This document shows positions 1 to 64,000 of a DNA stretch of 64,000 nt, piece after piece. Source of the DNA: Lachnospiraceae bacterium (lineage in GTDB: Bacteria > Bacillota > Clostridia > Lachnospirales > Lachnospiraceae); the NCBI GenBank assembly GCA_017455525.1, contig JAFTAP010000078.1, positions 38,345 through 102,344 of the forward strand. Reading direction: 5' to 3'. Position numbers and translations under genes: made by a program. Numbering within the stretch: position 1 is the stretch's first letter; every line of letters begins with the position of its first letter. The notes beneath the pieces are model-generated. The model made no database searches. It saw nothing but the letters and a program-made list of their open reading frames with translations, and had not been told where the DNA came from.

Positions 1-245
1 CCGAAGGCCTTCATCCATGCAAAATGATAAAACACATCTATCTCAGGCAAGTCTTGCGGATCAAAGTCTCCCAGCTCGTCAAGCTCGCAGTATACTATAT
101 GCATGAGCGGATGCTTCGGTATGTGGTCATTCCTTTTAGATCCTTTATGTGTGAATACATATGTCTCTACGCCTCGCTTTATGCAATGCTTTATAAGCGC
201 TATGCCTATCGCTCCCGTAGCTCCGGTTATGGCGACCCGATTCAT
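1..245 (-). CDS. NAD-dependent epimerase/dehydratase (N-terminal part, runs off window)
   Basis: The reverse strand opens with MNRVAITGATGAIGIALIKH, a Rossmann-fold dinucleotide-binding start with the GxxGxxG pattern (GATGAIG) typical of extended short-chain dehydrogenases acting on nucleotide sugars. The remaining ~60 residues include a DVFYHFAW segment, which matches the V-x-H-x-A strand after the cofactor loop of this family. The C-terminal part, with the catalytic YxxxK, lies beyond the window. I chose ATG 245 because the family fold begins there. In-frame ATGs further upstream (about 287 and 331) would add a low-complexity leader. It follows the alarmone synthetase gene on the same strand and is probably the distal gene of that operon. 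The substrate cannot be deduced. Confidence 0.75.
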   Translation of the reverse strand, partial: MNRVAITGATGAIGIALIKHCIKRGVETYVFTHKGSKRNDHIPKHPLMHIVYCELDELGDFDPQDLPEIDVFYHFAWMKAF

Positions 246-332
246 GACAGATGCCTCTGAATTGCTTCCTTGCTCACTTTCCATACTATTCTGCCGAATG
301 GGACCCGCTCCGCTATTTCTCATACTCATACA

Positions 333-989
333 TTAGCCGGCCTGAGCAAAGGTCTCAGACTCCTTGCCATGCTCTTTAATTTCTTCATTCAAGCTCATCA
401 TCTTGGCGTCAAGGTCTGATACCATCTCCGCACACTCTCCGAGCTCACGCTTTATATGCTCCGGCACAGTTCCGTCGTACTTATAATTTATCTTATGCTC
501 CAGAGACGCCCAGAAGTCCATGGCGACGGTCCTTATCTGTATCTCGACCTTCGTCTCCATGGTCTCATGCGACAGGAATATCGGCACCGACACTATCATG
601 TGGAAGCTCTTGTAGCCTGAATCCTTCGGATTCTTGATATAGTCCTTTATGGATATGACCCTTATGTCGTTCTGTCTTGCGAGCATATCCGCTATCCTGT
701 ATATGTCGGACGTGAAAGAGCATATGATACGCACGCCCGCTATGTCGTTCACATACTTCACCATATTGGAAACCGATACCTCGTATCCGCGTCTTTTAAG
801 CTTCTTCACTATACTTTCCGGCGTCTTTATCCTGGATTTTATATGCTCTATCGGGTTGTACTGATGCACATGCTGGAACTCGTCATTAAGTATCTCAAGC
901 TTCGTGCCTATCTCCTTAAGCGCAGAGTTATACAGTAATATGATCGTATTCCAGGAATCCACGTCCTCGTAATTCATGATGTTATCCAT
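333..989 (-). CDS. Small alarmone synthetase, (p)ppGpp synthetase (RelP/RelQ type)
   Basis: This 218-residue protein carries only the RelA/SpoT synthetase domain, which transfers pyrophosphate from ATP to GDP or GTP to make the stringent-response alarmone. Diagnostic segments occur in order: HIKSRIKTPESIVKKLKRRG (substrate-binding helix), YVNDIAGVRIICSF, KDYIKNPKDSGYKSFHMIV (G-loop with the stacking Tyr), and EIQIRTVAMDFWASLEHKI (catalytic Glu and the H-x-INYK end). There is no HD hydrolase, TGS or ACT domain, and the length fits single-domain RelQ/YjbM proteins. AGGAGAG precedes the start, and the gene follows purL by 9 bp, so it is probably cotranscribed. Linkage to a purine biosynthesis gene is notable because (p)ppGpp regulates purine synthesis in Firmicutes. 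RelP and RelQ cannot be separated here. Confidence 0.9.
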   Translation of the reverse strand: MDNIMNYEDVDSWNTIILLYNSALKEIGTKLEILNDEFQHVHQYNPIEHIKSRIKTPESIVKKLKRRGYEVSVSNMVKYVNDIAGVRIICSFTSDIYRIADMLARQNDIRVISIKDYIKNPKDSGYKSFHMIVSVPIFLSHETMETKVEIQIRTVAMDFWASLEHKINYKYDGTVPEHIKRELGECAEMVSDLDAKMMSLNEEIKEHGKESETFAQAG

Positions 990-998
990 TGCACTCTC

Positions 999-3900
999 CT
1001 ATTTAAAGTATATAACTCCGGACTCGAATACTCCCATATCCTGCTCTCCGATGATATTCTTTGCTACATCGTTGCCTCTACGCTCGATATGGCACATCTT
1101 ACCAAATACTCTCCCGTCAGGCGAAAGTATGCCCTCTATCGCTTCATAAGAACCGTTCACGTTCCAGTATTCATCCATGGCTATATTACCATCGGCATCG
1201 CAATATCTTGTCGCTATCTGCCCGCCATTTGCAAGTCTGTCAAGCCATTCCTTAGGCGCCACGAATCTTCCCTCACCGTGTGATGCAGGATTCACGTATA
1301 CCCCACCAAGCTCCGCCTCCATAAGCCACGGGGACTTATTACTTACGATCTTCGTGTATACCATCTTTGACACATGGCGGTTTATGGTATTGAAGGTAAG
1401 AGTAGGAGAGTCCGGCTTCTGCGCATCTGTTATCTCACCGTAGGGCACTAATCCCAGCTTGATTATGGCCTGGAATCCGTTGCAGATACCCAGCACGAGC
1501 CCGTCTCTCTTATCTATAAGCTCCTGCACGGCTTCCCTTATCTTCTCATTCCTAAAAGCCGTAGCGAAGAACTTCGCAGATCCGTCCGGCTCGTCTCCTG
1601 CCGAGAATCCCCCGGGGAACATGATTATCTGCGAATCCCGTATCTTCTTCACATAGGACTCAACCGAATCCCTTATCATGCCTGATGTGAGATTGCCGAA
1701 GACTCCTACCTCTGTCTCTGCTCCCGCTGCCTCAAAAGCCCTCGCCGTGTCATACTCACAGTTAGTACCCGGCATCACGGGTATGAATACCTTAGGCTTT
1801 GCAACCTTATGCCTGCATACATGCACCGACGGAGCGTCAGCAAGGAAATCAGGAAGCTTCTCCTTATCATCAGTGCTCTTAGTCGGAAATACCTTCTCTA
1901 AGGTCTTATCATAGCTATCCAATATACCGGACAGTTTTATCTTCGTATCTTTATACGTTATCACAGGGCTTTTAACCGTACGTCCTATCACACGGTAAGG
2001 CACCTTGATCTCTTTAAGCTTATCACTTACGACCTCGGCTATTATATTTCCCGTCTCCGATAAGAAAAGCTCCTCCGCAAGCAGTGACTTATCAAGCGTC
2101 ACTCCTATCATGTTGCCAAAAGCCATCTTGGATACAGCGGGAGCTATGCCGTGCTCGTCAAGGGCATAGGCAGATACTATCGCTCCCTTGCCGATAGCCT
2201 TGGTTATTCCCTCATAAAGCTTCACCGCCTCAGAGTATACAGGCAGGTCGTATTCATCTATCGGAAGCGTGAACTTGACTATCGTATTACCCGCAGCCTT
2301 TAGCTCGGGAGATATTATCTTTCTCGCATCAGCGACATCCAAAGCAAAGGATACGAGCGTCGGAGGAACGTCTATATTCTCAAAAGTGCCCGACATGGAA
2401 TCCTTACCGCCTATGGACGGAAGCCCGTACTTCATCTGTGCGTCAAAGGCTCCGAGCAACGCCGTAAACGGTGCGCTCCATCTTGTCTCGTCTTCTGTCA
2501 TACGCTTGAAATATTCCTGGAATGTAAAGCGGATCTTCTTCATATCACCGCCCGATGCGACGATCTTCGCTATCGAGTCAGTGACTGCATAGACGGCTCC
2601 GTGATACGGACTCCAGCTTGATATATAAGGATCGAAGCCGTAGCTCATCATCGTAGCTGTATCGGATTCATCGCCATCCGACATCGGAAGCTTCGCCGCC
2701 ATAGTCTGTATCGGAGTTGTCTGATACTTACCGCCGTAAGGCATTAGTACGGTAGCCGCACCTATTGAGGAATCAAACATCTCGACAAGCCCCTTCTGTG
2801 AGCACTCATTAAGATCAGCCATAGTATCAAGCCACTGCTTCTTCACGTCCTTCACGGATATCATCTCACGGAAGTATGGCTTCTTTTCATCAGGCATTAC
2901 GACCTTCACATTAGTTTCCTGATGCGCGCCGTTCGTATCGAGGAAAGAACGTTTCAGGTCTACTATCTTCTTGCCCCTCCACTTCATCTGAAGCCTTGGC
3001 TCCTTAGTAACTACCGCAACCTCTGTAGCTTCGAGGTTCTCCTCAGCCGCATAGCCCATGAACTCTGCAACATCTTTAGCCTCAACTACTACAGCCATCC
3101 TCTCCTGCGACTCTGATATTGCAAGCTCCGTGCCGTCAAGCCCTGCGTATTTCTTCGGAACCTTATCAAGATCTATATCAAGCCCCGGCGCAAGCTCACC
3201 TATCGCGACCGATACTCCGCCCGCTCCGAAGTCATTACATACCTTTATAAGCTTCGATACCTCCGCTCTCCTAAAAAGCCTCTGAAGCTTCCTCTCTGTA
3301 GGAGCGTTGCCCTTCTGTACCTCAGCCCCGCAGGTCGTGGTCGACGCCTCCGTGTGAACCTTAGACGAGCCTGTAGCGCCGCCTATTCCGTCCCTGCCTG
3401 TGCGTCCTCCGAGCAATATGACCACATCTCCGGGCGCCGCGTCCTCTCTTATCACATTCTTCCTCGGCGCCGCTGCGACCACTGCGCCTATCTCCATGCG
3501 CTTCGCCACATAGTCCGGATGATAGATCTCATGCACGTAGCCCGTCGCAAGCCCTATCTGATTGCCATATGAAGAATATCCCTTCGCCGCTCCCCGCACG
3601 AGCTTCTTCTGCGGAAGCTTGCCCTTCAAGGTTTTATTCACTGGAACCGTAGGATCTGCGGCTCCGGTTATCCTCATCGCCTGATACACATAGGACCTGC
3701 CCGAGAGCGGATCTCTTATCGCTCCGCCAAGGCAGGTAGCCGCACCGCCGAAGGGCTCTATCTCCGTAGGGTGGTTGTGCGTCTCATTCTTAAACATCAC
3801 AAGCCACTCCTCGGTCCTTGCCTTTCCATTGCTGTCCTTAAGCTTTACAGGCACCACTATGGAGCAGGCGTTTATCTCATGGCTCTCCTCCTGATCCTTA

Positions 3901-4784
3901 AGCTTTCCCTGCTTCTTTAACTCCTTCGCCGCAAGCGTGCCAAGGTCCATGAGATCGATATACTTATCTCCGCCCTTTTCTGCCTGACGCTTGCCATAGA
4001 AGCTGTTCCTTACCTTAAGATATTCCTTGAAGGCATCCTCTATGGGCTTCCTGTAGTAGCCGTCCTCGAAGGTAATATTCTTTAACTCCGTAGAGAATGT
4101 CGTATGCCTGCAATGATCCGACCAATAGGTATCTAAAACCCTTATCTCCGTTACGGAAGGATCACGCTTCTCGTCCTTCTTAAAATAATTCTGTATATGC
4201 AGGAAATCCTTGAAAGTCATAGCAAGATTAAGAGAATCATAGAGCGAGCGCAGCTCCTTCTCCTTCATCTCAGTAAAGCTTATAAAGCTCGCCACATACT
4301 CCGGCTCGTCATACTTCTCTATTAAAGTCTTTGGCTTATCCATGCCCGAAAGCCTTGAGTCCACAGGGTTTACAACATATGACTCAATCTTGCCCGCATC
4401 AGCCTTGCTTATCTTGCCGCTTACCACATAGACCTCTGCCGTATGGATCACGCATTTTGACTCATCATTAAGGAATCTTACGCACTGCTCCGCAGAATCA
4501 GCCCTCTGGTCATACTGTCCAGGGAGCGCCTCGACCGCAAGAACCACATCGTCTTTATTCCTCGGGAAATCCTCCTCGTAGAGGATATCAACCGGTGGCT
4601 CCGAGAATACCGAGGTACAGGCCTTCTTATATATAGCATCCTTAATGTCCTCTATATCGTACCTTATGAGATAGCGAAGCCCTGTCATGCCCTTCACTCC
4701 CACGAAACTCGCTATCTCCTCATATAACTCCTTCGCCTTTACTGCGTACTCCGGCTTCTTCTCTACATATATGCGTCTTACCAT
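999..4784 (-). CDS. purL: Phosphoribosylformylglycinamidine synthase, single-chain
   Basis: The enzyme converts FGAR, glutamine and ATP to FGAM, the fourth step of de novo purine synthesis. At 1261 residues it is the large form that fuses PurS-like, synthetase and glutaminase parts, rather than the PurS/PurQ/PurL set of Bacillus. Visible landmarks are DTYWSDHCRHTTF and FKNETHNHPTEIEPFGGA (synthetase core, residues ~215-350), GGRTGRDGIGGATGSS, IGGKDSMSGT, and a C-terminal class I glutamine amidotransferase: PGTNCEYDTARAFEAAG, PGGFSAGDEPDGSAKF, and GICNGFQ with the nucleophilic Cys near residue 1100, then a His/Glu near NPASHGEGRF. GGAGAGG precedes ATG 4784. The 14-bp gap to the upstream gene implies an operon. 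Confidence 0.97.
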   Translation of the reverse strand: MVRRIYVEKKPEYAVKAKELYEEIASFVGVKGMTGLRYLIRYDIEDIKDAIYKKACTSVFSEPPVDILYEEDFPRNKDDVVLAVEALPGQYDQRADSAEQCVRFLNDESKCVIHTAEVYVVSGKISKADAGKIESYVVNPVDSRLSGMDKPKTLIEKYDEPEYVASFISFTEMKEKELRSLYDSLNLAMTFKDFLHIQNYFKKDEKRDPSVTEIRVLDTYWSDHCRHTTFSTELKNITFEDGYYRKPIEDAFKEYLKVRNSFYGKRQAEKGGDKYIDLMDLGTLAAKELKKQGKLKDQEESHEINACSIVVPVKLKDSNGKARTEEWLVMFKNETHNHPTEIEPFGGAATCLGGAIRDPLSGRSYVYQAMRITGAADPTVPVNKTLKGKLPQKKLVRGAAKGYSSYGNQIGLATGYVHEIYHPDYVAKRMEIGAVVAAAPRKNVIREDAAPGDVVILLGGRTGRDGIGGATGSSKVHTEASTTTCGAEVQKGNAPTERKLQRLFRRAEVSKLIKVCNDFGAGGVSVAIGELAPGLDIDLDKVPKKYAGLDGTELAISESQERMAVVVEAKDVAEFMGYAAEENLEATEVAVVTKEPRLQMKWRGKKIVDLKRSFLDTNGAHQETNVKVVMPDEKKPYFREMISVKDVKKQWLDTMADLNECSQKGLVEMFDSSIGAATVLMPYGGKYQTTPIQTMAAKLPMSDGDESDTATMMSYGFDPYISSWSPYHGAVYAVTDSIAKIVASGGDMKKIRFTFQEYFKRMTEDETRWSAPFTALLGAFDAQMKYGLPSIGGKDSMSGTFENIDVPPTLVSFALDVADARKIISPELKAAGNTIVKFTLPIDEYDLPVYSEAVKLYEGITKAIGKGAIVSAYALDEHGIAPAVSKMAFGNMIGVTLDKSLLAEELFLSETGNIIAEVVSDKLKEIKVPYRVIGRTVKSPVITYKDTKIKLSGILDSYDKTLEKVFPTKSTDDKEKLPDFLADAPSVHVCRHKVAKPKVFIPVMPGTNCEYDTARAFEAAGAETEVGVFGNLTSGMIRDSVESYVKKIRDSQIIMFPGGFSAGDEPDGSAKFFATAFRNEKIREAVQELIDKRDGLVLGICNGFQAIIKLGLVPYGEITDAQKPDSPTLTFNTINRHVSKMVYTKIVSNKSPWLMEAELGGVYVNPASHGEGRFVAPKEWLDRLANGGQIATRYCDADGNIAMDEYWNVNGSYEAIEGILSPDGRVFGKMCHIERRGNDVAKNIIGEQDMGVFESGVIYFK

Positions 4785-4798
4785 CTTGATGCCTCTCC

Positions 4799-5287
4799 TT
4801 ATACGTCCTGTCCTATCCTATTGTTATCTCTCGTAACGAAATCAAATAATTCAACGAATTTAACGAGCACATCATAGAATATCCCTCGCTCCGTAGCTTC
4901 TATCCATCTCACTCCCTTGAATCTGCCCTCCAGCACGTACCTTGAAAGGATAGCCCGAAGCAAGTCTATATCTCTTATCTTCGCATCCTTTATGGCTTCC
5001 TTCTCTGCCTTCTCCGTGGATATGCGGTACTGCCTGTATTTATACATATAGTTCTGATCCATAAGCGAAGATGCGCCAGCCTCTTTAGTAAAGCTGAGCA
5101 GCGTTGAATCATATACCGGGAATTTAAGCTTGCTCTCGCCCTGCTCCCCGTCATACTTCGTCGCCACGTCGTCACCCTTTTTATTCTCAAAATAATGGAT
5201 ATATCTTGAAAGGTTCTTGATATCCGCCGCATACTTTATAGTCAGCAGCTCCGTATAATTCTCGCCCTCATACATCAGATCATTCAT
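4799..5287 (-). CDS. Hypothetical protein, 162 aa, purL operon
   Basis: I do not recognise this protein. It is 162 residues, mixed alpha/beta in character, rich in charged residues and Tyr, with no signal peptide or membrane segment, so probably cytoplasmic. The central part (EKAEKEAIKDAKIRDIDLL) looks helical. The C-terminal part (RFKGVRWIEATERGIFYDVL) is mixed. GAGGTG lies just upstream of the start. It sits between the cyclic-nucleotide-fold gene (84 bp upstream) and purL (14 bp downstream) on the same strand, so it is most likely cotranscribed with them. Its position hints at nucleotide metabolism or stress signalling, but nothing in the sequence demonstrates a function. Confidence 0.75.
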   Translation of the reverse strand: MNDLMYEGENYTELLTIKYAADIKNLSRYIHYFENKKGDDVATKYDGEQGESKLKFPVYDSTLLSFTKEAGASSLMDQNYMYKYRQYRISTEKAEKEAIKDAKIRDIDLLRAILSRYVLEGRFKGVRWIEATERGIFYDVLVKFVELFDFVTRDNNRIGQDV

Positions 5288-5371
5288 GTCCGCACCTCAA
5301 CTAAATCAAATCTTGCAGCACTCCCGCTCTGCATACTGCCGGATCACATCCTTATCCTGTCGCGTGTCTTG

Positions 5372-7447
5372 CTACTTATCAAGAAACTCCCTCTGCATCT
5401 GTATCTCCTTAGGAACCTCCGCCCCTGCCTTCTCGATCTTGGAATAAACTATCTCCATGAGACGCAGCTTCTGCGCCCGCTTGATATCGAATCTCTCTAT
5501 GAGCTTCTGGTAAGCAGGGCTTGAGGTCTGAAGCCTCGCCCTTATCTCGCTCGTGAACGGGCAGAACCTGAAGAGTATGTCCCTCGATACCTTATTAAGC
5601 CTTAGCGAACCTGCGCTCTCATACATGACATAGTTCATATAGTCCGCTACGAATACTGCCTTTGCCGAGTTTCTCGCCGACTGAAGCTGCGCCTTTATCT
5701 TCTCCCTGAGATCCGGCGACAGCTCGTGATTCTTCCTGTAAAACTGTAAATAATCGGAGAATAAGGACGTAAGCGAGGGCGTCGTCACATCGTTCCAATG
5801 CACTCCCTGCTCCCTTCTGCACATCTCCCAGCGGAACTCCCCCGCAAGGCGTAATACATGCGAGCTTGCTTCCTTATCAAGGAATGCCGGCATCATCATG
5901 CGTCCCGGAGTATTGCGGTATGCCCCCGATATCTCCTGCCAGAGTCCCGATCTGGTACCTCCCACGGGCATCAGGATAATATACGGCAGTATCTCCGTAT
6001 CTATAAATTCCCTCGTAACCCCTATGTCTGTATTTGAATAGACTATCTGCCTCGTAAAGCAGCTGTAGTCTATATTCCTGATCATATCGAGAGCTTCATG
6101 TACCGCCTTATGGGTAGTAACGCTTGTCTCCGGCGGTCTTAACGTGCTCTCCTCCGTGAATACGGGTACGAAGGTAGTGATTCTGCCGTATGTTATGCGG
6201 GAGCCGAGCTTCATGAAATTATGTATTTCAAATGAAGTCTTCGCCTTCCTGTCATTTGTGAGGCGCTTCATCTCCTCCTGCTTTATCTCGCCGTCGTCAT
6301 ACCTCTGCTTCAAGTACTTCGGCCATTCCATGTCAAATTCATTCTTGGAAGGCTCGACCTTGCCGTCAAATATGAGCTTCATCCACTCATACGCCGTGAC
6401 CACGTTTCCCTCGGGATCGGGCTCGTATGCCGCTGCAAGCTTCTTCAATTCCTGAGTATTTCCCTTGCCCGCGAGCTTCTCATCCATGAAGCCGAAATAA
6501 AAGAACATCTTCAATACCAGCGGTACGTCCCTGTCCACAAGGCTGTGGAAGAAAGCCCCTTCGTATATATCATAGAATATGTCGGATATCTGCCTTCTCA
6601 TGTGCCTCACGGCGTCATCCGTTGAAGTCTTATCAGACAGCGCCGCATATTTCTCCATCAGATTCCTGAAGGTTTCAGCCTTCTCATCGTCTATCTCGGA
6701 ATATTCGAGTATCTTATCAAGCGAACCTTCCATGCTTTCATTCGCTGCCTTAGCGGAAGCCGCGCCTGTCTGATCGTCATTAGCCTCTTCATCTGCTTCG
6801 CCGTCCTCCGGGATATCTCCTGCCTGTGCATCCTCTGCGGACCCATCTGCAAGGTCTCCCGCCTCATTATCCTCCATAAGGGTAAGCTGCATCTCGTACT
6901 CACTCTTCTTGTCTATAAGCTCCGCAAGTATCGGAGCCAGCTCCTGCATATATTCATAAGTATAGAGTATTGTCCCCGTACAGAAGCCTATGTCCTTCGA
7001 CGGAAGCAGCTTCATTATCGACCTGAAGTAATCATTGCGCCATGCGTGAAGGTCGTACTTCTTCTTATCATCCGTCCCTATCATGTCCGCAAGCTCCCGG
7101 CAAGCCTCTATATGCTGGGCGGTCTTCTCAAAAAGGCTCTGTATCGAGGATATGACGGCGTTAGTGATGAGCGGCGTGATCTGCGGATTAGACCGTATCA
7201 GTACTCTTACGTTATCCTCACTGTGGTATGAATAAGAGACGACCATAGAATCTTCCTTAGCCTCATAGTCGAAGCGGTACTTCTCTCCGGGTGTCTCAAA
7301 AAGCCCGATTATAGAGCCGTAAGGAAGCTCTATTGCCACGCTCCCTGACGTGGCAATAAAAGAGCCCTTTATGACTATCTCGAGCTCTTTCACCCTCTCA
7401 TTAGAGGCATGCAGTATATCGCCTGATTCTATAGTTTGCTTCGCCAT
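5372..7447 (-). CDS. Large protein with N-terminal cyclic-nucleotide-binding-like fold, function unknown
   Basis: The 691-residue protein begins with a ~120-residue region resembling a cNMP-binding beta-roll (GDILHASNERVKELEIVIKGS..., then AIELPYGSIIGLFETPGE), as in Crp/Fnr sensors. No Crp-type helix-turn-helix follows. The middle (residues ~195-235) is an acidic low-complexity linker rich in Glu, Asp and Ala. The C-terminal ~450 residues are helical with a conserved-looking core (GTRSGLWQEISGAYRNTPGR, REQGVHWNDVTTPSLTSLF) that I cannot assign. It is not an obvious membrane protein. It is the first gene of the operon leading to purL and the alarmone synthetase, suggesting a sensory role; this is inference. 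No Shine-Dalgarno precedes ATG 7447, and an extended -10 places the transcript start at or next to the ATG. Confidence 0.8.
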   Translation of the reverse strand: MAKQTIESGDILHASNERVKELEIVIKGSFIATSGSVAIELPYGSIIGLFETPGEKYRFDYEAKEDSMVVSYSYHSEDNVRVLIRSNPQITPLITNAVISSIQSLFEKTAQHIEACRELADMIGTDDKKKYDLHAWRNDYFRSIMKLLPSKDIGFCTGTILYTYEYMQELAPILAELIDKKSEYEMQLTLMEDNEAGDLADGSAEDAQAGDIPEDGEADEEANDDQTGAASAKAANESMEGSLDKILEYSEIDDEKAETFRNLMEKYAALSDKTSTDDAVRHMRRQISDIFYDIYEGAFFHSLVDRDVPLVLKMFFYFGFMDEKLAGKGNTQELKKLAAAYEPDPEGNVVTAYEWMKLIFDGKVEPSKNEFDMEWPKYLKQRYDDGEIKQEEMKRLTNDRKAKTSFEIHNFMKLGSRITYGRITTFVPVFTEESTLRPPETSVTTHKAVHEALDMIRNIDYSCFTRQIVYSNTDIGVTREFIDTEILPYIILMPVGGTRSGLWQEISGAYRNTPGRMMMPAFLDKEASSHVLRLAGEFRWEMCRREQGVHWNDVTTPSLTSLFSDYLQFYRKNHELSPDLREKIKAQLQSARNSAKAVFVADYMNYVMYESAGSLRLNKVSRDILFRFCPFTSEIRARLQTSSPAYQKLIERFDIKRAQKLRLMEIVYSKIEKAGAEVPKEIQMQREFLDK

Positions 7448-7454
7448 GTAATAA

Positions 7455-7463
7455 ATAATACCA
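7455..7463 (-). promoter_or_regulatory. Extended -10 promoter for the 7447 gene; predicted leaderless transcript
   Basis: On the minus strand TGGTATTAT forms an extended -10 (TGn then a one-mismatch TATAAT) ending 8 bases before ATG 7447. The predicted transcription start therefore coincides with or adjoins the start codon, and there is no Shine-Dalgarno sequence in between. I see no good -35. Confidence 0.4.
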
Positions 7464-7478
7464 TATTTGAGGATATTT

Positions 7479-7487
7479 TGATATAAT
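7479..7487 (+). promoter_or_regulatory. Extended -10 promoter for upp
   Basis: TGATATAAT is a perfect extended -10 (TGnTATAAT). Transcription would start near 7494, giving an ~80-base 5' leader before the upp start at 7574. The -35 region is poor, as is usual for extended -10 promoters. It is back to back with the minus-strand promoter at 7455-7463. Confidence 0.5.
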
Positions 7488-7573
7488 AAAGTAGCTTGCG
7501 AGCCACTATACCCTATCCGGGTCAGTCATATCACAGTCTGGGACAGGAGAAGGCCCGCAGAATGGAGGCCATT

Positions 7574-8221
7574 ATGACAGACTTTTCAATGAATAAAAAC
7601 ATCCAGATATTCGATCATCCCCTTATACAACATAAGATAACAAGACTCAGGGATAAATCCACGGGCACGGCGGAATTTCGGAAACTCATAAATGAAATTG
7701 CTATGCTGATGGGCTATGAAGCTTTAAGGGACCTTGAGCTTGAGGACATAGAGGTTGAGACTCCCATAGAGAAATGCAAGTCACCTAAAATAAAGGGTAA
7801 AAAACAGGCAATAGTGCCGATCTTAAGGGCAGGTCTTGGCATGACAGATGGTTTGCTGAATCTGCTTCCGACCGCCAAGGTAGGTCACATAGGGCTATAC
7901 AGGGACGAGAATACCCACAAACCTCACTCCTACTACTGCAAGCTTCCTAATCCGATAGATAAGAGGATAATCATAGTCACCGATCCGATGCTTGCAACAG
8001 GCGGCTCGGCGATAGATGCTATAAAATTCATTAAAGAGCGTGGCGGAAAGAAGATCAAGTTCATGTGCATCATAGCCGCCCCTGAGGGATTGAAGGCCTT
8101 AAGCGAGGCTCACCCCGACGTGCAGATATACGTGGGACACCTCGACAGGGAGCTGAATGAAGACGCATATATATGCCCGGGACTTGGTGATGCGGGCGAC
8201 AGAATCTTTGGAACTAAATAA
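7574..8221 (+). CDS. upp: Uracil phosphoribosyltransferase
   Basis: The enzyme salvages uracil by converting uracil and PRPP to UMP. The 215-residue product has the family opening [23 protein letters not shown], the conserved [15 protein letters not shown] uracil-site segment, the PRPP loop [17 protein letters not shown] and the C-terminal [17 protein letters not shown]. The reading frame is open back to 7496, but GGAGG at 7564-7568 is correctly spaced for ATG 7574, which also gives the usual family length. It stands alone on the plus strand between two minus-strand operons and ends in a strong terminator. Confidence 0.97.
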
Positions 8222-8239
8222 TAAGCCGTAATTATTTAT

Positions 8240-8270
8240 GGGCAGCCGTTGATTTGCGGCTGCCCCTTTT
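8240..8270 (+). terminator. Rho-independent terminator of upp, possibly bidirectional
   Basis: GGGCAGCCG and CGGCTGCCC form a perfect 9-bp stem with an 8-base loop, followed by CTTTTATTT. It lies between the convergent upp and fucU genes. The minus-strand side has an A/T-rich but weaker tail. Confidence 0.9.
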
Positions 8271-8272
8271 AT

Positions 8273-8710
8273 TTAATCTACTACCACGCCTTTTTTAAGG
8301 ATTATATTCGCATATAGCGCTGACTCGCCGGTCTGAATCACGACTGAGGAGTGCTCCTTCGTCTTGTCGTAAAACTCCCACTTGTCGATTTCTTCAAAGC
8401 AGGCGTCGCCGCGGTCGTCGTATTTCCTCACTATCTCCTTATAGGTATCCCAGATAGGGGTTTCTACGGTATCGCCCTTGACTACCGCCATGAGCGTTAC
8501 AGGATGATCCACATAGGTATCAAGCGGGAAGACCTGCAGTATCGCATCGAGTATCTCCGGCACTCCGTGTCCGTCCATGCGGATGACCTTCTTGCCATAA
8601 GTGGTTCCGGGGAAATTGCCGTCGCCGATAGTGAGCTCGTCAGTGTGCCCCATCTCGCATAAGATTTTAAGAAGCTCCGGCGGTAAGATCTTAGGTATTC
8701 CTTTTAACAT
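8273..8710 (-). CDS. fucU: RbsD/FucU family sugar mutarotase, FucU-like
   Basis: The 145-residue protein starts MLKGIPKILPPELLKILCEM-GHTDELTIGDGNFP, closely following the FucU pattern with the conserved His-22 and Asp-30. It ends YANIILKKGVVVD, where Tyr and Asn are family active-site residues. FucU interconverts alpha and beta anomers of L-fucose (and ribose pyranose forms in RbsD relatives). It is the last gene of the RbsABC-type importer operon, consistent with anomer conversion of the imported sugar. An L-fucose isomerase gene is at 50.3-52.1 kb and shares the operator type of this locus. AAGGAGAAGG precedes the start. FucU versus RbsD specificity is inferred from overall similarity. Confidence 0.87.
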   Translation of the reverse strand: MLKGIPKILPPELLKILCEMGHTDELTIGDGNFPGTTYGKKVIRMDGHGVPEILDAILQVFPLDTYVDHPVTLMAVVKGDTVETPIWDTYKEIVRKYDDRGDACFEEIDKWEFYDKTKEHSSVVIQTGESALYANIILKKGVVVD

Positions 8711-8743
8711 AGTCCTTCTCCTTTATTTGTTTTTATATTAAGA

Positions 8744-8769
8744 GTGGCTCTCTCCGAAGAGAGAGCCAC
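8744..8769 (-). other. Stable UUCG-type hairpin in fucU leader
   Basis: GTGGCTCTCTC and GAGAGAGCCAC form a perfect 11-bp stem. In the minus-strand transcript the loop reads TTCG closed by C-G, the extra-stable C(UUCG)G tetraloop. It lies 34 bases before the fucU start and has no T-run, so it is more likely an mRNA processing or stabilising element than a terminator. Confidence 0.6.
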
Positions 8770-8808
8770 GAGATAACTTTACGTTGCTATATGACTACGC
8801 ATAGCTCC

Positions 8809-8931
8809 GCTGCTTCGCAGCTCTCGCTCTGCTACAAGCATTCACAATCCGGGCTGTCGCCCTTCTTGCTCATGCTTGTTCGGGTCATAAAGTCATAATG
8901 CTTATCATGCGAGCATGAACGCATTCTGACT
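8809..8931 (-). repeat. Cluster of nested hairpins between the binding-protein gene and fucU
   Basis: Three structures follow the binding-protein stop codon in the minus-strand RNA. The first is a long stem with 8891-8901 pairing 8921-8931 (10 of 11 pairs), itself capped by CATGC/GCATG. The second has ACAAGCAT (8834-8841) pairing ATGCTTGT (8872-8879) around an inner GGGC-TGTC-GCCC stem. The third is GCTGC-TTC-GCAGC at 8809-8821. None has a classical T-tail. The cluster probably protects the 3' end of the binding-protein message or dampens fucU expression. Confidence 0.55.
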
Positions 8932-8941
8932 TTCTTCCCCT

Positions 8942-10225
8942 TTAGTCATATAAGTTCGGAGCAATCGTATCATCGTTCATGTTCGATGCATCATACCAGT
9001 AACCGGCTGTAGGGAAGTCCTCAACCTTGTCGCCGTTTGCTGCCATCGTCAGAGCATAGATCGCATAGTAACCCATCATAAGAGGAGACTGAGTAACTGC
9101 ACCATACATCGTGCCATCCTCGATAGCGCCCTTGATGATAGAACCGGCATCGAAACCAACACCGATCACGTCTCCGCCTGCTGCATCAGTACCAAGGATA
9201 GAAAGGTTAGCATCTGCCGCAAGCACACCCTCTGCTGCGGTCTGGTTTGATCCGAAGATACCGATCGTGTCAGACTTAGACATGATTGCCTGTGCTGCTG
9301 TAGAGCAAAGCTCAACCGTCGTCTGTGCAGGAACAGAAACCTCGATGACTACATCTGTGTCGCCGCTGTCAGCGCCCTCTGCTGCGTTTACATAGAACTC
9401 ATTACCCTCGACTGAAACTGTCTTGCCGTCAGCCTGAATAAGAGAGATCATCTTATTAACGAAGCCAAGTCCACGCTGCTGGATGTTAAGAGCCGTAGCG
9501 TCCTGGTTAACCTCACCGATACGAACCTGTGAGTCAGCAGAAGCGATAACGTCCTTAATAGCTGTGTACATATTCTCAGCAGCAACCTCGCCTGCCTGAG
9601 TATTGTCTGTAGCGACAGTCGCAACTACAGATCCCTCGGGAGCGTCAGCAACACCTGTATCGAAGCAGACTACAGGGATACCCTTGTCCGCGCAGTCCTT
9701 AAGAGAATCAAGAACTGATGTGGTATCGCAAGCTGCAAGTGCGATTCCGGGAGGGTTGCTGTTGATATCGCTGTTCAGCATGTTAACCTGGTCAGCTATA
9801 TCTGACTCAGAGTTAGGGCCGTGTGCGTCATAATCAACGCCAAGCTCTTCCTTAGCCATGTCCATACCCTTAAGTGCTGCCTGCCAGTAGGTTGACTGGA
9901 AAGACTTAACGTCTACAGGGAACTTGTAAGCTTCCTTAGCTGTTACGCCGTCAAACTGTGTGCCGCCGGTGAACTCGCCTGATCCGCCTGTTGCTGCAGG
10001 AGCTTCCTCCTCTGCGGGAGCTGCTTCCTCTTCTGCAGGAGCCTCTTCCTCTGCAGGAGCTGCTTCCTCTTCCGCGGGAGCCGCCTCTTCCTCTGCAGGA
10101 GCTGCTTCCTCTTCTGCCTCTGCTGCAGGCTCTGCTGCGGGCTCAGCTGCTGTGCCGCCGCAGCCTGCGAGCAATGACATTACCATTGCTGCGCTAAGTA
10201 ACGTTGCCAGTAATTTCTTTTTCAT
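8942..10225 (-). CDS. Sugar ABC transporter substrate-binding lipoprotein, RbsB-like
   Basis: The 427-residue protein has a lipoprotein signal MKKKLLATLLSAAMVMSLLAGC, with the lipobox Cys at residue 22. A ~55-residue Glu/Ala/Pro repeat linker (EEEAAPA units) follows, then a periplasmic-binding-protein type I fold (FKSFQ-like start, GIPVVCFDTGVADAPEG, VATDNTQAGEVAAENMY, GIFGSNQTAAEGVLAA, GVGFDAG). The class binds monosaccharides or polyols for RbsABC-type importers. The linker probably spans the cell wall. It is encoded after the permease, separated by ~195 bases that contain a hairpin repeat. Strong hairpins follow the gene, consistent with the high expression usual for binding proteins. The ligand is not evident; the neighbouring fucU and FGGY kinase suggest a ketose, fucose or polyol. 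Confidence 0.92.
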   Translation of the reverse strand: MKKKLLATLLSAAMVMSLLAGCGGTAAEPAAEPAAEAEEEAAPAEEEAAPAEEEAAPAEEEAPAEEEAAPAEEEAPAATGGSGEFTGGTQFDGVTAKEAYKFPVDVKSFQSTYWQAALKGMDMAKEELGVDYDAHGPNSESDIADQVNMLNSDINSNPPGIALAACDTTSVLDSLKDCADKGIPVVCFDTGVADAPEGSVVATVATDNTQAGEVAAENMYTAIKDVIASADSQVRIGEVNQDATALNIQQRGLGFVNKMISLIQADGKTVSVEGNEFYVNAAEGADSGDTDVVIEVSVPAQTTVELCSTAAQAIMSKSDTIGIFGSNQTAAEGVLAADANLSILGTDAAGGDVIGVGFDAGSIIKGAIEDGTMYGAVTQSPLMMGYYAIYALTMAANGDKVEDFPTAGYWYDASNMNDDTIAPNLYD

Positions 10226-10315
10226 AACTTCTCTCCTTCTTAAAAAAATTTTTGCTTATATATGAAGCACGGTTAATTGTGCTACATACCATATTGATTT
10301 GTCAAATCGGGCGAT

Positions 10316-10425
10316 GCGCCTTTTAAAACGCTCAAGGAAAGCGTTTCAAAACCCCTTACGGGGTACGCCCCTGCGGGCCTAGGCAAATACGGATCCGAAC
10401 CTGCTGATGCAGTTTCGTCTCCTAT
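10316..10425 (-). repeat. Intergenic hairpin repeat, copy A
   Basis: In the minus orientation it starts TAGGAGACGAAACTGCATCA and contains four hairpins in order. They are 10397-10416 (GAACCTGC/GCAGTTTC), 10367-10378 (GCCC/GGGC), 10351-10364 (ACCCC-TTAC-GGGGT) and 10326-10346 (AAACGCT/AGCGTTT). The order, spacing and joining sequences GATCCGTATTTGCCTAG and CGTACCC match copies at 46241 and 43405, while stem bases differ in a pair-preserving way. It overlaps the stop codon of the upstream permease gene. Confidence 0.8.
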
Positions 10426-11402
10426 TGTTCCTTCGCCATCCTTCTTCTCTTCGCCACGTCTATCATAACGGCTCCGATAAGGACTATGCCTGTGATTATC
10501 TGCTGCCAGTTAGCCTGTAAGCCGACATAGGGAAGCCCGGTCTTAAGGAGCACTATGACGAAGACTCCTGCGAGAGTTCCTATCACGGAACCATATCCGC
10601 CGGTAGCCGACACGCCTCCTACGAAGACGCCGCCGATAGCGTCAAGCTCAAGTCCTGCGCCTGTTCCCGGCTGTACTGTAGGTACGACCGCCGCATAAGC
10701 TATGGCTGCAAGTCCTGCGAAAAGCCCGCAGATAACGTAAGCCATCACATGATAGAACTTAACATTAACGCCTGAGAGCGTCAGAGCCTCTTTATTGCTT
10801 CCTATACCTATCGTATAACGTCCGAACTTCGTATGATTAAGCACGAACTCCATGACAAGGACGAGTATCACGCATACAAGGAAGCCTATCGGGATCTTCA
10901 ATGCATTCCTGCCCGTGCCGAAGGTCAGCTTGAATATTGAATGGAACCAGCCTCCGGGCTGTTTATTCGTAGGCCAGGGCGTAGCCATGACCATCGAGCT
11001 TATTCCTCTCGTTATCATGCAGGTACAGAGTGTAGCAAGGAATGGCGGAAGTCCCATGACTCCGATGAGAGTACCGTTCACTGCACCTACGACTACTCCG
11101 AAGAGCACGCATATAAGCATAGCGAGCGCAACCGGACAGTTATAATCCCTTACAAGCCTTCCCGCAACCAATGCGTAGCACACAAGTCCCGTGCCTATCG
11201 ACAGGTCAACTCCTGCCGTGATAAGCGGAAAAGTAACCCCAATCGCCATTAAGATATCGTAATAAGAGAAATCTAGCATCGACAGTATCGATGAGTATTT
11301 CCTGAACTCCGGACTGAATATCATATAAATGACTACCAGAGCTATGATGACGAGGAGCACTATGAACCTCTGATCTGATAAAAGTGATTTTTTCTTAGTC
11401 AT
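10422..11402 (-). CDS. ABC sugar importer permease, RbsC-like (second permease)
   Basis: The 326-residue protein has about ten hydrophobic membrane segments. It carries the BPD_transp_2 signatures: GVDLSIGTGLVCYALVAG near the N-terminus, GLPPFLATLCTCMITRG, a GSNKEALTLSGVNV cytoplasmic EAA-like loop that contacts the ATPase, and GGVFVGGVSATGGYGSVIGT. This family forms the transmembrane channel of ribose, galactose and furanose-type importers. It lies 11 bp after the ATPase gene. The operon also encodes a second, different permease (12923-13897), so the channel is probably a heterodimer, as in E. coli YtfT/YjfF. Confidence 0.93.
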   Translation of the reverse strand: MTKKKSLLSDQRFIVLLVIIALVVIYMIFSPEFRKYSSILSMLDFSYYDILMAIGVTFPLITAGVDLSIGTGLVCYALVAGRLVRDYNCPVALAMLICVLFGVVVGAVNGTLIGVMGLPPFLATLCTCMITRGISSMVMATPWPTNKQPGGWFHSIFKLTFGTGRNALKIPIGFLVCVILVLVMEFVLNHTKFGRYTIGIGSNKEALTLSGVNVKFYHVMAYVICGLFAGLAAIAYAAVVPTVQPGTGAGLELDAIGGVFVGGVSATGGYGSVIGTLAGVFVIVLLKTGLPYVGLQANWQQIITGIVLIGAVMIDVAKRRRMAKEQ

Positions 11403-11413
11403 TGTCTCCTCCT

Positions 11414-12910
11414 TTAAGCGATGTCCCGCGTTGCCCTGTCCATGATCTTTTCCTGCGTAGCCTCTGATATGTCAAGCTCGCCGGTCTTCTTACCCTCGCA
11501 CATGATGACTATCCTGTCACTCATACGAAGTATCTCCGTCATCTCGGAAGAGATCATTATTATCGATTTGCCCTCTTCCGCAAGCCTGTTCATAAGCTTG
11601 TATATCTCATTCTTCGCTCCGACGTCGATACCTCTGGTCGGCTCGTCGAATATAAGTATGTCGCAGTTCCTTACAAGCCATTTCGCTATGACGACCTTCT
11701 GCTGGTTACCGCCTGAAAGGTTGACTACAAGCTGGTCTGCGCTCGGCGTCTTGGTTGCAAGCTCCTGGATATACTTCTCGGTTATCTTCTTCTCTTCACC
11801 CTTATTTATGAAGATGCCGTTCATGTATTTCTCAAGGGTTGCCATCGTGGAGTTCTCCGTTATGGTCTTCTGCACGACGATACCGTATCTCTTCCTGTCC
11901 TCGGAGAGATAACCTATGCCATGCTTAACGGCATCCTGAGGAGAATTTATCGTGACCTTCTCGCCGTTCACATAGATGTCGCCGCTCGTCTTCGGGTCTG
12001 CTCCGAATAAAGCCCTCGCCGTCTCCGTGCGTCCTGCTCCCATAAGTCCCGAGAAACCGAGTATCTCGCCCTTGCGAAGCTCAAAGCTTACATCCTGAAC
12101 CATCCTGCCGGCATTTAAATGCTCAACCTTTAACACTACCGGTGCGTCCTTCGCAACCTTGCTCTCCGTCTTAGGAGTCTCATAGATTACACGACCGACC
12201 ATCATGTTGATGATGTCTTCCTTCGTGCAGTCCTTCGTGATAAGAGTGCCTACATATCCGCCGTCTCTCATGACCGTGACGCGGTCTGTTATGACCTTGA
12301 TCTCGTCCATGCGATGCGAGATATAAACTATCGCAAGACCTTTCTCCCTAAGATCCCTTATTATAGTGAAGAGATCTTCTATTTCTTTCTCCGTAAGCGC
12401 TGCCGAAGGCTCGTCGAAAATGATGACCTTCGCCTGATGGGATATAGCCTTCGCTATCTCGCACATCTGCTGCTTACCGACCGTGAGGTCGCTCATCTTA
12501 TCCCTTGGATTGATGTCGATATGAAGCTCATCGAAAAGCTTCTTCGATTCCTCGATCATCTTCTTATCATCGATCTTGAAGCCCTTCATGAACTCGCGTC
12601 CGATGAATATATTCTGCGCAACCGTAAGGTCGCCTATCATGTTAAGCTCCTGATGCACTATGACTATTCCTGCGTCCTGAGCCTCTCTTGTATTCGCGAA
12701 CTCGACTTCCTTTCCCTCGAAGGTGATCGTGCCGGAGTCCTTAGTATATATGCCGGTCAGCACTTTCATAAGAGTTGATTTGCCGGCTCCGTTCTCTCCC
12801 ATGAGCGCATGAACCTCGCCGCACCTCACATCGAAGTGAACATGGTCTAGCGCATGAACGCCGGGGAAAGACTTATCTATTTCTTCCATTGTAAGAATCG
12901 CGTCAGCCAT
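11414..12910 (-). CDS. ABC sugar importer ATPase with two nucleotide-binding domains (RbsA/MglA type)
   Basis: The 498-residue protein has two ABC domains in tandem. Domain 1 has Walker A GENGAGKSTLMKVL, signature LTVGKQQMCEIAKAI and Walker B VIIFDEPSAALTEKE. Domain 2 has a degenerate P-loop (GLMGAGRTETARALFGAD), signature LSGGNQQKVVIAKWL and Walker B ILIFDEPTRGIDVGAKNEI. This asymmetric architecture is typical of monosaccharide importers of the CUT2 family, where one polypeptide energises two permeases. It is encoded between the two permease genes with gaps of 11 and 12 bp, so translation is probably coupled. The transport direction is import, given the linked binding lipoprotein. Confidence 0.96.
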   Translation of the reverse strand: MADAILTMEEIDKSFPGVHALDHVHFDVRCGEVHALMGENGAGKSTLMKVLTGIYTKDSGTITFEGKEVEFANTREAQDAGIVIVHQELNMIGDLTVAQNIFIGREFMKGFKIDDKKMIEESKKLFDELHIDINPRDKMSDLTVGKQQMCEIAKAISHQAKVIIFDEPSAALTEKEIEDLFTIIRDLREKGLAIVYISHRMDEIKVITDRVTVMRDGGYVGTLITKDCTKEDIINMMVGRVIYETPKTESKVAKDAPVVLKVEHLNAGRMVQDVSFELRKGEILGFSGLMGAGRTETARALFGADPKTSGDIYVNGEKVTINSPQDAVKHGIGYLSEDRKRYGIVVQKTITENSTMATLEKYMNGIFINKGEEKKITEKYIQELATKTPSADQLVVNLSGGNQQKVVIAKWLVRNCDILIFDEPTRGIDVGAKNEIYKLMNRLAEEGKSIIMISSEMTEILRMSDRIVIMCEGKKTGELDISEATQEKIMDRATRDIA

Positions 12911-12922
12911 TTTATTCCCCCC

Positions 12923-13897
12923 TTAGTTCTTCCTGCGGCGCGCCATGACGTCCGCATAAACGACTACGATAACTATGATTCCTGTAACAATAAGCTGTAT
13001 ATCCTTAGCAAATCCAAGAGCAAGTATGCCCTCCTGCAGCAGCGATATGATAAGAACGCCTATGACCGTGCCGCCTATGGAAGCAAGTCCGCCTGCCATC
13101 GATGTACCGCCCATGACGCAGCCAGCGATCGCTTCGTTATTATACTGATCGCCGTATCCGGGCTGCACCGTCGTATACGCTCCTACGAAGAAGATAGCCG
13201 CTATGCCGACCAATGTACCGCAGATAACGTAAGCGAGCATCTCCCATTTCTTCGTGTCAACACCGGAAAGCCTTACCGCTTCACGGTTGCTTCCTAAGCA
13301 TAGGATGTATCGCCCCGGCTTCGTATTATTAAGGACGACCATACAGATAAACGCCGCTATAAGGAAGATCACAAGTCCTACAGGAAATCCGTTGTAGCTG
13401 ACTAAATTCCTGAACCATCCGTTCACGGGATCGGTTGACAAGGGCCAGCTTATCGATTGTGTCTTCGTGTAAACCGCAGCTATGCCCTTTGCGATATTCA
13501 TCGACGCCATAGACACGATGAAGGGCGGTATCGTCCAATATGAAACCAGATATCCGTTGAATACGCCAAACAGGAATCCTATCAGTATACTCATGATCAG
13601 AGACACGATTACGGGCGCTCCCTTGAACACCATCGTATAGCCCGAGATCAGTCCGCAGCAGAACATGACCGGCCCTATCGAGAAATCAATACCTCCCGTC
13701 GCTATGACGAATGTAACTCCAAGTGACAGGAACCCTAGGAAATACACGTAATTCATAACGCTCATGATACGCGCTTTTCCGAAAAACCCCGGCACCATCA
13801 AGCAGAAAGCCACATACATCAGGATCAGCACACAGAATAATATCACTCTGTTAAATCCTACCTTTCTCACAAAAGGATTCTGTTTGATCTTATCCAC
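12923..13897 (-). CDS. ABC sugar importer permease, RbsC-like (first permease)
   Basis: The 324-residue inner-membrane protein is related to but distinct from the one at 10422-11402. It has GGIDFSIGPVMFCCGLISG early, WTIPPFIVSMASMNIAKGI, the ATPase-contact loop GSNREAVRLSGVDTKKW and GCVMGGTSMAGGLASIGGT, all positions conserved in the RbsC/XylH family. It is the promoter-proximal gene of the operon permease-ATPase-permease-binding protein-fucU. GGAGGG precedes the start, and a LacI-type operator lies ~50 bases upstream. Confidence 0.93.
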   Translation of the reverse strand: MDKIKQNPFVRKVGFNRVILFCVLILMYVAFCLMVPGFFGKARIMSVMNYVYFLGFLSLGVTFVIATGGIDFSIGPVMFCCGLISGYTMVFKGAPVIVSLIMSILIGFLFGVFNGYLVSYWTIPPFIVSMASMNIAKGIAAVYTKTQSISWPLSTDPVNGWFRNLVSYNGFPVGLVIFLIAAFICMVVLNNTKPGRYILCLGSNREAVRLSGVDTKKWEMLAYVICGTLVGIAAIFFVGAYTTVQPGYGDQYNNEAIAGCVMGGTSMAGGLASIGGTVIGVLIISLLQEGILALGFAKDIQLIVTGIIVIVVVYADVMARRRKN

Positions 13898-13948
13898 ATT
13901 TCCCTCCGTTCTTTGAAACTATTGATTTTCGTTCATTTTTTATATAAA

Positions 13949-13960
13949 CGAAACGTTTCG
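13949..13960 (-). promoter_or_regulatory. LacI-family operator (CGAAACGTTTCG) at importer promoter
   Basis: This is a perfect 12-bp palindrome with a central CG, resembling RbsR-type operators. It falls at the predicted transcription start, just downstream of the -10, so binding should block initiation. Identical copies occur at 21215 and 52174. Confidence 0.8.
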
Positions 13961-13966
13961 CCCTAT

Positions 13967-13995
13967 ACTCTACTATAAAAATTGCCCAATGTCAA
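13967..13995 (-). promoter_or_regulatory. Sigma-A promoter of the importer operon
   Basis: On the minus strand a perfect -35 TTGACA (13990-13995), a 17-base spacer and a -10 TAGAGT (13967-13972) lie between the regulator's stop codon and the first permease gene. The operator at 13949-13960 covers the expected start site. Confidence 0.7.
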
Positions 13996-14014
13996 GACAT
14001 TAGCGTGAGCTTAC

Positions 14015-15013
14015 TTAAATTTTTCGTACCGATTCGCCTTCCTTTAATGCTGCATACAGGCTCATCCTCTGGCGCGGAAAATCATTGCCCTCTTCTATTC
14101 TTTTCAGCAGTATCCTCGCTCCTTCCGTGGCTATGTCCTCCATAGGCTGCGCTACCAATGTCAGCTTCGGTCTCATTACCATAGGAAGAATAAGTTCATC
14201 GAAGCCGATAAGCGATATGTCCTCCGGACACCTGATGCCCTCTTCGTTCATCGCCATTATGACGCCAAGGCTTACCTCATAATTCGTCGTAACGACTGCG
14301 GTGGGACGCTCCCTAAGCTTAAGCAGAGCCTTCATGCTGTTATAACCCAGCTCTGTGGAGTGAACGTGAGCCGAATAAATATACTGCTTCGGTACCTTCA
14401 CGCCTGCCTTTTCCATTGAAGAAAGAAAGCCCTTGAAACGTTCGTTCCCCGTATATTCTTCTGAATGGATCACGGCTATGCTGTTATGACCATTGTCTAT
14501 CAAATAATCCGTCGCACGCTCTGCTGCATTTTTATTATCTATCGTGACGCAGTCAAAGGCATCGCTTTCTATCTCGCGGTCAAGCAATACTACCGGTATC
14601 TCCGCTCTCACGGTCGGAGCAAGGACAGCCGGATTATCCGATACCGGCATAAGAAGTATGCCGTCAACCTGCTTATCAAGGCAGAAGCGTATGTTTTCCG
14701 CCTCCTGCTTCGCATCGAGATTGGAATCACAGATCATCATGCCGTACCCTCTCTCATGAAGATAGGCGGACGCATGCTGGAGAAGCACGCCTGAAAAGTT
14801 TATCGCAATATTATGCACTATGAAGCCCACGGTCTTCGTGCGCTTCGTCACAAGAGAACGCGCAGTCTCGTTCGGATGATAGTCAAGCTTCTTTATTGCC
14901 TCTTCAATCTTCTGCCTGTTCTCATCACGGACATTTCCGCCGTTTAGATACTTCGATATGGTAGCGAGCCCCAAGCCGGTCTCCGCCTTTATGTCCTTTA
15001 TCGTAGCTGCCAT
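14015..15013 (-). CDS. LacI-family transcriptional regulator of the sugar/polyol locus
   Basis: The 332-residue protein begins with a LacI helix-turn-helix (TIKDIKAETGLGLATISKYL, residues 4-23) and the hinge LDYHPNETARSLVTKRTKTVG. A type I periplasmic-binding-fold sensor domain follows, with HERGYGMMICDSN, VDGILLMPVS, IPVVLLDRE and ISLIGFDEL. It sits immediately upstream of the importer operon on the same strand. The shared palindrome CGAAACGTTTCG at the importer, the kinase and fucI is the kind of site this family binds, so it is the best candidate regulator of all three. That assignment is inference from proximity. The effector is probably the imported sugar or its phosphate. It overlaps no other gene and lies 4 bp after the unknown gene at 15018. 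Confidence 0.93.
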   Translation of the reverse strand: MAATIKDIKAETGLGLATISKYLNGGNVRDENRQKIEEAIKKLDYHPNETARSLVTKRTKTVGFIVHNIAINFSGVLLQHASAYLHERGYGMMICDSNLDAKQEAENIRFCLDKQVDGILLMPVSDNPAVLAPTVRAEIPVVLLDREIESDAFDCVTIDNKNAAERATDYLIDNGHNSIAVIHSEEYTGNERFKGFLSSMEKAGVKVPKQYIYSAHVHSTELGYNSMKALLKLRERPTAVVTTNYEVSLGVIMAMNEEGIRCPEDISLIGFDELILPMVMRPKLTLVAQPMEDIATEGARILLKRIEEGNDFPRQRMSLYAALKEGESVRKI

Positions 15014-15017
15014 TATA

Positions 15018-15593
15018 TTATTCTATATCCGCCGCATCCTCAGGAAATTTATACCTGAGCGCTTCCTTCGCCGCATTGATGAAAGGCGCAAACTCCTCCG
15101 TAATGCCAAGGTTCTCAGGTATCGTCTCCGTTATTTCCTTTACTTCCTTCGCTATCTTCACGGACCTGCGCTCGTCTGAAATATGCCCCAAGCCCAGCAG
15201 CACGGAATTATACGTCTTATCCTTCTCGCAAAGGTCGAAATAAAAAAGCGAGATATTGAAAAGCTCATCATATAGCGCCTTCTCCCCGACCTCGCCGTAC
15301 TCTGCGCACAGCGGAAACTGCCAGTCGCTTTTTATTCCGCCTATTTCCTTCTGAAGTCTTTTCTTCTCGCCGGGAAGATATATCCGACGCTTCGTGGACT
15401 GCAGATTGACCCAGCCGCGGATGCCGTAATCGATATTCATGCCCTTTTTCTTATCATATCTGGCTTTCCATATCTTCTCCCTTATCTCGAATTCGGGAGT
15501 GCCTCCGTGAGCCTCCCGCTCCCTGTCAAGGATGGCCTTCCTGCGAGCCCTGTCGGTTTCTTTCTTGTATTCTGCAATCCATGCTGCGTCCAT
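15018..15593 (-). CDS. Hypothetical protein, 191 aa, upstream of LacI-type regulator
   Basis: I cannot assign this protein. It is highly charged, starts with Lys/Arg/Glu-rich helices (YKKETDRARRKAILDRE), has no signal peptide or membrane segments and is probably a soluble, mostly helical protein. A central segment (GIRGWVNLQSTKRRIYL) is followed by a helical half. It precedes the LacI-type regulator by 4 bp on the same strand and may share its promoter (15655-15683). No catalytic motif is apparent. Whether it belongs functionally to the sugar locus is unknown. Confidence 0.7.
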   Translation of the reverse strand: MDAAWIAEYKKETDRARRKAILDREREAHGGTPEFEIREKIWKARYDKKKGMNIDYGIRGWVNLQSTKRRIYLPGEKKRLQKEIGGIKSDWQFPLCAEYGEVGEKALYDELFNISLFYFDLCEKDKTYNSVLLGLGHISDERRSVKIAKEVKEITETIPENLGITEEFAPFINAAKEALRYKFPEDAADIE

Positions 15594-15654
15594 TTTTTAT
15601 TACCTCACTATGACTTACTGCAATGCCAAGGTTCTTACATATTCACCAAACCCT

Positions 15655-15683
15655 AGTGTAGCATAGTGCCAACACCCTTACAA
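15655..15683 (-). promoter_or_regulatory. Possible promoter of the 15593 gene and LacI-type regulator
   Basis: On the minus strand TTGTAA (15678-15683), a 17-base spacer and TACACT (15655-15660) form a moderate sigma-A match, 4 of 6 in each box. No CGAAACGTTTCG operator is present here, so the regulator is probably not autoregulated by that site. Confidence 0.35.
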
Positions 15684-15700
15684 AAACCACAAATCTATCG

Positions 15701-17005
15701 TTACTTGATGTACCCGACTGCATAGTTATAGTCGTCAGCCGCATCCATGACGAAATCCATGAGCAGGGCTTTCGCATCCTTTTTCAGCTTGCCGTCACGT
15801 ACCTTCTTGTACTGTATCGGCATGTACTGATAGAGAAGCCCCGTCGGAATCTCCTGCTTATCTATGTTTCTGATAAGCTTCTCAATCCCATCCCTTATCT
15901 CAGGCATAGCGAAATAATAACGGCATCTGTCGGACAGGCTGTAGCGGCGCTTGATCGCTATCTCCTTATCCGTGCCATGATAATACTTCGCCCACTTTGA
16001 AGTGTCGTCAAGCATGAGCTTCTCTAAAAGCTCAGGGAACTTCACCTGATCGCTCTCCGGCACAAGCACCTTCTCGATCTCGCTCATTGCGAAAAGCCCA
16101 TCCCTTAAAGCAAAGGTAAGAGCAGGACCTACCTTAAGTATAGCGACTCCGTCCTCTACCATCTGCTTCAAGCACTCAGGCGGCTGATAATCAGTCGAAT
16201 GCCCCTCCATATATATGCCGTCAAAGGTCTTTATTTTACTGCAAAGCTCCTTCGCATTATCACGGTTATAAGGGAACACTTCATCATCACCGAACTCCAC
16301 GCCCGGCTGCACGACTATCGCTATCACGTTGTCAAAAGCCTTAGGATCAGATATACCCGCAAACTGCTTCTTATATTCCTCAAGAGTCGCAAGCACCGCC
16401 TCCGGCTTCGTGACGCTGATGCTGTCCTCCTGCTCCTGCGCCCCGCCGGGAATAGGAACCTCGCTTCCTATGATAAATACGGGACGCTTCTCGTCAGGAT
16501 TCGACTTCAGCATCTCCTGATAGCTGTCCTCGCAAGCCTGATAAAGCCTCGCTCCGCGCCTTGCCACGGTCTCATCGGTAAGCGGTTTATCCGTAGGATC
16601 GTCCGCAACCCTCATGCTCGTGTCGAGATGGATCTTCTTATAGCCTGCCTCGACAAAAAGCTTCACGAGAGTCTCCGCCTTATCCATAGCGCTCTCCTCA
16701 GGCTCATTCACCCAGGTAAGCGGTCCCAGATGATCTCCGCCGAGCACTATCCTGTCATGCGGATAATCAGCTCTGTCCGCTATCTCATACACGAAATCCC
16801 TGAAATCCGCCGGCTTCATACCTGTATACCCGCCGAACTGATTGACCTGATTAGCCGTAGCCTCTATCAGAATATCAACATCCAGCTCCTTAGCCTGTCT
16901 TATCAGTGCTTCTATCACTATGTCATTCGCCGTGCAGTAAGAAGGCACCCCTGCGATCTTCCCCGCCTTCCTCTCCCGCACCATATTCTGCATTAAGTTA
17001 CTCAT
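15701..17005 (-). CDS. GatZ/KbaZ-family protein (tagatose-bisphosphate aldolase subunit family or sugar-phosphate 4-epimerase)
   Basis: The 434-residue TIM-barrel protein has the family landmarks VPSYCTANDIVIEALIRQA, ILIEATANQVNQFGGYTGM, GGDHLGPLTWVNE, HLDTSMRVADDP, IGSEVPIPGGAQE, EGHSTDYQ and LKVGPALTFALRD. GatZ/KbaZ proteins were first described as the non-catalytic subunit that supports GatY/KbaY. Stand-alone members in other bacteria act as D-tagatose-6-phosphate 4-epimerases. No GatY/KbaY partner is seen in this window, which favours the stand-alone epimerase role, but this is inference. Neighbours are a GatD-like dehydrogenase and an FGGY kinase. Together they could turn an imported polyol or ketose into fructose-6-phosphate. 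Confidence 0.88.
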   Translation of the reverse strand: MSNLMQNMVRERKAGKIAGVPSYCTANDIVIEALIRQAKELDVDILIEATANQVNQFGGYTGMKPADFRDFVYEIADRADYPHDRIVLGGDHLGPLTWVNEPEESAMDKAETLVKLFVEAGYKKIHLDTSMRVADDPTDKPLTDETVARRGARLYQACEDSYQEMLKSNPDEKRPVFIIGSEVPIPGGAQEQEDSISVTKPEAVLATLEEYKKQFAGISDPKAFDNVIAIVVQPGVEFGDDEVFPYNRDNAKELCSKIKTFDGIYMEGHSTDYQPPECLKQMVEDGVAILKVGPALTFALRDGLFAMSEIEKVLVPESDQVKFPELLEKLMLDDTSKWAKYYHGTDKEIAIKRRYSLSDRCRYYFAMPEIRDGIEKLIRNIDKQEIPTGLLYQYMPIQYKKVRDGKLKKDAKALLMDFVMDAADDYNYAVGYIK

Positions 17006-17054
17006 TTATGTTGTTCTCTTTTCTATTAATATTAATTTTGTTCTCAATCGTCAG

Positions 17055-17357
17055 GGCTCGTGGGTGAATATATATTTGCTGAGGGCAAAATATGCCCTTT
17101 GGCATATTTTGAGTGCCGTTTAGACACGCCATGCGTGTCTGGCACCGGGGCGCCCCGGGGTGCTGATGCGCATAGCGCATCAAAACGCACCCGCAAAACG
17201 TCCACTGGACGTTCCGCCACTTCCCGTAAGCACTTAGTTTGAGCGTTAAGATATGCGAGATTTATCGAGCATATTAGCTCAAACTTAGTGCGTCGAGGAA
17301 GTTAGTTCGGACAAGCGTTGGCTCTGACCGAAGCAAATATATATTCACCCACGAGCC
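17055..17357. repeat. 303-bp palindromic element bounded by a perfect 26-bp inverted repeat
   Basis: Bases 17055-17080 are the exact reverse complement of 17332-17357. Inside are further hairpins: 17087-17110 (10-bp perfect stem), 17122-17140 (AGACACGC/GCGTGTCT), a 14-bp self-complementary CCGGGGCGCCCCGG at 17145-17158, 17164-17182 (TGATGCGC/GCGCATCA), 17197-17213 (AACGTCC/GGACGTT), and 17230-17244 pairing 17277-17291 (14 of 15) around ATATGC/GCATAT. No reading frame in it looks like a protein. It fills the gap between the GatZ-family and aldo/keto reductase genes, both minus strand. It resembles a MITE-like or structured mobile repeat; I see no target-site duplication. Confidence 0.9.
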
Positions 17358-17379
17358 AAAAACCACATCCTAAAAATTA

Positions 17380-18396
17380 TTATTTCGCATCAGGGCAATC
17401 TACGATCACTCCGTCTTCATCCCACAGATCATGCCAATCCGTAGCTCCGGGCCATAAGAACACCTGCCCCTTCACAAGCCTGTTATTCTTCTCTAAGGTA
17501 GCTATCGTAGCCATCTCCTCATCGGTAAGCGGCTCCGTCTGCGTTGATTCAAGATTGCTCACATATTCCATCTCATGGATAGAGAAAGGAATCGGGATCT
17601 GTCCCCTCTGTACCGCCCACTTAAGAGCGATTATAGCAGGGTGAACGCCATGCTTCTCCGCAATCGCCTTGAACTCAGGCACCTGCATATCCGCAATATC
17701 AGTCGCCACTATATCCCTCTCGGGACGCTGAGGTGAACCAAGAGGCATGAAGCCTATAGGCTGTATGTCGTGAGCCTTTAAGTAATCAAAAAGCTCCTGC
17801 TGCTGGAAGCAAGGGTGAAGCTCAAGCTCGCAAGCGACCGGCTTGATGCGGAACTTATCGACTACCTGCTCAAGCTTCGGTATCGTCATATTCGAGATAC
17901 CGATGTGACGTACTAAGCCCTTATCCACGAGATCCTCGATCTGACGATAAGTATCCATGAACTCCTCTACCGAGAAAGGCTTTGAATCAGGATTCCTTGA
18001 ATCAACGTCGCATCCCGGAGCATGATAGTTCGGGAAAGGCCAGTGTATGAAATAAAGGTCTATGTAGTCGCACTGAAGGTCTGCGATACTCTTCTTAGCT
18101 GACTTCTCGACTTCCCTGTGCATGTCGTTCCAGACCTTGGTCATGATATAGAGATCCTTTCTCTCTACCACTCCCTCGTCAAAAGCTGCCTTGAATACCT
18201 CTCCGATCTGGTCCTCATTGCCATAGCATGCTGCGCAGTCAAACATACGATAGCCTGCCCTGATCGCTCCTGCCACGGCGTTGCTGACCTGCTCAGGCGT
18301 GAACCTGTCGGAACCGAAGGTGCCCATGCCCATGCACGGAACCTTATCTCCCGTATTCAATGTAATCTGCGGTACTTTGCTTGGATCTACTCCCAT
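17380..18396 (-). CDS. Aldo/keto reductase
   Basis: This 338-residue NADPH-type (beta/alpha)8 oxidoreductase has the catalytic tetrad visible in order: Asp and Tyr in MFDCAACYGNE, Lys in IMTKVW and His in FIHWPF. It also has the family sites GMGTFGSDRFT near the N-terminus, VRHIGISNM, and an IPIPFSIH cofactor segment, where many relatives read IPKS. These enzymes reduce aldoses or ketoses to polyols or the reverse. A role in the local sugar/polyol pathway is inferred from its position between the GatZ-family and GatD-like genes. AAGGAGAA precedes ATG 18396. A hairpin with a T-rich tail separates it from the upstream dehydrogenase gene. Confidence 0.93.
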   Translation of the reverse strand: MGVDPSKVPQITLNTGDKVPCMGMGTFGSDRFTPEQVSNAVAGAIRAGYRMFDCAACYGNEDQIGEVFKAAFDEGVVERKDLYIMTKVWNDMHREVEKSAKKSIADLQCDYIDLYFIHWPFPNYHAPGCDVDSRNPDSKPFSVEEFMDTYRQIEDLVDKGLVRHIGISNMTIPKLEQVVDKFRIKPVACELELHPCFQQQELFDYLKAHDIQPIGFMPLGSPQRPERDIVATDIADMQVPEFKAIAEKHGVHPAIIALKWAVQRGQIPIPFSIHEMEYVSNLESTQTEPLTDEEMATIATLEKNNRLVKGQVFLWPGATDWHDLWDEDGVIVDCPDAK

Positions 18397-18448
18397 GATG
18401 TTCTCCTTTCATATTTTATAAAAAAATTAATTTAAAAACTATATCGTA

Positions 18449-18482
18449 GGCTTCCGAGTTAAACATATATTACTCGAAAGCC
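18449..18482 (-). terminator. Probable terminator or attenuator between dehydrogenase and reductase genes
   Basis: In the minus-strand RNA GGCTTTCGAGT pairs with ACTCGGAAGCC (one mismatch) across a 12-base loop. TTTTT follows about 10 bases later. The distance to the T-run makes it a weak terminator, more likely partial attenuation. Confidence 0.45.
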
Positions 18483-18493
18483 GGACCATAGCA

Positions 18494-19543
18494 CTATTTC
18501 TCGCTGTCAATAAGCACCTTGCCCTTTACCGTGCCCGGCGTCTTGAACCATTCAAAGGCTTCCGCTATGCCGCTTAAGGGCTGTATCTTATATACGAATG
18601 AATCATCGAATTTCAGCTCGCCCGTACCGAAGTAGTGCGCCGTAAGCTCCCATTCATGTCCGGGGAAGGGAGCAGAATATGACATCCATGAACCCGTAAG
18701 CCTGAACTCCTTACGGTTCATATTCTCCCACTCATCAACCGTAAAGGTAAGCTCCCTTGTAGGAGTACCGATGAAGCAGACATCGGCTTTATTCGCCGCA
18801 AGCTCAAACGCCATCTTCATGGTTATAGTATTGCCGGCTGTCTCATACACATAATCAAAGCCTCTGCCATCCGTAAGCTCCTTCGCCTTTTCCATGAAGC
18901 CCTCTTCCTTTGTGTTTATTCCGGCGTCGGCGCCAAGACGTGCGGCAAGCTCAAGCCTTTCATCCACGATATCGAATACTACCGTCTTTTTTGCGCCGAA
19001 TATCTTCGCCCACTGCATAGTCATCATACCGATAGTGCCGCCGCCAAGTATCGCAACGGTCTTTCCGCCTTTGTAATCCGCTCTCTCCAGGCCATGCAGC
19101 GCAACGGTCGCCGGCTCGAAGAATGCTCCCTGTATGAAGCTTACTTCATCCGGAACCTTCACGACATTTTTCTCAGGCACTGCGACGTACTCCGCAAAGC
19201 TTCCGAATTCCCTCGACCCTATGAAGCTGTAATGCTTGCAGAGAGAATAATCTCCCCTCTGGCAGTCGGGGCACTTCATACAGGGCACAAGGGGCATACC
19301 TGCTACTTTGTCGCCAACCTTTACTGATGTGACCCCTTCGCCTATCTCGTCAATCACTCCGGAGAATTCGTGTCCGAGCACGTTCGGATAATAGTGGCAT
19401 GCGTCGCCGTTTACTCTTGGGATATCGGAACCGCATATTCCGGTATATTTTACTTTTACGACTACTTTTCCCGGCTCCGCCTTAGGCTTTTCGATATCCT
19501 CGTAGCGGATGTCCTCTCTTGCGTGTACAACTCCTGCTTTCAT
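18494..19543 (-). CDS. Zinc-dependent polyol dehydrogenase, GatD-like (MDR superfamily)
   Basis: The 349-residue medium-chain dehydrogenase has catalytic zinc ligands in TGICGSDIPR (Cys) and LGHEFSGVIDEIGEG (His-Glu). A four-Cys structural zinc lobe spans CMKCPDCQRGDYSLC, and the NAD(P) fold has GGGTIGMMTMQWAK. Overall it resembles galactitol-1-phosphate 5-dehydrogenase and related sorbitol-type enzymes, which oxidise a secondary alcohol of a polyol or its phosphate to a ketose. The frame is open to 19591, but AGGAGG before ATG 19543 and the family opening MKAGVVHAREDIRYEDIE fix the start. It lies downstream of the FGGY kinase. The substrate is not determined. Confidence 0.93.
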   Translation of the reverse strand: MKAGVVHAREDIRYEDIEKPKAEPGKVVVKVKYTGICGSDIPRVNGDACHYYPNVLGHEFSGVIDEIGEGVTSVKVGDKVAGMPLVPCMKCPDCQRGDYSLCKHYSFIGSREFGSFAEYVAVPEKNVVKVPDEVSFIQGAFFEPATVALHGLERADYKGGKTVAILGGGTIGMMTMQWAKIFGAKKTVVFDIVDERLELAARLGADAGINTKEEGFMEKAKELTDGRGFDYVYETAGNTITMKMAFELAANKADVCFIGTPTRELTFTVDEWENMNRKEFRLTGSWMSYSAPFPGHEWELTAHYFGTGELKFDDSFVYKIQPLSGIAEAFEWFKTPGTVKGKVLIDSEK

Positions 19544-19580
19544 AATGTCCTCCTTGAAGTATTGATTTAAGGTCCGAGGT

Positions 19581-19598
19581 CGAGTGTGCACACACTCG
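19581..19598. other. Perfect small palindrome between kinase and dehydrogenase genes
   Basis: CGAGTGTGCACACACTCG folds as an 8-bp stem around two bases, or 7 bp with a tetraloop. It has no T-tail. It may be a processing hairpin or a protein site in the kinase-dehydrogenase intercistronic gap. Confidence 0.35.
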
Positions 19599-19620
19599 CC
19601 CTCTACATCTTAGCAATTTC

Positions 19621-21123
19621 TTACTTTTTCATTGTATCCTTAAGCTGTTCGTATATTTCTAAATAAATGCTGTACCTTTTATCGTACACCTCTTTATTCG
19701 CTAAGTCAGGCTCGTGGGTGCGGATGGTGTGTACGGTTTGGGATGCGGCTTCTTCGCATGAGCCGTAGATGCCTACTCCTACTCCGGCGAGGATCGCTGC
19801 TCCGAGTGTGGTCGCCGTGTCGCTTGCGGGTACGGTTATTTTCTTGCCTGTCACGTCAGCTTTTATCTGTGTCCAGAGCAGGGAATTGGCAGAGCCGCCC
19901 ATTGCTTTTAATTCATTGACGCTAGCTCCTGCCGCTGCTGCGACTTCCAGATTGTGTCTTAGCGCAAAGGCCACGCCTTCCATGCAGGCTCTCACAAAGT
20001 GTCCTTTGGTCTTTGAGAAATCCAGTCCGTAGAATACTCCTTTTGCATCGGGATCCCATATTGGAGTGCGCTCCCCTGACATATAGGGAAGAAATACCAA
20101 ACCTTCACTTCCTGCGGGAACCTTCTCCGCTATCTCATTTAATTGGACGAGCGATGATTTACCGCTGCCGTTATTCCTCTCATAGTCTGCGAAATTCTGC
20201 TCGAACCAGCGCATGACTCCGCCGCCGCCTGTCGTGCCGCCCTGCAAAAGCCATACATCGGGCACTACATGGAAGCTTAGTATAAGTCTCGGATCTGCGG
20301 CATACTCATCTATGCATATGCTCATACCGCCTGCCTGTCCGCCCTGCTCCTGTGTCTCGCCCGCCTTTGCTACTCCTGCGCCAAGCGTTCCGCAGGCCGC
20401 ATCCAAACCTCCTGCGACTACAGGCGTACCTGCCTTAAGTCCCGTGATCTTTGCTGCTTCCTCCGTAACTTTACCGACCACATCCGTGCACTTATATATC
20501 GGTGGAAGAAAATCAGCAGGTATGCCGAGAGACTTCGCCATATCAAGATCCCACTCTGCTTTCCTCATATCAAAGCAATGCAGGCCATAGCCCATGCTTA
20601 CGTCCTGCGATATCTCGTTTGTCAGCCTGTATACGAGGAAGCTGTTGCTCTGTAGTATCTTATCTATTTTACCGTAAATCTCCGGGTGATTCTCTTTATA
20701 CCAGATTATCTTAGGAGTAGTATAAGAGGGCTTCATCGGATTGCCGGAAAGATCAAAAATGGCCTCCTCGCCGATTTCTTTATTCAGTCTGTCGCATATA
20801 TCCTGCGCCCGCATATCCATCCAGATAGGAGTGTTAATTAGAACCTTGCCGTCCTTGTCGATAGCAACCGCTGACCAGCTCTGTCCGTCAACGCCTATGC
20901 CTTTTATCTCCTCAGGCTTCACATCAGTCTCTGCGAATACCCTGCGGATACAATCGTAGACGCCGCTTACCCAATCCTCAGGATCCTGCTCTGCCCAGCT
21001 CTGATGCGGACGGAAGACCTCATACTCCGCGTTCTTCGCCGTGACTACAGTTCCGTCAGCAGCAAACACAGCTACCTTGCATGAGCTAGTACCGATGTCT
21101 ATACCAAGAAGCAGATCCCTCAT
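19621..21123 (-). CDS. FGGY-family carbohydrate kinase (xylulokinase-like)
   Basis: The 500-residue kinase phosphorylates a ketose, polyol or similar sugar using ATP. Visible features are LGIDIGTSSCKVAVFAADG (phosphate-1 motif), the substrate site WAEQDPEDW and IGVDGQSWSAVAID, the first-domain PIWMDMRA, and the C-terminal FGGY signature region EGVAFALRHNLEVA with MGGSANSLLWTQIKADVTG. XylB-type enzymes are the nearest in overall layout, but L-fuculokinase, ribulokinase and tagatose-type kinases share it. GGAGG lies 5 bases before ATG 21123, so the upstream in-frame ATG at 21135 is not needed. Its promoter contains the same operator as the importer and fucI. If the substrate is L-fuculose, this would be the missing FucK step; a tagatose-like substrate fits its neighbours equally well. 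Confidence 0.92.
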   Translation of the reverse strand: MRDLLLGIDIGTSSCKVAVFAADGTVVTAKNAEYEVFRPHQSWAEQDPEDWVSGVYDCIRRVFAETDVKPEEIKGIGVDGQSWSAVAIDKDGKVLINTPIWMDMRAQDICDRLNKEIGEEAIFDLSGNPMKPSYTTPKIIWYKENHPEIYGKIDKILQSNSFLVYRLTNEISQDVSMGYGLHCFDMRKAEWDLDMAKSLGIPADFLPPIYKCTDVVGKVTEEAAKITGLKAGTPVVAGGLDAACGTLGAGVAKAGETQEQGGQAGGMSICIDEYAADPRLILSFHVVPDVWLLQGGTTGGGGVMRWFEQNFADYERNNGSGKSSLVQLNEIAEKVPAGSEGLVFLPYMSGERTPIWDPDAKGVFYGLDFSKTKGHFVRACMEGVAFALRHNLEVAAAAGASVNELKAMGGSANSLLWTQIKADVTGKKITVPASDTATTLGAAILAGVGVGIYGSCEEAASQTVHTIRTHEPDLANKEVYDKRYSIYLEIYEQLKDTMKK

Positions 21124-21200
21124 TACGCCCTCCATGATGATTCACTCAAACTCAACCGCCACAATCAGGATGTATCCTCTTTTCTCCTGCGACAATAAAG

Positions 21201-21230
21201 AGTGTAGCACGGAGCGAAACGTTTCGTCAA
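21201..21230 (-). promoter_or_regulatory. Promoter of the FGGY kinase operon
   Basis: On the minus strand TTGACG (21225-21230), an 18-base spacer and TACACT (21201-21206) precede the kinase start. The operator at 21215-21226 lies inside the spacer and overlaps the -35. Confidence 0.55.
21215..21226 (-). promoter_or_regulatory. LacI-family operator (CGAAACGTTTCG) at kinase promoter
   Basis: It is identical to the sites at 13949 and 52174. Its position within the promoter predicts repression by occlusion of RNA polymerase. Confidence 0.8.
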
Positions 21231-21251
21231 GTAGTTTATTTAAGATAAAGT

Positions 21252-21273
21252 AAACCCTGTATTTCAAGGGTTT
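21252..21273 (-). terminator. Probable terminator downstream of queT
   Basis: AAACCCT and AGGGTTT form a 7-bp stem with an 8-base loop. In the minus direction A/T-rich sequence follows, including TTTA. It lies after the queT stop codon and between the two operator copies, so it could insulate the kinase operon from queT readthrough. The stem is modest. Confidence 0.4.
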
Positions 21274-21281
21274 TATTCATG

Positions 21282-21293
21282 CGAAACGTTTAT
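21282..21293 (-). promoter_or_regulatory. Second, weaker operator half near kinase
   Basis: CGAAACGTTTAT matches 10 of 12 bases of the operator palindrome. Its spacing of 67 bp from the 21215 site would suit cooperative or looped binding by a LacI-family dimer pair. Confidence 0.45.
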
Positions 21294-21296
21294 ATT

Positions 21297-21785
21297 TTAT
21301 ATATCTATTCTTTCAATTATAGGATATATTAGCATTCCGAGTATGCCACAGGAAATAAACTCTCCGGCAAAGACCGTTAGCATCATGTATATAAGCGCTC
21401 CGTCTATGTGGTATGCGTACTTTAAGATCAGCGGCACGACTATAGTATTCGCAAGGATCGGCGGGACGGGCAAAAGAAACCGGCTCTTATTTCTTAGCGC
21501 CCTGGTAGCAAATGCCGCTATCAGCGTAGCTATGCTTCCGAAGATAATATCCGGCAGGATCGCTCCGGTAAAGGTATTGCTTAGTATGCATCCTACGAAT
21601 AGTCCGGGGATAGCGGCAGGAGCGAAAGCCGGAAGTATAGTAAGAGCTTCTGATATCCTTACCTGCACGGCTCCGTTTGCTAGTCCGAAAGCATTGGAAA
21701 TAAGTGTGAGCACTACGTAGAGTGCGGCAATGACGCCGCCCTCGGCCGCATACAATGCGACAGATCTGTTGTTTGATTGATTCAT
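21297..21785 (-). CDS. queT: QueT-family ECF transporter S component (queuosine precursor uptake)
   Basis: The 162-residue membrane protein has about five hydrophobic segments and the QueT hallmarks GVIAALYVVLTLISNAFGLA, VQVRISEALTILPAFAPAAI-PGLFVGC and ILPDIIFGSIATLIAAFATR. QueT proteins are substrate-binding components that use the shared EcfA/A'/T module, encoded elsewhere, to import a queuosine precursor such as preQ1. AGGAG precedes the start. A candidate preQ1-I riboswitch immediately upstream supports the substrate assignment independently. It follows prs on the same strand with a 73-base gap. Confidence 0.9.
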   Translation of the reverse strand: MNQSNNRSVALYAAEGGVIAALYVVLTLISNAFGLANGAVQVRISEALTILPAFAPAAIPGLFVGCILSNTFTGAILPDIIFGSIATLIAAFATRALRNKSRFLLPVPPILANTIVVPLILKYAYHIDGALIYMMLTVFAGEFISCGILGMLIYPIIERIDI

Positions 21786-21794
21786 TTCTATAAT

Positions 21795-21838
21795 CTCCTA
21801 GTGTTTTTTTAACGTGTGGATGGATTTTCGAACACACG
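21795..21838 (-). promoter_or_regulatory. Candidate preQ1-I riboswitch upstream of queT
   Basis: In the minus-strand RNA a 6-bp stem CGTGTG/CACACG encloses a 14-base loop starting TTC and ending ATC. It is followed by the A-rich tail GTTAAAAAAACACTAGGAG, which runs into the Shine-Dalgarno. This is the layout of class I preQ1 aptamers: short hairpin, A-rich tail crossing the minor groove, and pseudoknot to the ribosome site. Loop TCC can pair with GGA of the Shine-Dalgarno, implying translational control. The assignment rests on architecture plus the queT gene next to it; an Infernal search was not possible. Confidence 0.6.
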
Positions 21839-21858
21839 GCCCCCAGGGCTTTATTTTA

Positions 21859-23043
21859 TTAAACTTCTCCCATCTTATACCTATTCACAAGCGACTGTAT
21901 GCGGTTATTCGGGTCAAGCAGGTCGCTTATGGATGAATCATGGTTAAGCGTATCTATGATATATGCAAGATACTTGCTCATATCACAGGATATATACCAA
22001 GGTCTCTGCATAAGCTCGTCGGGCTGATATACAAGATTCGTAGTGAGCACGCCGGTAATGACGCCTTCTTCTACTGCCTTATCAAAGGGCTCGAAGCCGT
22101 TCGAGAAAAGGCCGAATGTCGCAGCCACGTATATCCTTCCTGCGTTTCTCTTCTTAAGCTCGCCTGCCACTTCTATGACGCTCTCTCCGGAAGCGATCAT
22201 ATCGTCAAGCACCACGATGTCCTTCCCGCTGACATCAGAGCCTAAGAACTCGTGTGCGACTATAGGATTCCTCCCGTCCACGATCCTCGTATAGTCCCGT
22301 CTCTTATAGAACATACCCATGTCAAGACCCAAGACATTCGCCATATAGATGGCTCTCGACATGCCACCCTCATCGGGTGATACTATCATCATGTGCTCCG
22401 GCTCTATCGTAAGATCCTTAACATTTGTAAGCAGTCCCTTAATGAACTGATAGGACGCCTGTATAGTCTCAAAGCCCTTTAGGGGTATAGAGTTCATGAC
22501 TCTCGGATCATGGGCGTCAAATGTGATGATATTATCCACGCCCATCTTTGCTAGCTCCTGCAACGCTATCGCGCAGTCAAGCGATTCTCTCGCAGATCTC
22601 TTGTGCTGCCGGCTCTCATACAGGAAGGGCATGATCACGGTTATGCGCCTTGCCTTGCCTCCGACTGCGGCTATTATTCTCTTTAAGTTCTGGTAATGAT
22701 CGTCCGGGGACATATGATTCTCCTCCCCGAACATGCTGTAGGTGACGCTGTAGTTGCATACATCCACGAGAAGGTACAGATCCATTCCTCTCACGGACTC
22801 ATTTATCATGCCTTTCGCCTCTCCCGAACCGAAGCGAGGCAACGATACGTCGAGTAAGTAAGAGTTTCGCATATAGCCTGAGAAAACAAGGGAATTCTTA
22901 TGTTCATTCTCCCTGTCCTCACGCCAGCCTATAAGATAATCGTCAACCCTCTCCGCAAGCTCCCTGCATCCATCGAGCGCTATGACTCCGAGCGAGCCTA
23001 CGGGAATCGTCTCAAGACTTCGTTTATCATGTGTGTGTGGCAC
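21859..23043 (-). CDS. prs: Ribose-phosphate pyrophosphokinase (PRPP synthetase)
   Basis: The enzyme makes PRPP from ribose-5-phosphate and ATP for nucleotide, His and Trp synthesis. The 394-residue protein is longer than the ~315-residue classical form, with N- and C-terminal extensions. Core motifs are present: VMPFLYESRQHKRSARESLD (catalytic loop region), IITFDAHDPRVMNSIP (metal/ATP site), IVSPDEGGMSRAIYMANVL and the PRPP loop DIVVLDDMIASGESVIEVA. The start is GTG at 23043, overlapping the TAG of the upstream gene as TAGTG, with GGAGG 7 bases before it, so translation is coupled. It is cotranscribed with DnaD- and DnaI-like replication genes. Confidence 0.95.
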   Translation of the reverse strand: MPHTHDKRSLETIPVGSLGVIALDGCRELAERVDDYLIGWREDRENEHKNSLVFSGYMRNSYLLDVSLPRFGSGEAKGMINESVRGMDLYLLVDVCNYSVTYSMFGEENHMSPDDHYQNLKRIIAAVGGKARRITVIMPFLYESRQHKRSARESLDCAIALQELAKMGVDNIITFDAHDPRVMNSIPLKGFETIQASYQFIKGLLTNVKDLTIEPEHMMIVSPDEGGMSRAIYMANVLGLDMGMFYKRRDYTRIVDGRNPIVAHEFLGSDVSGKDIVVLDDMIASGESVIEVAGELKKRNAGRIYVAATFGLFSNGFEPFDKAVEEGVITGVLTTNLVYQPDELMQRPWYISCDMSKYLAYIIDTLNHDSSISDLLDPNNRIQSLVNRYKMGEV

Positions 23044-23993
23044 TACCCGTTCCTCCGTCTTTTAATGCGAAGATCATCACCGGTGAATTTTATTACTTTA
23101 TATTTACCGAATATCCTTGAAACCGATCTTTCAGAGTACAAATCCGTAAGCTTATCCAATTCGAGGTTTGTCGATATTATAGTAGCTCTGGAATTCAGGT
23201 CTCTCTCATTAAGTACGTTAAAAAGCTCCGAATTCACGACTGAGCTGTCTATCTCAGTCCCAAGGTCATCAATAATGAGCAGCGGGCTCGTAAATAAAGC
23301 ATTGTACTCCTCATCCTCTATATCATACGTCGAAAACCTGCGAGCCGATAAGGTGTCGAATAGCTTTATCGCACTGATATACAAAACAGCAAAGCCCCTG
23401 TCTATAAGCTCCTTTGCTATGCAGTTCGACATAAACGTCTTGCCGCATCCAACGCCACCATAGAATAGCATATTTTTATATGATTCGGCAAATGTTTCAA
23501 CGAATTCCTTTGCATCTGAATACGCTTTTTTTATATTTTCTAAATCTTCCCCCGTAAAATACTCAAAAGAGAACGTATCGAAGTTCTCTTCCTTCAGCTT
23601 TTCATACATACCCGTCTTCGCATAATAATACTCCACCAGCTTCTGTACAAGACAATGGCATTTCCTGCCTCCGACATATCCTGTGTCTTTGCAATCAGGA
23701 CATTTATAGCGCAAAGAAATATAGTCATCGGCATACCCTGCGTCTCTCAGTATTCTCTTCTTTTCACCGGATATATAAGAAAGCTCCTTTAGTATAAGGG
23801 CTGCCTCTGCTTTCTGTCCTGACGCCGCCTTTATAGCGGCCTCTGCGGATAAATCCACTGTCTTATCATCTAATGCCTTATAATCAGGCAATTTTATATA
23901 TATATCTTGTATCCGCTCCCTCTGCTCTCTTTTATCAAGCGCGAGCTGCCGCTCATATTCGGACATTATATCTCTGTACGCTCTGTTATTCAT
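23043..23993 (-). CDS. DnaI/DnaC-like AAA+ helicase loader
   Basis: The 316-residue ATPase has an N-terminal helical domain and a zinc-ribbon-like CPDCKDTGYVGGRKCHC (residues ~98-114), as in DnaI. The AAA+ core follows, with Walker A FYGGVGCGKTFMSN, Walker B LLIIDDLGTE, sensor ISTNLELDKL and an arginine-finger region YSERSVSRIFG. These proteins load the replicative helicase at origins or stalled forks. Its ATG directly follows the stop codon of the DnaD-like gene, matching the paired DnaD/DnaB-DnaI organisation of Firmicutes. Its own stop overlaps the prs start. Confidence 0.92.
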   Translation of the reverse strand: MNNRAYRDIMSEYERQLALDKREQRERIQDIYIKLPDYKALDDKTVDLSAEAAIKAASGQKAEAALILKELSYISGEKKRILRDAGYADDYISLRYKCPDCKDTGYVGGRKCHCLVQKLVEYYYAKTGMYEKLKEENFDTFSFEYFTGEDLENIKKAYSDAKEFVETFAESYKNMLFYGGVGCGKTFMSNCIAKELIDRGFAVLYISAIKLFDTLSARRFSTYDIEDEEYNALFTSPLLIIDDLGTEIDSSVVNSELFNVLNERDLNSRATIISTNLELDKLTDLYSERSVSRIFGKYKVIKFTGDDLRIKRRRNG

Positions 23994-25052
23994 CTATTTC
24001 CTCAATAACTGCTTTTCTAATTCAGCAAAATCATACTTCCGTTCCGGAAAATTATGAAACTTATTCTTCTTTTCCTTTTTCCCTGTCTGAGCCATAAACT
24101 GTCCTGAGCTCTTATTCACAAGCGATGATGCGGTCATGAGCTTGAAGCCGGCATCCTTCTTCTCTACGTCCTCCAAAGACTGTGCTCCGCTCTCATACCA
24201 TCCCTTAAGTATCTTGTCCGTATACGGGAAGGATGGATTGGCAATAGCCTTCATTGTCCTTGATACCGCCTCAAGTATTATCTTCATCGGAAAGCAGTAA
24301 TCCTTCTGCCACTTGTCTATATACTCAATCTCAAAGTCCACGGGATTCCTGTTAGATATCCCGTATGCGCGGAGCACCGTGAAATAATCGCTGCCGCTGT
24401 AGCCCCTGACCTCGGCCTTGGCTCCCGCGACATCCTTAACCCCTGCTTCGGCCCAGTTCATAGCCGTCTGCTCTATGTACCTCATGCTTGTCTTATTCTT
24501 ATCAACGCAATATTCTATAAGGTATTCTATAAGATCTGCGCCAAAGCCCAATTCATCATATATGAAAAGCAGTGTCTTCATATCTGCGGGGTTAAGCGTC
24601 CTGCCAAGATACTGCTCTGCAACGAATACGAGCTGCTTCACCTCAGCCTTGTCCCCGAATGCTGAAAGCTCGGATGCCGTATAAGGCCTGTGCTGCTTCT
24701 TATCAGATGACTGCGAGGACGTCTTCTTAGGAAGCGAGACCTCTGTTTCCTCTGCCTCCGACGGATCGTTAAGCACTATGCCGGAGACGTTCCTCTCCTC
24801 ATCGAACTCTATGGATATGATACCCTTCCTCGCCCAATAGAGCAGAGAGCGGATTATATCTGTCTCGGTATAATTAAACCTGTCCGCAAGCAGCGGCACG
24901 GTAACAGGCTCATCCGCTTCTATACAGCGCATGAGATACAGGTATATCTTAAGCTGGGCGCCGTTAGCGTCCGCCATATACTCGTCAATAAAACAATTCG
25001 AGACAATCGTATTGCCCGAATAGCGGCTTCCCTTCAGAACTATGCTATCCAT
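23994..25052 (-). CDS. DnaD-like replication initiation/primosome protein
   Basis: The 352-residue protein has an N-terminal winged-helix-like region (residues ~25-90, FIDEYMADANGAQLKIYLYL...) typical of DnaD/DnaB. It has a DnaB_2-type domain in the C-terminal half: AEQYLGRTLNPADMKTLLFIYDELGFGADLIEYLIEYC. A second helical DnaD-like segment (EYIDKWQKDYCFPMKIILEA) and a Lys-rich tail follow. Such proteins recruit the helicase loader, consistent with the DnaI-like gene fused to it by an abutting stop/start. The N-terminal and DnaB_2 domains are separated by a Ser/Lys-rich linker near residue 110. An extended -10 lies ~75 bases upstream. Confidence 0.88.
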   Translation of the reverse strand: MDSIVLKGSRYSGNTIVSNCFIDEYMADANGAQLKIYLYLMRCIEADEPVTVPLLADRFNYTETDIIRSLLYWARKGIISIEFDEERNVSGIVLNDPSEAEETEVSLPKKTSSQSSDKKQHRPYTASELSAFGDKAEVKQLVFVAEQYLGRTLNPADMKTLLFIYDELGFGADLIEYLIEYCVDKNKTSMRYIEQTAMNWAEAGVKDVAGAKAEVRGYSGSDYFTVLRAYGISNRNPVDFEIEYIDKWQKDYCFPMKIILEAVSRTMKAIANPSFPYTDKILKGWYESGAQSLEDVEKKDAGFKLMTASSLVNKSSGQFMAQTGKKEKKNKFHNFPERKYDFAELEKQLLRK

Positions 25053-25121
25053 TTTCCCTTACTTCCAGTTTTTAATGCAATCTTCGTGTGGCTTTCGCCT
25101 AATTCTCTTCAAGCGTAGCGG

Positions 25122-25130
25122 AGTATAGCA
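25122..25130 (-). promoter_or_regulatory. Extended -10 promoter of the dnaD-dnaI-prs operon
   Basis: On the minus strand TGCTATACT (TGn plus a one-mismatch TATAAT) lies ~70 bases upstream of the DnaD-like start. The -35 is weak. It sits between that gene and the murC terminator. Confidence 0.4.
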
Positions 25131-25151
25131 CAATGGTTTTTAAAATTAAAT

Positions 25152-25173
25152 AGCTCCCGGAAGACCGGGAGCT
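25152..25173 (-). terminator. Rho-independent terminator of murC
   Basis: AGCTCCCGG and CCGGGAGCT form a perfect 9-bp GC-rich stem with a tetraloop. In the minus direction it is followed by ATTTAATTTTAAAA. It is ~100 bases after the murC stop. Confidence 0.8.
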
Positions 25174-25276
25174 GAAAGCATGATAAAGTTGAAAAAGTCG
25201 GTAAAGTGGATAGCAACGCATTTATCGTAAAAATAACCCTTGTATCCTGTTAATAAAAAGTTGTGGAAAATGTGAA

Positions 25277-26632
25277 TTAGCTTCCTGATAGCAGTTCATC
25301 CCCGATCTTTACTACATCTCCGGCCCCCATCGTTATCAACAGATCATTGTCGGTAAGAGTTTCTTTGATAAAATTTTCTATCTCAGCAAAAGTCGGGAAA
25401 TAATAACAGTCAGTACCCTTCTCCCGCACCTTTTCGGCTATCACTTCCCCGCTCATTCCGAGTGTGTCGGTCTCCCTCGCAGGGTATATCTCTGCCGATA
25501 TAACATGGTCGGCAAGCGACAGCGCATCAGCGAATTCATCAAGCAGAGCCTTCGTCCTCGTATATGTATGCGACTGGAATACTACCCACAGCTCGTTATG
25601 AGGATATTTTAATGCCGTGCTGAGCGTCGCCTTTATTTCCGTAGGGTGGTGAGCATAGTCGTCTATTATCGTGAAGCCGTTCAGCTTACCCTTGACCTCG
25701 AAGCGCCTGTCCGTGCCCTTAAAATTCTGAAGTCCCATCCGGATACAGTCATCGTCTATCCCCAGCTCGTCAGCGGCGGCGATAGCGGAAAGAGCGTTCA
25801 GCACGTTGTGAGAGCCGCTCACGCCAAGGGTTATACTTCTTTTATTCCCGTCATGATATACATCGAAGGCCGCTCTTGCGAACTCATCATAGGTGATATT
25901 CTCCGCATGATAATCGGCGCTGTCATCGGTTCCGAAGGTGACGACCCTACATTTTAAGCCGCCCGCCACCTCGTCGAAGCCTTCTATTTCCTTATTTATA
26001 ATAAGCACGCCGTCATCCGGGATGTTCTCGCCGTATTTATGGAAGGAGCGCCTTATGTCCTCTATATCATGAAAGAAATCCAGATGATCCGGCTCTACGT
26101 TGAGTATAATGCCGACCTTCGGATAGAAGGAATGGTACGAGTTGGTGTACTCACAGGCTTCCATGACGAAGTATCTCCTGCCTCCCACACGGAAATTGCC
26201 CCCGATGTCACGCAGGTTTCCTCCTATTGATATAGTGGGGTCCATGTCTGACGCAAGTAGTATCTCAGACACCATCGCCGTCGTCGTGGTCTTGCCATGA
26301 GTGCCGGCTATGGCGACAGGCATGTCATAGCCTCTCATTATCTGCCCGAGGAAATCAGCCCTTGTCTCTACCTTAAGTCCTCTGCGTCTTGCTTCCATGA
26401 GTTCGGGATTGTCTTCGTGTATGGCGGCAGTCATCACGACCGTGTCAGTATCGTCGGGTATATTGTCCGCCTTCTGTGGGTAGCCTATCTTCGCACCGAG
26501 CTCCTCTAACCGTTTTGTAATCTCAGATTCATGCGCGTCCGAACCCGATACCACATATCCCTCGGACAGCAGAAGCTCCGCTATCCCGCTCATGCTTATC
26601 CCGCCTATTCCTATGAAATGTACTTTTTTCAT
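25277..26632 (-). CDS. murC: UDP-N-acetylmuramate--L-alanine ligase
   Basis: MurC adds L-alanine to UDP-MurNAc, the first step of the peptidoglycan stem peptide, in the cytoplasm. The 451-residue sequence shows the N-terminal UDP-binding Rossmann motif HFIGIGGISMSGIAELL, the ATP P-loop AIAGTHGKTTTTAMVSEIL, ACEYTNSYHSFYP, LNVEPDHLDFF, GSHNVLNALSAIAAA and the Mur ligase C-terminal signature IIDDYAHHPTEIKATL. Length and order are as expected. Its ATG overlaps the TGA of a short upstream frame (ATGA), suggesting translational coupling. It ends in a strong terminator. Confidence 0.97.
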   Translation of the reverse strand: MKKVHFIGIGGISMSGIAELLLSEGYVVSGSDAHESEITKRLEELGAKIGYPQKADNIPDDTDTVVMTAAIHEDNPELMEARRRGLKVETRADFLGQIMRGYDMPVAIAGTHGKTTTTAMVSEILLASDMDPTISIGGNLRDIGGNFRVGGRRYFVMEACEYTNSYHSFYPKVGIILNVEPDHLDFFHDIEDIRRSFHKYGENIPDDGVLIINKEIEGFDEVAGGLKCRVVTFGTDDSADYHAENITYDEFARAAFDVYHDGNKRSITLGVSGSHNVLNALSAIAAADELGIDDDCIRMGLQNFKGTDRRFEVKGKLNGFTIIDDYAHHPTEIKATLSTALKYPHNELWVVFQSHTYTRTKALLDEFADALSLADHVISAEIYPARETDTLGMSGEVIAEKVREKGTDCYYFPTFAEIENFIKETLTDNDLLITMGAGDVVKIGDELLSGS

Positions 26633-26795
26633 GATTCCTCACTATCAGAAAGATGTGGTTTCTGATAAAGCTTTCTCCTTATCTCTGCCATTATTGTTTT
26701 GCTTTCCTGTTCGTATTCATTCTTTTTGAATGCCCTGTCCAATCTTTCTACTATAGAGAGCTGGTCAAATAAATTATTATTAATTTACTCGGCAT
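26629..26795 (-). pseudogene. Possible small gene upstream of murC with a frameshift
   Basis: A frame ending in ATGA overlap with murC encodes LFDQLSIVERLDRAFKKNEY followed by EQESKTIMAEIRRKLYQKPH, which reads like a genuine helical protein end. It has no ATG in its own frame; a stop lies just before it. A good start does exist: ATG 26795 (MPSKL) with GGAG upstream, but it is in another frame and stops after 14 codons. One missing base in the repetitive stretch around 26770-26785 would join them into a protein of ~55 residues. This could be a real frameshift, a sequencing error or chance. I do not recognise the product. Confidence 0.3.
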
Positions 26796-26881
26796 ATATA
26801 TCTCCATTAAAATATAGTTGTGCAACTTGATTATAAAACAAATTTACGATAAAATCATCTTTGTTACTTTTACTATGAAAT

Positions 26882-26957
26882 CTTAGCGACACTAGAACCA
26901 TAGAAATCTTTGATTTCGTTATGGCTCTGCGTGCAGAGCAGGTCTTTTCGAGCTTAG
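26882..26957 (+). repeat. 76-bp direct repeat, copy 1
   Basis: It starts CTTAGCGACACTAGAACCAT and ends TCGAGCTTAG. It holds two hairpins: CCATA-G-AAATC-TTT-GATTT-CGT-TATGG and CTCTGC-GT-GCAGAG. Copy 2 starts 96 bp later with 74 of 76 bases identical. The 20-base spacer is ATTTCTTGCATGCATAGTCA. It has no coding potential. Confidence 0.9.
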
Positions 26958-26977
26958 ATTTCTTGCATGCATAGTCA

Positions 26978-27053
26978 CTTAGCGACACTAGAACCATAGA
27001 AATCTTTGATTTCGTTATGGCTCTGCGTGCAGAGCAGGTTTTCTCGAGCTTAG
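26978..27053 (+). repeat. 76-bp direct repeat, copy 2
   Basis: It is identical to copy 1 except for two T/C differences near the 3' end (GGTTTTCTCGAG versus GGTCTTTTCGAG). It ends 48 bases before the first V-ATPase gene, so it lies in that operon's upstream region. With copy 1 it occupies most of the otherwise gene-free 26796-27100 stretch. Confidence 0.9.
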
Positions 27054-27100
27054 TGATCTAGGTATTTCTAAAAATTCTTAATGTGAACGGAGGGAGAGAT

Positions 27101-27412
27101 TTGGCAATGGACACCATTGAGAAGATCCGGGAGGCGGAAAAAGCTTCGGACAGCGCAGAGAAGGATGCCGTCGTGGAAGCTGACAGGATAGTCGCCGAGG
27201 CGGAGGATAAAGCCGCTACCCTCAAGGTGAATCTCACGAAAGAAGCAAAAGAAAAAGCCGAAGCGCTGCTTGACGACGCTAAGGCAAAGAGCGACTCCAT
27301 CTTATCGGATGCGAAAGCTGAATCCGAGAACGAGGCGAAGGCGCTCCGCTCCGATATCGGGGCAAAGAAGGACGACGCAATACGCCTCATCCTTGATGAC
27401 TTGACAGCCTAG
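27101..27412 (+). CDS. V-type ATP synthase subunit G/H (peripheral stalk)
   Basis: This ~103-residue, almost wholly helical, Ala/Glu/Lys-rich protein (EKIREAEKASDSAEKDAVVEA...) matches the long coiled-coil peripheral-stalk subunit (NtpF/AhaH) that pairs with subunit E. The most likely start is TTG 27101: GGAGG lies 7 bases before it, whereas ATG 27107 is 13 bases away and the GTG at 27083 precedes the ribosome site. It opens the operon G-I-K-E-C-F-A-B-D. The stop codon is TAG and merges into an intergenic hairpin repeat. Confidence 0.82.
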   Translation: MAMDTIEKIREAEKASDSAEKDAVVEADRIVAEAEDKAATLKVNLTKEAKEKAEALLDDAKAKSDSILSDAKAESENEAKALRSDIGAKKDDAIRLILDDLTA

Positions 27413-27509
27413 GTTTTGAAATTGCATCAGCAATTTCGAAACCGTATTTCGTAGGATTCTGACACATATTTCCTTGATATGTGTCAGAACGCACAGCTTA
27501 TAGGTCATC
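27408..27509 (+). repeat. Intergenic hairpin repeat, copy D (short variant)
   Basis: It begins CTAGGTTTTGAAATTGCATC with hairpin GAAATTGC-ATCA-GCAATTTC (27418-27437) and TTCGAAACCGTATTT, nearly identical to the head of copy C at 43405. The two middle hairpins are absent. The last is a 13-bp perfect stem, 27457-27469 pairing 27477-27489, that keeps the TTCCTT loop seen in copies A and B but has a different stem sequence. It lies between V-ATPase subunits G and I, overlapping the stop codon of G. Confidence 0.75.
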
Positions 27510-27544
27510 AAAAAATAATACATAAAAAAGGAGGTTAATACAAC

Positions 27545-30033
<2,489 letters not shown>

Positions 30034-30054
30034 GCGAGACGTGGAGGATCATAA

Positions 30055-30654
30055 ATGGCAGGATTAGACAAGATACTAGGCAGTATCAAGGCTGAGTCCG
30101 ATGAAGCAGTAAAGGCCAGGATCGATGAGGCAAAGAAAAGAGCCGAGGCTATCACGAAGGAAGCCGAGGACTCCGTAAAGGGCGAATGCCATGACATCGA
30201 AGAGCGCGGAAAGAAGGGCGCAGATGATACGCTCTCCCGCGCAGAGTCCGCTGCGGCGCTCTTAAAGCGTAAGGCGATATTGTCCGAGAAGCAGGCTATA
30301 ATAGCCGAGGTCTTTGACGAGGCAGAGAAAAAGCTTATATCGCTTCCGGATGCTCAGTATGTTGATACTATCACAAAGATAGCTGTGAAGAATGCTCTGC
30401 CGGAGGAAGGCACGATCATATTCTCCGCTGCTGATAAAAAGAGGCTTCCGTCTTCATTCGAGGCCGATCTTAACAGCAAGCTTAAAGGCGGAAAGCTCAA
30501 GGTATCGTCCGATACCATAGATACCGCCGGAGGATTTATTCTCTCCTACGGGGGCATAGAGCAGAACTGCACGTTTAAGGCACTCATAGATGCCGAGCGT
30601 GAGAAGCTTACAGACAAGGTTTCAAAGGTACTTTTTGACAGGGCGGAGGCGTAA
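30055..30654 (+). CDS. V-type ATP synthase subunit E (peripheral stalk)
   Basis: The 199-residue protein has an N-terminal helical, Lys/Glu/Ala-rich half (SIKAESDEAVKARIDEAKKR...) for the coiled coil with subunit G, and a globular C-terminal half with GGFILSYGGIEQNCTFKALI, the conserved head that binds the catalytic A/B ring. GGAGG lies 7 bases upstream of the start. The stop codon abuts the ATG of subunit C, so the two are coupled. Confidence 0.93.
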   Translation: MAGLDKILGSIKAESDEAVKARIDEAKKRAEAITKEAEDSVKGECHDIEERGKKGADDTLSRAESAAALLKRKAILSEKQAIIAEVFDEAEKKLISLPDAQYVDTITKIAVKNALPEEGTIIFSAADKKRLPSSFEADLNSKLKGGKLKVSSDTIDTAGGFILSYGGIEQNCTFKALIDAEREKLTDKVSKVLFDRAEA

Positions 30655-31638
30655 ATGACCGATAATCAATACTATTATGCGGTCGCGCGTATACGTTCGA
30701 GAGAGCTGTCGCTTCTGAATCAGTCCTTTATCGACCAGCTTTTAGGCGCTAAGTCCATAGACGAAGCGATGCGCCTTCTGCAGGATAAGGGCTGGCATAT
30801 GCCGGATGAGTACGTTACCGAGTCTGACAGGGTTGAGAAGATGCTCTCTGCCGAGAAGCAGAAGACATGGGATCTCATCGGAGAGCTCGTAGACGATATG
30901 TCGGTCTTCAATGTGCTTCTCATAGAGAACGACTATCACAACCTCAAGGCTGCGGTGAAGGAAGCGCTTACAAGCGATTCTCACCCGGATATATTCGTAA
31001 ACGGCGGCACGGTAGAGCCGAGGATCATGGAGGAAGCCGTAAAGACAAGGGATTTCTCGCCCTTGCCCGACGAAATGGAGCCTGTGGCTGAAAAAGCCCT
31101 TGAAACCCTGCTTCATACCCATGACGGCCAGCTCACTGACGTAATAATAGATAAGGCGGCTCTTATTGCCATAGGCGAGGCGGCTAAGAAATCAGGCTCG
31201 CAGGTTCTGGAGCTTTACGCCGGACTTAAGGTGGCGTCGGCTGATATAAAGATAGCTATACGCGCGGTCAAGACAGGCAAAGACAAAAACTTCATCAAAG
31301 AAGCTCTTGCCCCCTGCGATACTTTGAGCACAGAGAAGCTTGCGGAGGCAGCAAGCGAGGGAATGGATGCGATCTATGATTACCTTGCGCTGACACCGTA
31401 TTCAGATGCGATACCGGAGCTGAAGAAATCTCCTTCCGCATTCGAGAGATGGTGCGACAACCTGATCATCAGAAATATCAGGAGCGAGATAACTCACCCC
31501 TGCACGATAGGACCACTTGCGGCATATATCATCGCAAGGGAGAATGAGATATCTACCGTGCGCATCGTCCTTTCAGGGCTCATAAATGATCTGCCGGAGG
31601 AATCCGTCAGGGAAAGGGCAAGGGAAATGTATGTATAA
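30655..31638 (+). CDS. V-type ATP synthase subunit C (rotor-stalk coupling, d-type)
   Basis: This 327-residue, mostly helical protein of the V-ATPase C/d family forms a funnel that caps the K ring and links it to the D-F central stalk. Family traits are the N-terminal YYYAVARIRSRELSLLNQSF, FNVLLIENDYHNLKAAVKEA and the C-terminal GPLAAYIIARENEISTVRIVLSGL with its conserved Glu-Asn-Glu. Its ATG follows the subunit E stop directly, and its 3' end overlaps the start of subunit F by 8 bases. Position and length fit the canonical order. Confidence 0.93.
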   Translation: MTDNQYYYAVARIRSRELSLLNQSFIDQLLGAKSIDEAMRLLQDKGWHMPDEYVTESDRVEKMLSAEKQKTWDLIGELVDDMSVFNVLLIENDYHNLKAAVKEALTSDSHPDIFVNGGTVEPRIMEEAVKTRDFSPLPDEMEPVAEKALETLLHTHDGQLTDVIIDKAALIAIGEAAKKSGSQVLELYAGLKVASADIKIAIRAVKTGKDKNFIKEALAPCDTLSTEKLAEAASEGMDAIYDYLALTPYSDAIPELKKSPSAFERWCDNLIIRNIRSEITHPCTIGPLAAYIIARENEISTVRIVLSGLINDLPEESVRERAREMYV

Positions 31639-31948
31639 GATAGCTATAATGGGCGAATCAGACAGCATATACGGATTTGCGACTCTGGGGCTAGACACGT
31701 TCCCCGTAGACAACGCCGAGAGTGCGCAGAAGACACTCAGGAATCTCGCCGAGAGCGATTATGCCGTGGTCTATGTCACGGAAAATACCGCTTCCGGCAT
31801 ACAGAATGAGATAGTACGGTACAGCGAACAAAAGCTTCCCGCCATAATCTTAGTTCCCGGAGTTTCGGGCAACACGGGCGATGGCGTGAGGAATGTAAGC
31901 AAGTCCGTGGAGCAGGCAGTTGGTTCGGATATCATATTTGGATCATGA
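31631..31948 (+). CDS. V-type ATP synthase subunit F (central stalk)
   Basis: The 105-residue product MYKIAIMGESDSIYGFATLG- continues with a CheY-like alpha/beta fold and ends KSVEQAVGSDIIFGS, typical of NtpG/AhaF central-stalk subunits that bind subunit D. I placed the start at ATG 31631, inside the end of subunit C, because the family begins there; a longer upstream frame from 31586 would overlap C by 50 bases. AAGGGAA lies just upstream. The stop codon is part of a hairpin that separates it from subunit A. Confidence 0.92.
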   Translation: MYKIAIMGESDSIYGFATLGLDTFPVDNAESAQKTLRNLAESDYAVVYVTENTASGIQNEIVRYSEQKLPAIILVPGVSGNTGDGVRNVSKSVEQAVGSDIIFGS

Positions 31949-32007
31949 TACCGTTAACGAATGCGAAGCATGAGTGTTACGGTATCAGATACGGACGGTT
32001 AAAACCG
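31947..32007 (+). other. Two intercistronic hairpins between V-ATPase subunits F and A
   Basis: GATACCGT (31947-31954) pairs with ACGGTATC (31979-31986) around an inner GC-GAA-GC turn. CGGTT-AA-AACCG follows at 31996-32007. Neither has a T-run. They lie upstream of the strongly expressed catalytic subunit genes and may set transcript processing or stability. Confidence 0.5.
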
Positions 32008-32049
32008 GATTTTAGTTGACATCTATTTGTAGGAGGTGAAAAGGATTAA

Positions 32050-33828
32050 ATGAGCGCAGGTGTGATCAAAAAGGTAGCCGGCCCTCTGGTCGTCGCTACG
32101 GGCATGCGCGATGCGAACATGTTCGACGTGGTGCGTGTCGGTGAAGAAAGGCTCATCGGTGAGATCATCGAGATCCACGGCGATGAAGCATCCATACAGG
32201 TTTATGAGGAGACTGCGGGCTTAGGTCCCGGCGCTCCCGTAGAGTCAACAGGCGTTCCTATGTCAGTCGAATTAGGACCCGGACTCATAAGCAGTATCTA
32301 TGACGGTATCCAGAGACCTCTGGAGAAGATACTGGAAATGACGAAGTCAAACAATCTTTCAAGAGGAGTCGAGGTTCCTTCTATTGACAGGGATAAGAAG
32401 TGGCACTTCGTGCCTTGCGCAAAGGCAGGCGATAAGGTCGTAGCGGGAGATATCCTCGGAACTGTTGAGGAAACCCAGGTCGTCACGCAAAAGATCATGG
32501 TTCCTTACGGCATGGAAGGTACCGTAGATTCCATCTCCGAGGGAGACTTCCTCGTTACCGATAAGATCGCTGTAATAAAGAAGACAGACGGTTCATCGGA
32601 GGACATAGCTTTGATGCAGAGATGGCCTGTCCGTAGGGGACGCCCTTATGCACAGAAGCTTGCTCCCGATAAGCCTTTAGTTACAGGACAGAGAGTCGTG
32701 GATACCTTCTTCCCTATAGCAAAGGGAGGTACGGCTGCAGTTCCCGGACCCTTCGGTTCAGGTAAAACGGTCGTGCAGCATCAGCTCGCAAAATGGGCAG
32801 AGGCAGACATAGTCGTATACATCGGCTGCGGTGAGCGCGGAAACGAGATGACGGACGTTCTGAACGAGTTCCCTGAGCTTAAGGATCCGAAGACAGGCAA
32901 GTCCCTCATGGAGAGGACAGTGCTTATAGCCAATACCTCGGATATGCCCGTTGCGGCCCGTGAGGCTTCTATTTACACGGGTATCACGATAGCAGAGTAC
33001 TTCAGGGATATGGGCTATTCGGTGGCACTCATGGCTGACTCCACATCAAGATGGGCAGAGGCTCTCCGTGAGATGTCAGGACGACTTGAAGAAATGCCCG
33101 GTGAGGAAGGTTATCCTGCTTACCTTGGTTCAAGGCTCGCTCAGTTCTATGAGAGGGCAGGTCTTGTAGAGACATTGGGATCAGAGCCAAGAGAAGGCGC
33201 GCTTTCTGTTATCGGAGCCGTTTCCCCTGCAGGCGGTGATATATCAGAGCCTGTCACGCAGGCTACGCTTCGTATAGTCAAGGTCTTCTGGAGCCTTGAT
33301 TCGGCGCTTGCGCAGCAGAGACACTTCCCGGCTATCAACTGGCTTACATCATACTCGCTCTACCTTGACAGCATGGGCGCATGGTTTGATGCAAGCGTAG
33401 ATGGAAATGACTGGATGGCGTTGCGCCAGGAGATGATGAGCCTTTTGCAGGATGAGTCAGAGCTTAATGAAATGGTTCAGCTCGTCGGTATGGACGCCCT
33501 GTCCGCTCCCGACAGACTTAAGATGGAGGCGGCAAGGTCTATCCGTGAGGACTTCCTGCATCAGGATGCTTTCCACGAAGTAGATACTTATACCTCACTT
33601 AAGAAGCAGCACCTTATGATGAAGCTCGTGCTTGCCTTCTACAACGGCTCAAGAGACGCTCTTTCAAAGGGCGCTTCCATAGAGAAGCTCGTTGCCATGG
33701 ATGTCCGTGAGGCTATCGGACGTTTCAAGTATACGTCAGAGGATAAGATAGACGGAGAGTTCGACAAGATAAGCGCAGAGCTTTCCAAGGAGATACAGCA
33801 GGTTATAGCGGAAAAGGAGGACTTCTAA
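32050..33828 (+). CDS. V-type ATP synthase catalytic subunit A
   Basis: The 592-residue catalytic subunit hydrolyses or makes ATP. It shows the Walker [18 protein letters not shown] (residues ~235-250), the A-subunit-specific bulge region near residues 110-185 ([16 protein letters not shown]), Walker [22 protein letters not shown], and [22 protein letters not shown]. Length and layout match NtpA/AtpA. Two Shine-Dalgarno-like runs (GGAGG and AAGGA) precede ATG 32050. Subunit B begins immediately after its stop. Confidence 0.97.
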
Positions 33829-35199
33829 ATGCCAAAGGAGTATAGAACGATACAGGAGGTAGCGGGTCCTCTGATGCTCGTCCGCGATGTCGAGAATGTC
33901 GCTTTCGATGAGCTGGGAGAGATAGAGCTCGCAAACGGCGAGAAGCGCCGCTGCAGGGTACTGGAGATAGACGGCGGTAATGCGCTCGTACAGCTTTTTG
34001 AGAATTCCACGGGACTTAACCTTGAAAGCTCAAAGGTAAGGTTCTTAGGACGCACGATGGAGCTTGGCGTATCGGAAGATATGCTCTCCCGCGTCTTTGA
34101 CGGACTCGGACGTCCCATAGATAACGGGCCTGAGATACTTCCCGATGAGAGAAGGGACGTAAACGGACTCCCGATGAACCCTGCGGCAAGGGCTTATCCG
34201 GAGGAGTTCATACAGACCGGAGTATCCGCAATAGACGGACTTAATACGTTAGTCAGGGGTCAGAAGCTTCCTATATTCTCGGCTTCAGGTCTTCCCCATG
34301 CGAAGCTTGCGGCACAGATAGCAAGGCAGGCAAAGGTTCGCGGCACCTCTGAGCAGTTCGCGGTCGTATTCGCCGCTATGGGTATCACCTTTGAGGAATC
34401 AAACGACTTCGTTGAGTCCTTCCGTGAGACAGGAGCTATCGACAGGACGGTTCTCTTCATGAACCTTGCCAATGACCCTGCCGTAGAGCGTATAGCAACG
34501 CCTCGTATGGCGCTTACGGCGGCTGAATATCTCGCTTTTGAAAAGGGCATGCATGTCCTCGTCATACTGACGGATATAACGAACTATGCGGACGCTCTTC
34601 GTGAGGTATCGGCAGCGCGTAAGGAGGTTCCCGGACGCAGAGGCTATCCCGGATATATGTACACCGACCTCGCTTCACTCTATGAAAGAGCAGGACGTCA
34701 GAAGGGTAAGAAGGGTTCGATCACGATGATCCCTATCCTTACGATGCCTGAGGACGATAAGACGCACCCTATCCCCGACCTTACGGGTTACATCACGGAG
34801 GGACAGATAATCCTCTCCCGTGACCTTTACAGACGAGGCATAGAGCCGCCGATAGACGTGCTTCCCTCACTGTCAAGACTTAAGGATAAGGGTATCGGCG
34901 AGGGCAAGACGAGAGCCGATCATGCCAATACTATGAATCAGCTCTTTGCGGCTTACGCAAGAGGCAAGGATGCTAAGGAGCTCATGATGATCCTTGGTGA
35001 GGCTGCCCTTACGGAGATAGATAAGCTCTATGCGAAGTTCGCGGACGAATTCGAGCAACAGTATATCAATCAGGGCTACCGCGCCGACAGGAGCATCGAG
35101 GAAACCCTTGATATAGGCTGGGATCTGCTCCGTATACTGCCCAGGACAGAGCTTAAGCGTATCAAGGATGAGTTCCTTGATAAGTACTACACGAAATAA
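33829..35199 (+). CDS. V-type ATP synthase regulatory subunit B
   Basis: The 456-residue B subunit, paralogous to A, lacks a true P-loop ([18 protein letters not shown] replaces it), as expected for the non-catalytic nucleotide subunit. Other landmarks are [76 protein letters not shown] and [30 protein letters not shown] (positions split here for readability). GGAGG lies ahead of the start, which adjoins the subunit A stop. Confidence 0.97.
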
Positions 35200-35210
35200 A
35201 GGAGCAGTAG

Positions 35211-35873
35211 ATGGCTAGTAAAACAGTTACAGCTACCAGAATGGAGCTGACAAGGCTTAAGAGGAAGCTAGTGACCACAAGGCGTGGTCACAAGCTCCTC
35301 AAGGATAAGCGTGATGAGCTTATGCGTCAGTTCCTTTCTATGGTACGTGAGAATATGGAGCTTCGCAAGAAGGTGGAGGCAGGACTCGCCGCAGCGAATA
35401 AGAACTTCGTGCTGGCAAAGTCCACGATGAGCGAAGAAGCCGTGAATGTCGCTTTCATGACGCCGAAGCAGGAGGTATCGCTTGAGGTGTCGGAGAAGAA
35501 TATCATGAGTGTCGATATCCCTGTCTTTGAATATAAGACAAGGACTTCGGATCCGAACGATATTTATTCCTACGGCTTCGCCTTTACCTCATCGGACCTT
35601 GACGATGCCGTGAAGAGCCTGTCCGATCTCCTGCCCGACATGCTGAAGCTTGCAGAGATTGAAAAAGCCTGCCAGCTGATGGCGGCAGAGATCGAGAAGA
35701 CAAGGCGAAGGGTCAACGCCTTAGAGCATGTGATTATCCCCGAAACTGAAGCGGGCATCAAGATGATCACGATGAAGCTTGACGAGAATGAGCGAAGCAC
35801 CCAGATAAGGCTTATGAAGGTCAAGGATATGCTGTTAGAGGATGCTCACCATTACAGCGAAAGAGAGGCATAG
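35211..35873 (+). CDS. V-type ATP synthase subunit D (central rotor shaft)
   Basis: The 220-residue protein has long N- and C-terminal helices (TRMELTRLKRKLVTTRRGHK... and ...RRVNALEHVIIPETEAGIKM), which form the coiled-coil shaft inside the A3B3 ring, as in NtpD. The TRRGHKLLKDKRDEL motif and NALEHVVIP-like motif are family signatures. AAGGAG precedes ATG 35211. The stop is TAG, followed within 8 bases by the next gene. Confidence 0.95.
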   Translation: MASKTVTATRMELTRLKRKLVTTRRGHKLLKDKRDELMRQFLSMVRENMELRKKVEAGLAAANKNFVLAKSTMSEEAVNVAFMTPKQEVSLEVSEKNIMSVDIPVFEYKTRTSDPNDIYSYGFAFTSSDLDDAVKSLSDLLPDMLKLAEIEKACQLMAAEIEKTRRRVNALEHVIIPETEAGIKMITMKLDENERSTQIRLMKVKDMLLEDAHHYSEREA

Positions 35874-35880
35874 CCTATAG

Positions 35881-36357
35881 ATGACTGATCCAGTTCTTTA
35901 CAGAAAGCGGCTGATACCCGATGAATGTGTAAGGCTTGAGGATGACGAGATAATATATATCGACAGCGATATCATCGTCACTAAATGGAGAGCCTTGCGC
36001 CCAAAGCCCAAGCTTGATCACGGGTACTCATGCTACTTTCTGAAAAAGAACTTTAAGATAAGCAAGTTCTTACTAAGCGACGACAGCTTAATCTACTGGT
36101 ACTGTGACATCATTGATTATACCTATGATAATGAAGGCGACGAATACGTCTTCCGCGATCTGCTTGCAGATGTTATAGTTTATCCCGATGGATTCGTAAA
36201 AGTCGTAGACCTCGATGAGTTCGAGGAAGCATTAGACAAGGAGCTTCTGACCTCTGCCGATGTACGCAAAGCTCTCCGCTCCTTAGATTCCCTGCTCCGT
36301 ATCATCTATGACGGACGCTTCAATGAATTACAGGATGAGATAGAAAAAAGAATTTAA
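35881..36357 (+). CDS. DUF402-family protein
   Basis: The 158-residue protein carries the DUF402/FomD-like core: YWYCDIIDYTYDNEGDEYVF, then DLLADVIVYPDGFVKVVDLDEFEEAL, with the clustered Asp/Glu that bind metal in characterised relatives. Some family members hydrolyse nucleoside di- or triphosphates. The N-terminal KRLIPDECVRLEDDEIIYID is a short extra strand region. It starts 8 bases after subunit D and is likely cotranscribed with the V-ATPase, though its Shine-Dalgarno is weak. A functional link to the ATPase is not established. Its 3' end overlaps the convergent hydrolase gene by 4 bases. Confidence 0.8.
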   Translation: MTDPVLYRKRLIPDECVRLEDDEIIYIDSDIIVTKWRALRPKPKLDHGYSCYFLKKNFKISKFLLSDDSLIYWYCDIIDYTYDNEGDEYVFRDLLADVIVYPDGFVKVVDLDEFEEALDKELLTSADVRKALRSLDSLLRIIYDGRFNELQDEIEKRI

Positions 36358-37805
36358 TCTTCCGATTCCTCTTCAGAAGGATCCTCTTCGTCATCTATCT
36401 CATCGTCTTCATCATATTCTTCGTCGTCATCACTTTCATCATCATTATTGTTTTCTTTATCGTCTCTATTTTCGTCGTCATTATCTTCCTCATCATCTTC
36501 TTCGTCATTGTCGTCGTCTTTATCTTCGTCGTCTTTATTCTCCTGCTCTTCTGTCGCTTCGCTTTCTTTCTCAGACGATTGCTCAGATGATGCCTCCTCC
36601 TCATCTAAGGAATCCTCTACCGTACCATATCCGGAAGCTACGCCCGTCCAATGCAGATAGAATACATGATGTCCTATGACTGTTCCTTTGATTCCGGGCA
36701 CCACTGTACGGAAGAAAAGGCAATTACCGATATTATTAGCTCCCGAAAGTACCTCGTCTGCCGCCTTATAGCATTCACTGTTTGCTCCCTCAGACAGCCT
36801 TATCGCCAGTCTCCCTGACCTAACGGGCTGGAACTGCATAGGCTGGTACACTACTCCTGCTATAGTATTAGGAAATGCGCCGCTACGCACACGGTTCATG
36901 ATGACTGCTCCTACTGCAATCTTTCCGGCATAGGGCTCTCCACCTGCCTCGCACTGTATGATCGCCGCAAGCAGATCCCTGTCACCTGCTCCTACCGAAA
37001 CCTCAGACAGATCCCGAAACGCCATCTTCTCAGCCTGTCTTGCAAGCTCTTCCTCCTCAGCAAGCTTCGTCTTCAGCGAGGCAAGCGTGCTCTGACTTGC
37101 TACAAGCTTTGCTTCATACGCCAAAGCCTCTTTCTCCTTTTCGGATATCGCTCCTGCATAGCTGACAAGGCTATTCTCTGTGCTGTCAACCAGATCTTCG
37201 AGATCTCCGGCCTCTTTCTCCTTTTCATTATACAGCTGCTGAAGCTCTTTATCCTCAGTAACGAGCCTCTCTTTCTTTGCCTTTGCATCATCCATAAGGG
37301 TCTGAAGCTTATTCATCATCTTCTCGTCGTAATCATTCATACGGGATATATATATAGCCTTATTAAGAAATCCCGCCATGCTTCCGGAATTTAATATTAA
37401 TTCATAGAAATCATTTGAGCCCGTCTCGTAGATCGTTTTGATGCGAGCCTTTATAAAGCGATACTGCTCGTCAGCCTGGTCTAAGGCGTCCTCATATTCT
37501 TTCTCAATGTCAGAAATTTCCTGTTCCTTAGTCGCAATCTGACCCTCTATATCAGATATCTCCTCGGCTTTCTCGTCAAGCTGGTCGTTAAGATTCTTCA
37601 GGCTGTTCTGTATGGCCTGCTTGGAGTCTCTAAGCTGATTTATGGTGCTTTGAGCCTGTCCAAGCTTATCCTTAGTCGTCTCCTGCTCTTTTTCGACCTG
37701 CTTGATCTTATCGGAGGTGGTCGTCGCATAAGATGTAGACGCCGGCAAGACCGCAAGGATCATCGCAATCATTATATAGATTGATTTCCTTAAATACCTT
37801 TTCAT
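36354..37805 (-). CDS. Secreted coiled-coil cell-wall hydrolase with SleB-type domain and acidic tail
   Basis: The 483-residue protein has a signal peptide (residues 1-27, cleavage near SYATTT) and a long coiled coil (residues ~30-265), like PcsB/CwlO-type proteins. A SleB/hydrolase_2 domain follows (GDRDLLAAIIQCEAGGEPYAG-KIAVGAVIMNRVRSG..., NVY-like VYQPMQFQPV, catalytic Glu in IQCEAGGE). The last ~95 residues are almost pure Asp/Glu with Asn/Lys. SleB-type domains are lytic transglycosylases acting on peptidoglycan. The coiled coil may keep the enzyme inactive until activated by a partner, as in PcsB/FtsX pairs (inference). The acidic tail is unusual and could bind Ca2+ or cationic wall material. 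Confidence 0.87.
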   Translation of the reverse strand: MKRYLRKSIYIMIAMILAVLPASTSYATTTSDKIKQVEKEQETTKDKLGQAQSTINQLRDSKQAIQNSLKNLNDQLDEKAEEISDIEGQIATKEQEISDIEKEYEDALDQADEQYRFIKARIKTIYETGSNDFYELILNSGSMAGFLNKAIYISRMNDYDEKMMNKLQTLMDDAKAKKERLVTEDKELQQLYNEKEKEAGDLEDLVDSTENSLVSYAGAISEKEKEALAYEAKLVASQSTLASLKTKLAEEEELARQAEKMAFRDLSEVSVGAGDRDLLAAIIQCEAGGEPYAGKIAVGAVIMNRVRSGAFPNTIAGVVYQPMQFQPVRSGRLAIRLSEGANSECYKAADEVLSGANNIGNCLFFRTVVPGIKGTVIGHHVFYLHWTGVASGYGTVEDSLDEEEASSEQSSEKESEATEEQENKDDEDKDDDNDEEDDEEDNDDENRDDKENNNDDESDDDEEYDEDDEIDDEEDPSEEESED

Positions 37806-38305
37806 AAATCCAAACTAACCCTTCGACCGCTCGGTTCGTATTTCCTATACGAAACACCGGCAGAATCAAACATCCTCTTAGACGCTAACGTAGACGGCGT
37901 CTTAGCATATTTATCGGATGCGTATACTATATTTCTTATCCCTGTCTGGATGATCGCCTTAGCGCACTCATTACAGGGGAATAGGGTCACGTAAAGAGTC
38001 GCCTTAGCAAGCGACGACATACCGCCCCTGAAATTAAGTATCGCATTAAGCTCCGCATGCGTCACATAGGTGTACTTTACCGATAGCTCGTCTCCCTCTC
38101 TCGCCCACGGATACTCATCATCAGAGCATCCTGCCGGAAAGCCGTTATAGCCCATCGATAAGATCCTGTGATCAGAGCTCACTATGCAGGCTCCGACCTG
38201 CGAATTAGGATCCTTGGAGCGCTCCGCAGTAAGCATCGCAACTCCCATGAAATATTCATCCCATGACAGATGGTCTTCTCTTTTTTTTGTGATATCCTCA
38301 GTCAT
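37802..38305 (-). CDS. comEB: dCMP deaminase (ComEB-like)
   Basis: The 167-residue zinc enzyme converts dCMP to dUMP in thymidylate supply. The zinc and catalytic site is HAELNAIL (His and proton-shuttling Glu), plus PCNECAKAIIQ (two Cys). The start WDEYFMGVAMLTAERSKDPN-SQVGACIV and TLYVTLFPCNEC are typical of the dCMP/ComEB group rather than cytidine deaminases. Its ATG lies inside the end of rpiB (8-base overlap), and its stop overlaps the start of the hydrolase gene by 4 bases, so the genes form a tightly packed operon. Confidence 0.93.
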   Translation of the reverse strand: MTEDITKKREDHLSWDEYFMGVAMLTAERSKDPNSQVGACIVSSDHRILSMGYNGFPAGCSDDEYPWAREGDELSVKYTYVTHAELNAILNFRGGMSSLAKATLYVTLFPCNECAKAIIQTGIRNIVYASDKYAKTPSTLASKRMFDSAGVSYRKYEPSGRRVSLDL

Positions 38306-38735
38306 CCTGCTCTATTGCTTTAACTCTGCGCACATGACGCTCTCCGCCGGAAAATTCGGTCTCAAGGAAAATATCTGTTATTTCCTCCGCCATGCCATAG
38401 CCTATAATATTAGCTCCCATGGCCAGCACATTAGCATCGTTATGAAGCCTTGTCATCTTCGCCATAAGTCCGTTCGTACATACGGCAGCCCTTACGCCCT
38501 TTACCTTGTTAGCGGCTATTGATATGCCTATACCTGTAGTACATATCACGATCCCTCTGTCTGCTTTGCCGTCAGCCACTGCATGACCTACCGCCTTACC
38601 ATACGAAGGATAGTCCACGGAATCCGTACTATCACAGCCAAAGTCCTGAACTTCATGTCCCTGTTCCTCAAGATGGGGTATCAGCTTAACCTTTAATTCA
38701 TATCCGCCGTGATCACAGGCTATCGCTATCTTCAA
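38298..38735 (-). CDS. rpiB: Ribose-5-phosphate isomerase B
   Basis: The 145-residue RpiB/LacAB-family enzyme interconverts ribose-5-phosphate and ribulose-5-phosphate. Motifs are IAIACDHGGYELK (phosphate/base site with Asp-His), VDYPSYGKAV, GIVICTTGIGISIAANK with the catalytic Cys, and the ring-opening/phosphate region NDANVLAMGANIIG. The length is that of stand-alone RpiB. It overlaps tsaC by 4 bases upstream and comEB by 8 bases downstream, so translation is coupled. Confidence 0.94.
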   Translation of the reverse strand: MKIAIACDHGGYELKVKLIPHLEEQGHEVQDFGCDSTDSVDYPSYGKAVGHAVADGKADRGIVICTTGIGISIAANKVKGVRAAVCTNGLMAKMTRLHNDANVLAMGANIIGYGMAEEITDIFLETEFSGGERHVRRVKAIEQDD

Positions 38736-39796
38736 TTATCTTCCTCCTTAAATGAAACATCTGCATCTATAACATTGTATCCCGCCGCCCGCATGAGCCT
38801 GTCCATTATGGCTCCTCCTAGCCTGGGAGTATCAAAGTTCTCACTGTAAATATACTCTGCGCCTGCATCATCAAGCTCCCTTAGTATGGCAAAGAGCCTG
38901 TGCGCTATCATATCCTCATTATCTTCACTTCCTATATCACGGACAATATCTGCTTCATACTTATCCGCATTCTCATGAGAAGCAATAACCGCCGTCCTGC
39001 AGCCACGCTTTATCTGTTCATCTGTCAAGGCGTTTATCTTCGCTATAACTTCATCGTCACCGCCCCGCACTATAGCAAGCTTCCCCTTCGGCGCATAATG
39101 CCTGTATTTCATACCCGGAGCCTTAGGATGCTCACTTTCGGGCGCTTCCGTCTCTATCTCTCCCAGTATATCACGAAGCATCGCTTCATTGATATAGCCT
39201 TGCCTCAATATGCATGGCATATCACCTGTCATGTCAACTATGGTGGATTCAAGACCTATTCCTACCTCTCCTCCGTCTATTATCATTTCAATCTTTCCAT
39301 CAAGGTCTGCGATACAGTGCTCTGCCGTAGTGCAGCTCGGTCTTCCCGATACATTCGCGGAGGGCGCCGCTATGAATCCCCCCGAAGCAAATATGAACTC
39401 CTGCGCTATCTTATTCACAGGAAATCTCACCGCTACCGTATCAAGCCCGCCGGTAGTCTCATAAGGCACTGTGTCTTTTTTATTAAGTACCATAGTCAGA
39501 GGTCCCGGCCAATATTTCTCAGCAAGGGCATATGCCTTATCTGTTATATCCCTTGCAATCTTTTCAAGGTCATTAAGCCTTGCTATGTGTACGATAAGCG
39601 GATTATCCGATGGCCTTCCCTTTGCCTCATATATCTTCCTTGCAGACTCAGGATTCAGCGCATCTCCCGCAAGTCCGTACACTGTCTCGGTTGGAATCGC
39701 CACAAGTCCTCCGGCTCTTATTATCCCTGCGGCATCCTCCATGACCCCCTTATCGAGAGAGGGATCTCCGAAAGCCTTTACGACTCTGGTATTCAA
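38732..39796 (-). CDS. tsaC: L-threonylcarbamoyladenylate synthase, long Sua5 form
   Basis: The protein makes threonylcarbamoyl-AMP for the universal t6A37 tRNA modification. The 354-residue protein has the YrdC/TsaC domain (GGLVAIPTETVYGLAGDALN, IYEAKGRPSDNPLIVHI, RFPVN, SANVSGRPSCTTAEHC, ESTIVDMTGDMPCILRQGYI) and an extra C-terminal Sua5 domain linked through the GMKYRHYAPKGKL segment. Sua5-type enzymes carry this extra domain, unlike E. coli TsaC. Its start overlaps the end of the GH18 gene by 4 bases. Confidence 0.95.
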   Translation of the reverse strand: MNTRVVKAFGDPSLDKGVMEDAAGIIRAGGLVAIPTETVYGLAGDALNPESARKIYEAKGRPSDNPLIVHIARLNDLEKIARDITDKAYALAEKYWPGPLTMVLNKKDTVPYETTGGLDTVAVRFPVNKIAQEFIFASGGFIAAPSANVSGRPSCTTAEHCIADLDGKIEMIIDGGEVGIGLESTIVDMTGDMPCILRQGYINEAMLRDILGEIETEAPESEHPKAPGMKYRHYAPKGKLAIVRGGDDEVIAKINALTDEQIKRGCRTAVIASHENADKYEADIVRDIGSEDNEDMIAHRLFAILRELDDAGAEYIYSENFDTPRLGGAIMDRLMRAAGYNVIDADVSFKEEDN

Positions 39797-41619
39797 GTAT
39801 CCTTAGCTCCTATAGGAACGGTATTCGGGTAATATGAGACAATAATATCCCATATATCAGGCATCTCCTGACCCAGCTTCCAGCAGGCTGCTCCGCCAAG
39901 ATCATGCGCTGTCATTACATTAAGCTTAGATGCTATACTCTCCGCATCTTCAAGCCATATGCTGTAAGTCACGCCGTCTTTTTCAAATGAGGCGTAATTC
40001 TGTGCGGTCTCAGCATCCCAGGTCGTCTGAATGCCGTTGTCAGCAATAAATGCCTGCGCATCCCGCATGCCTAAGCTTTCGCAAGAGAGCGTTCCTCCCT
40101 CGTAAGCCCATTTCCTGGTATAGAAAGGTATGGCATTTATCACCTGCGATGCCGGAACTTCCTTAAGTGTATCTTCTATTCCCTGCGTCACAAAGCCCAG
40201 CGATGCGACCGATCCAGCCTCGCTTGATGCGGACGTATGCTCGTCATAACCCATGATCACTACATACTCAGCCACCTTGCCCTGTATGTCCCTCCGATAG
40301 AAGTCCGTGTAATCCTGTGGCACGTAATTGTCGATTGACAATATCAGCTTATGCGCCCTTGTCTGTATCGAAAGCTCCCTTAAGAACTGGGCAAAATCAT
40401 CTCCTGTTTCGCCTTCAAGCTGTTCGAAATCAATATTTATCCCCTGCAGATCGTAGTTTACCGCAGCGTTTATTATATTCTGCTCAAGCAACAGCCTCTT
40501 TGACGTATGCGACAACACTTCATTAGTATCTACCTGATTAGTAAAGTTATCCACTACGCCCCAGACTCCGCATTCCAGAGAACGAGCCGTATATACGTAA
40601 TCCCCGCTTCCGATATCCGATATATTCCCCTCGTTATCAGAAAGGGAAAACCATGTGGGGGCTATCACGTTCATACCCTTAGTCTGGGCGATCACCTCCC
40701 TGACATAGGAATTCGCATCCGGAACAGCTACATTATGAAAGCCGAGAACTACCTTATCTGAGATTAAATACTTCTGATAATTTAAGTCCGCCTCTCCGCC
40801 TCCGGAAAGCTGCACCGTACCTGCCTGTCTTCCTTCTGCGATATCCTTTACCTCGACATAGCCCTCAATCGCCTTATATCTTACCTTAGCCCAGTCTTCG
40901 TTCTCTTCTATGATCCGGACTGTTTCTTTATTATCAAGGTCCATGAGGATAGCTGACTGCTTATCAGCCGACACTCTAAGTGCTGTATCCTCCGCTATCT
41001 CCGCATCAGAAGCCTGTGCTGCTACCGTCACTAAATCTATCCTTGAAGGATCGTCATAAACCTCGTAGGACATAGGCAGGAACCTATTTATGAAAGCAAG
41101 AGAAATATAAACCGCCTCACCCGCAATATAATCCGTGCCTGCTATTCCTTCCGTAGTCTTAGCAGCGTCTGTCACAAGCAGATGCCCTTCGCTGCTGTCA
41201 TAATAAAAATTGTCAAAGAGCTTATTTGCAAGGCTCATAGGGATAAACGGACTGCCGTTCTGTATCACCGCCCTCTCATCTGAGATCTCTCCATTTATGA
41301 TAAGAACCGTCCCGCTCTCAGACGTTACCCCGAAGTATTCAAAAAGATCTGTCCTTTCCTTTGAGCCTCCGAATTCCTTGAAAAGCCCGTTACCCAGTAG
41401 CACTATCGCAATAACCGCAACGACTGCTCCCGCTAATATAAGCGGCAGGCTTTTAGACAATCCGCTCCTTCTGCCCCCTCTGTCATTATCCTCATATCTT
41501 CCGCGGGGCTTCCTTCTCCTCCCGTCTGATGGCCTTCTTCTATATTCCCGGGCGTCCTCACTCTCATAGCGTCTCGCCCGCTCTCTTTTCATCCTCTCAG
41601 TTTCCCGAGTTTCCCTCAT
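39793..41619 (-). CDS. Membrane-anchored GH18-family glycosidase with SH3 domain
   Basis: The ~608-residue protein has an Arg/Glu-rich cytoplasmic N-terminus and one transmembrane anchor (SLPLILAGAVVAVIAIVLLG, residues ~65-90). An extracellular region with a copper-amine-oxidase-N-like part follows (residues ~95-215), then an SH3_3 domain (~230-275: LRVSADKQSAILMDLDN...GYVEVKDI) and a GH18 TIM barrel. The barrel contains the DxxDxDxE-type motif as GINIDFEQLEG plus MGYDEHTSASSEAG. Such proteins hydrolyse or bind N-acetylglucosamine polymers and resemble YaaH/YdhD spore or wall enzymes. ATG 41619 has GGAG at good spacing; the in-frame ATG 41631 has no ribosome site. It starts the operon leading to tsaC-rpiB-comEB. 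Confidence 0.88.
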   Translation of the reverse strand: MRETRETERMKRERARRYESEDAREYRRRPSDGRRRKPRGRYEDNDRGGRRSGLSKSLPLILAGAVVAVIAIVLLGNGLFKEFGGSKERTDLFEYFGVTSESGTVLIINGEISDERAVIQNGSPFIPMSLANKLFDNFYYDSSEGHLLVTDAAKTTEGIAGTDYIAGEAVYISLAFINRFLPMSYEVYDDPSRIDLVTVAAQASDAEIAEDTALRVSADKQSAILMDLDNKETVRIIEENEDWAKVRYKAIEGYVEVKDIAEGRQAGTVQLSGGGEADLNYQKYLISDKVVLGFHNVAVPDANSYVREVIAQTKGMNVIAPTWFSLSDNEGNISDIGSGDYVYTARSLECGVWGVVDNFTNQVDTNEVLSHTSKRLLLEQNIINAAVNYDLQGINIDFEQLEGETGDDFAQFLRELSIQTRAHKLILSIDNYVPQDYTDFYRRDIQGKVAEYVVIMGYDEHTSASSEAGSVASLGFVTQGIEDTLKEVPASQVINAIPFYTRKWAYEGGTLSCESLGMRDAQAFIADNGIQTTWDAETAQNYASFEKDGVTYSIWLEDAESIASKLNVMTAHDLGGAACWKLGQEMPDIWDIIVSYYPNTVPIGAKDT

Positions 41620-41730
41620 CTGCTTCTCCATAAGCCTATGGATTTAATTCTTCCGAATAATGTAACAACTGATTGTACCACACCTTATGTAAACTTGCAA
41701 ATAGAGGTTTCCAGATAACTCATAACCAAT

Positions 41731-41810
41731 CCCGTTCCCTGTGGAGAGTCTGCATGATAAGCGTTTCGGGGCGCCATGACGCAGATTATGAATTACCACA
41801 GGGAACCGGG
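41731..41810. repeat. 80-bp intergenic inverted repeat
   Basis: CCCGTTCCCTGTGG (41731-41744) is the reverse complement of 41796-41810 apart from a single bulged base. An inner TCTGC/GCAGA pairing (41749 and 41781 regions) extends the foldback. It lies between the small gene at 41826 and the GH18 gene, both on the minus strand, and could terminate or process the former's transcript. No T-run follows. Confidence 0.6.
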
Positions 41811-41825
41811 TATTGCAGGGGATAA

Positions 41826-42047
41826 TTATTTAACGTGATTGTACCTTATCTGAACCACCTTATTCTGCTTGTCCGTCACGTAATCAGGCATGTATACCTC
41901 ATCCTCTCTGACCATCATCATGTTGACCACTTCCTGTGGCGTGCTTGGACGGTCTTCGAAGTAAATAGGGACCCCTTCCTGCTGGTATCTCGCAAGCATC
42001 ATCATAAGCTCAACATCAGTGCCATCGCGTCTTCTGCCCTTATCCAT
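41826..42047 (-). CDS. Small hypothetical protein, 73 aa
   Basis: The product MDKGRRRDGTDVELMMMLAR- is Met-rich, soluble in appearance, and ends VTDKQNKVVQIRYNHVK. AGGAG lies 7 bases before ATG 42047, which makes this a better start than the open frame back to 42146. I do not recognise the family. It contains IYFEDRPSTPQEVVNMMMVRE, suggesting a compact helical fold. It is separated from the GH18 gene by an inverted repeat. A cytoplasmic location is likely, and the function is unknown. Confidence 0.65.
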   Translation of the reverse strand: MDKGRRRDGTDVELMMMLARYQQEGVPIYFEDRPSTPQEVVNMMMVREDEVYMPDYVTDKQNKVVQIRYNHVK

Positions 42048-42147
42048 AAGATCACTCCTTTGACTGTCTGTTACGATCCGACCAATAATGGAGGCAATTT
42101 GTCCGTGATAAATATCCGCCTGCATTGGTTGGAATTTAACATTCATT

Positions 42148-42469
42148 ACAGTTACTATAGTGCGACCGGATGATGCAAAAATCTTATAGCTTGAAAATTA
42201 ATTGATTGCATTCATGTCTGGTAAAAACTCTAAGGGAAAAGTCTTCAGATACAGCAAAGGCCGTATGGAAAAAACTGACGCCTCTTTTAAGAGGCTTTCG
42301 GATGGTGTCTAGAATACCATCCGGAATATAATCCCTTTTAATCCACTTGATCGGTCACCTCCTTATCCGCATCGAGGATTTCCGATCGCTCTATATAAGG
42401 CACTATAACCGTTTTTTTAGAGGATTGCAATAGTTTTTTTTATTTTGTTCAAAACGTTAATTCTGTGGA
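42148..42469. other. Gene-free stretch with hairpins and an orphan Shine-Dalgarno / anti-Shine-Dalgarno sequence
   Basis: There is no convincing protein gene here. Features are GCCTCTT-TT-AAGAGGC at 42280-42295 and CGGATGGT/ACCATCCG at 42299-42323. At 42349-42387 a GATCGG/CCGATC stem encloses TCACCTCCTTA (42355-42365). On the plus strand that 11-mer equals the 16S rRNA 3' end; on the minus strand it is a perfect Shine-Dalgarno with no gene behind it. Two T-runs (42414-42420, 42434-42441) follow on the plus strand. A 32-codon plus-strand frame (42214-42312) lacks a ribosome site. A plus-strand small RNA is possible but unproven. Confidence 0.35.
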
Positions 42470-42498
42470 AAATCCCGGGGCGACGAACCCCGGGATTT
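42470..42498 (-). terminator. Terminator of the cellobiose importer operon
   Basis: AAATCCCGGGG and CCCCGGGATTT form a perfect 11-bp stem with a 7-base loop. The final AAA/TTT pairs supply the T-run of the minus transcript. It is 26 bases after the last permease stop codon. Confidence 0.85.
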
Positions 42499-42523
42499 CT
42501 ATCTGCCTTATTGCTTCTATAAA

Positions 42524-43381
42524 TTATCCTTTAACTGCTCCTGCAGAAACTCCTCCGACGATATACTTGGAAAGTATGAGGTAAACTACGATCACCGGGA
42601 AGATAGAGAAGGCGATCATCATGTAAACCTGTCCCATGTCGAACTTCAGGAAGTCCGCAGATCTTAACTGCGCAATGAGGATAGGCAGCGTCTTCTTCTT
42701 ATCTGTCGTAAGCACGAGAGCCGGAGTGAAGTAATTATTCCAGCTTGCCACAAAAGTGAATATAGCCTGTACCGCTATCGCCGGCCTCATAAGCGGAAGC
42801 ACTATGCTGTTGAAGGTACGGAACTCTCCCGAGCCGTCTATGCGAGCCGCCTCAAGCAGAGCCATAGGCATGTTGGACTCCATGTACTGCTTCAAATAGA
42901 AGAACGTAGCAGGTGCCGCTATCGACGGGATTATAAGCGGGATATACGTATCCATCAAGTGCATCTTACCCATCAAGCTTATGAATCCAAGCGCCACGAC
43001 CTGCGTCGGGATCATCATGACTGCAAGGATGAAAGTGAACATGAAGTTCTTTATCTTAAAATCATAAGCATGTATCGCATACGCTGTCATCGTAGAGAAG
43101 TAGGTCGAAAGCACTGCGGAGCATATTGCGATAATAAGTGAATTCCTCATTCCCAAGAGCACCGGCTGTGAGCTGTGCATCAGGTTGATCCAGTTATTTA
43201 CCGCATTGCCTCCGGGAACCAGCGTGAATCCTCTTGCCAGATCCGAGTGACTTCTCGTAGCGTTTATAAACAATATATAAAACCAGAAAAGGCATAAAAA
43301 CGTTATCAGTACCAGTACAATATACGCAATCACCCGTCTTGTCGTGACGCTTGCTCCTGTTTTTACTCTTCTTGTATCCAT
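42524..43381 (-). CDS. ABC sugar importer permease, MalG-type
   Basis: The 285-residue inner-membrane protein has six hydrophobic helices. The binding-protein-dependent transport motif reads EAARIDGSGEFRTFNSIVLPLMRPAI (residues ~190-215, EAA loop that docks on the ATPase) and it ends in the usual YIVGGVSAGAVKG. It is the second permease of a CUT1 (di- or oligosaccharide) importer. The operon order is regulator - binding protein - MalF - MalG. The ATPase is not encoded here; CUT1 systems often share an MsmK-type ATPase encoded elsewhere. The linked GH94 gene suggests cellobiose or cello-oligosaccharides. A reversed hairpin repeat lies just upstream. Confidence 0.94.
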   Translation of the reverse strand: MDTRRVKTGASVTTRRVIAYIVLVLITFLCLFWFYILFINATRSHSDLARGFTLVPGGNAVNNWINLMHSSQPVLLGMRNSLIIAICSAVLSTYFSTMTAYAIHAYDFKIKNFMFTFILAVMMIPTQVVALGFISLMGKMHLMDTYIPLIIPSIAAPATFFYLKQYMESNMPMALLEAARIDGSGEFRTFNSIVLPLMRPAIAVQAIFTFVASWNNYFTPALVLTTDKKKTLPILIAQLRSADFLKFDMGQVYMMIAFSIFPVIVVYLILSKYIVGGVSAGAVKG

Positions 43382-43404
43382 CGTAAGTCTCCTTTTATCT
43401 TAAT

Positions 43405-43520
43405 CTATAGGTTTTGAAATTGCATCAGCAATTTCGAAACCGTAGTTGCCTAGCCCCATAGGGGCGTACCCGCTGAAAGCGGGTTATGAGACGCTTACCT
43501 TAAGCGGCTCATAAGGTATG
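43405..43520 (+). repeat. Intergenic hairpin repeat, copy C (opposite orientation to flanking genes)
   Basis: Read on the plus strand it has four hairpins: GAAATTGC-ATCA-GCAATTTC (43416-43435), GCCCC-ATA-GGGGC (43453-43465), ACCCGCT-GAA-AGCGGGT (43468-43484) and ATGAG-A-CGCTT/AAGCG-G-CTCAT (43486-43512). It aligns along its whole length with copy B (46241-46353) read on the minus strand. Stems 2 and 3 carry paired substitutions relative to B. The flanking permease genes are on the minus strand, so this copy is inverted. Confidence 0.85.
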
Positions 43521-43527
43521 CCCTGTC

Positions 43528-44454
43528 TCAGTTATTGTCCTGGTTGGTCGTGACCTTAAACACCGCAAAGCTCAGGATACCTGTAATGATCAACAGGATG
43601 ACCGACAGTGCGCCCGACATGCCATAGTTCTTATTGAACAGATGCTTATTCAGATACATGATAAGCGTCATGGTAGTCCTGTCCGGAGCACCCTCGCCGT
43701 TAGTCAAGATCTGCGGCACATCGAACATCTGCAGACCGCCGATAAGAGACGTGATCAGCACATATATGAAGATAGGCTTAAGCAGAGGCATCGTCACCTT
43801 CCAAAAGATCTCACTCGCCGTAGCTCCATCTACTTCTGCCGCTTCATAAAGAGATGTATCTATTCCCATCATTCCTGCAAGCAGAAGGATCGTAGTATTA
43901 CCGAACCACATAAGGAAATTCATGAAGCCAACCAATATCCTCGCGCTTCCGGTATTGGACATGAATTTATATGGCTCTGACAATATCCCTAATGAAGTAA
44001 GGATCGAATTGATAGGACCTGAATCGGCAAACAATGTGAAGAACAGCATTGCGAAAGCCGCTGCCATGATAAGGTTAGGCAGATATATAACTGTCTTAAA
44101 AAACCTCTGTCCTTTTATTCTAAGCGAAGGATCTGAGAACCACGCTGCCAGCAGCAAGGAAACGATTATCTGCGGCAGGAAGCCTATTATCCACATAATG
44201 AATGTGTTCTCGGTATACTTCCAGATATCCGCATTAGAGAATAGCGTAACGTAATTCTCCAGGCCGATGAAATTAGGCCCTATCTGCTTCAATCCGGAAC
44301 GATAATTCTCAAAGAAGCTGTAATAAATCGTCGATATAAATGGTATCAACTGGAATACAGCATACACGATGATGAATGGCAGTAAGAAGATATAACCCCA
44401 CCTGTTATACTTCACTACATTAGAATTGCCGCTCTTTTTCTTTCCCCCGTCCAT
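43528..44454 (-). CDS. ABC sugar importer permease, MalF-type
   Basis: The 308-residue protein has six transmembrane helices and the EAA loop (YEAAEVDGATASEIFWKVTM-PLLKPIF), a standard MalF/UgpA-type CUT1 permease. The N-terminus (GGKKKSGNSNVVKYNRWGYIF) is short and cytoplasmic. It pairs with the MalG-type product downstream to form the channel. An internal extended -10 promoter (44545-44553) and a hairpin (44623-44650) separate it from the binding-protein gene, allowing binding protein to be made in excess. Confidence 0.94.
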   Translation of the reverse strand: MDGGKKKSGNSNVVKYNRWGYIFLLPFIIVYAVFQLIPFISTIYYSFFENYRSGLKQIGPNFIGLENYVTLFSNADIWKYTENTFIMWIIGFLPQIIVSLLLAAWFSDPSLRIKGQRFFKTVIYLPNLIMAAAFAMLFFTLFADSGPINSILTSLGILSEPYKFMSNTGSARILVGFMNFLMWFGNTTILLLAGMMGIDTSLYEAAEVDGATASEIFWKVTMPLLKPIFIYVLITSLIGGLQMFDVPQILTNGEGAPDRTTMTLIMYLNKHLFNKNYGMSGALSVILLIITGILSFAVFKVTTNQDNN

Positions 44455-44544
44455 AAAAATTTACCTCATTTCTGCTTTGTATAGTATAAAAGCTAATTTT
44501 GAGCCCTATGGCTTTTTGCCCAAAGCCCACAACAAACTTTTATT

Positions 44545-44553
44545 ATTATAGCA
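44545..44553 (-). promoter_or_regulatory. Internal extended -10 promoter before the permease genes
   Basis: TGCTATAAT on the minus strand is a perfect extended -10, ~90 bases upstream of the MalF-type start and downstream of the hairpin at 44623-44650. It could give the permeases independent low-level transcription. Confidence 0.45.
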
Positions 44554-44622
44554 CATTTACCATAAATGACACATAAAAATAGAAATTCATTGTGAAATCT
44601 GCCCAAACATTTGATTAAAATA

Positions 44623-44650
44623 GGAGCCCACCCGCTATCGGGCAGGCTCC
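44623..44650 (-). terminator. Hairpin after the binding-protein gene (partial terminator)
   Basis: GGAGCC/GGCTCC and CCCG/CGGG stack around a two-by-two internal loop and a CTAT/ATAG loop. TATTTTAATC follows in the minus direction. Its place between binding protein and permeases suits graded expression. Confidence 0.65.
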
Positions 44651-44683
44651 TTAGTCACAGGATTAAATTATCCTCTATTGCTA

Positions 44684-46168
44684 TTAGAATGAAAGCTCAG
44701 GATACTTCTCCTTAACTGCTGTCTGGAAGTTGGAGATAGCCTTGTCATAGTCTACCTTGCCCTCGAAGTAATCCTTCATAGCCGCCTGGAAGGACTCGTT
44801 GCAGCCCTGATCGTAGTCAGAGATATTGCTCATGTCAACCTTCTCTGCGCCGTCGCCAAGCTGTCCATAAGGATTCTGTCCGCCAAGGATAGCGTTTCCG
44901 AATGAAGCATCTGCTGCAAGCTCCTTAAGAAGTGAAGGGCTGTTGACACAGTCTGAATCCCTCTCAACGATCTCCTTAAGTACCGCCTTATCAGTCGTCA
45001 TTGTAAGCATGATGTCCTTAACAAGCGTAGGGTTATCTGTTCCGGTTGCAGCGCAGATCCATGTGCCGCCCCAATAGAATGACTGAGGTCCTACACAAAG
45101 TCCCCAACGGCCTGAATTTGCAACTGAACCCTCTGAATCAGCTGACATTGAGAAGTTGATCAGCCAAGCGGGTCCAAAGTATGCGAATACCTTTCCTTCA
45201 GGGAAGAAGCCCTTGCTCCAGTCATCTGACCAAAGGTCATAAGTATTTGTCTCTTTAGCGTCTACGAGTGCCTTAGAATCCTCAACCCACTTCTCGATGT
45301 TAGCATCGATCTGAACGGTCGTGCCATCAACCCAAGGCTTTGAAACGTTGTTTGAATATACACGATAAGAATCGTTTACGGTTGACTCTACGAAATAGCC
45401 TGCTGCCTTAAGATCCTCAGCGGTCTTGTTGAATGTAGCCCAGTCCTTAACATATTCCTGAACCTCATCAGGCTCCTCTGTTCCAAGCACTTCCTTAGCG
45501 ATGTCTCTGTTGTAGATAAGACCTGCTGAGCATGCCTGCCATGAAAGACCTCTGAGGCTGCCGTTTGAATCCGTAACGATGTCCTGCGTATACTGGAACT
45601 GATCAGCGATGTCTGCTGCAGCTATGCCAAGATCATCCATTGACATTGCAACTGCGGGATCAGCGTTCACATACTTAAGTGCATAGTCAGCCTCTACAAG
45701 GAAGATATCAACCTTATCGTCTGCTGCTGCGCTCTCGTTAGTAGGAAGCACCTCATCAAGGTGATTCTGATATGCATTATCATCGGTAGGAGTAATGATC
45801 CAGTTAACTGTGACGTCACCGATCTTACCCTTGTTGGCATCTGATGCATCAGCCTCATAGCCGGGATAGTGATCTGTCACCCTGCTCTTGAACTCCTCAT
45901 TCCAGCACTGTACGTTGAGCACCTTACCCTCGTCTGATGCTGCAGCTGCTGAATCATCTGCTGCTGCCTCCTCTGCGGGAGCTGCCTCTTCCTCTGCTGC
46001 AGGCGCTGCTTCCTCTGCGGGAGCCGCCTCTTCAGCGGGTGCTGCTTCCTCTGCCGCCGCATCTGCTGCGGGTGCCGCTGCGTCAGTTGCTGCTGCGCCG
46101 CCGCATCCTGCAAGAAGGGTAGCTGTCATTGCTGCTGTAAGCATGATACTTACGATCTTCTTTTTCAT
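44684..46168 (-). CDS. ABC sugar importer substrate-binding lipoprotein (CUT1, cellobiose locus)
   Basis: The 494-residue protein has a lipoprotein signal ending LLAGC (Cys 22) and a ~60-residue Ala/Glu/Pro repeat linker (EEAAPA units). An extracellular type 1 solute-binding fold follows, with WNEEFKSRVTDHYPGYEA, WIITPTDDNAYQNHLDEVLP, YNRDIAKEVLG and WGLCVGPQSFYWGGTWI. CUT1 binding proteins capture di- or oligosaccharides. The divergent cellobiose phosphorylase makes cellobiose the most probable ligand (inference). The linker composition is shared with the unrelated binding protein at 8942-10225. AAGGAGG precedes the start. Confidence 0.92.
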   Translation of the reverse strand: MKKKIVSIMLTAAMTATLLAGCGGAAATDAAAPAADAAAEEAAPAEEAAPAEEAAPAAEEEAAPAEEAAADDSAAAASDEGKVLNVQCWNEEFKSRVTDHYPGYEADASDANKGKIGDVTVNWIITPTDDNAYQNHLDEVLPTNESAAADDKVDIFLVEADYALKYVNADPAVAMSMDDLGIAAADIADQFQYTQDIVTDSNGSLRGLSWQACSAGLIYNRDIAKEVLGTEEPDEVQEYVKDWATFNKTAEDLKAAGYFVESTVNDSYRVYSNNVSKPWVDGTTVQIDANIEKWVEDSKALVDAKETNTYDLWSDDWSKGFFPEGKVFAYFGPAWLINFSMSADSEGSVANSGRWGLCVGPQSFYWGGTWICAATGTDNPTLVKDIMLTMTTDKAVLKEIVERDSDCVNSPSLLKELAADASFGNAILGGQNPYGQLGDGAEKVDMSNISDYDQGCNESFQAAMKDYFEGKVDYDKAISNFQTAVKEKYPELSF

Positions 46169-46240
46169 TTCTTTCCTCCTTAAATAATAATTAAGTAAAA
46201 TGTATGTATAAGGCGTATTGCCTATATACCGTTAGTTATT

Positions 46241-46353
46241 CACGCCTTATGAGCCGCTTAAGGAAAGCGTCTCATAACCCGCCTGAGGCGGGTACGCCCT
46301 ATCGGGCTAGGCAAATACGGATCTGAAATTGCTGATGCAATTTCATCTCCTAT
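46241..46353 (-). repeat. Intergenic hairpin repeat, copy B
   Basis: In the minus orientation: GAAATTGC-ATCA-GCAATTTC (46325-46344), CAGATCCGTATTTGCCTAG, GCCC-GATA-GGGC (46296-46307), ACCCGCC-TCA-GGCGGGT (46277-46293), then ATGAG-A-CGCTT/AAGCG-G-CTCAT (46249-46275). It overlaps the stop codon of the LacI-type gene and fills the gap before the binding-protein gene. It matches copies A and C. Confidence 0.85.
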
Positions 46354-47372
46354 GCGAAGCCTTCTATCTTCCTTACCGAGTCCCCTCTAAGAAGCTTGCC
46401 CTCGACCACAATCCTCTCGGGTATCGCTGACTTCGGTCTCTCTATCATCTGCACGAGCTTCTTCGCCGCAAGCTCTCCTATCGTGTCCGTGTCCTGCTCT
46501 ATGGTCGTAAGCCTCGGTTCCAATACCTTCGCTATCCTTATGCCGTCATACCCTGCTATAGATATGTCCTTCGGTATCGAAAGGCCTCTCGACTGTATAG
46601 CGTTCATGCCGCCTATCGCAGAGAAGTCATCGGGATATATGATACAGGTCGGCGGAACTCTTAGTCCCAAAAGCTCCAAGGTGAGATTATATGACACTTC
46701 GGGCTTTCTGTAAACTCCCTCTCTTATGTACTCGTCAGGAGCCATGCCGCCGAGTTCCTCTATCGTCGCATAAAAGCTTGCCAGACGATTCTTTGTCACG
46801 GATGAGTCTGCCCCATGTATGTAGGCTATCCTCCTGTGACCTCTTTCCTTATATATATAGGTAACAAGATCTCTCAGCCCGCTCACATTGTCGGATATGA
46901 TCGCCGTCCTGTTATTGAATACATGGTCTATCGTGACTACCGGTATGTCGCTCATCGCAAGCTCCACGACATCAGGATCGTTGAAATCAATGCAGGCGAG
47001 CACCACTCCGTCATATCCCCTGTACCGGCAATGCTCCAGATACTTCATGTCCATGACGCTTCCGCTGCTGTTTATGAAGCTGATGTCATAGCCCTTATCC
47101 TCAGCCGTCCTTTTAAGCGAATCAAGCACCGCCGCATAGAAGTCATGCGTGAAGCCGTTTCCTGCCTCGTCACGGAAGAGCACCCCGATATTGTGACTCT
47201 TGTTTGTTTTTAAGGTTCTGGCGGAAGCATTCGGAAAATATCCCATCTCCCTTGCGGCATCCCTTACCCGCTGCTTCGTATCCTTGCCGATGTCACTGTG
47301 GTCGTTGAGCGCCTTGCTCACAGTCGCCACCGAAACCCCGACTTTCTTTGATATGTCCTTCATAGAGACCAT
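46350..47372 (-). CDS. LacI-family regulator of the cellobiose locus
   Basis: The ~340-residue regulator has the helix-turn-helix MVSMKDISKKVGVSVATVSKAL, hinge MGYFPNASARTLKTNKSHNIG and a sugar-sensing periplasmic-binding fold (DGVVLACID, IPVVTIDHVF, PTCIIYPDDFSAIGGMNA, ISIAGYDGIRIA). ATG 47372 gives the usual family start; GGAGG is 11 bases upstream. The ORF also allows ATG 47390, which would place the ribosome site inside it. It sits between the importer genes and the divergent GH94 gene. It probably represses both and responds to cellobiose or a cello-oligosaccharide. Confidence 0.93.
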   Translation of the reverse strand: MVSMKDISKKVGVSVATVSKALNDHSDIGKDTKQRVRDAAREMGYFPNASARTLKTNKSHNIGVLFRDEAGNGFTHDFYAAVLDSLKRTAEDKGYDISFINSSGSVMDMKYLEHCRYRGYDGVVLACIDFNDPDVVELAMSDIPVVTIDHVFNNRTAIISDNVSGLRDLVTYIYKERGHRRIAYIHGADSSVTKNRLASFYATIEELGGMAPDEYIREGVYRKPEVSYNLTLELLGLRVPPTCIIYPDDFSAIGGMNAIQSRGLSIPKDISIAGYDGIRIAKVLEPRLTTIEQDTDTIGELAAKKLVQMIERPKSAIPERIVVEGKLLRGDSVRKIEGFA

Positions 47373-47390
47373 CTGAATGTATACCTCCAT

Positions 47391-47641
47391 ATATTATTTG
47401 GCTTTGATCTATCAGGTCTCTAACATATCTGATGGATGCCTTAAACGTTTTCGTAATAAGAATATATATCAAATTGCTAATTTAGTCAACAATTATTTTC
47501 GTTATTTTCGTCAAATTTTATAAAAATCGACCGACATCCATCTTTATGTTAATCAATATATCGTCTTTTTGCTTAATCCTTTAAGTTTCAGACCACAAAA
47601 TATATGAATTTTGGTCATTTTTATTGTTCGCTTATTTTTTG
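47391..47641. other. AT-rich divergent regulatory region
   Basis: This gene-free stretch separates the LacI-type regulator and GH94 genes. It contains AAACGTTTTCG near 47440, a weak LacI-type half-site close to the regulator gene, and long AT-rich tracts. I see no small gene or strong hairpin. Confidence 0.4.
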
Positions 47642-47670
47642 TTGTGTTTCTTATTATTATAGAATATAAT
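47642..47670 (+). promoter_or_regulatory. Promoter of the cellobiose phosphorylase gene
   Basis: TTGTGT (47642-47647), a 17-base spacer and a perfect TATAAT (47665-47670) lie ~70 bases upstream of the GH94 start. Confidence 0.6.
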
Positions 47671-47697
47671 CATATCTAATCCGATTCTTATCGGAAA

Positions 47698-47713
47698 GCT
47701 TAATCGTTAAAGC
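47698..47713 (+). promoter_or_regulatory. Candidate operator of the cellobiose LacI-type regulator
   Basis: GCTTAATCGTTAAAGC is an imperfect palindrome with central CG (5 of 7 bases symmetric per arm). It lies ~28 bases downstream of the -10, so a bound repressor would block elongation. It differs from the CGAAACGTTTCG set, consistent with a separate regulator. Confidence 0.4.
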
Positions 47714-47741
47714 ATTAATAATAAATCAGGGGGTACTCAAC

Positions 47742-50177
47742 ATGAATTTCGGACATTTCGACGATGATAACATGGAATATGTCATCACCACACCGAAGAC
47801 GCCGCTGCCTTGGATAAACTATCTCGGCAGCAATGATTTCTTCTCGCTCATATCGAACACGAGCGGCGGTTATTCCTTCTATAAGGATGCGAAGTTGCTG
47901 CGTCTGACGAGATATAGGTACAACAGCGTGCCACTTGATTCAAACGGCAAATATTTCTATATAAAGGACGGCTCCACGGTATGGAATCCCGGCTGGCAGC
48001 CGACCAAGGCGGAGCTTGACGAGTATGAATGCAGGCACGGCATAGGCTATACGAAGTTCCACGGCAAGAAGGATGATGTCAGCGCCAACGTGCTCTGCTT
48101 CGTGCCTATGGACGACACCTGCGAGGTACAGCGCATAGAGCTGAAGAATGAGGGCTCGTCAGAGAAGAGGCTTCAGTTATTCTCCTATGTGGAGTTCTGC
48201 TTATGGAACGCAATGGATGACATGACAAACTACCAGAGAAACCTTTCCACAGGCGAGGTCGAGGTGATAGGAAGCACTATCTATCACAAGACCGAGTATC
48301 GCGAGAGAAGGAATCACTACGCCGTTTATTCCGTGAATACAAAGGTAGACGGCTTTGATACTTCCCGTGATGATTTTATAGGCGTGTATAATTCGGGCGC
48401 AAATCCCGACGCAGTGCTTGAGGGCAAGTGCAGGAACTCCGTGGCTTCGGGCTGGTATCCTATCGCTTCGCATCAGATAGATATTACGCTTGCTCCCGGA
48501 GAGGCGAAGTCCTTCGTCTTCGTCCTGGGTTACTGCGAGAATCCCGAGGATCAGAAGTGGGAGAAGCAGGACGTGATAAATAAAGCTCCTGCCGACAAGA
48601 TGCTCGCAAAGTATCAGACAGACGCCGATGTCGAGAAGTCCTTTAATAATCTCAAGGACTACTGGAAAAAGCTCCTTTCCAAGTTCACCGTTGACACGGC
48701 AAACGACAAGGTAAACCGCATGGTGAATATCTGGAATCAGTACCAGTGCATGGTTACCTTCAATATGAGCCGCTCAGCTTCTTATTATGAATCAGGCATA
48801 GGACGCGGCATGGGCTTCAGGGATTCATGTCAGGATCTCTTAGGTTTCGTGCATCTGATCCCCGACAGGGCAAGACAGAGGATAATAGATATAGCCTCGA
48901 CACAGTTCCAGGACGGCTCTGCTTATCATCAGTATCAGCCGCTCACAAAGAAGGGCAACTCCGACATAGGAAGCGGCTTCAATGACGATCCGCTTTGGCT
49001 TATCGCAGGCACTTCCGCTTATATCAGGGAGACGGGCGATACCTCGATACTGGATGAGAAGGTTCCTTATGATAACGATATGTCGGTCGCGACCTCTCTC
49101 TTCGAGCACTTAACTAGAAGCCTTGATTACATCATAAATCATAAAGGACCACATGATCTGCCGCTTATCGGGCGCGCAGACTGGAATGACTGCCTGAACC
49201 TTAACTGCTTCTCGGAGCATCCCGGCGAGTCCTTCCAGACCTTCGGACCTTCTGAGGGACCTGTTGCGGAGTCCGTATTCATCGGCGGAATGTTCGTGAA
49301 ATACGGCAATGAATACGCCGATCTCTGTGATTTCATAGGAAAGCCTGATGAAGCAAAGAGGGCAAGAAACGAGGTTGAAAAAATGACCAAGGCTCTGCTT
49401 ACCGCAGGCTGGGACGGCAAGTGGTTCGTAAGGGCTTACGACGCTAACGGAAATAAGGTCGGCTCCGACGAATGTGACGAGGGCAAGATCTATATTGAGC
49501 CTCAGGGCTTCTGCGTGCTTGCCGGCGTCGGCGTGGAGACCGGTGAGGCGCAAAAGGCTATGGATTCTGTAAAGGAAATGCTCGATACGAAATACGGCAT
49601 CATGATCTTACAGCCTGCATATACTCACTATCATGTAGAGCTTGGCGAGATTTCTTCTTATCCTCCGGGATATAAGGAGAATGCGGGTATATTCTGCCAC
49701 AATAACCCCTGGGTATCGATAGCGGAGACCGTGATAGGCGACGGCGACAGGGCATTTGAGATCTACCGGAAGACCTGCCCCGCTTATCTGCAGGATATCT
49801 CGGAGATACACCGTACCGAGCCTTATGTATATTCACAGATGGTTGCGGGCAAGGACGCTAAGTTCCACGGTCAGGGCAAGAATTCCTGGCTTACAGGAAC
49901 CGCCGCCTGGACCTTCACGGATATATCACAGTATATCTTAGGCGTTTATCCCACACTTGACGGCTTGCAGATAAATCCCTGCACGCCTCACGGCTTTGGC
50001 GGCTTCAAAGTAACGCGCGAATACCGCGATGCTGTATACCATATAACCGTGAACAACCCGAACGATGTATGCAAGGGCGTAGTCAAGATGGTAGTAGACG
50101 GCACCGAAGTCTCCGGAAACGTGATACCATACGACAAGAGCAAGAAAGACGTGACGGTAGAGATAGAAATGGGTTAA
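47742..50177 (+). CDS. Cellobiose phosphorylase (GH94)
   Basis: The enzyme phosphorolyses cellobiose to glucose-1-phosphate and glucose in the cytoplasm, saving ATP. The 811-residue product has the same length as the Clostridium thermocellum enzyme as I recall it, and matches its character throughout: [20 protein letters not shown] at the start, [40 protein letters not shown], the catalytic DWND motif at residues 480-483 ([12 protein letters not shown]), [18 protein letters not shown] and [21 protein letters not shown] precedes ATG 47742. It diverges from the LacI-type regulator and importer operon and ends in a strong terminator. Confidence 0.96.
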
Positions 50178-50215
50178 CTGACAGTTGATATTTATGCCAA
50201 ATCGTTCAAAAAGCA

Positions 50216-50251
50216 CCCCGCCTGGATCTTAACAATCCGGCGGGGTTCTTT
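50216..50251 (+). terminator. Terminator of the cellobiose phosphorylase gene
   Basis: CCCCGCC-T-GGAT pairs with ATCC-G-GCGGGG around a short loop, followed by TTCTTT. It lies between the convergent GH94 and fucI genes. Confidence 0.85.
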
Positions 50252-50291
50252 ATAGTGCATTTTTACAAAACCATGATCAACAGATAAACTA

Positions 50292-52100
50292 TTATCTTAC
50301 TGTCTTATAAAGCGGACCGTATGCTGCGCATGCGCGGAAATCAGCACCTTCCTTGTCGGAGCCGAATGCGTTCCATGCAGCAGGACGATAGATATCATCC
50401 ACAGGAACATTGTGCATACATACAGGTATGCGGAGCATCGAAGCCATCGTGATAATATCCGCGCCGATGTGTCCGTAGCTGATTGCGCCGTGATTTGCGC
50501 CCCAGTTATTCATTACATCATAAGCAGTCTTGAAAGGCGAGCCATCCTTGCCGTCGCAACGGGGAGCGAACCAGGTGCAAGGCCATGTATAGTCAGTTCT
50601 CTTCCAGAGTACGTCTGATACCTCATCGGGAAGATTGACCGTCCAGCCCTCGGCTATCTGAAGCACGGGTCCTAAATTCTTGACTATGTTAAGCCTTATC
50701 ATCGTTGCAGGCATCTCAGCCCTTGTAAGGAACCTTGACGAATAACCTGCGCCCCTGAAATATCCGTTATCAGCAGGACACCACTCGGTTGCGTTCATTA
50801 TCGTCTCGATATCCTTCTCTGTCACGTCGAACCACTGCTTCATGACAGGCTTTCCGTTCTCGTCCTTGACCTCGCCGCAAGCATCCAGACAGCAGGCACC
50901 GGAGTTGATCAGATGGATAAATCCGTCTGCATCCTTAGCATGTCCTTCGATGTCATAATTCGTGACGCGCTTTACTGCGCTCGTGCTCCAATATGTCCTA
51001 ACGTCAGCGAACATCTGAGGACGGTTTGTAAGAAGCTTCATGAAGAGCATGCTTGCGGAGTTTAGAGTATCATTCTCCGTAGCAAGTATGAAAGGCTCCC
51101 TTGCGCCGTTCCAGTCAAATGAAGTATTAAGTATAGCCTCAGGGAAGTCGCAGTTCGGCCAGTGATCCGTCCACTGCCTCTGTCCCTGGAATCCGCCTGC
51201 GATAGCGTTGTGTCCGACAGCTTCCTCTCCGCAGCCTTCGGGGAGATTCGGATTGCCCTGATAGAGATCCTCTATGATGCACGCCATCTTAGCCGTGAAC
51301 TCCCAGTCCTTCTCCTTCTGCTCGTCTGACTTCTTGACGAAATCAGGGTTCTTATCAAAGCCCTGCTTGCAGTACTTCTTTATCCATGCCAGAGCCTTCT
51401 GATACTCGTCCTCATTGTAGATATGCTCCTCCATACGGCGAAGGATCTCAACCTCATCTATGGACTCAACCCTCATGCCGAGATACTCCTCAAAGAAGCT
51501 TTGATCTATGATGGAACCGCCGATACCCATCGTGACGGAACCGATCTGGAGATATGACTTATCTCTCATAGTAGCCGCTGCCACAGCCGCCCTTCCGAAA
51601 CGGAGAAGCTTCGTCTTTACATCCTCAGGGATCACCGTATCATCCGCATCCTGAACGTCCTTACCATATATGCCGAATGCCGGAAGTCCCTTCTGTGCAT
51701 GAGTAGCAAGGACCGAAGCAAGATAGACTGCTCCGGGACGCTCAGTAGCATTGAGTCCCCATACTCCCTTGATCGTCAGCGGATCCATGTCCATCGTTTC
51801 TGAGCCATAGCACCAGCAGGGAGTCACTGAAAGAGTGATCGCCACGCCCTCTTTCTTGAACTTCGCCTGGCATGCTGCCGACTCAGCTACGCGTCCTATC
51901 GTGGTATCAGCGATAACTACCTTTACCGGCTCGCCGTTTGAATACTTCAAGTTCTCCTCGAAAAGCTTCTTAACGGACTTAGCCATGCCCATAGTCTGAT
52001 CCTCGAGAGACTCTCTGACCTTCAGCGGTCCGCGGCGTCCATCTATACAAGGACGGATACCGATCGCCGGATACTCACCGATGTACCTGTTTTTTGCCAT
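50292..52100 (-). CDS. fucI: L-fucose isomerase
   Basis: The enzyme converts L-fucose to L-fuculose (also D-arabinose to D-ribulose), a Mn2+-dependent first step of fucose catabolism. The 602-residue protein has [20 protein letters not shown] near the start, [34 protein letters not shown] with the catalytic region, [20 protein letters not shown] with the metal-binding Glu/Asp, ADVRTYWS and C-terminal [21 protein letters not shown] sets ATG 52100; the frame extends to 52148 but that adds an unconserved leader. It is monocistronic, with a LacI-type operator in its promoter identical to those of the kinase and importer. No fuculose-phosphate aldolase (FucA) gene was recognised in this window. 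Confidence 0.96.
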
Positions 52101-52165
52101 TTCAAAATACCTCCTGTTTGAATAATGAAATATCTCAACTGCCCCCAATGCGGGATAATTGACTG

Positions 52166-52171
52166 ATTATA
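52166..52171 (-). promoter_or_regulatory. -10 box of the fucI promoter
   Basis: A perfect TATAAT on the minus strand ~65 bases upstream of fucI, with the operator 52174-52185 immediately upstream in the spacer. The -35 is poor. Confidence 0.55.
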
Positions 52172-52173
52172 AA

Positions 52174-52185
52174 CGAAACGTTTCG
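52174..52185 (-). promoter_or_regulatory. LacI-family operator (CGAAACGTTTCG) at fucI promoter
   Basis: It is identical to the sites at 13949 and 21215 and overlaps the spacer of the fucI promoter. Confidence 0.8.
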
Positions 52186-52262
52186 CTCTTCCCCTCAATA
52201 AAAAGCTTTTAAAAAGAAAAAGCCCAACATTTAATATAAAACAATCTTTATTTTTTGTAAAG

Positions 52263-52274
52263 TGGAACGTTTCG
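52263..52274 (-). promoter_or_regulatory. Second, weaker operator upstream of fucI
   Basis: TGGAACGTTTCG matches 10 of 12 operator bases and lies 89 bp from the main site, allowing looped repression. Confidence 0.45.
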
Positions 52275-52336
52275 GGAAATAGCGGAAATACCGCACAGCT
52301 GTTTACGTATCAGCCGCGCGGTTCATTGATGGCTAA

Positions 52337-52525
52337 TTACAATGCGGCATCCACAAAGAATCCCTTGCCCTCAGGATGCCCCAGTGCCTCCTTAAAGGTG
52401 TCCTGAAAGTTCTGTGGCTCCGCCTTCTCAGGCTTCACATCCGTAAGAGGCTTCGCCATACGTCTCGACGGGTCTACGAACTGATTTATCTTATTTGCAA
52501 TAACGTTTGAACCTATTCCATTCAT
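52337..52525 (-). CDS. Small hypothetical protein, 62 aa
   Basis: The product MNGIGSNVIANKINQFVDPS- continues with a Lys/Pro-rich middle and ends HPEGKGFFVDAAL. GGAGG lies 9 bases before ATG 52525; the frame is open to 52558 but that start has no ribosome site. It has no signal peptide or membrane segment and no motif I recognise. It lies between fucI (same strand) and the tRNA-Gly promoter. Real status is likely but not certain. Confidence 0.5.
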   Translation of the reverse strand: MNGIGSNVIANKINQFVDPSRRMAKPLTDVKPEKAEPQNFQDTFKEALGHPEGKGFFVDAAL

Positions 52526-52651
52526 AAGCTCCCACCTCCGATAAATACTACTATACACCTTTTTCTAAAATAACGCTATGTTTTTTAAGTCGCCTTGGAT
52601 AAGTACTATTTCTTACGATTTTTAGTACGTTACATGCCACATAATATTGAC

Positions 52652-52680
52652 TTGACAAACGCCTTGAACCTCAGTAAAAT
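52652..52680 (+). promoter_or_regulatory. Promoter of tRNA-Gly
   Basis: A perfect -35 TTGACA (52652-52657), a 17-base spacer and a near-perfect -10 TAAAAT (52675-52680) end 26 bases before the tRNA. This is the strongest sigma-A promoter seen in the window. Confidence 0.85.
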
Positions 52681-52706
52681 AGCCAACGTGAGTTTTTAAG
52701 AAACAT

Positions 52707-52777
52707 GCAGGTGTAGTTCAATGGTAGAACACCAGCCTTCCAAGCTGGATACGTGGGTTCGATTCCCATCACCTGCT
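52707..52777 (+). tRNA. tRNA-Gly (anticodon TCC)
   Basis: A 71-base cloverleaf: acceptor GCAGGTG/CACCTGC, D arm TAGTTCAATGGTA, anticodon arm CCAGC-CTTCCAA-GCTGG with TCC, T arm with GGTTCGATTCC, discriminator T. CCA is not encoded. TTTTTT follows as a terminator-like run. Confidence 0.95.
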
Positions 52778-52870
52778 GTTTTTTGTATTTGTCCGGAATA
52801 CTGTGCAGCCGGGAGAATAATGTATTTTGAACTAACAGTGTTTTACAGCATTTGTGGATATGGATTGTTT

Positions 52871-52879
52871 TGATATACA
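52871..52879 (+). promoter_or_regulatory. Extended -10 promoter of the alpha-galactosidase gene
   Basis: TGATATACA lies 27 bases upstream of the GH36 start, with a weak TTTGTG -35 at 17-base spacing. GGAGGG is the ribosome site. Confidence 0.4.
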
Positions 52880-52906
52880 GTAACAGAGTTTACGATCGGA
52901 GGGTGC

Positions 52907-55159
52907 ATGGCTGTTTTATTTGACGAAAAGAATAATATATTCTTCCTTATTACCGAGAATTCGGAATACCAGATGAAGATAGATGAATACGGCATACTTC
53001 TGCACAGCTATTACGGCGCTCCTGTGGGTCGGACTGATATGAGTTATCTGATCCGAAATGTTGACAGGGGCTTTTCAGGTAATTCGTATGAATGCAGGGA
53101 GAAAAGAGAGATCTCATCGGATACACAGCCTTTAGAGTATGGATGCTTCGGAGCGGGAGACTACAGAGTAAGCGCCTTGGAGACGGTGCTTGCAAACGGG
53201 AGCAGGACAGCGGATCTAAGATACAAGTCGCATAATATCCGGCATGGCAGGAAAGAGCTTACCGGGCTTCCTTATGTAAGGGATATGGGAGATGAAGCTG
53301 ATTCGCTTGAGATAATACTTGAGGATGAAGTTGCGAGGCTTGAGGTGAGCCTTATTTATAATGTGTTTGCAGAAAAGGATGTGATCACCAGATCGGCAAA
53401 GATAAGTAATATTTCTCAAGACGAAATACGACTTATGAAGGTTGCGTCAGCCTGCATCGACCTACAGCATAAGGATATGGACTTCATACATTTCCATGGC
53501 AGGCATGCGATGGAGAGGCGTCCCGAGAGAGCGAGGGTTGCTCACGGAATATATAAGGTTGGCTCCAAGAGAGGCATGAGCAGCCATCATGAGAATCCCT
53601 TTGTGATACTCTGCGGACATGATGCGAATGAGAGATCGGGCGAGTGCTATGGCTTCATGCTTATGTATTCCGGTAATCATGCGGAAGAGATCGAGACGGA
53701 CCAGACGGGAAGCATAAGGGTTGTCATGGGCATAGGCAGCGAAGGCTTCGAGTGGAGACTTTTAAGCGGCGAGAGTTTTGAAACGCCGGAGGCTATAATG
53801 GCTTTTACCGATAAAGGCCTTAATGAGCTGAGCTTTCTTTATCACAGGATAATAAGGGAGAATGTGTGCCCGGCACGTTTCAAGGATATGAAGCGACCCG
53901 TGCTTATCAATAACTGGGAGGGCACTTATTTTGATTTTGACGAGGAGAGCATACGGAGCATAGCGGATACGGCTCATGAGGCAGGCTGTGAGATGCTCGT
54001 TTTAGATGACGGATGGTTCGGCGTAAGGAACGACGACAATACAGGGCTCGGAGACTGGTTTGTGAATAAGGACAAGCTGCCGGGTGGACTTTCAGCGATA
54101 ACGGAGCATGTGAATTCTCTTGACATGAGGTTCGGGCTCTGGTTCGAGCCTGAGATGATAAGCGAAGATTCAAAGCTTTACAGGGAGCATCCCGACTGGA
54201 CCTTATCTGATCCTGACAGGAAGCCCGTGATGGCAAGGAATCAGCTCGTGCTTGATATGTCAAGGAAGGATGTCGTAGATTATCTGTATGAGAGTATTTC
54301 AGGGATACTTGACAGCGCTGATATTTCCTATATTAAATGGGACTTCAACCGGTCGCTTGCGAATGTCTATTCTAATGCGACTTCATCTGATGAACAGGGT
54401 GAGATAGCTCACAGATTCGTGCTGGGCACTTATGAGCTGCTTTCAAGGCTTAGCACGGCGTATCCTGACGTGATGATAGAGGGCTGCTCCGGCGGTGGGG
54501 GCAGGTTCGATGCGGGGATGCTTTTTTATTGTCCGCAGATATGGTGCTCGGATAATACGGATGCCATAAACAGGCTTAAGATTCAGAAGGGCACGAGCTA
54601 TGGCTATCCCGTGTGTACGATGGGGAGCCATGTGTCGGCGTCGCCTAATCATCAGACAGGCAGGGAGACCCCGCTTCTTACGAGAGCTATCGTAGCGATG
54701 CACGGAAGCTTCGGCTATGAGCTTGATCCGAGGAAGCTTACGGCCAAAGAGAGAGAGGAGATCAAGGAACAGATAGGAACCTTTAATAAGTACTATGAGC
54801 TTATACAGAAAGGGAGGTATTTCAGGCTTACTGATGAGTCGGACGAGGATTATTTCGTTGCATGGGAGACTGTGGCGGAGGACGGCTCAGAGGCTTTATT
54901 AAGCCTTGTAGTGACTGATGTGAGGGCTAATCCTGAGATACCTTGCGTAAGGCTTAATGGGCTTGACGGCGATGGAAGGTATGTCGCAGACGGCGTGCTC
55001 AGCTCTGCCTTAGAGATCCCTGCTGATAAGGATGAGGATGCGGACAGCTTCGAAGGTGAGCGGGTATATTCGGGATATGCGCTTATGAACGGTGGATACG
55101 CGTTCGATCCGCTTTATGGAGTTTATCCTGCCGTGCAGGTGCATTTTAAGAGGATATGA
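52907..55159 (+). CDS. Alpha-galactosidase, GH36
   Basis: The enzyme removes terminal alpha-galactose from raffinose-type sugars or galactomannan. The 750-residue protein has an N-terminal beta-sandwich (residues ~1-330) and a TIM barrel with GH36 landmarks: NNWEGTYFDFDEESI, MLVLDDGWFGVRNDDN, FGLWFEPEMIS, the nucleophile Asp in YIKWDFNRS, GCSGGGGRFDAGMLFYCPQI and the acid/base Asp in WCSDNTDAINR, then GSHVSASPNHQTGR. No signal peptide is present, so it acts inside the cell on imported oligosaccharides. It lies between tRNA genes, apparently monocistronic. Confidence 0.96.
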   Translation: MAVLFDEKNNIFFLITENSEYQMKIDEYGILLHSYYGAPVGRTDMSYLIRNVDRGFSGNSYECREKREISSDTQPLEYGCFGAGDYRVSALETVLANGSRTADLRYKSHNIRHGRKELTGLPYVRDMGDEADSLEIILEDEVARLEVSLIYNVFAEKDVITRSAKISNISQDEIRLMKVASACIDLQHKDMDFIHFHGRHAMERRPERARVAHGIYKVGSKRGMSSHHENPFVILCGHDANERSGECYGFMLMYSGNHAEEIETDQTGSIRVVMGIGSEGFEWRLLSGESFETPEAIMAFTDKGLNELSFLYHRIIRENVCPARFKDMKRPVLINNWEGTYFDFDEESIRSIADTAHEAGCEMLVLDDGWFGVRNDDNTGLGDWFVNKDKLPGGLSAITEHVNSLDMRFGLWFEPEMISEDSKLYREHPDWTLSDPDRKPVMARNQLVLDMSRKDVVDYLYESISGILDSADISYIKWDFNRSLANVYSNATSSDEQGEIAHRFVLGTYELLSRLSTAYPDVMIEGCSGGGGRFDAGMLFYCPQIWCSDNTDAINRLKIQKGTSYGYPVCTMGSHVSASPNHQTGRETPLLTRAIVAMHGSFGYELDPRKLTAKEREEIKEQIGTFNKYYELIQKGRYFRLTDESDEDYFVAWETVAEDGSEALLSLVVTDVRANPEIPCVRLNGLDGDGRYVADGVLSSALEIPADKDEDADSFEGERVYSGYALMNGGYAFDPLYGVYPAVQVHFKRI

Positions 55160-55257
55160 TATCACAAAAAGTTTTGTTATTTACATGGTAGCTATTTGAT
55201 TGATTTTGTGGTATTCTATAAGTCGTCTGTTTAAGGGACAGGCATTTTATGGTGTCC

Positions 55258-55331
55258 GTGTTTGTAGCTCAGCTGGATAGAGCATCGGCCTTCTAAGCCG
55301 AGGGTCCAGGGTTCGAATCCCTGCAAGCACA
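55258..55331 (+). tRNA. tRNA-Arg (anticodon TCT)
   Basis: A 74-base cloverleaf: acceptor GTGTTTG/CAAGCAC with one G-T pair, anticodon loop CTTCTAA (TCT), T arm CAGGGTTCGAATCCCTG, discriminator A. It reads AGA/AGG codons, which are abundant in these genes. First of a four-tRNA cluster. Confidence 0.95.
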
Positions 55332-55396
55332 GAAGGAGCCTGTGATGCGGTGATTTGTGATTTGCGTAAGCCGTTAGTTGTGGCTTCGGTTTGTAT

Positions 55397-55471
55397 GGTG
55401 GATATAGCGTAGTTGGTTAACGCGCCAGATTGTGGTTCTGGAGACCGAGGGTTCGAGTCCCTCTATCCACC
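55397..55471 (+). tRNA. tRNA-His (anticodon GTG)
   Basis: The cloverleaf includes an encoded G-1 opposite the discriminator C, diagnostic of tRNA-His. Acceptor GTGGATA/TATCCAC, anticodon arm CCAGA-TTGTGGT-TCTGG. A T-run (CTTTTTT) follows. Confidence 0.95.
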
Positions 55472-55498
55472 CTTTTTTCAAGGCTTTATGCTGAATTT

Positions 55499-55570
55499 AG
55501 GGCTATAGCCAAGCGGTAAGGCACAGCACTTTGACTGCTGCATTCGCTGGTCCGAATCCAGCTAGCCCTG
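55499..55570 (+). tRNA. tRNA-Gln (anticodon TTG)
   Basis: A 72-base cloverleaf: acceptor AGGGCTA/TAGCCCT, anticodon arm CAGCA-CTTTGAC-TGCTG with TTG, T arm CTGGTCCGAATCCAG (TCC instead of TTC in the loop), discriminator G. The T-loop variant is slightly unusual. It is of interest because of the TAG-for-Gln codon in tyrS 2.5 kb downstream. Confidence 0.94.
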
Positions 55571-55580
55571 CTATTATTAC

Positions 55581-55653
55581 GTGACACTAGCTCAGTCGGT
55601 AGAGCACCTGACTTTTAATCAGGTTGTCGGGGGTTCGATTCCCCCGTGTCACA
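55581..55653 (+). tRNA. tRNA-Lys (anticodon TTT)
   Basis: A 73-base cloverleaf: acceptor GTGACAC/GTGTCAC, anticodon loop CTTTTAA (TTT), T arm GGGGGTTCGATTCCCCC, discriminator A. Last tRNA of the cluster; the next gene starts 25 bases later. Confidence 0.95.
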
Positions 55654-55677
55654 TATCTGTTTAGGAGGTTTATATTT

Positions 55678-55857
55678 ATGGAGGTGATGGATATGACTGA
55701 TAAGGAACAGATAACGGTTACGATTGATCGCCTTATGGATGTAAGGCGGGCAAAGCAGTCAAGCGACCCGAAAGAGGAGCTTGAAAGGCAGGAAAAGGTA
55801 TTAAAGGTGAAGCTTGAGAGCTTGGGGGTTTCGACGACGGAGCTGCCTGAGAAATAG
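55678..55857 (+). CDS. Small hypothetical protein, ~59 aa
   Basis: The product is charged and helical, ending QEKVLKVKLESLGVSTTELP-EK, with no signal peptide or membrane segment. GGAGG at 55664-55668 suits ATG 55678; a second GGAGG at 55680 suits ATG 55693 (MTDKEQITVTIDRLMDV), so either start is possible. It is placed right after the tRNA cluster and 65 bases before the MBL-fold gene, perhaps in one transcript. I do not recognise it. Confidence 0.55.
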   Translation: MEVMDMTDKEQITVTIDRLMDVRRAKQSSDPKEELERQEKVLKVKLESLGVSTTELPEK

Positions 55858-55921
55858 GAAACAGAAAGGGCTGGGGCATAAGCTCCGGCCTTTCTTAAAT
55901 TAAGAGGGGTACATCAGCGAT

Positions 55922-57520
55922 ATGAAGATCACATTCGTAGGGGCGGATCATGAGGTCACAGGGAGCTGCCATTATATAGAGGCTTGCGGACGGCATATCT
56001 TAGTCGATTACGGCATGGAGCAGGGGAAGGATTTATTCGAGAATATAGACATCCCCGTGGAGGCTTCGCAGATTGATTATGTGTTTCTCACGCATGCGCA
56101 TATAGACCATTCGGGGCTGCTGCCGCTGCTTGCAAAAAACGGCTATGCGGGCAATACATACATGACGGTCGCAACGGCAGATCTTGCTGGCATAATGCTG
56201 AGGGACTCCGCTCATATCCAGATGTTCGAGGCGGAGTGGAGAAACCGCAAGGCGAAACGCAGCAAGGATATTCCTCTGTTCACTCCTCTTTACGATATGG
56301 CTGATGCAGTCGGCGCTATAGACAGCTTCGTGCCGGTGCCATATGGGGAGCGTGTCAAGGTCGAGGACGGCATAGAGGTTCGTTTCACGGATGTGGGGCA
56401 TCTCCTTGGTTCGTCTGCCGTGGAGCTATGGCTTACCGAGGATGGCGTTACTAAGAAGATAGTTTTTTCCGGCGATATAGGGAATAAGAACCAGCCTTTG
56501 CTTAAAGATCCGGGATACGTACGAGATGCGGACTATGTGCTTATAGAGTCCACCTATGGCGACAGGCTTCATTCCACGGAGAAGGTTGATTATGTGGCGG
56601 AGCTTGTGAAGATATTGGACAGGACCTTCAGCCGTGGCGGCAACGTGGTCATTCCTTCGTTTGCCGTCGGACGCACGCAGGAAATCCTTTATTTCATGCG
56701 GGAAATAAAGCAAAAGGGGCTTGTGAGATCAAAGCCTGACTTCAAGGTCTACATGGACTCGCCGCTTGCCGTGGATGCTACGGAGGTCTTTCATAAGAAC
56801 GGCAAGGAATGCTTTGACGAGGAAGCCATGCGCTTTGTTGAAACCGGAATAAATCCGCTTGATTTTCCGGGACTTAATCTTGCTATCACTTCAGATGAAT
56901 CCAAGGAAATAAATGACATAGATGAGCCGAAGGTGATAATATCGGCGTCCGGCATGTGTGATGCGGGACGTATCAGACATCATTTGAAGCATAACTTATG
57001 GAGGGCAGAATCCACGATCTTATTCGTCGGTTATCAGTCGGTGGGAACGCTCGGCCGGTCGCTCGTAGAGGGCGCGGAGAAGGTGAAGCTTTTCGGTGAG
57101 GAGATAGATGTAAAGGCAGAGATAGCGAAGCTCGTGGGGCTTTCGGGTCATGCCGATAAGGACGGGCTTCTCGACTGGATGAGAGGCTTTGAGAATAAAC
57201 CCTCGAAGGTATTCGTTGTACATGGAGAGGATATCGTGACGGAGACCTTTGCAGGGACGCTTAAAGAAGAGCTGGGGCTTGACGCTTATGCGCCGTTTTC
57301 GGGAACCGTGTATGACCTGCTCACAGGAGAGTTTGTACATGAGGCAGAGGGCGTAAGGAAAGCCGAGACTAAGAGGCATACCGGCAATGCGGTATTCGAC
57401 AGGCTGCTTGCCGCAGGTCAGAGGCTTATGTCCATCATCAGGAAGAATGAGCATCTTGCGAATAAGGAGCTTGCAAGGTTTGCGGATCAGATCGATGCTC
57501 TGTCCGAGAAATGGGGTTGA
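55922..57520 (+). CDS. MBL-fold/beta-CASP nuclease-like protein (CPSF-type)
   Basis: The 532-residue protein has a metallo-beta-lactamase zinc site (THAHIDHSG; later His/Asp in DVGHLLGSS and FSGDIG), a beta-CASP insertion (residues ~245-370, with VIPSFAVGRTQEILYFMRE) and a C-terminal RMMBL segment (LSGHADKDGLLDW, FVVHGE). Proteins with this architecture cut RNA (CPSF73, RNase J relatives). Bacterial members of this subgroup are mostly annotated as RNA exonucleases without proven targets. The last ~60 residues form an extra helical tail. It is cytoplasmic. The gene precedes tyrS by 58 bases. Confidence 0.9.
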   Translation: MKITFVGADHEVTGSCHYIEACGRHILVDYGMEQGKDLFENIDIPVEASQIDYVFLTHAHIDHSGLLPLLAKNGYAGNTYMTVATADLAGIMLRDSAHIQMFEAEWRNRKAKRSKDIPLFTPLYDMADAVGAIDSFVPVPYGERVKVEDGIEVRFTDVGHLLGSSAVELWLTEDGVTKKIVFSGDIGNKNQPLLKDPGYVRDADYVLIESTYGDRLHSTEKVDYVAELVKILDRTFSRGGNVVIPSFAVGRTQEILYFMREIKQKGLVRSKPDFKVYMDSPLAVDATEVFHKNGKECFDEEAMRFVETGINPLDFPGLNLAITSDESKEINDIDEPKVIISASGMCDAGRIRHHLKHNLWRAESTILFVGYQSVGTLGRSLVEGAEKVKLFGEEIDVKAEIAKLVGLSGHADKDGLLDWMRGFENKPSKVFVVHGEDIVTETFAGTLKEELGLDAYAPFSGTVYDLLTGEFVHEAEGVRKAETKRHTGNAVFDRLLAAGQRLMSIIRKNEHLANKELARFADQIDALSEKWG

Positions 57521-57578
57521 TGTTTGATGATTTTATCTTGCTGTGATAGGATAGTTCGATATTATTAATGGTTAAGAG

Positions 57579-58814
57579 GTGGATGAAATGGGTATTTACG
57601 AGGAGCTGCAAGAGCGCGGGCTTATCGCCCAGGTAACGGATGAGAAAGAAATAAAGGAGCTTATAAACGAAGGCGGGGCAAGATTTTATATAGGCTTCGA
57701 TCCTACGGCGGATTCGCTTCATGTGGGGCATTTCATGGCTCTCTGCCTTATGAAGCGGCTGCAGCTTGCAGGGAATAAGCCGGTAGTCCTTATAGGTGGA
57801 GGCACTGGCTACATAGGTGATCCCTCGGGGCGGACCGATATGAGATCGATGATGACTCCCGAGACCATACAGCATAACTGTGACTGCTTCAAGAAGCAGA
57901 TGGAGCGTTTCATAGAGTTCGGCGAGGATAAGGCCATCATGGTGAATAATGCCGACTGGCTCTTATCGCTTAACTATATCGACTTGCTCCGTGAGGTTGG
58001 AGCTCACTTCTCCGTGAATAACATGCTGCGCGCCGAGTGCTATAAGCAGAGGATGGAGAAGGGGCTTTCATTCCTTGAGTTCAACTACATGATAATGTAG
58101 GCTTATGATTTCTGGTATCTGCATGAGCATTACGGCGTGAATATGCAGTTCGGCGGGGATGACCAGTGGAGCAACATGCTTGCGGGCACGGAGCTTATAA
58201 GGCGTAAGACCGGCGATGACTGCTATGCCATGACGCAGACCTTATTGCTTAATAATGAAGGAAAGAAGATGGGCAAGACCGCCAAAGGTGCGGTATGGCT
58301 CGATCCGGAAAAGACTACTCCTTATGACTTCTATCAGTACTGGCGTAACGTAGATGACGCTGATGTCATGATGTGCTTCAGGCTGCTTACCTTCCTATCT
58401 CTGGAGCAGATAAAGGAGATAGGTGAGTGGGATGACAGCAGGATAAATGAGAAGAAGGAGCTGCTCGCGCATGAGCTGACAGAGCTCGTACACGGCAAGG
58501 AGGAGGCTGATAAGGCACAGGAGACAGCGAGAGGGATATTCTCCGGTAATATGGACACCGAGAATATGCCGACAGCTGAGCTTTCCGAGAGCGATTTCAA
58601 GGACGGCGTTGCCGATATATTACAGCTTCTCGTGGCGGCGGGGCTGTCGCCTACGAGGTCGGATGCGAGAAGGCTTGTTACTCAGGGCGGCGTGTCCGTG
58701 AATGACGAAAAGGTGACGGACTTCAAGAAATCATATACTAAGGAAGAGCTTGCCGGCGGTATCGTTTTGAAAAAGGGCAAGAAGGCGTTTAAGCGTGTTA
58801 TTTACAACAAATAA
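57579..58814 (+). pseudogene. tyrS: Tyrosyl-tRNA synthetase interrupted by an in-frame TAG at codon 174
   Basis: The full reading length (411 sense codons plus the internal TAG at 58098-58100) matches TyrRS. Present are the HVGH ATP motif ([17 protein letters not shown]), the Tyr-binding segment FLEFNYMIM-[TAG]-AYDF, GGDDQWSNM, KMGKT (KMSKS equivalent) and a C-terminal S4 RNA-binding domain. In relatives the TAG position is the Gln of the YxxxQxxD motif, which contacts the bound tyrosine. No other lesion is seen on either side, so a single C-to-T change (CAG to TAG) explains it. Without readthrough the product is 173 residues and inactive. A second synthetase gene elsewhere, readthrough with Gln, a recent mutation or a sequence error are all possible. 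GAGGTGG precedes the start. Confidence 0.93.
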
Positions 58815-59016
58815 TCCATATTGGCTTATTTGTTGTAAGGATAATTGCCTATGGCAAGGAGCCAGATGCCGTTAAGATGAATGTATTGTCACGCACTCTG
58901 CAGCAAGTGTGTAGTGCTGATTTAGTGTTGTGCGATATTTACAATTAAGCCTTGCTGTGGTATTGTTAAGCGTTGGTTGATTTGAAAGAGCTTATTTAAA
59001 AATAGGAGAAATTATA

Positions 59017-59808
59017 ATGAAAAAAAAGATACTGTCGTTTGTAGTATTGGTGACTATGATGGCGACTCTGCTGGCGGGCTGCGGAAGCAAATCCGGTTCT
59101 TCTGAGAGCGATATCGAGTACATAAAGGGCAAGGGTACTCTGATCGTGGGAATCACTGATTTTGCGCCCATGGACTATCAGGATGATAACGGAGACTGGA
59201 TCGGCTTTGATGCTGACCTTGCGAGGCTTGTGGGCGAGGATCTGGGCGTCGAGGTGCAGTTTACCGAGATCGACTGGGATAATAAGATACTTGAGCTTGA
59301 TAATAAGAGCATCGACGTAGTCTGGAACGGCATGACACTGACCGATGAGGTATCATCCGCAATGGCATGCACGAAGCCTTATCTGAATAACGCCCAGACC
59401 GTGGTGGTCAAGGCGGATCAGGCTTCTATGTATGATTCCGTGGATGCGGTCAAAGGGCTTAAATTCGCTGTAGAGGCAGGCTCTGCGGGAGAGACTGCGG
59501 CTGAGGACAACGGATTCGAGTATACCTCTGTCACATCTCAGGCGGACACGCTTATGGAGGTGGAGGCAGGAACTTCCGATGCTTCCATTATTGATTCGCT
59601 GATGGCGGGAGCTATGGTAGGAGAGGGCACTAGCTATGCGGATCTCACCCATACGGTTGACCTTACGACAGAGGAATATGTCGTAGGCTGCAGGAAGGGC
59701 TCCGACCTTGCCGCTTATATTGATGAGGAGATAAATAAGTTCACCGAAGAGGGAACCATGAAGACTATCGCCGAGGAATACGGGGTTCAAGAGGCTCTGG
59801 TTAAGTAG
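59017..59808 (+). CDS. Polar amino-acid ABC transporter substrate-binding lipoprotein
   Basis: The 263-residue lipoprotein has a signal peptide ending LLAGC (Cys 22) and a type 3 solute-binding domain (GTLIVGITDFAPMDYQDDNG, FDADLARLVGEDLGVEVQF, WNGMTLTDEV, FAVEAGSAGETAAEDN, EYVVGCRKGSDLAAYIDE), as in GlnH/HisJ-type proteins. It captures a polar amino acid, possibly glutamine, arginine or cystine; the ligand is not decided by sequence. It opens a compact three-gene operon and has AGGAG upstream. The ~200-base leader contains no strong riboswitch-like structure that I can see. Confidence 0.93.
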   Translation: MKKKILSFVVLVTMMATLLAGCGSKSGSSESDIEYIKGKGTLIVGITDFAPMDYQDDNGDWIGFDADLARLVGEDLGVEVQFTEIDWDNKILELDNKSIDVVWNGMTLTDEVSSAMACTKPYLNNAQTVVVKADQASMYDSVDAVKGLKFAVEAGSAGETAAEDNGFEYTSVTSQADTLMEVEAGTSDASIIDSLMAGAMVGEGTSYADLTHTVDLTTEEYVVGCRKGSDLAAYIDEEINKFTEEGTMKTIAEEYGVQEALVK

Positions 59809-59811
59809 CAG

Positions 59812-60468
59812 ATGTTTCAGACCGTAACACTTACCTTACTTGAGGGCTTCTTACAGACATTACGCCTTTTCGTGCTGACGCTTGTTTTCTCGCTTCCTTT
59901 GGGGCTTATAATCAGCTTCGGCTCGATGTCTAAGATAAGCATAATCAAGGCTCCGGTCAGGTTCGTGATATGGGTGATAAGAGGCACGCCGCTCATGCTG
60001 CAGCTCCTTGTCATATATTACGGTCCCGGCATAATCTTTCATGCGAACGTATGGGGATCGGGCGATGGAGGCAGGTTTATAGCGGCGCTTGTGGCGTTTG
60101 TTATTAACTATTCATGCTATTTTTCGGAGATTTACAGGGGCGGCATACAGTCCATTCCCGCAGGGCAGTATGAGGCGGGGCAGGTGCTTGGCATGACGAA
60201 GCACCAGATATTTTTCAAGGTCGTGCTTCTGCAGGTGATAAAGCGCATAGTACCGCCTATATCTAATGAGATAATAACGCTTGTGAAGGATACCTCTCTT
60301 GCGAGAGTCATAGCGGTGTATGAGATAATCTGGGAAGGTCAGTCCTTCATAAAGAGCGCGGGGATAATATGGCCGTTATTTTATACAGGAGTCTTTTATC
60401 TTCTGTTCTCAGGACTGCTGACGATCCTGTTCGGGCATATAGAGAAGAAGCTCTCGTATTTCAGGTGA
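59812..60468 (+). CDS. Polar amino-acid ABC transporter permease (HisM/GlnP type)
   Basis: The 218-residue membrane protein with five hydrophobic helices has the family entry LTLLEGFLQTLRLFVLTLVF, WVIRGTPLMLQLLVIYYG and the ATPase-contact loop GQYEAGQVLGMTKHQIFFKV, then LVKDTSLARVIAVYEI. It starts 3 bases after the binding-protein stop with no clear ribosome site, so it depends on translational coupling. It probably acts as a homodimer with the ATPase that follows. Confidence 0.94.
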   Translation: MFQTVTLTLLEGFLQTLRLFVLTLVFSLPLGLIISFGSMSKISIIKAPVRFVIWVIRGTPLMLQLLVIYYGPGIIFHANVWGSGDGGRFIAALVAFVINYSCYFSEIYRGGIQSIPAGQYEAGQVLGMTKHQIFFKVVLLQVIKRIVPPISNEIITLVKDTSLARVIAVYEIIWEGQSFIKSAGIIWPLFYTGVFYLLFSGLLTILFGHIEKKLSYFR

Positions 60469-60474
60469 TATGTC

Positions 60475-61245
60475 ATGGCGGTATTAGAGGTAAGGAACTT
60501 AAAGAAAAGCTTTGACTCGACTGAGGTTATCCATGACATCAGCTTCAGCATGGACGAGGGAGAGACTGTCACGATAATAGGCTCTTCGGGTTCCGGCAAG
60601 ACTACGCTGCTCCGATGCCTTAATTTTCTTGAGACGCCCGATGCCGGGGTCATAAAGGTAAGGGATGACGTGCTTTTTGACAGCAGCATACCTGAGTCAA
60701 GGTCAGAGGAGGCAATAAGGAAGAAGAGGCTTCATTTCGGGCTTGTATTTCAGTCCTTCAACCTCTTCCCGCAGTATACGGCACTGGAGAATATAACCCT
60801 TGCGCCTACGCTTCTTGCGAGAGAGGATAAGAGCATAGATGCGACTCTGATTGAAAACCGGGCGAAGGAGCTGCTGTCGGACATGGGGCTTAGCGACAGG
60901 ATGGGAAACTATCCGCATGAGCTGTCAGGCGGTCAGCAGCAGAGAGTTGCGATAGCGAGAGCCCTTGCGATGAATCCCGACATACTTTGCTTCGACGAGC
61001 CTACATCGGCGCTTGACCCGGAGCTTACCGGCGAGGTGCTGCGGGTCATTAGAGGGCTTGCGAAGCAGCACACTACCATGATAATAGTGACGCATGAGAT
61101 GTCATTTGCAAAGGACGTGTCGGATAAGATAATATTCATGGATAAGGGGATCATAGCCGAGGAGGGAAGTCCCGAAGAGGTTATTGACAATCCGAAGAAC
61201 GAGAGGACGGTACAGTTCTTAGCTAATTATAAGAAGGTAAACTGA
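60475..61245 (+). CDS. Polar amino-acid ABC transporter ATPase (GlnQ type)
   Basis: The 256-residue ABC protein has Walker [17 protein letters not shown]-loop [16 protein letters not shown], signature [17 protein letters not shown], Walker [16 protein letters not shown] and the H-loop [11 protein letters not shown]. It is typical of the HisP/GlnQ group that powers polar amino-acid uptake. It begins 6 bases after the permease stop. Confidence 0.96.
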
Positions 61246-61323
61246 TACGTTCGAGTTTTATATTTCAAGGCTGAACGTTGATGATAAAGGTTTTACTATG
61301 CCCTATAAGGCGAGGAGGATAAG

Positions 61324-62238
61324 ATGAGGAAGAGGATAGCGTTAGCGCTGATTGGTACAATGTGTGTTATGACACTTGCATCAGGATGCGGGAGCAAGAA
61401 GGAAGAGGCAGAAGCGGAAGCGACTGAGGCTGCTACGGAGATATCAATAACAGCTGATGTCGTCGAGGAGTCCACGGAGCCGGTCGTTGCAGAGGAGCCT
61501 GAAGTAGAGCAATATGATTTCTCGACCCAAGAGACTGTATCGGAGCCTGAGGTGCCGGAGGCAGCGGCTGAGGTCGATGAATATGGCGTTTCTTCGATAT
61601 CTGAGGTAAAGCTTTATGCTACCGAAACGGTACGTATAAGGAGACAGCCAAATACCGATTCGGAGATAGCGGGCAAGCTTGCGGCAGGAGATGAGGTCAC
61701 GGCTAACGGCAAGTCCGAGGAATGGCACAGGATAGTAAGGAACGGCGAGACACTGTACGTTAAGTCCGAGTATCTGACAGAGACTAAGCCGGAGAAAACA
61801 GAGGAGAACGAGACTACGGACACAGCGGAGGCGGATACGGCTACGACAGAGACGGCTACGACTGATACATCTGCAACAGATGCGGCTGCGACGGCAAGCC
61901 AGACGACAACTACCGATACCACAGCGGCGACTGCGGATGCGGCTGCGACTGACACTTCATCTGCATCAACTTCAACAACTACGGATACAACCGCCACGGA
62001 TGCCGCGGCTGCAGCGGCGGCTCAGGCGGCAGCAGCTCAGGCAGCGGCAGCTCAGGCAGCGGCGACAGTATCAATAGGAAAATACAAGGACTATGATTTC
62101 ACAGAAGCCCAAATAGCAAATGACTGGAACTCGCATGGATTGAGCAAGACGGTCGGAAAAACTTGGAACGAGCTTAGCGAGGGAGAGAAATCGGATGCGG
62201 CATACCATTATAGTCATTATGGAGCTTCCGGATGGTAA
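61324..62238 (+). CDS. SH3-domain lipoprotein with Thr/Ala-rich linker
   Basis: The 304-residue lipoprotein has a signal ending LASGC (Cys near residue 22) and an acidic Glu/Ala/Val region. A bacterial SH3_3 domain follows (residues ~96-153: SEVKLYATETVRIRRQPNTD, ..KLAAGDEVTANGKSEEWHRI, LYVKSEYL), then a ~95-residue Thr/Ala/Asp linker with long Ala-Gln repeats. A C-terminal segment (KYKDYDFTEAQIANDWNSHG...YHYSHYGASGW) looks like a small folded module. SH3_3 domains often bind peptidoglycan peptides, so wall attachment is likely. AGGAGG precedes the start. The C-terminal module is not recognised. Confidence 0.85.
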   Translation: MRKRIALALIGTMCVMTLASGCGSKKEEAEAEATEAATEISITADVVEESTEPVVAEEPEVEQYDFSTQETVSEPEVPEAAAEVDEYGVSSISEVKLYATETVRIRRQPNTDSEIAGKLAAGDEVTANGKSEEWHRIVRNGETLYVKSEYLTETKPEKTEENETTDTAEADTATTETATTDTSATDAAATASQTTTTDTTAATADAAATDTSSASTSTTTDTTATDAAAAAAAQAAAAQAAAAQAAATVSIGKYKDYDFTEAQIANDWNSHGLSKTVGKTWNELSEGEKSDAAYHYSHYGASGW

Positions 62239-62257
62239 GATACAGGGATATTTGTTT

Positions 62258-63847
62258 GTGAAAAATTTTTTATGCGTACTGTTTTCTATAGTTCATTTTA
62301 TAATAGTCTCCCTGCTGCTTTTTACAGCAGGGAGTACTGATTATTATATAAAAAGATATCAGCTCTATCCTAATATAGCCTATGTCATAACAGGCTTACT
62401 GATAACACTATTAGTATGTCTGGTGATCTTAAAATGTGGTAAAGCCTTTTCAGTATGGTTTATTAAACACAATAAAACAGTTATCATTACCACTCTTTCG
62501 TTATTTTTTATTCTTTCCGTCTTTATATGCGTGAGTGGTTTCTTTTACTCTGATTGGGATCCTCTTGCCATACTCAATGCCGTTCATGATATTCTCAAAG
62601 GGCAGCCTGAGAAAGTAGGAACGGCTTACTTTTCTAATCATCCCAACAATCTCCTGTTAGTATGGATATATCTTACAGTAATGAGGATGACAGGGCTATT
62701 CGGAATAAATTCGGTATTAGTACTTGTGGTGTTCCAATGTCTGATCGCTACGGTGTCCGCCTTTATTTTTTGGAGGGTATCATATGATATTTTCAAGGAT
62801 GATCCGCTGATATCTTATATCGGATTACTCATATTTGAGGTATGGATAGTATTGTCACCGTGGTTCATAATCACTTATTCAGACGAGGCTGGTATAGCTT
62901 TTCCGTTGCTGATACTTAGGATATACCAAAGGATGACCAGGCAGGAAATAAAAGACTTTACCGGATGGGCACTCATGTCTGTAGTATCAATATTTGGCTA
63001 TTTTATTAAACCACAGATAGTAATTGCGTATATTGCGTGTATGTTATTTTATGTTTTCCGTAATTTGAATGAGGATAAAAAACGTAAGCTCATGTGTGTC
63101 GTTTGTAGTGTATCGACAATAGCCGTCACCGCTATATTTGTAAAGGGCATTATCATCCCGTCTATGGGAATCAAGCTGGACGGAGACCGAAGCTTCGGCA
63201 TGGCGCATTATTTTATGATGGGACTAAATGATGAGACGGATGGAGTATATTCAGATGATGATACTTTGTACACCGATTCTTTTAACTCTCCTGCTGAGAA
63301 ACGTAAAGCGGATATGGCTGTTGCCTACGAAAGGATAAAGAATTATGGCCTCACAGGACTTTTAGAACACGCTAAGAAGAAGACCCTTGTGAATTACAAC
63401 GATGGCCTCTTCGCATGGGGGGTAGACGGGAAATTCTTTGCCGGAAGGGAATCGGAAGATCTGGGAGACGTGCCGGAGATGGCTACGACCGGGCTTTTAT
63501 GGAGTTTCATCATGCCGGAGGGCTCTAACCACGGGAAATATTCATCATTCCTACAGATGATATGGCTAACGGTCTTGTCGATGAGTTTTATTTGTGCGGT
63601 AATTATTACTGTCAGCTTATTCAGTAAGGAATCTGATACGTCCCCAGGTAAATATTCTCTGATCGGCAATAACGAGATATATGTTGTCATGCTCGCTATA
63701 ATAGGTCTTTCCCTTTTTGAAATCTTATTTGAGGCAAAAGCGAGATATCTTTTTATATATACGCCGTATTACTTGCTTCTGGCGATATCGGTGTTTTATT
63801 TTATCGCAAAATTTCATCAAGAAAAAAATATTAGGGATTCTTCTTAA
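62258..63847 (+). CDS. Polytopic membrane protein, GT-C glycosyltransferase-like
   Basis: The ~529-residue protein has about eleven transmembrane helices and a large extracellular loop after the first ones. The loop starts FFYSDWDPLAILNAVHDILK, an acidic Asp-rich motif in the position typical of lipid-linked sugar transferases (GT-C/PMT fold). FSNHPNNLLLVWIYLTVMR follows. It probably uses a polyprenyl-phosphate sugar to glycosylate wall polymers or proteins; the donor and acceptor are unknown. The frame is open to 62195, overlapping the lipoprotein end. GTG 62258 with AGGGA nine bases upstream is my preferred start, ATG 62219 an alternative. Base composition is more AT-rich than its neighbours, hinting at acquisition. 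Confidence 0.75.
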   Translation: MKNFLCVLFSIVHFIIVSLLLFTAGSTDYYIKRYQLYPNIAYVITGLLITLLVCLVILKCGKAFSVWFIKHNKTVIITTLSLFFILSVFICVSGFFYSDWDPLAILNAVHDILKGQPEKVGTAYFSNHPNNLLLVWIYLTVMRMTGLFGINSVLVLVVFQCLIATVSAFIFWRVSYDIFKDDPLISYIGLLIFEVWIVLSPWFIITYSDEAGIAFPLLILRIYQRMTRQEIKDFTGWALMSVVSIFGYFIKPQIVIAYIACMLFYVFRNLNEDKKRKLMCVVCSVSTIAVTAIFVKGIIIPSMGIKLDGDRSFGMAHYFMMGLNDETDGVYSDDDTLYTDSFNSPAEKRKADMAVAYERIKNYGLTGLLEHAKKKTLVNYNDGLFAWGVDGKFFAGRESEDLGDVPEMATTGLLWSFIMPEGSNHGKYSSFLQMIWLTVLSMSFICAVIITVSLFSKESDTSPGKYSLIGNNEIYVVMLAIIGLSLFEILFEAKARYLFIYTPYYLLLAISVFYFIAKFHQEKNIRDSS

Positions 63848-63886
63848 CTGCTTCTTCTTAACTAGTGTACTGACACATTCGTTTCT

Positions 63887-63996
63887 GAACTAATTGTGCA
63901 GTATGGTTTTCATATGCTAGGCGGCTGAATGAGCCAATGCGGGCATTGGCGATTGAGGCCAACGCAGCATATGGAAATCATACAAGCAATTAGTTC
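63887..63996. repeat. Palindromic element at the right end of the window
   Basis: GAACTAATTG (63887-63896) is repeated inverted at 63987-63996. GTATGGTTTTCATATGCT (63901-63918) is inverted at 63966-63983 with 16 of 18 matches. The centre holds GCCAATG-CGGG-CATTGGC (63933-63950). It follows the membrane protein gene. Its outer limits are uncertain because the window ends here. It could act as that gene's terminator or be a mobile repeat. Confidence 0.8.
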
Positions 63997-64000
63997 GAAT

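Follow-up and report, generated by a model that had tools for sequence, protein, structure and literature searches.

A modular family of structured repeats with a leading hairpin at TAG in Lachnospiraceae, probably small non-autonomous mobile elements

The window analyzed here is a 64-kb stretch of a contig from a Lachnospiraceae bacterium (GCA_017455525.1, JAFTAP010000078.1), and it carries four copies of a folded repeat that lie beside or between genes (Table 1). An earlier note, made from the letters of this stretch, had placed three full copies and one short copy at these sites. All four were read there, and a covariance model (R1) recovers them as the strong matches of the window (E 1e-29 to 4e-12), with three of the four included in its training set. 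Two of the four copies are also overlapped by weak R1 matches on the other strand (E 0.004 and 0.31). Each copy folds better than its dinucleotide shuffles (z −5.2 to −7.7; 0 of 200 shuffles in each case). Three copies were said to touch a stop codon, and the TAG that opens copies A, B and the copy at 27410 is indeed the stop of the preceding frame. Copy C instead lies antisense between two permease genes. By reading, none of the four window copies has a T run directly 3′ of its last hairpin, so that this feature of an intrinsic terminator is absent. The 494-aa frame that follows copy B has no Pfam match at 1e-5.

Table 1 Copies of the repeat and adjoining genes, in positions of the 64-kb window
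Feature	Position	Strand	Description
Type I copy A	10313..10424	minus	TAG 10424-10422, H1, GTATTT, four-way junction (P0, H2, H3, H4)
Gene upstream of copy A	10422-11402	minus	326-aa BPD_transp_2 permease; stop is the TAG of copy A
Gene following copy A	8942-10225	minus	Peripla_BP_4 protein
Type II copy without H2	27410..27497	plus	TAG 27410-27412
Gene upstream of 27410 copy	27083-27412	plus	109-aa frame; stop is the TAG of the copy
Gene following 27410 copy	27545-29560	plus	V_ATPase_I
Type I copy C	43408..43522	plus	Antisense, between two BPD_transp_1 permease genes
H1 of copy C	43410..43441	plus	14-bp hairpin, loop ATCA; first G is the G of TAG
Four-way junction of copy C	43448..43517	plus	P0 GCCT/AGGT, H2 GCCCC/GGGGC, H3 ACCCGCT/AGCGGGT, H4 loop ACCTT
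Genes flanking copy C	42524-43381 and 43528-44454	both minus	BPD_transp_1 permeases
Type I copy B	46239..46352	minus	TAG 46352-46350
Gene upstream of copy B	46350-47390	minus	LacI-type regulator; stop is the TAG of copy B
Gene following copy B	44684-46168	minus	494-aa frame

One layout is common to the three sub-types of the family, namely TA(G), a 14-bp hairpin with loop ATCR (H1), GTA and a four-way junction. H1 is the module that the sub-types share; its stem is 13 bp in a genome of another genus (G204), its first base is the G of TAG, and most copies have ATCA or ATCG as its loop. In full, type I runs from TAG through H1, GTATTT and the junction to a terminal AAGG. The order of four hairpins described earlier is present; in addition, a short stem not mentioned there (P0; GCCT/AGGC and variants) brings the last three together as a junction of H2, H3 and a long H4 with the loop TTCCTT or similar. 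The signature CCTAG..CGTACCC marks type I; type II carries GCAGGATTC..GAATCCTGTCC and ends in AACC or AACG, and type III carries GACCAGG..CGTGTCC and ends in AAGTC. Elements span about 70-130 nt, with a core of 112 nt where this can be measured, and shorter forms lack modules, as in a copy that holds H1 and H4 only (C47:12396, L048). The short variant at 27408 reported in the window does exist; however, it looks like a type II copy that lost hairpin 2 rather than a shortened form of the same type.

Covariation within type I was assessed on a MAFFT alignment of 18 copies, 17 of them the full-length copies of the window's own genome (L025-L041) and one from the relative G021, over 42 named pairs. 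Paired cells amount to 96.0% against a shuffled mean of 83.0%, 23 of the 42 pairs have changed on both sides (shuffled mean 13.2), and 94 cells have changed on both sides (shuffled mean 28.5); 0 of 500 shuffles reach any of these values, which bears out the earlier reading of pair-preserving stem changes. The shuffle control ignores the relatedness of the copies. A slid register allows for it and agrees, since pairing falls to 31-49% when the register is moved by 1-3 columns. The outermost P0 pair is the weakest, being unpaired in 7 of 18 copies, and the other three P0 pairs hold in 18 of 18. RNAalifold without a given structure returns the same type I fold with three P0 pairs and double changes in 21 of 39 pairs, and for 16 type III copies it likewise returns a four-way junction, with 30 of 43 pairs double-changed. 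In type II, the closing pair of P0 is complementary in 12 of 12 aligned copies (C-G in eight, G-C in four), a count that excludes seven type II-like copies from relatives, their H3 being longer.

The evidence leans towards one strand, as RNA or as single-stranded DNA (ssDNA), being the folded form. Among 80 copies of at least 100 nt, the element strand folds better as RNA in 52 (Wilcoxon P=8e-6, with copies that are related to one another and not independent). The 66 distinct H1s hold 22 G-T cells versus 5 A-C cells (P=0.0015), although 13 of the 22 fall at one position and 9 are left without it. The 42 type I pairs show 24 G-T versus 6 A-C cells, and a single column accounts for 11 of the 24.

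The repeat is dispersed. As the earlier note had anticipated, a covariance model finds many further copies: in the own genome (2.7 Mb), R1 gives 39 matches at E<=1e-5 and 51 at E<=1, with E-values that are rough. These counts are low because at least one type III copy, at C47 ~14150-14280, lies outside the R1 matches. Related Lachnospiraceae carry the element as well, although its occurrence is patchy: 11 of 41 genomes have R1 matches, which are 11 of the 25 genomes of the genus (own included) and 0 of the 16 from other families of the order.

The insertion site was surveyed in 83 copies, six of 89 rows having been dropped as truncated or doubtful. The three start bases are T in 66, A in 80 and G in 83 copies, the starting tetranucleotide is ATAG in 44 and GTAG in 8, and the positions to the left of TAG show a weak preference for A-T-G-Y-A (41, 37, 43, 72 and 55 of 83). 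At the best of seven offsets, a TA is found at the right end of 11 of 29 type II, 9 of 18 type III and 6 of 25 type I copies (26 of 72 classed rows), figures to be read with offsets chosen post hoc, 1/16 expected from composition alone and some rows being near-identical copies. In the tabulation behind these figures, 11 of the 83 copies are without a class, and the anchors of at least L027, L042, L056, L077 (type II) and L199 (type III) are wrong. The right end of many type III copies reads RYAG. Inverted repeats at the termini are weak, with 6.7 of 12 positions matching versus 5.4 when shuffled (76 copies).

The association with stop codons extends beyond the window. TAG is the exact stop of a same-strand upstream frame in 13 of 43 own copies, where a fraction of about 0.04 is expected (P=7.6e-9). 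This null takes all non-coding TAGs as equal targets and derives from one 64-kb window in which 11 of 276 non-coding-or-stop TAGs are stops, three of those 11 being copies themselves, with gene calls from a simple codon-score caller; the 43 rows include the weak or partial L049, L087 and L090-L093. Where H1-starting copies meet the end of a same-strand frame, the TAG is in frame in 13 of 18 (P=8.5e-4 against one third). The other five overlap the frame end in other frames, three ending at +9 and two at +10; the 18 do not include L087, a copy without H1 that overlaps a frame with its end at +32.

What kinds of genes lie beside the copies? Relative to the called upstream gene, 29 of 41 copies are sense and 12 are antisense, with two copy pairs sharing a locus. 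A scan of 20 of the 75 listed neighbor frames, all outside the window, returned FliS, a FeoB_C/Gate protein, SepF and an SRP54-type GTPase among others; one copy is flanked by SepF and 3-dehydroquinate synthase on its two sides, and one lies between the complex I 30-kDa and 49-kDa genes. Functions in sugar uptake or use account for 3 of the 20 frames (alpha-amylase, BPD_transp_1 and SBP_bac_1), all at the C100 locus. Three of the window copies do lie in ABC-transporter clusters, as had been described, with a sugar specificity that is itself inferred. A general link to sugar transport was nevertheless rejected, as most neighbors examined elsewhere in the genome are unrelated genes.

Comparison with relatives reveals sites that lack the element. 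Five copies were tested, and four are absent at the orthologous site in every aligned relative: copy B in 8 of 8 (relatives chosen because both flanks matched), the first C100 copy in 2 of 2 (G021, G056), the second C100 copy in 1 of 1 (G021), and the minimal C47 copy in 5 of 5 (G021, G056, G018, G058, G020). The alignments for the C100, C47 and tRNA-Leu sites cover 11 of 18 fetched stretches, the other 7 having been left out. An empty site in G021 reads CCCTGAAG, versus CCCTGCAG followed by the element in the occupied genome, and no clear target duplication was seen at the empty sites compared. Because the tested copies are mostly absent from orthologous sites, the neighbors are unrelated and both sense and antisense copies occur, the repeat is no fixed component of sugar operons. 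The fifth copy, shared with one relative, lies 3′ of a tRNA-Leu gene; this site is occupied in G000 and G021, has no element in the aligned G018, G056 and G022, and holds unrelated sequence in G005. Compensatory change at a single ancestral tRNA-Leu insertion was a first idea and was set aside. The G021 copy is identical to its positional partner at 81 of 116 positions and to another G000 copy at 103 of 115; therefore, independent insertion or conversion at this site is possible. Two species thus have this site filled, and some copies may therefore stay in place or insert anew. In G020, four copies at different places are identical from TAG over 112 nt and then diverge; their left flanks differ and TA stands on both sides. 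For this reason, the family is probably a mobile one. Copies are also arranged as tandem pairs (L029/L044, L075/L080) and as head-to-head pairs (L030/L053 and a pair in L094).

We hypothesize, with good confidence, that these are small non-autonomous mobile repeats, each composed of H1 and an exchangeable folded body, that are inserted at TA(G) by an enzyme acting in trans and whose fold is kept for spreading. Each element would consist of a leading hairpin of constant form and a body that is mostly a four-way junction. An enzyme supplied in trans would insert it at TA(G), often the gene-terminal TAG stop codon, and compensatory changes would keep the pairing because spreading depends on a folded single strand, be it ssDNA or RNA. 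From its position we further infer that a sense copy, once inserted, would add to the 3′ end of the upstream message, where it may stabilize that message or separate the expression of operon genes. Against this main reading stand the lack of any Y1_Tnp match in the own genome and of R1 matches at 20 Y1_Tnp loci of relatives, the weak terminal inverted repeats, the empty sites with no clear target duplication, the limits of the stop-codon null and of its 43 rows, and the tRNA-Leu site filled in two species. The earlier note had read the stem changes as selection on structure, and the strong covariation agrees with this. However, scattered copies maintain the structure, so that what is selected could be the ability of the element to propagate and not a regulatory effect on its neighbors. 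A more far-reaching proposal, which we consider unlikely, is a fold-recognized class of mobile element, built of a constant-form hairpin at a TAG stop and an exchangeable, cloverleaf-like body, that travels as a single strand in its folded state (RNA or ssDNA) and is moved by an enzyme family new to such repeats, with insertion at stop codons sparing genes.

A fundamental question is how does the element move? One candidate, which we hold only tentatively, is a cut-and-paste miniature element (MITE) with a TA target, in which the TA of TAG and the right-end TA form a 2-bp target duplication, the mark of elements moved by IS630/Tc1-type transposases. The left TA, the right-end TA in part of the classed rows, the TA on both sides of all four identical G020 copies and the slight similarity of the ends would fit this mechanism; however, the inverted repeats are weak, the right TA is absent in half or more of the rows, and such an element would not be expected to keep its internal hairpins by compensatory change. 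Single-strand (HUH), REP-like transposition, with insertion 3′ of NTAG, recognition of H1 and no target duplication, is possible to a similar degree, and it would account for the left-flank preference (a weak consensus ATGYA before TAG), the hairpin directly at the junction, the RYAG of many type III right ends and the form of the G021 empty site. Searches for a Y1 enzyme argue against it. Y1_Tnp (PF01797) has 0 matches in the own genome (93% complete), although it is present in 24 of 48 genomes of the genus, the copy-bearing G020, G006 and G010 among them. The Y1_Tnp matches were sorted by score and length into what we take to be IS200-like and longer RAYT-like genes. At 20 Y1_Tnp loci of relatives, a part of the matches (15 RAYT-like, 5 others), R1 finds no element at E up to 10. 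Of the 15 RAYT-like loci, 12 had their flanks read by eye (the other three gave no open frame), and 11 of these 12 carry a different repeat, of GGGACG type, with the exact GGGACGGTTC in six. Mobilization by a RAYT was rejected on these grounds. Moreover, H1 takes up the G of TAG in its stem, but the tag of a REP is said to stay unpaired beside the hairpin; on the other side, the TAG stop codon of genes next to GTAG REPs likewise often comes from the repeat (both in the account of PMC3733652).

An alternative hypothesis is that the host selects the repeat as a cis-acting regulatory or processed operon RNA that serves mRNA stability or differential expression. The majority of sense copies, the better fold of the element strand and the excess of G-T over A-C cells in H1 are in keeping with this, but 12 of 41 copies are antisense to the upstream gene, the neighbors are unrelated and copies are absent at orthologous sites, and we consider it improbable. 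The same RNA-like fold and lean to wobble pairs on one strand could point to RNA-mediated spread, as of a bacterial SINE-like element copied by reverse transcriptase. No tail is seen, though, and wobble pairs are tolerated in ssDNA too, which leaves this reading just as improbable. An origin from phages or plasmids was also rejected, as copy C has no match in plasmids or phages and three patterns, one per sub-type, have 0 matches each in viral contigs. An autonomous parent in the own genome was sought through H1, the pattern of which gives 34 matches versus 2 in the reversed control, and was likewise rejected; judged by the matched letters, with the surroundings opened for one beside L043, the H1 matches outside the R1 set are chance, degenerate or type III-like.

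As non-autonomous mobile repeats, the elements invite comparison with known systems. The IS200/IS605 group uses a guide sequence 5′ of the hairpin foot; here H1 starts at the G of TAG, which leaves no room for a guide between target and hairpin, although the element ends are putative. Elements derived from that group also differ in that the own genome is without a Y1 transposase match, though the copy-bearing relatives named above have Y1 genes. RUP and similar MITEs have a TA-target mechanism, and the present elements resemble them in size and in the TA at the ends of many copies, unlike them in their weak inverted ends and strong internal covariation. RUP measures about 107 bp (PMC3049150). 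In the description given in that source, the pneumococcal BOX element (boxA-boxB-boxC) is a modular, interspersed repeat that is predicted to fold if transcribed, varies in length with module number, is considered parasitic and has inverted ends and target duplications. The likeness, by layout alone, is that of a modular, interspersed and foldable repeat of variable module number; the host is different, and the elements here have weak inverted ends and no clear target duplication.

There is also a resemblance to GTAG REPs and REPINs. GTAG REPs are mobilized by RAYTs (PMC3733652, PMC3116915), and PMC3733652 describes complementary stem changes, GT pairs and pairs in several orientations, as well as the TAG stop codons mentioned above; its main text makes no mention of Firmicutes or Clostrid-. 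Shared with the present family are a hairpin beside a TAG-containing tag, complementary stem changes with G-T pairs, head-to-head and tandem pairs, and TAG as a stop. In contrast to the GTAG tag, the start is mostly ATAG and its G is the first paired base of H1. Instead of a palindrome of 20-40 bp, the elements are about 70-130 nt with one to three further hairpins, that is, a 14-bp stem and about 80 nt of further body with a four-way junction, and Y1_Tnp matches are absent from the own genome, as are R1 matches from the 20 Y1_Tnp loci of relatives. Because the family fails on tag, size and RAYT, we do not file it as GTAG REP.

The conserved RNA-like fold is also reminiscent of structured RNAs in Rfam, yet Rfam has no match at the window copies at the gathering threshold and, at E<=1, nothing at the copies of 14 further loci, in line with the earlier statement that no named family has this layout. 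Five Rfam matches fell elsewhere at these 14 loci, namely three tRNAs, a plastid family antisense to one tRNA and a chance snoRNA match. Among the titles and abstract openings listed by literature searches, none describes the family, and a paper under another name may exist. We therefore place it as an apparently unnamed new family among structured interspersed repeats, a member neither of GTAG REP nor of BOX. Such a family constitutes a natural library of fold-preserving variants within single genomes, has an insertion habit tied to stop codons, and can be used to test who benefits from structure in small bacterial repeats, the element or its host. In addition, the repeat alters the 3′ ends of genes, and it seems to break assemblies in a group of Lachnospiraceae.

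Across the wider bacterial family, with 12 candidates per genome scored, at least 2 of 299 genomes have matches, namely the own genome and G204, which belongs to another genus. G204 carries no fewer than 12 copies of type I kind, and in seven of those 12 (L198, L200, L202-L204, L207 and L209) the element is followed by an extra module of about 300 nt; L208 is cut off. This module has the inverted ends TTCTGGAACACCCACTA, its segments differ in orientation between copies, and 110 matching pieces of it were found. In a separate search by sequence pattern, the one named record matched was the Lachnospiraceae MAG RGIG4889, from roe deer rumen.

Type III copies are commoner than counted, because R1, the covariance model used to search for copies, missed one of them (in sequence stretch L125) and because this stretch has many partial matches in the related genomes G020, G018 and G058. 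The window itself also holds a match to the Clostridiales-1 RNA (RF01699; 113.6 bits).

The 3' end of the L038 copy lies ~9 nt upstream of an ATG within the reading frame for 3-dehydroquinate synthase. It may provide the ribosome-binding site of this frame; part of this sequence is paired in P0, the closing stem of the four-way junction. In two species (L039, L055) a type I copy follows a tRNA-Leu(TAA) gene, starting directly at its 3' end, and the type II copy of L045 abuts a tRNA-Arg gene on the opposite strand, beginning at that gene's 5' end.

Inspection by eye of the RAYT-like loci, which carry longer Y1_Tnp genes in relatives of the same genus, revealed flanking GGGACG-type repeats (GGGGACGGTTC and variants) in 11 of the 12 loci read; by eye these resemble CGTC-class REPs, here in a Lachnospiraceae genus. 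In G204, a genome from another genus of the family, a module of ~300 nt that ends in TTCTGGAACACCCACTA / TAGTGGGTGTTCCAGAAA is observed downstream of the element. Its inner segments differ in orientation from copy to copy, as if flipped, and several contigs of this genome break off within the module or close to it.

Features and loci described in the text.
Feature	Sequence	Position	Strand	3' end
Type III copy	L125	6653-6778
Copy beside 3-dehydroquinate synthase	L038	1501-1614	-	AAAAGGAGG
Type II copy at tRNA-Arg	L045	1426-1610	+
Clostridiales-1 RNA	window	8790-8950	-
RAYT-like loci of relatives with GGGACG-type repeats (by eye)	L136-L138, L140-L146, L148
G204 copies followed by ~300-nt module	L198, L200, L202-L204, L207, L209
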